A DNA stretch of 27,677 bases, taken from a virus. Of this stretch, positions 1 through 27,677 are shown piece after piece. How positions within the stretch are numbered: the first letter of the stretch is position 1; each line of letters opens with the position of its first letter. The stretch spans positions 1 through 27,677 of the IMG/VR virus record IMGVR_UViG_3300032334_001815; one strand, 5' to 3'. A program made the position numbers and the translations under genes. The notes beneath the pieces are model-generated. The model was given only the letters and a program-made list of their open reading frames with translations, searched no databases and had not been told where the DNA came from.

Positions 1-18
1 ATTGAATATGTAAAATGA
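1..18 (+). CDS. 3' end of an upstream gene, probably a MORN-repeat protein
   Basis: The frame starting at base 1 reads IEYVK and stops at the TGA at 16-18. That stop overlaps the ATG of the next gene (ATGA). The tail resembles the ends of the other MORN proteins here (for example GEYVKQL in the 1352-2347 product), so this is probably the last MORN gene of an array that starts outside the window. Only six codons are visible. Confidence 0.45.
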   Translation: MEYVK

Positions 19-215
19 GAAGTTTAAATATAAATAAAATTGATAGGAAAGGTAGAGAGCAGGGATATTGGGAACATTACACCCTTAATGGTATTTTATT
101 ATCAGAAGGTTCATATAAGAATGGATTAAAAGATGGTTATTGGTATTATTATAGGGTTGATGGTAAATATGAATATTATTATAAGAATGGTAATTTACTT
201 ATGGCGGAGTTATGA
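15..215 (+). CDS. Small MORN-repeat protein (66 aa)
   Basis: The 66 aa protein is built of about two MORN_2-type repeats with the pattern GYWEHYTLNG..LSEGSYKNGLKDGYWYYY (split here: GYWEHYTLNG, then GSYKNGLKDG). Such repeats form short beta hairpins that stack into a sheet, and the family is often annotated as YwqK-like antitoxin. No enzyme motif is present. The N-terminus MRSLNINKI resembles the start of its neighbours (MRSI.D, MRNIKDIN). It overlaps the upstream and downstream genes by ATGA, so the array is translationally coupled. Function is unknown; the repeats suggest protein or membrane binding. Confidence 0.75.
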   Translation: MRSLNINKIDRKGREQGYWEHYTLNGILLSEGSYKNGLKDGYWYYYRVDGKYEYYYKNGNLLMAEL

Positions 216-568
216 GAAGTATAAATGATTTAAAGAAAAATTATACCGATAAAAATGGTTTAAAACAGGGTTATTGGGTTTATTATTGGTCCAATGGTAA
301 TATATTTTCAGATGGAACATATAAGGATGATAAATTAAATGGTATATGGTATGATTATTTCCAGGATGGGGGTTTAGCTTCAAAGGGTTTATATGTGGAT
401 GGTTTGAAACAGGGGGAGTTTGAGGTTTATGATAAAGATGGTAATTTAAGTGGTAAGGGTTTATATGTAGAAAATTATATAGAAGGTATCTGGGAATATT
501 ATAATCCAGATGGTAGTATAAATAGAAAAGAATTATTTGAGAATGGTTGTTTTATAAAAGAATTATGA
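212..568 (+). CDS. MORN-repeat protein (118 aa)
   Basis: This protein has about four 23-residue MORN_2 repeats (core G.W..Y...G.L.SKG.Y..G). Examples are QGYWVYYWSNGN, GIWYDYFQDGG and GIWEYYNPDGS. It starts with MRSINDLKK, close to the N-termini of the non-MORN paralogues at 565 and 1063. The start codon overlaps the previous stop (ATGA at 212-215), and the stop overlaps the next start at 565 in the same way. No signal peptide or membrane segment is visible. The repeat fold is clear; the role in the phage is not known. Confidence 0.8.
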   Translation: MRSINDLKKNYTDKNGLKQGYWVYYWSNGNIFSDGTYKDDKLNGIWYDYFQDGGLASKGLYVDGLKQGEFEVYDKDGNLSGKGLYVENYIEGIWEYYNPDGSINRKELFENGCFIKEL

Positions 569-870
569 GAAATATAAAAGATATAAATAATAGAAAAATA
601 ACCTCATCGGATAGGTTAAGAGTTGGTAGATGGTATATCTTATATAATAATGACGCTAAGATGTTATTATTTAGGTATAAGGGTTGTATTACAACAGATG
701 CTTTTGGTTATATTAGAACAGAAGTTTATGATAGTGCTTGTTGGAGTTATAGTTTTGAAAAAAATATGGATGAAGATGCTCCCACATTTGCTTTTGATAA
801 TGAAAATTATGTGGTAAAAGCTGATTTTGATGAAGTTATAAAATATTTTCCAAATGAAAAGTTTAGGTAA
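565..870 (+). CDS. Unknown protein, KITS-family paralogue 1 (101 aa)
   Basis: I chose the ATG at 565 because it overlaps the previous stop as ATGA, whereas an ATG at 547 lies inside the MORN gene. The protein begins MRNIKDINNRKITS and continues with a conserved core VGRWYILY. It is a paralogue of the 1063-1347 product: both share N-terminal KDIN..KITS, VG.WYILY, LLF.YK, VYDS.C and a C-terminal FPN. It has no MORN repeats, no membrane segment and no known catalytic motif. It alternates with MORN genes, which suggests that the MORN and KITS proteins work as pairs. Family not recognised. Confidence 0.7.
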   Translation: MRNIKDINNRKITSSDRLRVGRWYILYNNDAKMLLFRYKGCITTDAFGYIRTEVYDSACWSYSFEKNMDEDAPTFAFDNENYVVKADFDEVIKYFPNEKFR

Positions 871-1060
871 GATTAGAAAGAATAGAAGGGATAGGAACGG
901 TAAGAAACAAGGTTTATGGGAGAATTATACCCTTGATGGTGATCTAATGTATAAGGGCTCATATAAAGATGATTTAAAAGATGGTATTTGGGAGCATTAT
1001 GATCGGGATGGTAAAGTAATCTCAATTAAAATATATAGAAATGGTATTGAAATAAAATAG
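854..1060 (+). CDS. Small MORN-repeat protein (68 aa)
   Basis: Two MORN_2 repeats are visible (GLWENYTLDGD, then GIWEHYDRDGK) after a basic N-terminus, MKSLGKIRKN. The start lies 17 nt inside the previous gene, consistent with coupled translation. The arrangement repeats the MORN then KITS-family order seen just upstream, so this pair looks like a duplication. It is one of the shortest MORN proteins in the window and contains no other domain. Confidence 0.7.
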   Translation: MKSLGKIRKNRRDRNGKKQGLWENYTLDGDLMYKGSYKDDLKDGIWEHYDRDGKVISIKIYRNGIEIK

Positions 1061-1062
1061 TT

Positions 1063-1347
1063 ATGAGAAGTATAAAAGATATAAATATTAAAAAAATAAC
1101 CTCAGTAGAAAAATTAAAGGTTGGTAATTGGTATATATTATATTATGATACAGGTGAAGAACCTGAAAAGAGGTTATTGTTCAAGTATAAGAATAGTGTA
1201 TCAAATTATGTGTATGATAGTGGATGTTTTATGTATTCTTCTGAGATATATGAAAATGATAGTAATTGTTCCACATTTATTTTTTCAAGAAATAAGTTTT
1301 GTGTTAAAGCATCTAATTCTGAAGTTATGAAACATTTCCCTAATTGA
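1063..1347 (+). CDS. Unknown protein, KITS-family paralogue 2 (94 aa)
   Basis: This is a paralogue of the 565-870 product. The shared features are MRSIKDIN, KITS, KVGNWYILYY, LLFKYK, YVYDSGC, a Thr-Phe strand and a C-terminal HFPN. The spacing of the Tyr, Trp and Cys residues suggests a small beta-rich domain. It starts two bases after the stop of the MORN gene and ends the plus-strand run, convergent with the long MORN gene on the minus strand. Function is unknown. Confidence 0.7.
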   Translation: MRSIKDINIKKITSVEKLKVGNWYILYYDTGEEPEKRLLFKYKNSVSNYVYDSGCFMYSSEIYENDSNCSTFIFSRNKFCVKASNSEVMKHFPN

Positions 1348-1351
1348 ACTA

Positions 1352-2347
1352 CTAAATATTTTTAGTTATTGGTAATTGTTTTACATATTCACCATTCTTA
1401 TATAATTTCTTAGTTTCTAATTGTCCATTTTCATTATATTCTTCCCATATACCATCAGCATCATTATTCACATATGAACCCTTTTCAGCTAATTTACCAT
1501 TGAACCAATACAACTCCCATATACCTTGTTTAATATCATCTTTATATGAGCCTTTAGATTGTAATTGTCCATTATTGTAATACCTTTCATACATACCATT
1601 CATTTTACCATCCTTAAATAAACCTTTAGCTCTTATTTCTCCATTATCATAATAAAACTCCCATATTCCTTCAGCTTTATCATCTTTATACGGACCTTTA
1701 CTTGCTAATTGTCCACTAGGCCAATAATCTTCCCATACACCAGTTCTTAAACCATCATGAGTATATTGATTGATAGGTCTCCCATATTTTTCAATTTGTT
1801 CTTTATTCCATTCCAACCACTTACTATTTTCACCTTCTAATCTTCTGGGTATGAATAATTTCTTTTTAGGGGTTTCAGTTTCATTAATATTTTTATTTGT
1901 TGGTAATTCAACTATTTCACCATTTTTGTATAATGCTTTTAAATCTAATTTACCATCATAATAATCTCCCCATACACCATCCATTTCACCATTTATAAAT
2001 GTTCCTTTACTTTCTAATTGTCCATTTTCATCATAATATACCCATAAACCATCTTCCATACCATTAATAAATGAACCCATATAGTGTAATCTTCCATTTA
2101 AATAATAATATCTCCAAATACCTTCTTGTTTATAATTTACATATAAACCCTTACTTTGTATTTTATTATCTTTCCAATAATCTTCCCAGTAACCTTCTTT
2201 TTTTCCATCATGAGTATATTGGTTAATTGGCTCACCATTTTTAATGGGTTGTTCTTTGTTCCAATCCATCCATTTACTATTTTCACCTGATATTCTTCTC
2301 GGTATAAATAATTTCTTTTTTTGTTCTTCTGTGATAATAATTTTCAT
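1352..2347 (-). CDS. Long MORN-repeat protein with a duplicated N-terminal tag (331 aa)
   Basis: The protein starts with the tag MKIIITEEQKKKLF, also found on the 8817-9668 product. It then has two homologous halves. Each half opens with KKLFIPRR..GENSKW (about residues 10-26 and 164-180) and NQYTHDG, followed by five to six MORN_2 repeats such as GIWRYYYLNGR and GIWELYWFNGK. It therefore looks like an internal duplication that also copied part of the tag. A TATTTAT box lies 7 nt before the ATG, directly behind a terminator. No enzymatic motif is seen. The repeats probably serve binding, and the tag may direct it to the virion (inference). Confidence 0.8.
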   Translation of the reverse strand: MKIIITEEQKKKLFIPRRISGENSKWMDWNKEQPIKNGEPINQYTHDGKKEGYWEDYWKDNKIQSKGLYVNYKQEGIWRYYYLNGRLHYMGSFINGMEDGLWVYYDENGQLESKGTFINGEMDGVWGDYYDGKLDLKALYKNGEIVELPTNKNINETETPKKKLFIPRRLEGENSKWLEWNKEQIEKYGRPINQYTHDGLRTGVWEDYWPSGQLASKGPYKDDKAEGIWEFYYDNGEIRAKGLFKDGKMNGMYERYYNNGQLQSKGSYKDDIKQGIWELYWFNGKLAEKGSYVNNDADGIWEEYNENGQLETKKLYKNGEYVKQLPITKNI

Positions 2348-2354
2348 ATCTATA

Positions 2355-2361
2355 ATAAATA
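2355..2361 (-). promoter_or_regulatory. TATTTAT box before the long MORN gene
   Basis: The minus strand reads AACTATTTAT, with 7 nt between the heptamer and the ATG. It sits about 12 nt behind the U-tract of the terminator at 2373-2396. The spacing is 3 nt longer than in most other boxes here. Confidence 0.5.
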
Positions 2362-2372
2362 GTTATATAAAT

Positions 2373-2396
2373 AAAAAACCCTCATAAAGAGGGTTT
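2373..2396 (-). terminator. Rho-independent terminator
   Basis: An 8 bp stem (AAACCCTC with GAGGGTTT) closes an ATAAA loop and is followed on the minus strand by six U. It overlaps the stop codon of the 2395-2901 gene. The same hairpin recurs at 2975-2999. Confidence 0.85.
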
Positions 2397-2901
2397 AATC
2401 TGTTATTTTTTCAATTTGGATTGGGATGTTAGTGGCTTTTGATATATTAGATATATGTTGTCTTTTAACTTCACTACTTGAATGTGTTGAAATGTAGAGA
2501 TTATCACTTATTTTATGGACTGTTTTTTTAGCAATTGATTTTTGACTAAAATCATTCATATCGGATTTAATAAAGTTCCTTAATACATTTTTAACGACAG
2601 GAATAATAGATTTATTATCTTTAATAAGTTCCCTGATTGCGTTTAAATAATTATCAGACATAATTAAACTATTAAATACTTTATCATCAAACTTAATTGA
2701 ATAGGTTGTTTTTGACATCTTATCCTTTTTTTCTGGTTTTTTAGTTCCATTAAGTTCAATCTCTGCTTTCTTTATATTTGACTTAATAATGTTTTCTAAT
2801 TCTTTATCCAAAGGTGAGACAAAGATTTTGTTTAATGGTGTGTTTGGTGTTATTCCTATAAAGAAACCACCATCTTGTTTTTGTAATTTTATTGTGTTCA
2901 T
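2395..2901 (-). CDS. Hypothetical protein (168 aa)
   Basis: I do not recognise this family. The N-terminal half (KLQKQDGGFFIGITPNTPLN) looks like a beta-rich segment. A lysine-rich linker follows near residue 55, and the C-terminal half is predicted helical and basic. The last residues are EKITD, and they and the terminator that follows match the end of the MORN gene at 2998-3711 almost exactly. No signal peptide, membrane segment or catalytic motif is visible. A gap of about 95 nt without a gene lies upstream. Confidence 0.6.
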   Translation of the reverse strand: MNTIKLQKQDGGFFIGITPNTPLNKIFVSPLDKELENIIKSNIKKAEIELNGTKKPEKKDKMSKTTYSIKFDDKVFNSLIMSDNYLNAIRELIKDNKSIIPVVKNVLRNFIKSDMNDFSQKSIAKKTVHKISDNLYISTHSSSEVKRQHISNISKATNIPIQIEKITD

Positions 2902-2974
2902 ATTTCTTATTTTATATTTTAATAATATGCAAAAAACGCGAACGAGTAAAGCTTTTCATGAGATTTCTGGGAAT

Positions 2975-2999
2975 AAAAAAACCCTCATAAAGAGGGTTT
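2975..2999 (-). terminator. Rho-independent terminator
   Basis: Stem AAACCCTC / GAGGGTTT with loop ATAAA, then six U on the minus strand. It overlaps the stop of the 2998-3711 gene and is identical to the terminator at 2373-2396. Confidence 0.85.
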
Positions 3000-3711
3000 A
3001 ATCTGTTATCTTTTTAACAAACCTACCATTGTCATATAATTCTTTAGTTTCTAAACTACCATCATCATTATTATATATCCATATACCATCTTTCCCACCA
3101 TTTTTAAATGAACCTTTAGTTTTTAAACTACCATTTGTATTGAAAACTTCCCATATACCTTCTTCTTTACCATCTATATATGAAACCTTAGCTTTTAATT
3201 CACTATTAGGGTAAAAATCCTCCCATAACCCTTCTCGTTTATCATTTTTATATAAACCCTTTGAAGCTAAACTACCATTATCCCAATATTTTACCCATAT
3301 ACCATCTTTCAAATCATTCTTATATGAGCATTTTTGATGTAATTGCCCATTTTTATGGTATTTTTCCAATAAACCTTCTCGCTTACCATTATTATATGTA
3401 ATTTTTTCCTCTAAGTTACCATCCCTATAATATTCCTCCCATATACCATGTTTTAATCCATTATTATACGAACCCTTTAAATGTAAATCACCATTCATCC
3501 AATAATATTCCCATAAACCTTCTTTTTTGTCATCTTTAAATAACCCTTTAGATAAATCAGATACTCTTACCCATAAACCTTGTCTATTATCATTACTATC
3601 TAAATAACCATTCCCTTCAATAGGTTTATAGGGTAAATAATCTAAAATATTTTCCCATTTATATTTCGGATTTTTTTCTCCGATAAATTTTATCATTTTA
3701 TATATTTTCAT
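2998..3711 (-). CDS. MORN-repeat protein (237 aa)
   Basis: After about 45 non-repeat residues (MKIYKMIKFIGEKNPKYKW and following), the protein has seven to eight 23-residue MORN_2 repeats, for example GLWEYYWMNGD, GIWEEYYRDGN and GLWEDFYPNSE. It lies 5 nt downstream of the stop of the 3717-4475 gene and is probably transcribed from the box before that gene. It lacks the MKIIITEEQ tag of the other long MORN protein. The end of the coding sequence plus terminator is duplicated from, or copied to, the neighbouring 2395-2901 gene. Binding role presumed, partner unknown. Confidence 0.8.
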   Translation of the reverse strand: MKIYKMIKFIGEKNPKYKWENILDYLPYKPIEGNGYLDSNDNRQGLWVRVSDLSKGLFKDDKKEGLWEYYWMNGDLHLKGSYNNGLKHGIWEEYYRDGNLEEKITYNNGKREGLLEKYHKNGQLHQKCSYKNDLKDGIWVKYWDNGSLASKGLYKNDKREGLWEDFYPNSELKAKVSYIDGKEEGIWEVFNTNGSLKTKGSFKNGGKDGIWIYNNDDGSLETKELYDNGRFVKKITD

Positions 3712-3716
3712 AACTA

Positions 3717-4475
3717 TTAATAACCATTTAATAAAGATTTATCATTTTTATCCATAAATTGTCTGGATTCAAAATGTAATTGATATGGTGAATTAGGATC
3801 AGATAAATTATACATAACAAAATATGATGAACCAGGATATTTAGATAGATACCCCCTAAAATGATCAAAAGAAGCTATTGTGCATATTTCAATACCTTCA
3901 CCAGTTTCCCTACCTTTACACTTACCAAGAATAGTTTTATAAGTTTTCCAAGCTTCTTGATTATCTTTTAATTCATTTGGAACTTCAAAAACCTGATACC
4001 CATCTTCAACACCCAAATATTTAATACCATTATCTTCAAGTTTCTTTATTTCATTTATGGTGATATATTTATCCTTATCTGTAATAGAAGCATCTGTTGA
4101 ATTAAGTTTATCATCAATCTCCATTGATTTATCAATAAACTCCTGAATATCTTCACTAGTCTTTATTTGATTTATATCTTTTTTAGAATATGATGACTTA
4201 TATTTGTTAAATAAATTGAAATATTTCTTATACTTATAAACATCCTCACTTAAAATAAGTTTATTGACAATCTTTTTTATCAACCATATAATAAATTGCG
4301 TTGCGTTATTTGACACATCTTTTATTTCATTGAATAGTTCTTCACTTATTGGTTTATCTTCACCAACATAAGCATTAATCACATCATCTAAAGGACTTTC
4401 ACTTAATAAACTAACCTCATTTAAGTTCATAAGTTTTCTTACCCTATTTATTTCTTCTAACAATATGTTTTGCAT
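3717..4475 (-). CDS. Tagged unknown protein with a degenerate WC-motif domain (252 aa)
   Basis: The N-terminus MQNILLEEINRVRKLMNLNE is an amphipathic helix followed by LLSE, which fits an (L/I)xE prohead-protease-type site. The middle is helical. The C-terminal 90 residues (WKTYKTILGKCKG, EICTIASFDHFRGYLSKY, SSYFVMYNL, YQLHFESRQFMD) resemble the domain of the 25072-26478 protein, where the equivalent segment reads YGQNTKWCIS. I know this pattern from many large marine phages without an assigned function. A TATTTAT box sits 4 nt before the ATG, right behind a terminator, so it leads the unit that continues into the 237 aa MORN gene. Confidence 0.7.
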   Translation of the reverse strand: MQNILLEEINRVRKLMNLNEVSLLSESPLDDVINAYVGEDKPISEELFNEIKDVSNNATQFIIWLIKKIVNKLILSEDVYKYKKYFNLFNKYKSSYSKKDINQIKTSEDIQEFIDKSMEIDDKLNSTDASITDKDKYITINEIKKLEDNGIKYLGVEDGYQVFEVPNELKDNQEAWKTYKTILGKCKGRETGEGIEICTIASFDHFRGYLSKYPGSSYFVMYNLSDPNSPYQLHFESRQFMDKNDKSLLNGY

Positions 4476-4479
4476 ATAT

Positions 4480-4486
4480 ATAAATA
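4480..4486 (-). promoter_or_regulatory. TATTTAT box, 4 nt before ATG
   Basis: The minus strand reads GACTATTTAT, then ATAT, then the ATG of the 3717-4475 gene. It lies between that ATG and the terminator at 4498-4521, so it can only serve this transcription unit. Confidence 0.6.
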
Positions 4487-4497
4487 GTCATATAAAT

Positions 4498-4521
4498 AAA
4501 AAACCCTCACAGAGAGGGTTT
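4498..4521 (-). terminator. Rho-independent terminator
   Basis: Stem AAACCCTC / GAGGGTTT with loop ACAGA and a short U-tract on the minus strand. It ends the 4507-4722 gene, and the hairpin includes its last codons. Confidence 0.85.
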
Positions 4522-4722
4522 AATTGGTTGATAAAACTTATCATTTTCATTTGGTGGGATGAATGGATATCCATAGTCAGCAATTAAGTTTTCATCTTCA
4601 GTTTGATCATCACCCTTACCTTGTCCGATATACCATTTGGTTTCAAATCCATTGTATATTTTTACAATCCCAATAGTTCCATACCATATAGAACCAAATA
4701 TATTTTTCTTTGTTGTTTCCAT
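4507..4722 (-). CDS. Hypothetical protein (71 aa)
   Basis: A small protein with an aromatic, glycine-rich middle (SIWYGTIGIVKIYNG, then KWYIGQGKGDDQ) and an acidic, proline-containing C-terminus. The YIGQGKGDDQ segment resembles small orphan proteins of Bacteroidota phages. No signal peptide is present. It has its own TATTTAT box 4 nt upstream of the ATG and its own terminator, so it is a single-gene transcription unit. Confidence 0.6.
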   Translation of the reverse strand: METTKKNIFGSIWYGTIGIVKIYNGFETKWYIGQGKGDDQTEDENLIADYGYPFIPPNENDKFYQPIKPSL

Positions 4723-4726
4723 CCTA

Positions 4727-4733
4727 ATAAATA
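4727..4733 (-). promoter_or_regulatory. TATTTAT box, 4 nt before ATG
   Basis: The minus strand reads AAATATTTAT, then TAGG, then the ATG of the 4507-4722 gene. It abuts the stop of the upstream gene (4735). Confidence 0.55.
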
Positions 4734-4734
4734 T

Positions 4735-5157
4735 TTATTTCTTAATTAAATCCCAACTATGATCACCTAAAAGTTTAACTGAAGCAACATATTTTCCAAT
4801 GCTTTTTGTTCTACCCCATTCATCGGGTCCAATTAAACTTAATTTATAGTGATCTTCTTTTTCGTATAAATGATATATTTGTCCGATAACAGGTGTAAAT
4901 CTCATATCTGATTGATAAATCTTTTCTGATACAACTAACCTATTTTCAATTTCCCTTACCTGTTGAATAATTAAATCTGCTTGTTTTTTTAACATTTTAA
5001 TTTCTTGTTCGGCATAATGGTTCATTGCCAAAACAGCAGTTGCTTTAATTTGGTTTTTATCTTCAGGTTTTATTAGTGGAGAACCAATACTTAAAGGTAT
5101 TGGAGCTAAACTTGCTGAACCTATATAACTCCCATCTTCATTTATTTCTTGTCCCAT
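4735..5157 (-). CDS. DUF2452-like phage protein (140 aa)
   Basis: The central region NQIKATAVLAMNHYAEQEIK followed by KKQADLIIQQVREIENRL forms a long helix, and IGQIYHLYEK and LIGPDEWGR follow. This order (helix with N..AVLAM, R....S..IY.....F.P..G..Y.LY, then the EWG segment) is typical of DUF2452, a family of unknown function in bacteria and phages. The start overlaps the 5142-5360 gene by 16 nt. It is probably cytoplasmic. Confidence 0.65.
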   Translation of the reverse strand: MGQEINEDGSYIGSASLAPIPLSIGSPLIKPEDKNQIKATAVLAMNHYAEQEIKMLKKQADLIIQQVREIENRLVVSEKIYQSDMRFTPVIGQIYHLYEKEDHYKLSLIGPDEWGRTKSIGKYVASVKLLGDHSWDLIKK

Positions 5158-5360
5158 AAACTTATAACAAGGTTTTTAAGATCTGGAACTAAATGTTCAT
5201 TTAAATTGGCTTCATTAATCATTGTATTCAAATCTGTTGTTGAATATGACATATGGAAATGCCAATCATATCCTGACCAAAAATATTTCTTTTTATACTT
5301 TTGGATTTCAAGATGATACTTGTTGTCTTTTTTATTTAATATTGCTCTATATGTTTTCAT
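5142..5360 (-). CDS. Hypothetical protein (72 aa)
   Basis: A small basic protein rich in aromatic residues (KYFWSGYDWHFHMSYSTTD). It overlaps the start of the DUF2452-like gene and starts directly after the 5363-5626 gene, so it is part of a coupled operon running from about 7016 down to 4735. No known motif is recognised. Confidence 0.55.
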   Translation of the reverse strand: MKTYRAILNKKDNKYHLEIQKYKKKYFWSGYDWHFHMSYSTTDLNTMINEANLNEHLVPDLKNLVISLWDKK

Positions 5361-5362
5361 TT

Positions 5363-5626
5363 TTATTTAATTTCTTCGTCCCAAAAAACAGGTATTCCAT
5401 TTTCTAATTCAGCATCCAATGGATAACAAAATGAGGAATAAGCATTTTTTTTATCCGATATTTCGAATATGTGTATGTATTCATTATCAAGAAACTTTGC
5501 TCTTACAGATTTTTCACCATTAATAAAAACTATCTGTAAAACTTCTTGTGTTCTATTATACTCCTTAGTGAAGTAAATACCCATATATTTAAACTTAACC
5601 CCTACTTTAAAATCCACTTCTTTCAT
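5363..5626 (-). CDS. Small protein with the C-terminal NG.P..W..E tail (87 aa)
   Basis: The body is a small beta-rich domain (VDFKVGVKFKYMG, EVLQIVFINGEK). The end is ENGIPVFWDEEIK. The same tail pattern closes four other proteins in this window (5623-5919, 5916-6245, 16566-17078, 22245-22541). The start overlaps the upstream stop by 4 nt (ATGA). The tail suggests a common partner or targeting role, but none is known. Confidence 0.6.
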   Translation of the reverse strand: MKEVDFKVGVKFKYMGIYFTKEYNRTQEVLQIVFINGEKSVRAKFLDNEYIHIFEISDKKNAYSSFCYPLDAELENGIPVFWDEEIK

Positions 5627-5919
5627 TTAATTTCACTATCCCAATTATCAGGAGCTCTCCAATTCTTTTTTGATATTTTAATCAATCTTGGCTTACTATC
5701 CACCCATTCAAAAAATCTTTTAATAATTAGTAATATGTTATATTTTTTTTTAACAAAAACTTCATCATCATAATCAGCTATACAACTAATTAAATAAAAC
5801 ATTATTAAAATTGCAATTGCTAAAATACTAAGAATTACCATAACTTTAGTAAATAGAATAGATAATGTGGTTATTATACCAAGCATTATAGTTGTTAAAA
5901 TCAATGTTGAGTTTTTCAT
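5623..5919 (-). CDS. Membrane protein with two transmembrane segments and a W..E tail (98 aa)
   Basis: Two adjacent hydrophobic segments occupy about residues 5-24 and 27-47 (for example LILTTIMLGIITTLSILF). A cytoplasmic basic region follows, ending WRAPDNWDSEIK, a variant of the NG.P..W..E tail. It overlaps both neighbours by ATGA, so translation is coupled to the 5363 and 5916 genes, both of which carry the same type of tail. The protein probably sits in the inner membrane with its tail inside. Confidence 0.6.
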   Translation of the reverse strand: MKNSTLILTTIMLGIITTLSILFTKVMVILSILAIAILIMFYLISCIADYDDEVFVKKKYNILLIIKRFFEWVDSKPRLIKISKKNWRAPDNWDSEIK

Positions 5920-6245
5920 ATTTCATCCTCCCATATTTTAGGTAATCCATTTCCCATTAAACTTTTTTCATCAATCACACAATTTTTATGAAATACCACA
6001 CAGGATGTTGTATCATTATAATCAACCATAATCATTTCACATCTTTTTTTATCCCCGAATGGGGTTTCTATAATACAATAAAAAGGATCTGAAACAATAT
6101 CACATATAACTTTTTTAGTGTTAATAGTTCCACCCAAAAATAATTGATCATTTTTATATGGATAATTAGATGATGATGTCATATTGATTGCATATGAATT
6201 ATCATGTGGTTCATATTTTAAACCAATTAAACTTTTATTTTCCAT
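5916..6245 (-). CDS. Small protein with the C-terminal NG.P..W..E tail (109 aa)
   Basis: Mostly beta structure is predicted (GGTINTKKVICDIVSDPFYC, then a CEMIMVDYND strand). It ends MGNGLPKIWEDEI, fitting the tail shared by five proteins here. No signal peptide or membrane segment is seen. It is the third tail-bearing gene in a row, which suggests local duplication of the tail module onto different bodies. Confidence 0.6.
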   Translation of the reverse strand: MENKSLIGLKYEPHDNSYAINMTSSSNYPYKNDQLFLGGTINTKKVICDIVSDPFYCIIETPFGDKKRCEMIMVDYNDTTSCVVFHKNCVIDEKSLMGNGLPKIWEDEI

Positions 6246-6250
6246 ATCTT

Positions 6251-6478
6251 TTAAAATGTTGTGGTTTCAACTACTAAACTATCTGTTTTTAATTTACAAG
6301 CCTTACAATTAGGTCTATGGATATAAGCAACTGATCTATCAACAGTTCTATATAAGAAATCATGTCCTTCAATAACTTCAACCTTCCAATCTTTATTTCT
6401 ATTTGACTTAATAACTTCACTTTCAGTATTATTACAAGCCATTAATGGAATAAGTAATAATAATAATCTATATTTCAT
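6251..6478 (-). CDS. Predicted lipoprotein with a CKAC motif (75 aa)
   Basis: The N-terminus MKYRLLLLLIPLMAC is a short lipoprotein signal with the lipobox L-M-A-C (Cys at residue 15). Near the C-terminus is C-K-A-C preceded by HRPN, a possible metal- or disulfide-forming pair. The expected location is the periplasmic or outer face of the membrane. It overlaps the upstream gene by 11 nt. A phage-encoded lipoprotein could act in superinfection exclusion (inference). Confidence 0.65.
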   Translation of the reverse strand: MKYRLLLLLIPLMACNNTESEVIKSNRNKDWKVEVIEGHDFLYRTVDRSVAYIHRPNCKACKLKTDSLVVETTTF

Positions 6479-6713
6479 ATTTTTCTATTATAATTTTTAT
6501 TTCTTTGTAATAATCAATCAAATCTTTATGTTCTGTTTCATTTAGTGTATTCAAGAAAAAATCAATGGATATTAATGAAGCTTTTTTAGCTTCTTTTAAT
6601 CTACTACTACAAGAATTGATACCATAATCTGATAAACCATTATTAGGTAAATTATAATAAATTGTTTTGACTAATTCAATACCTTTATTTTTTAAAATTA
6701 TATCATGTTCCAT
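6468..6713 (-). CDS. Small helical phage protein (81 aa)
   Basis: It is predicted mostly helical, with A-K-K-A-S-L-I-S-I-D in the middle and DYYKEIKIIIEKYEI at the end. That layout, a central AKK..L....D followed by YW/YY.E....I, resembles a short orphan family common in Bacteroidota phages. A TATTTAT copy lies 11 nt before the ATG. Function is unknown. Confidence 0.55.
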   Translation of the reverse strand: MEHDIILKNKGIELVKTIYYNLPNNGLSDYGINSCSSRLKEAKKASLISIDFFLNTLNETEHKDLIDYYKEIKIIIEKYEI

Positions 6714-6724
6714 ATTATTTATCC

Positions 6725-6731
6725 ATAAATA
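6725..6731 (-). promoter_or_regulatory. Possible TATTTAT box, 11 nt before ATG
   Basis: The heptamer is present upstream of the 6468-6713 gene, but at 11 nt instead of 4-5 nt. It may therefore be a chance match in AT-rich DNA. Confidence 0.25.
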
Positions 6732-6743
6732 TTATCAGATAAT

Positions 6744-7016
6744 TTAATTTTTTTCATATTTTTTAACTATTTTTACAATCACATCAATAGTATCACCGAC
6801 TTCATAACACCTATTGGATCTAATAGATATTGGTTCATTAGCAAAACTAATCTCCCAATACGGAGTTGTTTGTAATGTATTATCATACCCTGTTGGATGA
6901 TAAATAACACTCTTAACTACTTTATTTTCGTGTTTCTCAATAACATAATAGTCATTATCCATATTACAAGAAAACAAACTAATTGATATCATTAATGTAA
7001 ATAATATATTTCTCAT
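6744..7016 (-). CDS. Predicted lipoprotein (90 aa)
   Basis: A lipoprotein signal, MRNILFTLMISISLFSC, places the lipidated Cys at residue 17. Acidic residues follow (NMDNDYY), as in some Bacteroidota surface-export signals. The mature part is about 70 residues of predicted beta strands with one further Cys. It starts 6 nt after the 7023-7643 gene. Location at the outer membrane or periplasm is inferred, and function is unknown. Confidence 0.6.
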   Translation of the reverse strand: MRNILFTLMISISLFSCNMDNDYYVIEKHENKVVKSVIYHPTGYDNTLQTTPYWEISFANEPISIRSNRCYEVGDTIDVIVKIVKKYEKN

Positions 7017-7022
7017 ATTTTT

Positions 7023-7643
7023 TTAATTATCAAACCAAAATACAATCCTACAAACATAACCATCATTTTCAAGCGATTTCATAGCCGCCAATAAAGCATC
7101 ATATTCAGGGACAAGAACATCTTCAGTTGGATTATTGACAGGATCCTCATAATGCTCTTTTCTACACATATCTTTATATATATGTATAGCCTTTTCATAT
7201 TCTTCTCTTGTAACCCAAGATGCTGAGTGCCAATCAGGATTACTTACCCAAGTTGGTTTATCATCTGTTGGATTTCTATAATATAATTCGGAACTATAAT
7301 ATTCAGATGAAGCCCATTTAATAGCTTTTTCTAATGTGCAATATCTACCTTCTTCATCATTATCACTATCACTAATATATAAAGAATAATCACCGCTTGT
7401 GTAATATCCCAAACTATGAAAATCAGGAATACCTTTGGGTTCAAAACCATTTTCAAAATTAACTCTAACCCCTTTTGAAAGAATACCGAATAACCAATAA
7501 TTTCTACCTGGATTTATTCTACCACCAAAATTACGCCAATAGGCTTTAACTGGCTCACTTCTACCATTTAAATCACCATTTCTTTCTTTTTCTAATGTTT
7601 CTTTGTCTGTGTATTCTAAATACATGTGAATGTCCGCACCCAT
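7023..7643 (-). CDS. Conserved phage protein of the MGADIH type (206 aa)
   Basis: The protein starts MGADIHMYLEY and continues with YWRNFGGRINPGRNYWLFGIL and SKGVRVNF, then FEPKGIPDFHSLGY and WHSASWVTREEYEKAI. I recognise this block order (M-G-x-D-I-H start, GRNY.LFG.L, PKG.P, HS.SW.T) from an uncharacterised family frequent in phage genomes. The early Asp and His could be metal ligands, but no activity is established. It has a canonical Shine-Dalgarno AAGGAG, rare in this host group. Confidence 0.65.
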   Translation of the reverse strand: MGADIHMYLEYTDKETLEKERNGDLNGRSEPVKAYWRNFGGRINPGRNYWLFGILSKGVRVNFENGFEPKGIPDFHSLGYYTSGDYSLYISDSDNDEEGRYCTLEKAIKWASSEYYSSELYYRNPTDDKPTWVSNPDWHSASWVTREEYEKAIHIYKDMCRKEHYEDPVNNPTEDVLVPEYDALLAAMKSLENDGYVCRIVFWFDN

Positions 7644-7650
7644 AATTTTA

Positions 7651-7656
7651 CTCCTT
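7651..7656 (-). promoter_or_regulatory. Canonical Shine-Dalgarno of the 7023-7643 gene
   Basis: AAGGAG on the minus strand with 7 nt to the ATG at 7643. Most genes here have only A/T-rich leaders, as expected in Bacteroidota, so this site stands out. Confidence 0.6.
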
Positions 7657-7702
7657 TTTTTAAAAAATAATGAATTAGTTTAACAAAATCAATTTTTATG
7701 TG

Positions 7703-7966
7703 TTAGTAATTAAAACTAACTCTTTGATGGATGGTTATTTGAGGTGCTCCATATTTGTTGGTATTACAATATGTCATCCAGGTATTTACTGAACTTACAC
7801 AACCGCAACAATCCCACTCGTGCCCACAACGACTACTATAACTATTTTTTCTACAATACCTATCAAGTAGTTTGTAGTTTTTCTTGTTTAATGGTAAATT
7901 GATACATCTTACAGATAATCTAAAATCAATGTCACCATCCATAGAAATCCATTTGCTGTTTCTCAT
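7703..7966 (-). CDS. Cysteine-rich hypothetical protein (87 aa)
   Basis: I chose the ATG at 7966 (MRNSKWISMDGD). Upstream in-frame extension needs a TTG at 8005 with no supporting context. The protein carries many cysteines in the second half (RYC, SRCGHEWDCCGC, TYC). These could bind zinc or form disulfides, although there is no signal peptide. A TATCTTTG -7-like box lies at 7995-8002 but without a well-spaced -33 element. Family not recognised. Confidence 0.5.
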   Translation of the reverse strand: MRNSKWISMDGDIDFRLSVRCINLPLNKKNYKLLDRYCRKNSYSSRCGHEWDCCGCVSSVNTWMTYCNTNKYGAPQITIHQRVSFNY

Positions 7967-8068
7967 ATTAGTATTTTTAATTGGTTTTGTATAACAAAGA
8001 TACAATATTTATTGACAATTAAAAATATTTTTCAAATAATTTTATTTACTTTACTAAGTATGTGAAAA

Positions 8069-8674
8069 TCAATTACTTTTACTTGGAAAGAATAATTTTA
8101 TATCTTCAGGATCCATTTGTCCTTTTGTTTTAACCTCAGAAACAGGGCTACCGAAATGATAACTTTTAATAATACGATTATTGTTTAAATTAAAATCTAC
8201 AGCGTGATAACCATTAACTGGTTCTTTTTTATATTCCCAAGATAAAACTTTATCTTTAGTTTTTGGGTTTATGTTAGTAAATTTAGGGTATGCATCTCCC
8301 CAAGTTGCGGGTTTCCATTCATTATCTTTATAAATAAGAACAACCATTTTACCATCCTGAGTTTTAGATAGAGCCAAATTCTTTTTACCTTGTCCTATTA
8401 AAAATTGAATTGAGTTAGCTTCTTTTTCATATTGTGGATCCACAAATATTGATTGTTGATTCCAATCATGTAATCCCATATCCTCACCACCTGTGTTAGC
8501 ATGACTTGATTTCCATCTACGTATTCTACCATCAGATAACCTAATATATTTACTACCTTGAGCTGTTTTAAAGAATGTAATATCTTTTATTAAATTATCT
8601 ATTTCTTGGTTTTCATTTATGAATTGTTCAAAGTTTTTCACTTTGTCAATCATTTTACGTATATCTTCAATCAT
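8069..8674 (-). CDS. Tagged hypothetical protein (201 aa)
   Basis: The N-terminus contains MIDKVKNFEQFINENQ. This resembles the capsid-targeting peptides of T4 internal proteins (short helix with F..FI.E) and contains an I-N-E site. The body is beta-rich with many Trp and Lys residues (KYIRLSDGRIRRWKSSHANT, EWKPATWGD, SWEYKKEPVNGYHAVDF). I cannot assign a family. An alternative start is the internal ATG at 8653, just before the tag. It follows the 42 aa gene at 8692-8820 closely. Confidence 0.6.
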   Translation of the reverse strand: MIEDIRKMIDKVKNFEQFINENQEIDNLIKDITFFKTAQGSKYIRLSDGRIRRWKSSHANTGGEDMGLHDWNQQSIFVDPQYEKEANSIQFLIGQGKKNLALSKTQDGKMVVLIYKDNEWKPATWGDAYPKFTNINPKTKDKVLSWEYKKEPVNGYHAVDFNLNNNRIIKSYHFGSPVSEVKTKGQMDPEDIKLFFPSKSN

Positions 8675-8691
8675 AATTATAAACTTATATA

Positions 8692-8820
8692 TTATTTTAA
8701 TTTGGTAATTTCAGTATAACTTGTTTTTTGTTTTTTAATCCAGAAGATATGTTCTAATGTTTGTTTATTGTTTAAACTACCTTTTAAGTGTGGTTTTGGT
8801 TTGATTGTTGAGTATTTCAT
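8692..8820 (-). CDS. Microprotein (42 aa)
   Basis: This short frame starts at an ATG that overlaps the stop of the 8817-9668 gene (ATGA). It reads MKYSTIKPKPHLKGSLN and ends YTEITKLK. It is basic, with no membrane segment. The overlap and the lack of other coding sequence in this 140 nt gap support translation. No function is recognised. Confidence 0.5.
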   Translation of the reverse strand: MKYSTIKPKPHLKGSLNNKQTLEHIFWIKKQKTSYTEITKLK

Positions 8821-9668
8821 ATTTTAGAGATGTATGATGTTGATCCTAATAATTTATAGTAGTAATCATCTAATTTATTGATTGCAGGTTCTAAATATTT
8901 TTTATTTATCAATGCTCTTTTTGAAGGTTTGGTTGGATCACCACTTTCTTTATTTTTCTTGATGTGGAAGATAGTGATATTATCTGGTTCATATCTTTCA
9001 ATAAAGTCAAGAGTTATATTTGTAATAGTTTCCAATATATTATAAGCATCATTTGCGTTTAATACTGCAAGTCCTTTAGTAGTGGAATATTCTCTTTCCC
9101 AGTTATTATCACCTAAATTATAGAATATAACTTCAAAGTCATAACCATTTTTATTGGTAAAGTTATAGATAATTTTTCTTTCGGTTGGATCAGCATGACT
9201 TTTATCTAACTTATAATTATAAACTTGTCCTTCATTAAGTTTTTTATCTGTATAATTCTTATTAAGATATTTTTCAATATCTTTTGGGGTATATTCTAAT
9301 AATTCACCAATTCTTTTGCTATCTTCATAAGAAGCGTTCCAAGCTAAATAACCATTATATTTTTTGGCGATATTATATAGTTCTTCTGCTTGTTCTTTAT
9401 AACCTTGTCTATAAATAATAACAGGTTTATTTGGATTTTCTAAAACTCTTATTACCCCAAAATCATTTCTTTCACTGGAATCAATTATGTATTTTTGTAG
9501 TTTATAAGGAACTATGTTGATTTGAACCCAAGCAATATTTCTTTTACCATCTTCAAGGGTTCTAAATGAACCAATCTCAGTATGAGCTTCAGATGCTTTA
9601 ATACTTTCAGTTATTCTCCTGAGAGTAAATAACTTTTTCTTTTGTTCTTCTGTAATAATAATCTTCAT
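8817..9668 (-). CDS. Tagged phage protein with MKIIITEEQ start (283 aa)
   Basis: The first 17 residues MKIIITEEQKKKLFTLR are nearly identical to the start of the 331 aa MORN protein, and I-T-E and similar sites follow. The rest is unrelated to MORN repeats. A middle domain contains NKPVIIYRQGYKEQAEELYN, and a C-terminal domain contains DFEVIFYNLGDNNWEREY and a Tyr-rich end. The C-terminal pattern resembles uncharacterised phage proteins. It is 3 nt downstream of the metallopeptidase-like gene and shares its transcription unit. Confidence 0.65.
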   Translation of the reverse strand: MKIIITEEQKKKLFTLRRITESIKASEAHTEIGSFRTLEDGKRNIAWVQINIVPYKLQKYIIDSSERNDFGVIRVLENPNKPVIIYRQGYKEQAEELYNIAKKYNGYLAWNASYEDSKRIGELLEYTPKDIEKYLNKNYTDKKLNEGQVYNYKLDKSHADPTERKIIYNFTNKNGYDFEVIFYNLGDNNWEREYSTTKGLAVLNANDAYNILETITNITLDFIERYEPDNITIFHIKKNKESGDPTKPSKRALINKKYLEPAINKLDDYYYKLLGSTSYISKI

Positions 9669-9671
9669 AAC

Positions 9672-10805
9672 TTATTTAGCCATTGCATATAATTTAGCTA
9701 ATTTTCTAATTGCCAAGTCAGCTTTCTTAGCATTATTCTCTATTTCAGATTTAAAAAATTCTTCAGGTTTAATATTTTTTTTAATTTTGTCGGAAATACT
9801 CTGAAAATATCTCTTCCGATTTTCAGAATTATCAAATAAATTACTATCATAAGTAAAAGATTTAATAAACTCAATTGAATGTTTCTCAAATAAATCTTTC
9901 ATAATATATAAATATAATTTAATAATATATTCAGATGATGAGTAATCGTATATATTGAAATTATAACCAAATTTTCCTTTCAATGTATAAATATTTTTAC
10001 GAATTTTATCCAAATTTTTAAATAATCTATAATAAAACTCATTAGCTGTAAAATTTTTTATTTTATTTAATGTTTTATAAGTTTCATTACTTTTAATAAA
10101 GTTTAAGAAATCTTTTTTAGTTATTTGATGAGTTCTAATTAATGACATTACTTCAGTAGGTCTTACTAAATTTTCAATTACAGAAACAAAATATGATGAA
10201 TAAAACACATATTCTACTTCATCAATAGGGCTTAATGAATTGAGTATTGATGATAATTCCATTGATGTTTGAAATTTTGATTGTCTAATAATATCATCAT
10301 ATGGTTTTTTGTTGGTATCATAATTGTGCTTTAACTCATGTGCAATTACACTAATAAATTTAGCCATATTATGAATAAAATTGTATTTAAGTTCAACTTT
10401 AATTTGTTTATCACTTATAGTTGGATTACCATATTTATCACCAGGACAATAAAAATTAAATATAATAACTAAACTATCTTGTTTTACATTTTTAAACTTA
10501 CCAATACCAACCATTTCATTTTCAAACGGTGTTGATGCACCCGCATATTCAAGTTTATCAAATCCAGGATAAAAATATGGCATTACATTTATTACAATTG
10601 ATATTTTCTTAAATGTTAAATCACCAATCTTAAATGGAGTGTTTATTTCATTACTTTTACCACTATTATCTTGATAATCTTCAAAATTATCAACAATATT
10701 ATATTTAAAATCAAATTTAGTTATTTTATCAACTATTTCTTCTGCAACTTCTAAAATACCTTCAGGAACTCCAAGAGCTTCATTTAATCTACTTTTTACC
10801 TTCAT
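9672..10805 (-). CDS. Tagged protein with an HExxH metallopeptidase motif (377 aa)
   Basis: The start at 10805 is chosen because a TATTTAT box precedes it by 5 nt; the longer frame from 10841 runs into the terminator. The protein begins MKVKSRLNEALGVPEG, a short helix with an L-N-E site. After a beta-rich N-terminal part comes FISVIAHELKHNYD (about residues 150-163), the zincin signature HExxH. The third zinc ligand is not obvious. The C-terminal 200 residues are helical and Lys/Tyr rich. A zinc peptidase acting on a host or virion protein is likely, but the substrate is unknown. Confidence 0.65.
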   Translation of the reverse strand: MKVKSRLNEALGVPEGILEVAEEIVDKITKFDFKYNIVDNFEDYQDNSGKSNEINTPFKIGDLTFKKISIVINVMPYFYPGFDKLEYAGASTPFENEMVGIGKFKNVKQDSLVIIFNFYCPGDKYGNPTISDKQIKVELKYNFIHNMAKFISVIAHELKHNYDTNKKPYDDIIRQSKFQTSMELSSILNSLSPIDEVEYVFYSSYFVSVIENLVRPTEVMSLIRTHQITKKDFLNFIKSNETYKTLNKIKNFTANEFYYRLFKNLDKIRKNIYTLKGKFGYNFNIYDYSSSEYIIKLYLYIMKDLFEKHSIEFIKSFTYDSNLFDNSENRKRYFQSISDKIKKNIKPEEFFKSEIENNAKKADLAIRKLAKLYAMAK

Positions 10806-10810
10806 ACAAT

Positions 10811-10817
10811 ATAAATA
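10811..10817 (-). promoter_or_regulatory. TATTTAT box, 5 nt before ATG
   Basis: The minus strand reads AAACTATTTAT, then ATTGT, then the ATG at 10805. Only about 11 nt separate it from the U-tract of the upstream terminator, leaving no room for a separate -35 element. Confidence 0.6.
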
Positions 10818-10828
10818 GTTTAGAACAT

Positions 10829-10852
10829 AAAAAAACCCCATTTAAGGGGTTT
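10829..10852 (-). terminator. Rho-independent terminator
   Basis: Stem AAACCCC / GGGGTTT with loop ATTTAA and a U-tract on the minus strand, 15 nt behind the stop of the lipoprotein gene at 10867-11199. Confidence 0.85.
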
Positions 10853-10866
10853 ATTTTACCTATATT

Positions 10867-11199
10867 TTAATAAGGTGAAGTTGTGTCAAGTTGAATTGTT
10901 TCTGGGTTTATTAGTCCATTATGTTTGTTATATTCATCTTCTGTAATAAGTGAAAAATAATTTACATCAACAGCTATACCATCATAATACGATCTTGAAT
11001 TAGAACATTTAAATTGAACTAAATCACCAAAAAGAATACCAAAATCTTTAGGTCCTTCAACTCTGATATAATGAACACCTTGACTATCTTTTAAACCCAT
11101 TTTAATATAACTAACACCATTTGGGTTTGGAATACAAGGATCTTCACACCCAACTAATATAATGGATAAAATTGCGATTAAATAAATTATTTTTCTCAT
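10867..11199 (-). CDS. Predicted lipoprotein (110 aa)
   Basis: The signal MRKIIYLIAILSIILVGC has lipobox L-V-G-C (Cys at residue 18), followed by the acidic EDPC. The mature part has beta strands and the segment DFGILFGDLVQFKC, which may form a small barrel. The start overlaps the stop of the upstream 57 aa gene (ATGA). It belongs to the unit that begins with the ribosomal protein gene at 11624. A role at the host surface is inferred from the signal only. Confidence 0.65.
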   Translation of the reverse strand: MRKIIYLIAILSIILVGCEDPCIPNPNGVSYIKMGLKDSQGVHYIRVEGPKDFGILFGDLVQFKCSNSRSYYDGIAVDVNYFSLITEDEYNKHNGLINPETIQLDTTSPY

Positions 11200-11369
11200 A
11201 TTCTATAAGTTTTATTGTCATCTGGATTTGTTGATAAAACCCTTTTTGACTTTGTTTTTAATGGTTTTTTTGGTTTTTCTTCGGGTATATCCACTTTAGC
11301 ATATTTAAACCCTGATGAGTTCTTAAATAACTCCATTCTATAGCTTATATCTTCTGTATTACCTGTCAT
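11196..11369 (-). CDS. Small basic protein (57 aa)
   Basis: The frame starts at the ATG at 11369, 6 nt after the stop of the bL31 gene, and ends in an ATGA overlap with the lipoprotein gene. It reads MTGNTEDISYRMELFKNSSG, then a Lys/Pro-rich stretch (PEEKPKKPLKTKSKR) and NPDDNKTYRI. The C-terminal half is probably disordered and might bind nucleic acid. No homologue is recognised. Confidence 0.55.
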   Translation of the reverse strand: MTGNTEDISYRMELFKNSSGFKYAKVDIPEEKPKKPLKTKSKRVLSTNPDDNKTYRI

Positions 11370-11375
11370 ATTAAA

Positions 11376-11624
11376 TTATTTAGATGCGTAACGCTTTTTA
11401 AACTTATCAATCCTACCTGCTCTATCAATAAACACATTTTGTCCTGTGTAAAATGGATGTGATTTATCAGATATATCCAATTTGTATAAAGGATATTCTA
11501 CACCATCTTCCAATTTAATAGTTTCTTTGGTATCAAGTGTGCTATGACATAAGAACATATAATTATTTGTCATGTCCTTAAAAACAACTTTCCTGTAAGT
11601 TTTAGGGTGTATTCCTTCTTTCAT
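11376..11624 (-). CDS. rpmE2: 50S ribosomal protein bL31, type B
   Basis: The 82 aa protein matches type B bL31 along its full length: [17 protein letters not shown] at the start, then [21 protein letters not shown] and SHPFYTGQ, with [11 protein letters not shown] at the end. Type B paralogues lack the zinc-binding CxxC pair, and this protein has a single Cys near residue 26. bL31 bridges the 50S and 30S subunits. The gene has an excellent host-type promoter (TTTG-N20-TATATTTG) and heads a unit with a 57 aa protein and a lipoprotein. Phage-borne ribosomal proteins are known but uncommon. It may replace host bL31 during infection (inference). Confidence 0.9.
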
Positions 11625-11643
11625 TTTTATTCTATTTGTATTA

Positions 11644-11675
11644 CAAATATACGGATTAATTGTTAAAATACCAAA
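11644..11675 (-). promoter_or_regulatory. Host-type Bacteroidota promoter of the bL31 gene
   Basis: On the minus strand TTTG (11675-11672), 20 nt, then TATATTTG (11651-11644). This fits the Bacteroidota -33/-7 consensus TTTG...TAnnTTTG. The start site would fall about 10-15 nt before the ATG at 11624. Confidence 0.75.
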
Positions 11676-11855
11676 TTATTTAATGTATTTTATAAACATA
11701 TAAATCGCGAAAATAACCAATAAACCGATTGTAATTGGTATCCAATACTTAGTAATCATCTCAAATATGGCGTATCCTAATACTACTATTATTATAGCAA
11801 AACAACCACCACCATCACCACCAGTATCTACATCCGGACAACAACATTTTCCCAT
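11676..11855 (-). CDS. Small cysteine-rich membrane protein (59 aa)
   Basis: The N-terminal 18 residues hold three consecutive Cys (MGKCCCPD) and a Gly/Asp stretch TGGDGGGC. Two hydrophobic segments follow (FAIIIVVLGYAIF and PITIGLLVIFAIYMF), ending FIKYIK. It is probably an inner-membrane protein, and the Cys cluster could bind metal or be acylated. It lies 15 nt after the tRNA-Met gene and so may be cotranscribed with the tRNAs. Its stop lies at the -33 region of the bL31 promoter. Confidence 0.6.
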   Translation of the reverse strand: MGKCCCPDVDTGGDGGGCFAIIIVVLGYAIFEMITKYWIPITIGLLVIFAIYMFIKYIK

Positions 11856-11870
11856 TTTTTATTCTATTTG

Positions 11871-11944
11871 TGGATCTTGTAGGATTTGAACCTACGACCT
11901 TCACGTTATGAGCGTGCTATTCTGTACCCCTGAATTAAAGATCC
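11871..11944 (-). tRNA. tRNA with CAU anticodon (Met, initiator Met or Ile2)
   Basis: Acceptor GGATCTT pairs perfectly with AAGATCC, and the discriminator is A. The anticodon loop is CTCATAA (CAU) on a CACG/CGTG stem. The T arm is GTAGG-TTCAAAT-CCTAC. No 3' CCA is encoded. Whether it is elongator Met, initiator or lysidine-modified Ile cannot be decided by eye. It starts 19 nt after the stop of the homing endonuclease gene. Confidence 0.9.
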
Positions 11945-11963
11945 ATTTATTTCATTTTCAAAG

Positions 11964-12626
11964 TTAAAATATTTTTTTATTAAAATCAATATTGAATACT
12001 TTGTTTTTAATTTTTTTAATTTCATCAGATTTGAAAACAATTAAGTTAGGGATACTTAACCATTTAATCCTATCTCTTTCTGTTTCATACCCTTTAACTT
12101 CAATATAGATGTCAAAATCAGGTAAATAAAAGTCAGGGTAATATTTCCTTTTCCCATTCCATTCATAATCAAAAGATTTAGTTTCATGCTCCCATTTGAT
12201 ATTATTTTCATCAAACCATTTGGCAACTAATAATTCCCAACTACCTTTTAACTTAACCCCTTTATATGTTATATTTTTAACCCTACCAACAACATTATTT
12301 TTAACATAACTATCAGGATGTAATTCAACAGCCCTTCTCATTGAAATACTATGTTTTTTCCTTTGCTCTTCAGAATAAACCCTACCTTTACTAGTTTCCG
12401 ATATTTTTCTTCTTGTTTCTTCAGAAATAATTGGTTTTGGTAGTCCCAATTCTTTTGCCTTTATAAAAGCATTACTTACTTTTACCTCCCCCTTAATTCT
12501 TTTTTTATTATATTCAATAAAATTACTTTTTAATATTTGTCTATCAGGATTATTTTTACATAATCTCTCATGATTTCTTAAACTATTATCATTCTTACAA
12601 ACTTTTTTACAAAACTTACATTCCAT
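11964..12626 (-). CDS. Homing-type endonuclease: zinc finger, NUMOD3, PD-(D/E)xK core (220 aa)
   Basis: A C2H2-like finger (CKFCKKVC, then NHERLC) comes first. Next is a NUMOD3-type DNA-binding segment near residues 68-100 (SEETRRKISETSKGR, SEEQRKKHSISMRRA). The C-terminal domain reads KYYPDFYLPDFDIYIEVKGY, a PD-(D/E)xK active site with D165, E176 and K178. This architecture is typical of free-standing phage homing endonucleases. The gene sits between a 5' tRNA fragment and an intact tRNA, and carries its own TATTTAT box. The likely target is a tRNA region of related phages. Confidence 0.8.
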   Translation of the reverse strand: MECKFCKKVCKNDNSLRNHERLCKNNPDRQILKSNFIEYNKKRIKGEVKVSNAFIKAKELGLPKPIISEETRRKISETSKGRVYSEEQRKKHSISMRRAVELHPDSYVKNNVVGRVKNITYKGVKLKGSWELLVAKWFDENNIKWEHETKSFDYEWNGKRKYYPDFYLPDFDIYIEVKGYETERDRIKWLSIPNLIVFKSDEIKKIKNKVFNIDFNKKIF

Positions 12627-12630
12627 ATAT

Positions 12631-12637
12631 ATAAATA
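12631..12637 (-). promoter_or_regulatory. TATTTAT box, 4 nt before ATG
   Basis: The minus strand reads ACATATTTAT, then ATAT, then the ATG of the homing endonuclease at 12626. It lies within 16 nt of the broken end of the tRNA fragment. Confidence 0.55.
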
Positions 12638-12652
12638 TGTTGTTTTTAATTT

Positions 12653-12692
12653 TTCAGAGTCAGGTGCTACTTACCAGCTGAGCTAAAGATCC
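12653..12692 (-). pseudogene. 5' half of a tRNA-Gln(CUG)-like gene
   Basis: The sequence has a complete acceptor 5' strand (GGATCTT), D arm (TAGCTCAGCTGGTAAGTAGC) and the 5' anticodon stem and loop (CCTGA, then CTCTGAA with CTG at the anticodon). After the loop the sequence turns into A/T-rich leader; no 3' anticodon stem, T arm or acceptor 3' strand follows. A host-type promoter sits just upstream, so it is probably transcribed. Its acceptor strand is identical to that of the intact tRNA-Met beyond the endonuclease gene. Confidence 0.75.
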
Positions 12693-12705
12693 ATTTATTA
12701 TACTT

Positions 12706-12737
12706 CAAAGATATATAATTTATTTTATAATATCAAC
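12706..12737 (-). promoter_or_regulatory. Host-type promoter before the tRNA fragment
   Basis: Minus strand GTTG (12737-12734), 20 nt, TATCTTTG (12713-12706). The expected start is a few bases before the tRNA 5' end at 12692. It may also serve the endonuclease and the tRNA-Met downstream. Confidence 0.65.
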
Positions 12738-12747
12738 TTTTTTTCAA

Positions 12748-13428
12748 TTATGATGATTTTAAATAAAGTTCATATAATTCTTCTTCCGTTTTATAACCCA
12801 TATATTCTTGGGGTTTTTCCTCTTCCACATTCTCCCATAACCACCTATCTTTAACCCACATACTCATCCAACTCTGAGCCAACCATTTAGCAAAATCAAT
12901 GGCAGCCTCCCTTTCAAGTTCTTCTTCGTATCTTTGTTGCTCTTCATAAGCACAATGAGGACAATCAGGTAAAGTGCATGTATTATTTTTTTCATCAAAC
13001 CATTTATTCAAACTTTCAGATGTTTCTTCACTTAAAGCTTTATCTAATTTGGCTTCTAATTCATTTAATTTTAAAAACTCACCCATTGTTTTACCTTCAC
13101 CAAAACCTTCAGAATTAATATCCTCCATTTCTTTGATAAACTCTTCAGGTGTAATTAATTTTAAATGTTCTGTCAATCTATTAATCATACTATTAGGGTT
13201 AGTGTAATCAGAAACTTCAACTTTATATTTAATTAATTTAGCGTAAGTTTCCTCCACTATCTCAAACTCTACATCCCTACCACTATCTTCATCATCCAAA
13301 AAATAATACTTTAAGTATTTTGGATGGATTAAATATAAACCACCTAAACAAGGCATACCTGTAAAATCTAAACCACTTGGTTCTTCAACATACCATTTTT
13401 GATTTTCTTTTTTTAATCTTCCTTTCAT
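12748..13428 (-). CDS. Hypothetical protein with a CPHC zinc-knuckle-like pair (226 aa)
   Basis: The N-terminal part is beta-rich (KWYVEEPSGLDF, GGLYLIHPKYLKYYF). A Glu/Lys-rich helical middle follows, then a Cys cluster CTLPDCPHC, and an acidic C-terminus with several Trp (WLAQSWMSMWVKDRWLW). The Cys spacing suggests a small zinc site. The start overlaps the upstream stop (ATGA) and has a strong Shine-Dalgarno, GGAGGTG. It is the last gene of a four-gene coupled unit. Family not recognised. Confidence 0.65.
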   Translation of the reverse strand: MKGRLKKENQKWYVEEPSGLDFTGMPCLGGLYLIHPKYLKYYFLDDEDSGRDVEFEIVEETYAKLIKYKVEVSDYTNPNSMINRLTEHLKLITPEEFIKEMEDINSEGFGEGKTMGEFLKLNELEAKLDKALSEETSESLNKWFDEKNNTCTLPDCPHCAYEEQQRYEEELEREAAIDFAKWLAQSWMSMWVKDRWLWENVEEEKPQEYMGYKTEEELYELYLKSS

Positions 13429-13835
13429 TTTTCACCTCCAATTTCTAATTCTTTTCCAGTTAAAGCAAAATATAAGTTTTGTAATTGGTTGACATACATA
13501 ATATCTACCATTGAAAACGCCCTCAAATCATCAAAAGAATTATCTAAAATAGTGTATTTCCCATCTTTTCTTCTAACGTCTAATTGTAAATAATATTCAT
13601 GGTTTGAGTCAGTATATGTAATATAATCATTATCACTTTTATCTATATACTTAAACCCAAACCTCAATAACCATTTTTCCGTAAGTAAGATTGGTTCTAT
13701 TTCATTAATCAATCCAGAATCACCACATTTAAAAAATATCTCATCTTTTGATATTGCAGATACTAAAGCATTTTCATAATGAGATGGTCCATTCCATCCA
13801 ACCCAATTATTAATCCTTAATTCATTAGCATTCAT
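13425..13835 (-). CDS. Conserved Bacteroidota phage protein (136 aa)
   Basis: The protein starts MNANELRINNWV and ends YVNQLQNLYFALTGKELEI, with IEPILLTEKWLLRFGF in the middle. I recognise this order of blocks from an uncharacterised family widespread in Bacteroidota genomes and their phages, so it is a useful host marker. The start is preceded by a strong Shine-Dalgarno, GGAGG, 6 nt from the ATG. Both ends overlap neighbouring frames as ATGA. Confidence 0.75.
   Translation of the reverse strand: MNANELRINNWVGWNGPSHYENALVSAISKDEIFFKCGDSGLINEIEPILLTEKWLLRFGFKYIDKSDNDYITYTDSNHEYYLQLDVRRKDGKYTILDNSFDDLRAFSMVDIMYVNQLQNLYFALTGKELEIGGEK
13433..13439 (-). promoter_or_regulatory. Strong Shine-Dalgarno of the 226 aa gene
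   Basis: GGAGGTG on the minus strand, 4 nt before the ATG at 13428. It lies inside the last codons of the upstream gene. Confidence 0.6.
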
Positions 13836-13939
13836 TTTTTACCTCCGTTTAATACCTGTATTGTGTTTAAATCTTTAATGTTTGAGATTGTTTGCGTAAA
13901 TCCCTTTTCAGTTAATATTATCCTTACAATATCTTCCAT
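13832..13939 (-). CDS. Microprotein (35 aa)
   Basis: It starts 1 nt after the stop of the 42 aa frame upstream and ends in an ATGA overlap with the 136 aa gene. It reads MEDIVRIILTEKGFTQTISN and ends VLNGGKK; the last codons contain the Shine-Dalgarno of the next gene. The tight packing supports it as a real, coupled leader-type gene. No function is recognised. Confidence 0.45.
   Translation of the reverse strand: MEDIVRIILTEKGFTQTISNIKDLNTIQVLNGGKK
13842..13846 (-). promoter_or_regulatory. Strong Shine-Dalgarno of the 136 aa gene
   Basis: GGAGG on the minus strand with 6 nt to the ATG at 13835. It is embedded in the last codons of the 35 aa frame. Confidence 0.6.
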
Positions 13940-13940
13940 A

Positions 13941-14069
13941 TTATTTAATTTTTTTTATAAAAGAAACTAACATACGCCAGAAAGTAATCCGTTTATTCTT
14001 TTTAGTTGGCGGGAATCTACCACAATTACCCATACCATCATAATCCATACATTTAATAGTATCTAACAT
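13941..14069 (-). CDS. Microprotein (42 aa)
   Basis: The frame begins MLDTIKCMDYDGMGNCGRFP and ends in a basic helix (RMLVSFIKKIK). The segment CMDYDGMGNCGRFPP suggests a small Cys-pair fold. It starts 17 nt after the first tRNA-like unit and ends 1 nt before the next start, so it heads the four-gene unit 14069-12748. No homologue is recognised. Confidence 0.5.
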   Translation of the reverse strand: MLDTIKCMDYDGMGNCGRFPPTKKNKRITFWRMLVSFIKKIK

Positions 14070-14086
14070 AACTTTTTTTTATTTTG

Positions 14087-14255
14087 TAGTCAGAACAGGA
14101 TTTGAACCTGTACGATGATTGGGAACTGATTAACCCTGCTAATATTTTGATAGTTTAAACTTTGTTAAAAAATCAAGGAGTTTCACCTTCCAGCAAAATC
14201 ATCACAGCTGCGTCTACCAAGAGGACGCTTTGCGACCTCATTCCGCCACCTAACT
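14087..14255 (-). tRNA. tRNA-Leu-like unit with enlarged core (169 nt)
   Basis: The ends are tRNA-like: AGTTAGG pairs with TCTGACT, the discriminator is A, and the T arm is ACAGG-TTCAAAT-CCTGT. The D arm equals a canonical Leu D arm (GGCGGAAT...TGGTAGACGC) with a 20 nt hairpin inserted (GAGGTCGCAAAGCGTCCTCT). A possible anticodon stem CAGC/GCTG encloses 12 nt. About 60 extra nt precede the T arm, ending in AATCATCGT, which can pair with GTGATGATT in the anticodon-loop region. The anticodon cannot be assigned. It may be an intron-bearing, chimeric or decayed tRNA. Confidence 0.55.
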
Positions 14256-14256
14256 A

Positions 14257-14356
14257 TTTACTTGTCTTTCCAAGCTGTCAGATACTTCTATATCAATGAG
14301 GTAGATTGTTTTTAGTTCTGTCTATATGTTTTCTGGAACTCTACCAAAACCAAGTG
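14257..14356 (-). other. Spacer with a possible structured RNA
   Basis: No gene is seen in this 100 nt spacer between two tRNA-like units. It can fold: GGTAGA (14300-14305) with TCTACC (14340-14345), and GTTC (14315-14318) with GAAC (14336-14339). It could be tRNA debris or a processing signal. Confidence 0.3.
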
Positions 14357-14439
14357 TAGTCAGGACAGGATTCGAACCTATATGAGGGCTTACGACCTCG
14401 GATATTCTATTTACGACAACACCATGTCGCCACCTGACT
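14357..14439 (-). tRNA. tRNA-like unit with irregular core (83 nt)
   Basis: Acceptor AGTCAGG pairs perfectly with CCTGACT, and the discriminator is A. The T arm is ATAGG-TTCGAAT-CCTGT, with one weak pair. The D region forms CGACA/TGTCG. The centre has a hairpin GAGG-TCGTAAGC-CCTC extended by ATAT/ATAT, and no standard 5 bp anticodon stem with 7 nt loop is found at the expected place. The length fits a type II tRNA (Leu, Ser or Tyr) but the fold does not. It is a paralogue of the units at 14087 and 14727. Confidence 0.5.
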
Positions 14440-14463
14440 ATTTGAGTATCGTTATGTGTAATT

Positions 14464-14706
14464 TTAACTAACCTCGTAAATTTTTTCTTCTACTATTTTA
14501 TCAACACCGTTTGAATCTATAATCATACGAAAATTCTCTATCAACTTTTGACTATCTTCAAGTGTTGTACACCAATCTGTTCCGTTATTGTTAAACCCTA
14601 ATATATTGTAAGAGAGAATTTTCCATTCACCTTCAACAAACATTTGAGGAAAAAATTTACTTTTCCCACTTACATACTTTTCTTCTTTAATTCTGAATTT
14701 TTCCAT
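14464..14706 (-). CDS. Small phage protein inside the tRNA cluster (80 aa)
   Basis: The protein reads MEKFRIKEEKY at the start, then KFFPQMFVEGEWKILSYN and TLEDSQKLIENF. A beta hairpin followed by a helix is likely. I recall similar small proteins from other large phages, without function. A weak AAGGAA lies 2 nt before the ATG. It separates the second and third tRNA-like units. Confidence 0.6.
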   Translation of the reverse strand: MEKFRIKEEKYVSGKSKFFPQMFVEGEWKILSYNILGFNNNGTDWCTTLEDSQKLIENFRMIIDSNGVDKIVEEKIYEVS

Positions 14707-14726
14707 ATTCCTTTATTTAATTTTTG

Positions 14727-14833
14727 TAGCCAGGACAGGATTCGAACCTGTACGGTGCATTTCGTATTTCTACTTGTCCCTGGCATACTAACACCATACC
14801 AGCCTTGCGTCTAACCAATTCCGCCACCTAACT
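14727..14833 (-). tRNA. tRNA-Leu-like unit with irregular core (107 nt)
   Basis: Acceptor AGTTAGG pairs with CCTGGCT (two G-U pairs), and the discriminator is A. The D arm GGCGGAATTGGTTAGACGC is the Leu consensus. The T arm ACAGG-TTCGAAT-CCTGT is perfect. The next arm is CTGGTAT/ATGCCAG with a 9 nt loop, and the variable-arm hairpin is GTA-GAAA-TAC. An extra GAAATGCACCGT precedes the T arm, and its CACCGTA can pair with TATGGTG of the anticodon region. The anticodon is not assignable. It is about 20 nt longer than a normal tRNA-Leu. Confidence 0.6.
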
Positions 14834-14887
14834 AACCCCTTTGTTTATCTTCAGAGATCGGGTACTCTTGCACAACATTTAAGTTGT

Positions 14888-14965
14888 TGGTAGTTCCAGT
14901 AGGATTTGAACCTACGACCTTCTGATTAGAAATCAGACGCTGCTATCCAGCTGAGCTATGGAACC
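14888..14965 (-). tRNA. tRNA-Arg (UCU)
   Basis: Standard cloverleaf: acceptor GGTTCCA with TGGAACT (first pair G-U), D arm TAGCTCAGCTGGATAGCA, anticodon arm TCTGA-TTTCTAA-TCAGA with anticodon TCT, and T arm GTAGG-TTCAAAT-CCTAC. The discriminator is A, and CCA is encoded at 14890-14888, unlike in the tRNA-Met. AGA is a frequent Arg codon in this AT-rich sequence, so the tRNA matches phage codon use. It starts 5 nt after the stop of the HNH gene. Confidence 0.95.
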
Positions 14966-14970
14966 ATTTT

Positions 14971-15561
14971 TTATTTATATCTTTCTTTCCTTGCCGAATT
15001 CTTATTTTTAGATTTATAAGTATCTAATTGACTATCACAATTTGGACAAACCAACCTCAAATTATCCCTTCTATTATTAGCCGCATTTCCATCAATGTGA
15101 TCCATAATAAACACTAATTTTTTCCCATTCCATTCATCTTTAGAACCACATATTAAACAACAATTATTTTGTTCTTTTAAAATATCAGGTTTAAAAGTTT
15201 TATAACTAAAATTAGTTCTTTGATAATTTTCACCACCCTTTAAAAATAATTCATACTTATCTTTATGTTGTTTTTCTTGTTGACATTTAAAAGAACAATA
15301 TTTATTTAACTTATTTGAGTATTCAATAAAGATATTTTCACAATTTAAACAAACACCTTCACTATATTCAATTTTACTTACACCTTTATTAAAATGCTCA
15401 TCATCACTCACTACTCTTCTCTTTTCAAGGGAAAGTCCCATCCTAAGAGCCGCTTTTTTAATTGCAGAACCAGAAACATTATACAATTTACCAATACTCT
15501 CATATGACATTTTTTTATTTAATATCATATCTTCCAAATCTTCTTTATTATATTTACCCAT
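14971..15561 (-). CDS. HNH homing-type endonuclease (196 aa)
   Basis: A helix-turn-helix (MSYESIGKLYNVSGSAIKKA, residues 18-37) is followed by a Cys4 zinc site (C71, C74, C89, C93) and an HNH domain: CCLICG, then IMDHIDGNAANNRRDNLRL (about 152-170), then CPNC. The DH...N...N pattern and flanking CxxC pairs are complete, so it is likely active. The gene lies between a 5' tRNA fragment and the intact tRNA-Arg, mirroring the other endonuclease at 11964. A TATTTAT box lies 4 nt before its ATG. Confidence 0.85.
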   Translation of the reverse strand: MGKYNKEDLEDMILNKKMSYESIGKLYNVSGSAIKKAALRMGLSLEKRRVVSDDEHFNKGVSKIEYSEGVCLNCENIFIEYSNKLNKYCSFKCQQEKQHKDKYELFLKGGENYQRTNFSYKTFKPDILKEQNNCCLICGSKDEWNGKKLVFIMDHIDGNAANNRRDNLRLVCPNCDSQLDTYKSKNKNSARKERYK

Positions 15562-15565
15562 ACAT

Positions 15566-15572
15566 ATAAATA
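15566..15572 (-). promoter_or_regulatory. TATTTAT box, 4 nt before ATG
   Basis: The minus strand reads AGCTATTTAT, then ATGT, then the ATG of the HNH gene. It is located between the tRNA fragment and the gene. Confidence 0.6.
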
Positions 15573-15615
15573 GCTAATAAATAAAAATGTATAGAGCACT
15601 TATTTTTTTTTATAT

Positions 15616-15641
15616 TGCTTTATCCGTTAAGCTATAGGACC
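15616..15641 (-). pseudogene. 5' fragment of a tRNA (acceptor strand and D arm)
   Basis: GGTCCTA followed by TAGCTTAACGGATAAAGCA matches tRNA positions 1-26 (acceptor 5' strand and complete D arm). The sequence then becomes A-rich (ATATAAAAAAAAA) with no anticodon arm. The identity of the lost tRNA cannot be read. It lies 7 nt after the stop of a 32 aa frame and about 50 nt before the HNH start. Confidence 0.65.
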
Positions 15642-15648
15642 ATTTCCT

Positions 15649-15747
15649 TTACAAAACAAAAAACAAACCCAAAGCAATTATTGCCGCAAAATAAACTAAT
15701 AACGCAATCACTGCAAACATTTCTTTCTTTTTTTCTTCTCTATTCAT
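15649..15747 (-). CDS. Single-span membrane microprotein (32 aa)
   Basis: The frame reads a charged start MNREEKKKE, then a hydrophobic span FAVIALLVYFAAIIALGLFF. A TATTTAT box lies 5 nt before the ATG. Small one-span proteins of phages include lysis regulators and anti-superinfection factors, but nothing here decides between them. The good hydrophobic pattern and the box support a real gene. Confidence 0.55.
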   Translation of the reverse strand: MNREEKKKEMFAVIALLVYFAAIIALGLFFVL

Positions 15748-15752
15748 AATCT

Positions 15753-15759
15753 ATAAATA
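15753..15759 (-). promoter_or_regulatory. TATTTAT box, 5 nt before ATG
   Basis: The minus strand reads TAATATTTAT, then AGATT, then the ATG at 15747. It abuts the stop codon of the upstream secreted protein. Confidence 0.5.
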
Positions 15760-16146
15760 TTAATTAACTCCCATACTTACATACCAACAACTATATTGGG
15801 TATCATATTCAATCTTAGCCACACTCCTACCATTATAATACCTACCATTACTATTTTTAGTAAAACCATTACTATATAAAGCCCTTTCGTAATCACTATA
15901 TGTAGCATTCTTCATAGTATAAACATATACCGCACAAATATTGTTTTTTGTGAAATAATAAACTTTATACTCCGTTGATGATGAAGCTCCTAAATAATAA
16001 TCCCCATCCTTATCATACCCTTCTGTGAGGATATAACCCTTCAAGTTCATCTCATATTTAATATCCCTAAAAGAGAACCCTACATAGTTCTGTGCCTGTG
16101 CCGATAATCCAATTACCAACAACAAAAATAATACTATTTTTTTCAT
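15760..16146 (-). CDS. Secreted protein with signal peptide (128 aa)
   Basis: The signal peptide MKKIVLFLLLVIGLSAQAQ has a likely cleavage after A-Q-A, typical of Flavobacteriia. The mature domain is Tyr-rich (YYLGASSSTEYKVYYFTKNN, then SDYERALYSNGF) and of alternating strands. It resembles small exported proteins of Bacteroidota but I cannot name a family. It is coupled to another secreted protein encoded 2 nt upstream. The probable location is the periplasm or outside. Confidence 0.65.
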   Translation of the reverse strand: MKKIVLFLLLVIGLSAQAQNYVGFSFRDIKYEMNLKGYILTEGYDKDGDYYLGASSSTEYKVYYFTKNNICAVYVYTMKNATYSDYERALYSNGFTKNSNGRYYNGRSVAKIEYDTQYSCWYVSMGVN

Positions 16147-16148
16147 TT

Positions 16149-16529
16149 TTATCTAATTTTTTCTACTTCAATTGCTACTATCTTTCTTGTTAAATAATCA
16201 AGATGAATAGTAAAATACCTCACAACCTCAAACTTATCAAATTGTCCTATAACAATCATATACCCACCATTGAAACTATCAACAAACTTGGTTATTAAAC
16301 CAGAATCCGAATAATTCCTAACTAAGTATGTATGAACCTCTTTCTTAGTATGTTTTACCTTATCCCACTCAACACCTACTCTTATTATACTAACCTCATT
16401 TGATAAGAGATTATTTAAGTTAAACCCCTTAAAACCATTAACATATACATTCACATCAACCTTTTTATGAACATTCTTTACCTGTCCAAAACCAATCAAC
16501 GGAAACAATATTAATATTAAATATCTCAC
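16149..16529 (-). CDS. Secreted protein with signal peptide (126 aa)
   Basis: The signal peptide MRYLILILFPLIGFGQ ends in G-F-G-Q, a typical flavobacterial cleavage region. The mature part is beta-rich (VDVNVYVNGFKGFN, GGYMIVIGQFDKFEVVRYF). It has a good host-type promoter (TTTG-N20-TATCTTTG) so close to the ATG that the leader is only a few nt. It forms a pair with the next secreted protein. Function is unknown; acting at the infected cell surface is an inference. Confidence 0.65.
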   Translation of the reverse strand: MRYLILILFPLIGFGQVKNVHKKVDVNVYVNGFKGFNLNNLLSNEVSIIRVGVEWDKVKHTKKEVHTYLVRNYSDSGLITKFVDSFNGGYMIVIGQFDKFEVVRYFTIHLDYLTRKIVAIEVEKIR

Positions 16530-16533
16530 CCAA

Positions 16534-16565
16534 CAAAGATAATGAAAATATTTTGATAAATCAAA
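16534..16565 (-). promoter_or_regulatory. Host-type promoter of the secreted-protein pair
   Basis: Minus strand TTTG (16565-16562), 20 nt, TATCTTTG (16541-16534). The ATG at 16529 is only 4 nt behind the -7 element, so the mRNA may be nearly leaderless. Confidence 0.7.
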
Positions 16566-17078
16566 TTATAATTCATTTTCCCAATTATTAGGAATACCAT
16601 TACCTAATTCATTCATAATTCTAGCTTTAACCATAGAACCACTTGTAGCCATAGAACCATCTGAAATCACACCTGTAGCCATAGAACCATTTGAAACCGC
16701 ACCTGAATATGAATATGTATATCTTCGCCTAATATTTTCAGGGATAAGTTTATCTTGTTCCAATTTTTTATGTGCTTTATAAATTGTTAATCTTGATGCT
16801 CTAACCCTTTGATCATCACGTATAAGAAAAGTTTCTCCCATTTCAACAAAACTTGCATAAGGATGATTACTAATCCACAATTCAGTATCACCTAAATAAG
16901 CACTATGATCACTAATTCTGGTAAAACTATGTTCATTCATCAATTGATTTAACCTCAAATCCCATTCCTTAGAATATCTATAATTCATTGAGGAATAACT
17001 TAGATTAAAAAATATCTTTAACTTTATTTTAAAATCTTTAAACCAACTAAAATCTATGTATATTGTATCTTTTGACAT
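16566..17078 (-). CDS. Unknown protein with GSMAT repeats and NG.P..W..E tail (170 aa)
   Basis: The first 115 residues form an unknown domain (IYIDFSWFKDFKIKLKIFFN, then AYLGDTELWISNHPYASF). Next is a low-complexity stretch with the ten-residue repeat GSMATGVISD (2.4 copies), encoded by a 30 nt tandem repeat. The protein ends MNELGNGIPNNWENEL, the tail shared with four other proteins. Upstream is GTTG-N20-TATCTTTA, one base off the host-type promoter. Function is unknown. Confidence 0.6.
   Translation of the reverse strand: MSKDTIYIDFSWFKDFKIKLKIFFNLSYSSMNYRYSKEWDLRLNQLMNEHSFTRISDHSAYLGDTELWISNHPYASFVEMGETFLIRDDQRVRASRLTIYKAHKKLEQDKLIPENIRRRYTYSYSGAVSNGSMATGVISDGSMATSGSMVKARIMNELGNGIPNNWENEL
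16644..16703. repeat. 30 nt tandem repeat (two full copies plus a partial one)
   Basis: Two adjacent 30 nt units beginning TGTAGCCATAGAACCAT are present at 16644-16673 and 16674-16703, with a partial copy before them. The units differ by three bases and keep the reading frame, giving the GSMAT... repeat of the 170 aa protein. Confidence 0.7.
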
Positions 17079-17082
17079 AACA

Positions 17083-17114
17083 TAAAGATATGAAATCTAA
17101 TTTAATATATCAAC
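17083..17114 (-). promoter_or_regulatory. Host-type promoter (one mismatch) of the 170 aa gene
   Basis: Minus strand GTTG (17114-17111), 20 nt, TATCTTTA (17090-17083), directly before the ATG at 17078. Confidence 0.45.
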
Positions 17115-17246
17115 ATCATTTTTAATGTATTCTTTTTCGTATTCTAATAATTCTTTAGCTTTAATATAAACATCAGCCACATCAATTGCTCTGAGATTAT
17201 TTTCTTGAATAATCCATCCCATAAGGATTTCTAAAGGTGTTTCCAT
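17097..17246 (-). CDS. Small acidic helical protein (49 aa)
   Basis: The frame reads METPLEILMGWIIQENNLRA, then a long helix with KAKELLEYEKEYIK. It is acidic and probably a helical hairpin. It diverges from the FkbM-type gene, with 59 nt between the starts. The stop overlaps the promoter region of the 170 aa gene. No homologue is recognised. Confidence 0.5.
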   Translation of the reverse strand: METPLEILMGWIIQENNLRAIDVADVYIKAKELLEYEKEYIKNDVDILN

Positions 17247-17305
17247 ATATTAAAATAATAAATACTGACTATTTAAAAATCAACTAAAATGGTTATTATT
17301 TAAGT

Positions 17306-18040
17306 ATGAATAATAATCCGTTATCAGTAATTGAAGGTAGATGGGGTATGATAACCTATCTTAATACTGATGTATATATAGGTCAAAGCATATTAAACTA
17401 TGGTGAATATAATCCAGATGAAACCGAATTTTTAATTAAAATTACAGGTGATGGTTTATTTATTGATATTGGTGCAAATATTGGAACAATATCACAAGCT
17501 TTAATTGCTTCAAATAAGAATGTTATTTCATTCGAACCTCAATCATATTTGTATAAAATATTGAGTTATAATTGTAAAAATGAATCATACCAAGTAGCTT
17601 TGGGATCTTATAGTGGAATTACATCAATCCCTAAAATTAATTATAAAACAATGTCTAATTTTGGTGGTGTATCAATTAATGATGAATCTTTAATTAGAGA
17701 AAAGATTGAAATAAAAACTTTAGATAGTTATAATTTTAATAATGTGGATGTTATTAAGATTGATGTTGAAGGTTATGAAGAAGAAGTATTGAGGGGTTCT
17801 ATTAAAACAATAGAAAGATGTAAGCCAATACTTTATATTGAGGATGATAGACACGATAAATCAGAATCTATATATAGCTTTTTAAAATCTTTAGGGTATG
17901 AATGGGTTAAACACGAACCAACTTTATTTAGGGTTAATAATTTCTTCAATAATCAAAAATTGATTTGGGATAACAATTATAAATCAGATAATATTGTTTG
18001 TTGGTGTAATGAAAAACAAAAGGAGTTAATTTTTACTTAA
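17306..18040 (+). CDS. FkbM family methyltransferase (244 aa)
   Basis: The SAM-binding motif FIDIGANIGTIS (about residues 52-63) is followed by VISFEPQSYLYKIL (73-86) and the FkbM hallmark DVIKIDVEGYEEEVLRG (148-164), then ILYIEDD. The length matches a single Methyltransf_21 domain. Members usually O-methylate sugars or small molecules. It is one of the few plus-strand genes and ends at a bidirectional terminator. A role in modifying host surface glycans or a phage product is plausible. A partial box (CTATTTA) lies upstream. Confidence 0.88.
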   Translation: MNNNPLSVIEGRWGMITYLNTDVYIGQSILNYGEYNPDETEFLIKITGDGLFIDIGANIGTISQALIASNKNVISFEPQSYLYKILSYNCKNESYQVALGSYSGITSIPKINYKTMSNFGGVSINDESLIREKIEIKTLDSYNFNNVDVIKIDVEGYEEEVLRGSIKTIERCKPILYIEDDRHDKSESIYSFLKSLGYEWVKHEPTLFRVNNFFNNQKLIWDNNYKSDNIVCWCNEKQKELIFT

Positions 18041-18048
18041 CTCCTTTT
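18018..18048. terminator. Bidirectional terminator between convergent genes
   Basis: A perfect 12 bp stem (AAAAGGAGTTAA with TTAACTCCTTTT) encloses a 7 nt loop and has A and U tracts on both sides. It serves the FkbM gene (+) and the GIY-YIG gene (-), and overlaps the end of the former. Confidence 0.85.
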
Positions 18049-18054
18049 ATAATT

Positions 18055-18654
18055 TTAACTACCCATAGTATTTGACTTTTTCTTACAATTGTCAAAATGC
18101 CATCTATAAGCATTTGTTGGTTGAGCCATCATACCACAATGAGGACATTCAATTTTATTTTTAGGTCTTTTATATCCTTCAGTATTTAATCTCGGCTTCC
18201 TCATTTTTTCTTTCGCTTCTTCAGTATGTTTATGTCCTGTAATAGTTTTAGATAGTTTTTGTTTATATTCTTCAGTCCAAACACGCCCTGGTTTTCCTTT
18301 CTTGTTTAAAGATAATTGAAAACTTCTAATTTTTTCTTTTGTTTTTTCTTTAACAATAATACCAGTCCCACCATCACCACCATCCGTTTGATTTGATAAA
18401 CAACCAAGATTTTTGTCATGCCTACCATATAAACATATAAGTTCTTTTTCTTTTACACAAGCTTCTTCCCAAGTCATATCATCCATAATAATATCAACCC
18501 TATAATCAGTAATTTTAACTATGTTTAACCAATGATTATTTCTATGTTTTTTACTATGAGCACGAGGGTAAGTTCCTTCATGTGAATTGTCCCCAATACC
18601 AATATAAAAAGGTTCGTTCTTGTCTAATCTTATATGTCTATATATGTAAGCCAT
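18055..18654 (-). CDS. GIY-YIG homing-type endonuclease with NUMOD3 and zinc finger (199 aa)
   Basis: The GIY-YIG core appears as YIYRHIRL...PFYIGIG (residues 3-22), the catalytic Arg region as RAHSKKHRNNHW and the catalytic Glu region as EACVKEKELI. The NQTDGGDGG segment follows, then NUMOD3-like helices (TKEKIRSFQLSLNKKGKPG, TEEAKEKMRK). A C-terminal CPHC....H....C finger ends the protein. This is the layout of free-standing phage homing endonucleases. It starts 2 nt after the stop of the membrane protein and may have inserted behind it. Confidence 0.85.
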   Translation of the reverse strand: MAYIYRHIRLDKNEPFYIGIGDNSHEGTYPRAHSKKHRNNHWLNIVKITDYRVDIIMDDMTWEEACVKEKELICLYGRHDKNLGCLSNQTDGGDGGTGIIVKEKTKEKIRSFQLSLNKKGKPGRVWTEEYKQKLSKTITGHKHTEEAKEKMRKPRLNTEGYKRPKNKIECPHCGMMAQPTNAYRWHFDNCKKKSNTMGS

Positions 18655-18656
18655 AA

Positions 18657-19094
18657 TTAAATGTTTGCTGGTGCATTTCTTTTAGCGATAATTGCTTCAA
18701 CTGAATCATCTTCCTCATCTACCTTAGCAATTAACATCTTATCTCTATCTTCAGAATTGAACCAGTAATCAACTACTTTGTTTAAATTACCGACAAATGC
18801 TCCTAATAAAATAAGTAACATTTCTTTCCAAGATTCATTGATTAAAATACCGAAAAATACTGCTGAGTTGATACCTGCAATAATAAAGAAGAATAAGAAT
18901 AATACTATTAAAGTAATTCTCCATCTGTTATTTTGCATACCTTGAAGCATGTAGTAGAATCTGTTTTTGTCATCTACTTTAACGAAGTCCGATTTTCCTA
19001 AACCTAAAAACTTCTTAACTTTGTTTTCTTTTTGTTCCATAACTTTTTCTGTTGGTTGAGCAATTATTGGCTCTTGTTCTTTATTGTTTTTCAT
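18657..19094 (-). CDS. Membrane protein, possible holin (145 aa)
   Basis: A charged N-terminal 45 residues precede two hydrophobic segments (ITLIVLFLFFFIIAGINSAV, then EMLLILLGAFVGNLNK). A soluble acidic tail starts with the segment VVDYWFNSED. The pattern of a membrane segment followed by a Y-(W/Y)-F-x-S motif is common in phage holin-like proteins of large phages. Two lysis enzymes lie 5 kb away, and none of the other small membrane proteins fits better. A TATTTAT box 4 nt before the ATG suggests late expression. The holin call is tentative. Confidence 0.5.
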   Translation of the reverse strand: MKNNKEQEPIIAQPTEKVMEQKENKVKKFLGLGKSDFVKVDDKNRFYYMLQGMQNNRWRITLIVLFLFFFIIAGINSAVFFGILINESWKEMLLILLGAFVGNLNKVVDYWFNSEDRDKMLIAKVDEEDDSVEAIIAKRNAPANI

Positions 19095-19098
19095 ACCA

Positions 19099-19105
19099 AT
19101 AAATA
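19099..19105 (-). promoter_or_regulatory. TATTTAT box, 4 nt before ATG
   Basis: The minus strand reads AACTATTTAT, then TGGT, then the ATG of the possible holin at 19094. Confidence 0.6.
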
Positions 19106-19114
19106 GTTAAATAT

Positions 19115-19735
19115 TTAATATTGGTTTATATCAATTCCAAACTTAGCTTTAAACTCTTCAGGTGTGATTTGTTTACCTTCAGGTTTGCTTGTGTTTGTAT
19201 ATAACATAATACTTACCCATTTACCAGTTGATAAAGATTTAACACCTTTAACACAATGTGTAGGAACATGTAAGCTATTTTGTGGTTTATTACAACTTGA
19301 GAAATCATTGAAACAGAATATTAATAAACTATCTGTTTGTGACATCGCTCTAATTGTTGTTTCTTGTTGTTTCCAAATACCTCTATTCAATTCTTTTGTT
19401 TGTGGAACACAATTGTAATATCTGAATGTTAATTCATCATACATACAATTATTAGCAAAGTCCTCAGCATTAGCCAAATGTCCTTTATCATAACCTGATT
19501 TAAGATATTCAGCGTCAGTTTGACAAGAAATAGGTAAATCATTTTTAAATCTGAAACCCGCTCTTGAACAATCACCTCCACCTTTATACAACTTATAAGT
19601 TAAAATAATAGGATTTTTGTGTGATTTGCTAAAATAACTGGTGTAATTTGATACATATATTGTTGTATCAATCTTGTTTGCTTGCCCAAATACCAATAAG
19701 GGTAGCATAAATAATAATGTAATTAGTTTTTTCAT
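19115..19735 (-). CDS. Secreted DNA/RNA non-specific endonuclease (206 aa)
   Basis: The signal peptide MKKLITLLFMLPLLVFGQ is followed by a NUC1-type nuclease. The DRGH motif appears as YDKGHLANAEDF (catalytic His86), and the metal-site block as NCVPQTKELNRGIWKQQE with Asn117 and Glu125. These residues are complete, so activity is likely. I chose the ATG at 19735 over the in-frame ATG at 19741 because the latter lies inside the TATTTAT box. Export implies action in the periplasm or outside, for example on incoming phage DNA or free DNA (inference). Confidence 0.88.
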   Translation of the reverse strand: MKKLITLLFMLPLLVFGQANKIDTTIYVSNYTSYFSKSHKNPIILTYKLYKGGGDCSRAGFRFKNDLPISCQTDAEYLKSGYDKGHLANAEDFANNCMYDELTFRYYNCVPQTKELNRGIWKQQETTIRAMSQTDSLLIFCFNDFSSCNKPQNSLHVPTHCVKGVKSLSTGKWVSIMLYTNTSKPEGKQITPEEFKAKFGIDINQY

Positions 19736-19739
19736 ATCC

Positions 19740-19746
19740 ATAAATA
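19740..19746 (-). promoter_or_regulatory. TATTTAT box, 4 nt before ATG
   Basis: The minus strand reads GCCTATTTAT, then GGAT, then the ATG at 19735. It directly follows the terminator at 19750-19778. Confidence 0.6.
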
Positions 19747-19749
19747 GGC

Positions 19750-19778
19750 AAAAAAAAATCCCATTACTGGGACTTTTT
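19750..19778 (-). terminator. Rho-independent terminator
   Basis: Minus strand: AAAAAGTCCCA, loop GTAA, TGGGATTTTT, i.e. a stem with one mismatch followed by U. It overlaps the stop of the 19764-20189 gene. Confidence 0.7.
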
Positions 19779-20189
19779 ATTTAAACTATGACGAAAGGGA
19801 AGATACCATTCATAATAAAAGAAGTTATTCCATTTGAAATGCTTATCAACATCATTTATAAATTGAGTTAAATAATCCTTCAATTCTTCAATTTCTTCAT
19901 CGGTATTATTTTTAGCATCAAATGTTGTTTCTTTGTATGTCAATTTACCATCAACATACTTATCAAATATTGAACCGTTATGATCCTTTGAATAAAACTC
20001 TTTTATTTTTTTAAGAACTACATCAATACCTTCAGTTTTGATTGAACCATAACTCACATAATATGAAGGGAAATCACAAATCTCGAACAATTGTTCATCT
20101 TTTAATTTCTGTGTTGGCAACTTATATTTTAAATCAGTTGAAACCCAAAAACTATACCAAATACTATTACTCCATCTTGAATATGCCAT
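19764..20189 (-). CDS. Conserved phage protein, SRWSNSIWY type (141 aa)
   Basis: The start MAYSRWSNSIWYSFWVS resembles an orphan family of T4-like and other large phages that begins SRW.NS.WY.FW. The middle carries charged helices (KTEGIDVVLKKIKEFY, DEEIEELKDYLTQF), and the end has WNNFFYYEWYLPFRH. No catalytic motif is known. It is a single-gene unit with its own TATTTAT box (4 nt) and terminator. Confidence 0.65.
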   Translation of the reverse strand: MAYSRWSNSIWYSFWVSTDLKYKLPTQKLKDEQLFEICDFPSYYVSYGSIKTEGIDVVLKKIKEFYSKDHNGSIFDKYVDGKLTYKETTFDAKNNTDEEIEELKDYLTQFINDVDKHFKWNNFFYYEWYLPFRHSLNKKSQ

Positions 20190-20193
20190 ACAA

Positions 20194-20200
20194 ATAAATA
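20194..20200 (-). promoter_or_regulatory. TATTTAT box, 4 nt before ATG
   Basis: The minus strand reads TAATATTTAT, then TTGT, then the ATG at 20189. It begins right after the stop of the upstream phosphoesterase gene. Confidence 0.6.
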
Positions 20201-20884
20201 TTAGGTTCTTAATCTTTCTTCGTGATGATCGGATGGCAATGATAGTTTTCTTATTGGTTGATTTTCCATAATTGATAAAACCTCTTCCAATGAAATAGGA
20301 TCCATATTATTACCATCAATACCAATATCCATACCTTTACCCTCTGAAAGCCTTTTATGTGGAGGTAAATGAACGTGTCCGTGTAAATGTATCACACCTT
20401 CATTCATATTCTTCCAAGAAGCAATTGGATAGTGAGATATTTCGAATATATGAACAATCTTAGGGTCTTTTTTACTTTCCTTATCCATTTCAACGTGAAG
20501 GGTTAAGATATCATTTACTGACTTGAAATAGTTTTTCACACCACCTTTATTACGTTCTATGTGGTGATCGTGATTACCCAATACCAAGTGAATATTCTTA
20601 CAAACAATTCTATTACGGAATATCTCAATGTTTTCAAATCCACCAAATGAAAAATCCCCTGAATGGATAAGAATATCATTCTCACCAACCGAAGCATTTA
20701 AACCAGCAACAATCCTTGCGTTCATTTGTTCAAGTGTGTTAAATGGACGTGTTTGATTGATAGGTGTTTCACCATCATAAGTTTTCCAATTACTTACACC
20801 TCGACATATGTTCTTGTGCCCATAGTGAGTATCCGAAGTAAAGAATAGCTTTTGTCCTTTTTCTAATGTTATTTTCATTTCCAT
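20201..20884 (-). CDS. Calcineurin-like metallophosphoesterase (227 aa)
   Basis: All metal-site motifs are in order: FTSDTHYGHKN (about residues 15-25), HSGDFSFGG, VLGNHDHH, ISHYP and LHGHVH. Length and order match the phage and bacterial calcineurin-like phosphoesterase superfamily. The in vivo substrate (nucleotide, nucleic acid end or phosphoprotein) cannot be told. The start at 20884 (MEMKITL) is taken because the host-type promoter TTTG-N19-TATATTTG ends only 4 nt before it. Confidence 0.88.
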   Translation of the reverse strand: MEMKITLEKGQKLFFTSDTHYGHKNICRGVSNWKTYDGETPINQTRPFNTLEQMNARIVAGLNASVGENDILIHSGDFSFGGFENIEIFRNRIVCKNIHLVLGNHDHHIERNKGGVKNYFKSVNDILTLHVEMDKESKKDPKIVHIFEISHYPIASWKNMNEGVIHLHGHVHLPPHKRLSEGKGMDIGIDGNNMDPISLEEVLSIMENQPIRKLSLPSDHHEERLRT

Positions 20885-20888
20885 ATTA

Positions 20889-20919
20889 CAAATATACAAA
20901 AAAGGTTTGAATTAACAAA
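20889..20919 (-). promoter_or_regulatory. Host-type promoter with -33 inside a terminator
   Basis: Minus strand TTTG (20919-20916), 19 nt, TATATTTG (20896-20889). The TTTG is part of the stem of the preceding terminator. Confidence 0.7.
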
Positions 20920-20927
20920 CCTTTTTT
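20898..20927 (-). terminator. Rho-independent terminator
   Basis: A 12 bp stem AAAAAAGGTTTG / CAAACCTTTTTT with loop AATTAA, ending in U on the minus strand, 2 nt behind the 20930-21301 gene. Confidence 0.8.
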
Positions 20928-20929
20928 AA

Positions 20930-21301
20930 TTAATCTTCATCCTCATCATAACTTTCATCTTCATCATCATAATAAAAGTATCCTTGAAACTCACAATTTT
21001 CAGGTTCTTCTTCAATCCATTCCCAATTTGGACTTTCAGATAAGTTTGGTGCGATATATTTTTCACCGATTTCATTGAATACCAAATCAATACCAGCACT
21101 TCTATCTGAACCTAAACCATTCATTTCGGCTAATAATTCGTAGTAATCCTTACCACCGAACTCACCATAACCATCATAGTTTTCTTCTTTCCAAATATTA
21201 CCTTGATTGTCAGTCATATAGACAGGGAATGTAGGTAATGTGCTGTATTGATTAGCAATACTTTTTTTTGTGTCTTGTGTTTTCCAGCTAAAAAATCCCA
21301 T
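20930..21301 (-). CDS. Conserved phage protein, MGFFSWKT type, acidic tail (123 aa)
   Basis: The start MGFFSWKTQDTKKSIAN matches an uncharacterised family found in many phages (MGFFSW.T.DT..SI). Further conserved blocks are VYMTDNQGN, YDGYGEFGGKDYYELLAEMN and GIDLVF. The C-terminus is strongly acidic (YYDDEDESYDEDED), which could mimic nucleic acid. It has a good host-type promoter and its own terminator, so it is probably expressed early as a single unit. Confidence 0.75.
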   Translation of the reverse strand: MGFFSWKTQDTKKSIANQYSTLPTFPVYMTDNQGNIWKEENYDGYGEFGGKDYYELLAEMNGLGSDRSAGIDLVFNEIGEKYIAPNLSESPNWEWIEEEPENCEFQGYFYYDDEDESYDEDED

Positions 21302-21321
21302 AGTTTTTATTATTTATGAAA

Positions 21322-21353
21322 CAAAGATAAGGAAGATATTTTATATTTCCAAA
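21322..21353 (-). promoter_or_regulatory. Host-type promoter of the MGFFSW gene
   Basis: Minus strand TTTG (21353-21350), 20 nt, TATCTTTG (21329-21322), with about 20 nt to the ATG. Confidence 0.75.
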
Positions 21354-21362
21354 TATTTTTTT

Positions 21363-21563
21363 CTATTTAAAAATTAATGATATGATACCAGCAAAAATAA
21401 TGATTAATAAAACAATCGCGATTGGTATCCATAATGGAGAAAATACCCACCACCAACTCCAAGTAGCAACAATTCCCCAACCACCCAATTTAAGAGTTAA
21501 AAATATAAGGAAAAGTATTGTCCCAATCCCTAATCCTGATTTCTTTGAACTATTATCCGACAT
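21363..21563 (-). CDS. Small membrane protein (66 aa)
   Basis: After a polar start (MSDNSSKKSG) there are two hydrophobic segments (IGTILFLIFLTLKLGGW and PIAIVLLIIIFAGIISLIF) joined by a Trp-rich loop (ATWSWWWVFSPLW). Insertion in the inner membrane is clear; the function is not. It lies 7 nt downstream of another small membrane gene and shares its promoter. Confidence 0.65.
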   Translation of the reverse strand: MSDNSSKKSGLGIGTILFLIFLTLKLGGWGIVATWSWWWVFSPLWIPIAIVLLIIIFAGIISLIFK

Positions 21564-21570
21564 AATCTTT

Positions 21571-21813
21571 TTATTTGTTTTTAACTAATTTAACTAAATA
21601 AAGTATTGATTTAAGTAAGAAATATATGAAAATGAATGTTACCATTAACATCAAAACCCACCACATCGGTAATAATAACAATTTCCAACCAAAAACCACC
21701 GGAGCACCCCAATCTACCAATCTGAAAACTTTATAAGTTATCAAAAAGAATAAAACACTCATCAATGTTGTAAACACTAACATCGTTCCATTTTCTAAAA
21801 ATTTATTTTTCAT
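21571..21813 (-). CDS. Small membrane protein (80 aa)
   Basis: Two to three hydrophobic segments (MLVFTTLMSVLFFLITY, then a Trp-containing middle, then VLMLMVTFIFIYFLLKSILY) with a basic C-terminus. It pairs with the 66 aa membrane protein just downstream under one host-type promoter (TTTG-N20-TATCTTTG). Such pairs in phages may be holin/antiholin or immunity proteins, but there is no specific evidence here. Confidence 0.65.
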   Translation of the reverse strand: MKNKFLENGTMLVFTTLMSVLFFLITYKVFRLVDWGAPVVFGWKLLLLPMWWVLMLMVTFIFIYFLLKSILYLVKLVKNK

Positions 21814-21833
21814 ATTTTTTTATTTTAATATCA

Positions 21834-21865
21834 CAAAGATACATAACATTTTTATTATTTTCAAA
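21834..21865 (-). promoter_or_regulatory. Host-type promoter of the membrane-protein pair
   Basis: Minus strand TTTG (21865-21862), 20 nt, TATCTTTG (21841-21834). Its -33 element abuts the plus-strand TATTTAT box at 21866. Confidence 0.75.
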
Positions 21866-21872
21866 TATTTAT
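21866..21872 (+). promoter_or_regulatory. TATTTAT box, 4 nt before ATG (+ strand)
   Basis: The plus strand reads AAATATTTAT, then TTAT, then the ATG at 21877. One of two clear plus-strand copies, showing that the box follows gene orientation. Confidence 0.6.
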
Positions 21873-21876
21873 TTAT

Positions 21877-22248
21877 ATGATTTCAATTATTTTCATAATA
21901 TTAGCAGGAATATTTAACGCATCTATGGATGTAGTCACTTATAGATGGGAAAAATCTTTCTTTAAAAAACATTTAAACAAATATTCACAATTCTTTAACC
22001 CAAAGAAATCTTGGACAAATAAATATAAACATGGTGTCGCTGGTTTGGGTGAAAAGTTCCCATTCTCAACATCAGCATTTGTATTCCTTACTGACTGGTG
22101 GCATCTTGCTAAATGTATTATGATACTTTGTATTTCATTAGCAATAGTATTCTACTCACCAATAATCGGAATAATTGATTTTCTTATCTATTATATCCTT
22201 TTCAGTGCTTCATTCCACACTTTCTTTGTTTGGGTTTTAGTAGATTAA
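21877..22248 (+). CDS. Membrane protein (123 aa)
   Basis: An N-terminal hydrophobic segment (ISIIFIILAGIFNASMD), a polar central loop with KKSWTNKYKHG, and two C-terminal hydrophobic segments (MILCISLAIVFYSPII; FLIYYILFSASFHTFF). Topology with three spans is likely. I recall similar small membrane proteins in Bacteroidota phages but no function. It is convergent with the 22245-22541 gene, overlapping by 4 nt at the stops. Confidence 0.65.
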   Translation: MISIIFIILAGIFNASMDVVTYRWEKSFFKKHLNKYSQFFNPKKSWTNKYKHGVAGLGEKFPFSTSAFVFLTDWWHLAKCIMILCISLAIVFYSPIIGIIDFLIYYILFSASFHTFFVWVLVD

Positions 22249-22541
22249 ATATTTTCATTATCCCAATTCATAGGGACACCATTTTTTAAGTTTTTAGGTT
22301 TTTCTGGTGCTGAACCACCAAAATATATCATATCCCAATCATTAGGTATGTAATTTTTAATATCAAATGGAACTAAATATACCCCATAATCATCACTCAA
22401 TTCGTATATTTCACTAAAACCATTATTTACCTGTCCATAGATTTTTAATATATCATTGATATCAATACCACCTATTTTATTTAATTCTTCCACGTTCTTT
22501 AGTTTTAATTTGTTTAACATCATATAATTTAAGAAACTCAT
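22245..22541 (-). CDS. Small protein with the C-terminal NG.P..W..E tail (98 aa)
   Basis: The body includes LNKIGGIDINDILKIYGQ and a beta-rich GVYLVPFDIKNYIP. The end is NLKNGVPMNWDNENI, a variant of the tail found on four other proteins here. The start at 22541 overlaps the upstream gene by 65 nt; the ATG pair at 22523 or 22520 would shorten that overlap. It has no membrane segment. Function is unknown. Confidence 0.6.
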   Translation of the reverse strand: MSFLNYMMLNKLKLKNVEELNKIGGIDINDILKIYGQVNNGFSEIYELSDDYGVYLVPFDIKNYIPNDWDMIYFGGSAPEKPKNLKNGVPMNWDNENI

Positions 22542-22659
22542 CCACAGGTAATTTCTTTATTTCAGCAAAAAACTCAATAGCTTCCTGCAATTCTTCTTGT
22601 GTTTCAGTCAATCCAATAACCTCATCACTACCTTTGTTGGTAAAAACAAACTTTTTCAT
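22477..22659 (-). CDS. Small helical protein (60 aa)
   Basis: A short strand (KKFVFTNKGSDEVIG) is followed by a helix ETQEELQEAIEFFAEIKKLP and a basic tail. It lies 17 nt after the 22677-23264 gene and overlaps the next gene. No homologue is recognised. Confidence 0.5.
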   Translation of the reverse strand: MKKFVFTNKGSDEVIGLTETQEELQEAIEFFAEIKKLPVDEFLKLYDVKQIKTKERGRIK

Positions 22660-22676
22660 ATTATAATAGTATTAAA

Positions 22677-23264
22677 TTATTTTGAATAATACAATAGTGT
22701 TGGTGAGTTTTTTTTCACCTCCACATCAGGGTATTTCTCCCTAAATTGAACAATGTTAAATGGTTTGGTTATTAAATGACATCCATTTAAAGTTTTTATC
22801 ACACCAATTATCTTATCAGGGTCATAAGGCTTACAATTATGTTCAATATGAGCCATCATCAATGGACTTGGAAACTCCATATCATCCACATCAATTAACC
22901 ATTTCTTTTCTTTATCAGATGAATATGCTGAAGCCACACTATCAAATACTTTCTTAGCGGATTTAAAACTCTTAGCTAATATTACATCTGTTAGTTTCTT
23001 CATTGAATGGTAAGCACACTTTTCAAAACTCCTTTTATTTAGATTGATGTAAGCCCTGGCGTTATGTAATTCACAAAGGGTGACAATCTCTTTCTTCTTC
23101 ATATCAAGATAGTCAATAGAACTTATAGCATATGATTTAACCATATAGTTATTTGTCTTTAATTCAGGATTTTCCTTACGCCTTTGAATTATCTGAACGT
23201 AATAGAAATCATCTGAACTATCAAATGTTAAGTATTGTTTTATTTGTTCAAAATTGTCTATCAT
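22677..23264 (-). CDS. Unknown phage protein with DVDD and THLIT-like motifs (195 aa)
   Basis: Conserved-looking blocks are FYYVQIIQRRKENPE, ARAYINLNKRSF, WLIDVDDMEF and TLNGCHLITKPFN. The series (basic block, h-D-h-D-D, then h..nG.HlIT.PF) recalls the active site layout of archaeo-eukaryotic primase-like proteins, and I have seen similar orphans in large phages. This is only a motif-level resemblance. A host-type promoter precedes it, with the -33 in the loop of the upstream terminator. Confidence 0.6.
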   Translation of the reverse strand: MIDNFEQIKQYLTFDSSDDFYYVQIIQRRKENPELKTNNYMVKSYAISSIDYLDMKKKEIVTLCELHNARAYINLNKRSFEKCAYHSMKKLTDVILAKSFKSAKKVFDSVASAYSSDKEKKWLIDVDDMEFPSPLMMAHIEHNCKPYDPDKIIGVIKTLNGCHLITKPFNIVQFREKYPDVEVKKNSPTLLYYSK

Positions 23265-23268
23265 ACAA

Positions 23269-23300
23269 CAAAAATAAAAAAAAATACCCGACTAAACAAA
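23269..23300 (-). promoter_or_regulatory. Host-type promoter with -33 in a terminator loop
   Basis: Minus strand TTTG (23300-23297), 20 nt, TATTTTTG (23276-23269), 5 nt before the ATG at 23264. Confidence 0.7.
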
Positions 23301-23311
23301 TAATCGGGTAT
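23272..23311 (-). terminator. Rho-independent terminator
   Basis: Stem ATACCCGA / TCGGGTAT with a 12 nt loop, followed on the minus strand by a long U-rich tract. It ends the 23324-23614 gene and overlaps the next promoter. Confidence 0.75.
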
Positions 23312-23323
23312 AATTCTTTTAAG

Positions 23324-23614
23324 TTATTGATTTCCAATAGGGATTTGTTTAAGTTTTTCAATTGAAATAATCCGTTTTCCACCATCATTTACATCTGCTA
23401 ACATATCAAAAACACCTTGATTTTGTATGTTCATAAAGACATAATACAGATACTCTGGAAGTAATACATCGGTTCTAATTACTTTAACACCAATGTTTTC
23501 AGGTGAGAATGTTTTAACTGGCTTACCAATTTCATTTCTACTACCTTTTTTAACTAACCAAAAATCCGCTTCAGGGAAGTTGGTTTTGAATTCACATAAA
23601 TCTCCTATTGTCAT
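23324..23614 (-). CDS. HsdS-like specificity-domain fragment (96 aa)
   Basis: The segment DVLLPEYLYYVFMNIQNQGVF followed by a short C-terminal SIEKLKQIPIG matches the end of a type I restriction target-recognition domain (L.P.YLYY.......I..L...PIP). The N-terminal DFWLVKKGSRNEIGKPVK is also typical of a small stand-alone family in phages. At 96 aa it is far below a full HsdS (two TRDs), and no methylase or restriction subunit is near. It has a host-type promoter and its own terminator. It may be a DNA-binding orphan or anti-restriction factor. Confidence 0.6.
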   Translation of the reverse strand: MTIGDLCEFKTNFPEADFWLVKKGSRNEIGKPVKTFSPENIGVKVIRTDVLLPEYLYYVFMNIQNQGVFDMLADVNDGGKRIISIEKLKQIPIGNQ

Positions 23615-23618
23615 AATA

Positions 23619-23649
23619 CAAAAATAATAAAGTTTTTCAATTATACAAA
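23619..23649 (-). promoter_or_regulatory. Host-type promoter of the HsdS-like gene
   Basis: Minus strand TTTG (23649-23646), 19 nt, TATTTTTG (23626-23619), 4 nt before the ATG. Confidence 0.75.
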
Positions 23650-23653
23650 AAAA

Positions 23654-24478
23654 TTATGATAATAAAGCATAATATTCTTTGAAGTGTTTTAATCTGTCCG
23701 AAAGCCCTATAACCCCGCCATTTACTCTTTTTGTAACAGCCGTAACAGTCGCCTCATCAGCACCTTTATCACATATTTCCCATAATTTGTTTGAATTAAA
23801 GAAATATGCCGCAGAAGCCAATGGATATTTAGTTGCTACTAAATCTGGGTTAGCGATACAATCTTCACCAATGAACTTTGTAAATCCTTGATAGTTAGCT
23901 TTACCAGTTAACTGGATAAAACCTCTTCCTCTGAACTTGTATCCTTCACCTGAATTTTCATCACCATTACCCATTCTTGAAGCATATACTTTAGAAGCGA
24001 TTTTCTGTGGGTTTCTTGCATAACCCTCAGCCAATGTTCCAGGGAAATACTTAGGGAATATCTTCTTCAAACCATCAGCTGAATAGTTTAAGTTTTCTTG
24101 TGTTGCTTTAAAACCACCGCTTTCGTGTCCGCATTGTGCTAAGAAATGAGCCAATCTTAAATTGTTTGTGATGTTGAACTTAGCTGCTGTATCAGGGATT
24201 TGAGCCAATACTGAATCAGGAACATGTCCTTTTAATTTATCCAATTTAAAACTTGAAGCTGGAATTGCAGTTGTTGTAGGTGCAGGTGCTGCCACTTCAC
24301 CGAACATTGCTTTCCAAGTTCCATCACCGACAATACCATCAGCACTTAAATTATTCTTTGATTGCCATTCTTTAACAAGTTTTTCTGTTCCTGCACCGAA
24401 AATACCATCAGCTGCAGTTCCTAATTTTGCTTGGAGTTTTTTTACATCTTCTCCAGTAGATCCTACTTTTAATAACAT
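23654..24478 (-). CDS. GH19-type endolysin with N-terminal peptidoglycan-binding domain (274 aa)
   Basis: Residues 3-58 form a PG_binding_1 domain (LKVGSTGEDVKKLQAKLG, then DGIFGAGTEKLVKEWQ and DGIVGDGTW). An Ala/Pro/Thr linker follows. Residues 80-274 are a GH19 chitinase/lysozyme domain with AHFLAQCGHESGGF (catalytic Glu119) and GYKFRGRGFIQLTG (179-192). It cleaves the glycan strands of peptidoglycan at lysis. There is no signal peptide, so a holin is needed. It lies next to a peptidase gene that would cut the stem peptides. Confidence 0.92.
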   Translation of the reverse strand: MLLKVGSTGEDVKKLQAKLGTAADGIFGAGTEKLVKEWQSKNNLSADGIVGDGTWKAMFGEVAAPAPTTTAIPASSFKLDKLKGHVPDSVLAQIPDTAAKFNITNNLRLAHFLAQCGHESGGFKATQENLNYSADGLKKIFPKYFPGTLAEGYARNPQKIASKVYASRMGNGDENSGEGYKFRGRGFIQLTGKANYQGFTKFIGEDCIANPDLVATKYPLASAAYFFNSNKLWEICDKGADEATVTAVTKRVNGGVIGLSDRLKHFKEYYALLS

Positions 24479-24506
24479 AGTTTGTTAGTTTTTATTTATT
24501 AGTTTA

Positions 24507-25016
24507 TTATATATTTACATATTTTGTTCCAGGTATAAAATCACCAGCATTATACTTAGCAAGTAATGTTCTCCAATCATATCCTGATTTCTCTAAATGA
24601 GGTGAATCTTTAAACTTCCAATCACCACCCCAAGTATATCCGTGTCTTTTATAGATATTTACAACCTCCATCCAATCAGGTTTACCATCCTTATCAAAAT
24701 CTTTTACATCATCCCAACTAGCACCACCATTTACCAATAAAACAATATCAAAAGCTAATCCGTAATTATGAATTGATTGTCCTCCCTTTGCTTTGGTAAC
24801 AATACCTAATTTTTTTCCATTACTATCAAATAGTTTTGTTCTACCTTGAGCGTATAAAGCATCTTGTTCTTGAAATGTTCTTAATGTATAAGCGAACCTA
24901 CAAGTTATGTTAGTTAAAGTTGGAACCACTTCATTTAAATAAATGTCTTTAACTTCTTGTCTAATTTTTGGATGAAGGGTATCAATCCTACTTAGTGTAA
25001 TATTATCTATTGCCAT
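24507..25016 (-). CDS. M15-type L-alanyl-D-glutamate / D,D-peptidase (169 aa)
   Basis: The zinc-site motif SIHNYGLAFDIVL (His83, Asp90) and the second block WGGDWKFKDSPHLE (His140) are those of Peptidase_M15_4 enzymes such as the T5 endolysin and CwlK. The length fits a single catalytic domain without a binding module. It is a second cell-wall enzyme, complementing the GH19 glycosidase 29 nt downstream. Upstream lie a purine-rich SD (AAGAGGA) and a TATTTAT box. Confidence 0.9.
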   Translation of the reverse strand: MAIDNITLSRIDTLHPKIRQEVKDIYLNEVVPTLTNITCRFAYTLRTFQEQDALYAQGRTKLFDSNGKKLGIVTKAKGGQSIHNYGLAFDIVLLVNGGASWDDVKDFDKDGKPDWMEVVNIYKRHGYTWGGDWKFKDSPHLEKSGYDWRTLLAKYNAGDFIPGTKYVNI

Positions 25017-25023
25017 ATCTATA

Positions 25024-25030
25024 TCCTCTT
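25024..25030 (-). promoter_or_regulatory. Shine-Dalgarno-like site of the M15 peptidase
   Basis: AAGAGGA on the minus strand, 7 nt before the ATG at 25016. Here the TATTTAT box is further upstream, so this mRNA has a leader. Confidence 0.5.
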
Positions 25031-25031
25031 T

Positions 25032-25038
25032 ATAAATA
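25032..25038 (-). promoter_or_regulatory. TATTTAT box of the M15 peptidase (15 nt before ATG)
   Basis: The minus strand reads AAACTATTTAT, then 15 nt with an SD before the ATG. The larger distance, filled by an SD, argues that the box acts in transcription and not as a ribosome site. Confidence 0.5.
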
Positions 25039-25060
25039 GTTTAATTTTTAATTTGGGATA

Positions 25061-25067
25061 TATTTAT
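25061..25067 (+). promoter_or_regulatory. TATTTAT box, 4 nt before ATG (+ strand)
   Basis: The plus strand reads GATATATTTAT, then AGAT, then the ATG at 25072. It is divergent from the box at 25032-25038, with 22 nt between them. Confidence 0.6.
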
Positions 25068-25071
25068 AGAT

Positions 25072-26478
25072 ATGAGTTTAAGAACGTTGATTGAAAGTAT
25101 ATTATTAGAGAATGAAATAGATAATATCATTAATAACAAGAAAAAAGAATTAGAAAAATCTGAAATTGGTTTATCTATTGGTTTTAGTGATACTTTTGAT
25201 AAGTATGCTAAATTATTTACTGATAAAATACCAACACCTAAAAAATACATTTCAAAGTATTTTGATATATCTTTAGAGATTTGGAATGATTCAAATATGA
25301 CAGCAGATGAATCTTTTAATAAAGCTCTTTTGGCGTTTGAAAGATGGATGAGTTATAAAAAATCAGGTTTAATAACTAAAGATATTATGGCTCAGGATTA
25401 TGTAAGTATGTTGGATACTTTTATTGGAATAGAACAAAGAGAATATACTAAAAGGGAAGAAAATAAGATAAACACCATTTATGAAGATAAAAGATGGTTA
25501 GTCATTAAAGTAAATTCAATGTTAGCGTCTTGTAAGTATGGACAAAATACTAAATGGTGTATATCAGCAAAATCAAATAATAGATATATAGGATATTCAA
25601 AAGATAATTTAATTTATTTTATTATCGATAAAAATGATAGGGCTCATGATGAAGATAACTTATATAAAATTGCTATTTTAGTTAATAGGAAATCAAATAA
25701 AATTGAGTTTTGGGATGCTAGTGATGAGTTATTAACTCCGCAAGAAGCTAATATTGTTAGAAGATATATCCCTGAAATAATTGAAGCTATTGGGAAAGAT
25801 GCTATATTAGCTAAAGATGATGTTACAAAAGATTTTATTAAGAATGAACTCGATGATTATTCATTAAAATCTATTAAAGATTATAAAAGAACACAATTAT
25901 ATTATAAGACTGATGGATTTAAATTAATATTCGAAAAACCAAATACTAATCATTTTATAGAGGTTGATGTAAATATAGAAAATAATAGTATATCACCAAC
26001 ATTTTATGTTAAAGAAATGATAAATAATAAAGAAACAGGTGAAAGATATTATGGGGAAGAATATTCTATAATTAGTATTGTAAGTAATGAAAAAATAACA
26101 AAAAGTAATTTCAAAAAATTATTAAGAGAATTGGTTATTGATTTATTAAAAAAACCTGAAGTTGTAAAATACTTTAAAGAAAATCCTAAAGAATATTTCA
26201 AAAGTGTTGATTTATATAAAGATATTGAAAACTTCACAGGTAAAGTCCCACAAGAAGCTTTCATTAAAGCCGTTAAACTATTAAAAGAAAAGGGTGAGCA
26301 AAATATAACAACAATAAGAAGAATTGTTGATCCAAAATTACAAGCATCTCATAATGTAAAACCTTTATTGAAATCATTGTATAACTTTGGTTTAATTACA
26401 TTGGAAAGAAGGGGTAATAATGTAATGATTATTCCTACACCTAAACTAATTAAAACCCCATTAAATAAGATTATTTAA
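25072..26478 (+). CDS. Tagged large protein with WC motif and C-terminal winged-helix-like region (468 aa)
   Basis: The start MSLRTLIESILLENEID is an amphipathic helix with an L-L-E site. A helical N-terminal third follows. Residues 140-215 contain RWLVIKVNSMLASCKYGQNT, KWCIS, LIYFIIDKND and YKIAILV. This pattern (S...A..YG..TKWC, then LYFII and a K-A strand) is common in large phages and unassigned. The last 80 residues (VPQEAFIKAVKLLKEKGEQN ... LYNFGLITLERRGNNVMIIP) resemble a winged helix. It probably binds DNA or a host regulator, if it is injected with the tag (inference). Confidence 0.7.
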   Translation: MSLRTLIESILLENEIDNIINNKKKELEKSEIGLSIGFSDTFDKYAKLFTDKIPTPKKYISKYFDISLEIWNDSNMTADESFNKALLAFERWMSYKKSGLITKDIMAQDYVSMLDTFIGIEQREYTKREENKINTIYEDKRWLVIKVNSMLASCKYGQNTKWCISAKSNNRYIGYSKDNLIYFIIDKNDRAHDEDNLYKIAILVNRKSNKIEFWDASDELLTPQEANIVRRYIPEIIEAIGKDAILAKDDVTKDFIKNELDDYSLKSIKDYKRTQLYYKTDGFKLIFEKPNTNHFIEVDVNIENNSISPTFYVKEMINNKETGERYYGEEYSIISIVSNEKITKSNFKKLLRELVIDLLKKPEVVKYFKENPKEYFKSVDLYKDIENFTGKVPQEAFIKAVKLLKEKGEQNITTIRRIVDPKLQASHNVKPLLKSLYNFGLITLERRGNNVMIIPTPKLIKTPLNKII

Positions 26479-26484
26479 AAATAA

Positions 26485-26515
26485 TTTGTAAATATTAAAA
26501 AAAGTTGTATATTGC
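26485..26515 (+). promoter_or_regulatory. Host-type promoter of the SET-domain gene
   Basis: Plus strand TTTG (26485-26488), 19 nt, TATATTGC (26508-26515), one base off in the TTTG part of the -7 element. The ATG lies 22 nt further on. Confidence 0.55.
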
Positions 26516-26537
26516 AACCCATTAAAATAAAAAATAT

Positions 26538-26993
26538 ATGGAAAAGTTAATTAAAAACATTCTAAATGAAGTAAAAAAGGAAAGATTACAAGAATCTTCA
26601 GAAAGTAAAAATCTTAAAGTTGATGTTTCAACAATACCTAATTCAGGTAAAGGACTTTTCGCTAAGAAAGATTTTAAAAAAGGTGAATATATCTGTAAAT
26701 TCACTGGTGATTACATTGATAGTAAAGAACTTGAAAAAAGAGATGTTGGAGGTGCAAGATCGGCTTATTTCATCTATATTGATGATAATACCACTTTAGA
26801 TGTTTATGATTCAAAGTGTTTAGCCAAATACGCCAATGACGCTGAAGGTTTTAGAAAGATTAGAGGTAAAAGAAACAATTCAGCTTTAGCTCAGGATGGT
26901 AAAAACATTTACATCCAAGCAACCAAAGATATTGACGCTGGTGATGAAATATTTGTAGGTTATGGTAAAGATTATTGGGATAACATTCACTAA
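26538..26993 (+). CDS. SET-domain protein, putative protein-lysine methyltransferase, tagged (151 aa)
   Basis: After the tag-like start MEKLIKNILNEVKKERLQES comes a minimal SET domain. SGKGLFAKKDFKKGEYICKF (36-55) is the N-terminal SET motif. RNNSAL (112-117) takes the place of NHxxxPN, and IQATKDIDAGDEIFVGYG (126-143) with KDYW is the C-terminal motif with the catalytic-type Tyr. At about 125 residues it resembles small viral SET proteins. These transfer a methyl group from SAM to lysine on a protein. The target here is unknown. The tag suggests possible packaging. Confidence 0.82.
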   Translation: MEKLIKNILNEVKKERLQESSESKNLKVDVSTIPNSGKGLFAKKDFKKGEYICKFTGDYIDSKELEKRDVGGARSAYFIYIDDNTTLDVYDSKCLAKYANDAEGFRKIRGKRNNSALAQDGKNIYIQATKDIDAGDEIFVGYGKDYWDNIH

Positions 26994-27000
26994 TATTTAA

Positions 27001-27033
27001 AAAAAAGGGTAGTTTAATAACTACCCTTTTTTT
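27001..27033. terminator. Bidirectional terminator
   Basis: A 14 bp stem (AAAAAAGGGTAGTT with AACTACCCTTTTTT) around loop TAAT. It lies between the convergent SET gene and the synthetase-like gene and can stop both. Confidence 0.88.
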
Positions 27034-27677
27034 ATTTACTTTCAGCTAATTCAAGTTCCTTTAACATCTTGTAAGCTCGGCTTAATCTGGTGAGGCCAAT
27101 CCCGCCACCAAATCTGCTAAAGAAGTCATACGATAAAAATTGTTCTAATTCTTTTTCAACTCTTTCTTTACCAAACAATTCAAATAATTTTTTAGAGTAA
27201 CCACCATTTTCAATTGTATAGAAAGTGTTTCTCATTTGTTCAACATCACAACTTCTTTCAGCCGAACCAATTGTTTCTTGTCCAAATAAAATCACATCAA
27301 TTTTATTATATAAATCACTTCTATCGTGTTTCATATTCCAAAATGGATTTGTTCTTTCAGGAAAATATTCCAATGAAATACAATGACCGAAATCTTTCCA
27401 CATTTTAGTTTCTTCTCTGTTTTCTAAAATCTGAACATCATATTTGTCACACATAGAATTATAGAATACTCTATCAGGTGCTCCAAATCCTAAATGAATA
27501 AGAAGTTCTTCTTCCATCTTTCTCATATCATTAATGTCACCTTTTGATTCAAACTCAAACATTGGGAAAATAAGTTCGTGTCTACCAGGGATTGGATCTT
27601 TTTCTTCTCTGTATGATGTTGAAATACAGAATACCCCATTCCATTCTGGGTTTTGTAATAACTCGTGTTCCAACCAC
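27032..27677 (-). CDS. Class II aminoacyl-tRNA-synthetase-like catalytic core, 5' end outside the window
   Basis: The frame is open to the window edge (TGG, TTG, GAA at the border), so the start is missing. Motif 2 of class II synthetases appears as SYREEKDPIPGRHELIFPMF followed by EFE, and motif 3 as FGGGIGLTRL near the C-terminus. KIDVILFGQETIGSAER matches the active-site strand with the (G)S.R turn seen in AsnRS, AspRS and AsnA-like enzymes. It ends right after motif 3, with no C-terminal anticodon domain. It could be a true AsnRS/AspRS, an AsnA-like ligase, or a paralogue with another substrate. Confidence 0.75.
   Translation of the reverse strand, partial: WLEHELLQNPEWNGVFCISTSYREEKDPIPGRHELIFPMFEFESKGDINDMRKMEEELLIHLGFGAPDRVFYNSMCDKYDVQILENREETKMWKDFGHCISLEYFPERTNPFWNMKHDRSDLYNKIDVILFGQETIGSAERSCDVEQMRNTFYTIENGGYSKKLFELFGKERVEKELEQFLSYDFFSRFGGGIGLTRLSRAYKMLKELELAESK

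Follow-up and report, generated by a model that had tools for sequence, protein, structure and literature searches.

Throughout a 27,677-nt stretch of viral DNA (the window; IMG/VR record IMGVR_UViG_3300032334_001815), the heptamer TATTTAT recurs a few nucleotides ahead of start codons, which raises the question of whether it is read in transcription, read in translation or merely reflects A/T-rich DNA. We consider it very probable that TATTTAT serves a wide range of T4-like phages of Bacteroidetes as a -10-type late promoter without a -35 element that works with a phage gp55-like sigma factor and, at about half of the late promoters, gives leaderless mRNA.

TATTTAT boxes in the window

An earlier note on this DNA had drawn attention to the boxes, and all those that it quoted are present in the sequence. 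With Nx as the number of nucleotides separating TATTTAT from the start codon, nine genes carry the box at N4; the note's count of nine was correct, its wording of "eight genes" was not. Two N5 cases and one N7 case are also as described, although one of the former (15747) precedes merely a 32-codon ORF. Candidate late boxes are given below, with handles such as G002 and L010 for relatives.

2355..2361, minus strand: TATTTAT, N7, ATG 2347; MORN-repeat protein with a tag-like N-terminus, MKIIITEEQ; 15 nt past a terminator stem
4480..4486, minus strand: TATTTAT, N4, ATG 4475; protein N-terminus MQNILLEEINRVRKLMNLNE; terminator immediately upstream; box at N5 in the G026 homologue (48% identity)
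4727..4733, minus strand: TATTTAT, N4, ATG 4722 (71 aa); N4 also in G002
10811..10817, minus strand: TATTTAT, N5, ATG 10805 (MKVKSRLNEALG...); terminator immediately upstream; conserved at N5-N7 in L010, G002 and G005 (protein identity 28-41%)
12631..12637, minus strand: TATTTAT, N4, ATG 12626; phage endonuclease, phrog_15137
15566..15572, minus strand: TATTTAT, N4, ATG 15561; HNH endonuclease
15753..15759, minus strand: TATTTAT, N5, ATG 15747; membrane-like ORF, weakest of the cases
19099..19105, minus strand: TATTTAT, N4, ATG 19094; membrane-like protein, 145 aa; conserved in G001, G002 and L010, missing from more distant relatives
19740..19746, minus strand: TATTTAT, N4, ATG 19735; DNA/RNA non-specific endonuclease, PF01223; terminator-like stem immediately upstream; identical word and N4 in G008, G005 and G026 (protein identity 33-49%)
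20194..20200, minus strand: TATTTAT, N4, ATG 20189 (141 aa); N4 also in G001, G002 and L010
21866..21872, plus strand: TATTTAT, N4, ATG 21877; membrane-like protein, 123 aa; N4 also in G001, G002 and L010
25061..25067, plus strand: TATTTAT, N4, ATG 25072; 468 aa, N-terminus MSLRTLIESILLENE; N4-N5 in G001, G002, L010 and G026
25032..25038, minus strand: TATTTAT, leadered type, N15, ATG 25016; M15 peptidase; N15-N16 in G001 and G002

At both 10805 and 19735, the start is an in-frame ATG that lies downstream of the longest start called mechanically. For the M15 peptidase, the box had been described as lying farther upstream, which the measured N15 bears out. The gene at 18657-19094 cannot be regarded as universally boxed, as in distant relatives it is an operon member without a box. 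The pattern also matches at 9900-9915, inside a gene.

Position, not abundance, sets TATTTAT apart in the window: its 44 copies compare with 39.3 expected, i.e. the word is not enriched, yet it stands at N4-7 before 9 called starts, where 200 dinucleotide-preserving shuffles gave 0.21 on average and never more than 2. The note had further placed four boxes behind terminators. Three of these terminators appear in the terminator scan of the window, with minus-strand stems at 4521-4501, 2396-2376 and 10852-10833; the one ahead of 19735 can be seen in the sequence as GTCCCAGTAATGGGATTTTTTTTT, where the scan lists the plus strand only.

Spacing and proposed promoter classes in related contigs

The note had proposed counting boxes at fixed spacing genome-wide, and on related contigs this count was strongly positive. 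Boxes at N4-7 exceeded the dinucleotide-shuffle mean in G025 (41 vs 1.5), G026 (52 vs 0.94), G005 (28 vs 0.57), G008 (25 vs 0.78), G017 (22 vs 0.58) and G018 (12 vs 0.73). Across six related contigs of 111-321 kb, TATTTAT lies at N4-6 before 173 starts, at N8-11 before 13 and at N13-17 before 107. The box consensus is roughly R/C-TATTTAT-A/T. In the leadered late boxes, an AAA occupies N4-N6 (85-88% A), the same register that the ATG takes in the leaderless set. Genes with a box head transcription units, their median upstream gap being 27 nt, compared with 5 nt among all other genes, and the terminator-to-start gaps that hold boxes measure 23-28 nt. Between orthologues, 22 pairs switch from the leaderless (N4-7) to the leadered (N12-30) arrangement or back, and hence box and start codon can move independently.

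A second word occupies the equivalent position. TAHHTTTG is the housekeeping (sigma-A) box of Bacteroidetes, and transcripts of F. johnsoniae begin 4-5 nt downstream of it (PMC6847099). Another 61 starts in the related contigs have it at exactly N4; given the published distance, transcription would hence begin at the ATG. Four such boxes are found in the window, the first and last assigned from sequence, the other two from sequence and class statistics:

20889..20896, minus strand: host-type sigma-A -7 box TATATTTG, N4, ATG 20884; metallophosphoesterase (Pfam), whose G025 orthologue also has a host-type box at N4
23269..23276, minus strand: host-type box TATTTTTG, N4, ATG 23264
23619..23626, minus strand: host-type box TATTTTTG, N4, ATG 23614
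16534..16541, minus strand: host-type box TATCTTTG, N4, GTG start 16529

The box at 20889..20896 is predicted to be the leaderless counterpart within the host-type class. A TTGG/TTTG-like -33 element is clear with the host-type boxes; at the late boxes we found no -33/-35 information, the position being reckoned from an inferred transcription start. No start in the related contigs carries both words at leaderless distance, and orthologues agree in class in all pairs but one (160 late/late, 74 host/host, 1 mixed). Together, 179 late and 85 host-type promoters hold a leaderless position among 507 recognisable promoters.

The TAHHTTTG gene set is presumably early. Genes under the late box encode the prohead protease, the connector (head-tail adaptor), the endolysin, homing endonucleases and N-terminally tagged proteins; an (L/I)xE motif near the N-terminus occurs in 52% of late vs 19% of host-class genes (p 3e-13). 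Structural genes include exceptions, some of them operon-internal or with a distant box only: the sheath gene lacks a box of its own and the portal gene of G025 has one at N29. From this gene content, the box system is predicted to control virion and lysis genes.

Candidate sigma factor and a cultured relative

Large relatives encode a divergent sigma factor, 251 aa long in G018, whose gene lies outside the window fragment; its sole named PHROG match is T4 gp55. The T4 late sigma family phrog_234 is matched by 17 of 32 family members, weakly (best E 2e-4). A structural model of the sigma (pTM 0.43) gave weak fold matches, mostly to sigma factors (best PDB E 9e-3), and a PDB search with its sequence gave no useful match. 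More than 430 sigma-bearing stretches were matched in IMG/VR. Box matches occur in each of the 16 large contigs with the sigma and exceed a reversed-pattern control in 15 of them; sigma-carrying G036 has 9 matches vs 10 for the control. G017, a partial contig, has the box, but the sigma was not detected in it. In contigs whose G+C is comparable but which have no close sigma homologue (G012, G009, G019 and G021, and G003 with a distant one only), boxed starts number 0-3, with 3 in G003. G012 has none, and a different word, AATATATA, takes the equivalent place. We infer from this co-occurrence that TATTTAT is recognised by the gp55-like sigma.

The RNA polymerase beta subunit (PF00562) was not detected in 8 contigs, while 14 control genomes matched, and a phage-encoded multisubunit RNA polymerase was accordingly rejected for these contigs. 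A search for the sliding clamp gp45, using PF09116 only, matched just the T4 control among 9 records, the contigs being possibly incomplete.

The cultured Flavobacterium phage immuto, propagated on Flavobacterium sp. LMO8, encodes a homologue of the sigma, gp118 (E 1e-42). Its boxes mark 16 of 22 unit heads of virion blocks vs 10 of 61 elsewhere (p 3e-6) and precede the terminase, portal, sheath, tube, hub and tape measure genes. We had expected immuto to resemble the window in being leaderless, but its boxes are mostly of the leadered type, with N4-5 spacing at a few genes (10527, 74579, 81525 and 142474).

Alternative readings, proposed mechanism and known systems

The note had suggested a promoter consisting of a -10 element alone. 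This reading is favoured by the fixed-position enrichment, the missing -33 element, the conserved classes and the late-type genes, and further by the gp55-like sigma of the large relatives and the immuto boxes before structural genes. The note's own alternative, an A/T-rich translation signal, taken here as an initiation signal bound by the ribosome or an RNA-binding protein within a 5' UTR whose mRNA starts further upstream, would fit a box so near the AUG, and T4 has RegA-type translational repressors. Moreover, Bacteroidetes, which have no Shine-Dalgarno signals, adjust initiation through start-proximal sequences (PMC6847099). However, the leaderless/leadered switches between orthologues and the two-peaked spacing, which collapses at N8-11 and recovers at N13-17, speak against it, as do an A-rich element that tracks the box rather than the AUG, the place of boxed genes at the head of transcription units, boxes squeezed into short gaps after terminators, and a known promoter, TAHHTTTG, in the equivalent place before a mutually exclusive gene set. 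We therefore regard a translation signal as very unlikely.

Could TATTTAT instead be a promoter variant for which the host supplies the sigma, either sigma-A or an alternative one, perhaps aided by an activator from the phage? TATTTAT and TAHHTTTG share TA..T and their start distance, the link between sigma and box is one of co-occurrence, and G036 carries the sigma without box excess. Yet TATTTAT has neither the TTTG nor the -33 part found in the host element, and its genes form a conserved set of their own, late in type; boxes are scarce or absent in the contigs that match in G+C but have no close sigma homologue, and G012 has its own word. Recognition by a host sigma is thus unlikely. Chance in A/T-rich intergenic DNA would be favoured by genomes of 28-35% G+C, but it is scarcely credible and refuted by the counts: shuffles yield 0.2-1.5 against 9-52 observed per record, the equally A/T-rich related contigs G003 and G012 show 3 and 0, and box and exact N4 survive at 33-49% protein identity.

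Under the favoured reading of a late promoter with a phage sigma, the gp55-like sigma would re-program the host RNA polymerase core, which would open the DNA at TATTTAT and initiate at the nearest A downstream, about 5-7 nt past the box. At about half of the late promoters, this A would be that of the ATG, giving a leaderless mRNA on which translation must begin at a 5'-terminal AUG; at the other half, it would be the first base of a leader that is rich in A and roughly 8-15 nt long or longer. Host-type sigma-A promoters in the equivalent leaderless position would serve the separate gene set.

In the papers searched for late promoters of Bacteroidetes phages, for leaderless mRNA in phages and for TATTTAT itself, we found no prior report. 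For a widespread phage group with almost no cultured member, our data supply a probable late-promoter word together with its candidate sigma. About half of the recognisable promoters are predicted to be leaderless, compared with the following values for Bacteroidetes, the presumed hosts: 5' UTRs under 10 nt make up 3.7% in B. thetaiotaomicron, the leaderless share in F. psychrophilum is 5.5%, and leaders of up to 10 nt reach at most about 13% in F. johnsoniae. As leaderless mRNAs are few in Flavobacterium and Bacteroides, efficient use of many is not self-evident. Tentatively, infected Bacteroidetes cells might even be switched to late protein synthesis largely on leaderless messages, although we think this rather doubtful; if true, the phage sigma promoter would also set the translation mode, in hosts otherwise with few leaderless mRNAs and no Shine-Dalgarno translation, possibly together with a phage or host factor favouring 5'-terminal AUGs. 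Leaders that would measure about 2-7 nt seem to be selected against. How ribosomes that do not use Shine-Dalgarno signals start proteins becomes testable with a phage, and immuto allows an immediate promoter test.

Among known systems, the T4 late promoter (TATAAATA; gp55, gp33, gp45) has in common with the present one an A/T box of 8 bp that precedes the start by about one helical turn, no -35 element, an A/T-rich stretch beyond the box and late genes on either strand (PMC2988020). Also shared are a T4-type portal, sheath and prohead protease and, as predicted here, a small divergent phage sigma working with the host RNA polymerase core. In contrast to T4, the coding-strand word here is TATTTAT, and about half of the late promoters are predicted to be leaderless, where leaders with a Shine-Dalgarno signal follow many of the TATAAATA sites in T4. 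At about 250 aa, the sigma also exceeds the 185 aa of gp55, to which its similarity is remote, and PF09116 found no gp45. The T4 consensus TATAAATA was rejected as the word of these phages, the word found being TATTTAT(A): TATAAAT has no excess at N4-7 in related loci. In G004, G020 and G022, three related contigs with a closer gp55 homologue, TATAAATA counts were so low or so close to the control that they gave no clear signal. The Bacteroidetes sigma-A promoter (TTTG / TAHHTTTG) has an equal start-codon distance in these phages, but has TTTG and a -33 element and marks another gene set. Late promoters of the jumbo phages phiKZ and AR9 are likewise short and near the transcription start, but are served by phage-encoded multisubunit RNA polymerases; transcripts of phages are described as often leaderless in the AR9 paper (PMC5312081), whereas AR9 leaders measure 26-491 nt. 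Finally, TATTTATA is the reverse complement of TATAAATA.

The TATTTAT box in the window and in related contigs

The window is a linear IMG/VR virus record of 27.7 kb and 28% G+C, encoding MORN-repeat proteins, homing-type endonucleases, an endolysin, an M15 peptidase and three tRNA genes. Its gene at 18657-19094 has 284 confirmed relatives in IMG/VR and none among 50,697 cultured-phage records. Since the window also holds promoters of the host type, TAHHTTTG, the Bacteroidetes sigma-A element, the host is probably a bacteroidete. Several gene products resemble MORN_2 repeats (1-1347, 1352-2347 and 2998-3711; by Pfam for 1352-2347, by eye for the other two). The product of 27032-27673 (minus strand) is class II tRNA-synthetase-like, with 50-52% identity to a Prochlorococcus phage P-SSM2/P-SSM7 protein annotated 'tRNA ligase'.

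All TATTTAT boxes listed in the earlier note lie where it placed them. Its nine cases exactly 4 nt before ATG (N4) are correct, its alternative figure of eight is not, and both N5 boxes exist, although the start at 15747 opens merely a 32-codon ORF. One window match to the box pattern falls within a gene. TATTTAT is not generally enriched in the window (44 copies versus 39.3 expected), yet at N4-7 it precedes 9 called starts versus 0.21 in shuffles. The proposed enrichment at fixed spacing extends beyond the window: with mechanically called starts, all six related contigs (111-321 kb; uncultivated, possibly incomplete) exceeded their shuffles at N4-7, with 12-52 starts per contig against means of 0.57-1.5. 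The pooled spacings were N4 82, N5 67, N6 24, N7 6, N8-11 13 and N13-17 107. Five other related contigs (G003, G009, G012, G019 and G021) have 0-3 boxed starts each, which rules out base composition as the source; the signal is thus lineage-specific.

Promoter or translation signal

In Flavobacterium johnsoniae, 4 or 5 nt separate the -7 element, TAHHTTTG, from the transcription start (PMC6847099). With this spacing, transcription from N4 boxes is predicted to begin at the A of the ATG. TAHHTTTG shows two spacing peaks like TATTTAT, the candidate late box, with 61 starts at exactly N4; host-type boxes carry an upstream TTGG/TTTG-like element, whereas late boxes do not. Late promoters further upstream are followed by AAA at N4-N6 in 85-88%, the same register as the ATG in the leaderless set, and prospective leaders of about 2-7 nt are rare. 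Predicted leaderless starts make up 264 of 507 recognisable promoters, to be compared with reported host values of 3.7% in B. thetaiotaomicron (5' UTRs <10 nt), 5.5% leaderless in F. psychrophilum and at most about 13% in F. johnsoniae (leaders <=10 nt).

Alternatively, TATTTAT could be a translation signal bound to the start codon, a reading that we disfavour. The median upstream gap is 27 nt for box genes and 37 nt for host-type genes, but 5 nt for the others. Among reciprocal best hits of <=85% identity between the six contigs, which are not independent events, 160 orthologue pairs were both late, 74 both host-type and 1 mixed. Moreover, 22 of the late pairs combine a gene predicted to be leaderless with a leadered orthologue, a switch that a start-codon-bound signal would not tolerate. 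At the NucA-like endonuclease gene (19115-19735), TATTTAT-N4-ATG is kept in three of these contigs (G008, G005, G026) despite protein identities of 33-49% and unrelated flanks. Finally, contig G012 uses another word, AATATATA, which precedes 25 starts at N4-5 and has a further peak at N19-25; box position is conserved and the word has changed. This second lineage (L143-L153) of the same predicted leaderless architecture encodes its own, different small gp55-like protein (L166).

A candidate sigma factor and the cultured relative immuto

The sigma search proposed in the earlier note yielded a gp55-like candidate in related contigs, while the window fragment lacks one. This conserved protein of about 250 aa is encoded in G018, G005, G008, G025 and G026 and has hundreds of relatives. 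Among PHROGs of named function it matches just one, the T4 late sigma (phrog_234; 17/32 members, best E 2e-4), and a few members match sigma region 2. Sigma factors make up most of the matches to its structural model (mean pLDDT 72, pTM 0.43), and their scores are weak. Large contigs with the candidate had box matches in 16/16 cases, above a reversed-pattern control in 15/16; the carrier G036 has 9 against 10. Because the window fragment lacks the gene, and no copy was detected in G017, a partial contig that has the box, we only infer that this protein reads TATTTAT. A search of 8 contigs detected no RNA polymerase beta subunit, so the host core is the likely enzyme for late transcription.

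G017 also encodes an ECF-like sigma factor (L103:6460-7383, G017:86460-87383; Pfam regions 2 and 4) fused behind the N-terminal tag MKYIITESQ, with a late box upstream; it looks like a late product, perhaps packaged for injection. Another G017 gene (L099:8588-9385; region 2 plus regions 1.2 and 4) encodes a phage-borne housekeeping-type sigma, and G010, G014 and G016 show strong region 2 matches of similar length.

The TATTTAT system would work like the T4 late system (PMC2988020) in its -10-only box, small divergent sigma and host core. We do not claim membership, since the word differs (TATTTAT is the reverse complement of T4's), the gp45 sliding clamp was not found with PF09116 (9 records, match in the T4 control only), and leaders with a Shine-Dalgarno sequence occur at many T4 late sites, in contrast to the leaderless starts predicted here.

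The nearest cultured relatives of the G018 portal and sheath include Microcystis phage Mel-JY01 and Flavobacterium phage immuto (NC_055915; host Flavobacterium sp. LMO8). Immuto encodes a candidate-sigma homologue, annotated hypothetical (E 1e-42), and carries TATTTAT upstream of terminase, portal, sheath, tube, hub and tape-measure genes. Unit heads bear the box in 16/22 cases within virion blocks, whose limits we drew from the record's annotation, versus 10/61 elsewhere (p 3e-6); among plus-strand genes with gaps <10 nt it precedes only 1/94. Its late promoters are mostly leadered, and the predicted leaderless habit is therefore a trait of the window's group rather than of all TATTTAT phages. 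A separate element of ~20 nt, about TATCAATAATTAAAAC, lies 8-20 nt before about nine immuto starts (L292-L295) and is possibly another promoter class.

Late-class genes and their N-terminal tag

Among the late-class genes are those for the prohead protease (phrog_207), a head-tail adaptor, an endolysin and homing endonucleases; the portal has a late box at long distance. Host-class genes include tRNA nucleotidyltransferase, phosphoesterase and peptidase. A recurrent N-terminal tag with (L/I)xE (MKIIITEEQ, MKYIITESQ, NILLEEINRVRKLMNLNE, LLTEVSRIREMMG) is concentrated in late-class genes: (L/I)xE occurs within the first 18 residues of 52% of late proteins, 19% of host-class proteins and 27% of the rest, and a narrower pattern in 51/377 late versus 2/200 host-class. 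Many G018 and G025 genes are tagged, as are these window genes:

1352-2347, MORN_2-like repeat protein
3717-4475, tagged gene
8817-9668, tagged gene
9672-10805, tagged gene
25072-26478, tagged gene
26538-26993, plus strand, phage SET-domain protein (PF00856, E 3.5e-12) with a tag-like N-terminus

By analogy with T4, the tag is a candidate capsid-targeting sequence that would be cut by a T4-like prohead protease. The G025 portal gene (L268:2751-5567) contains an HNH-containing insertion, probably an intein.
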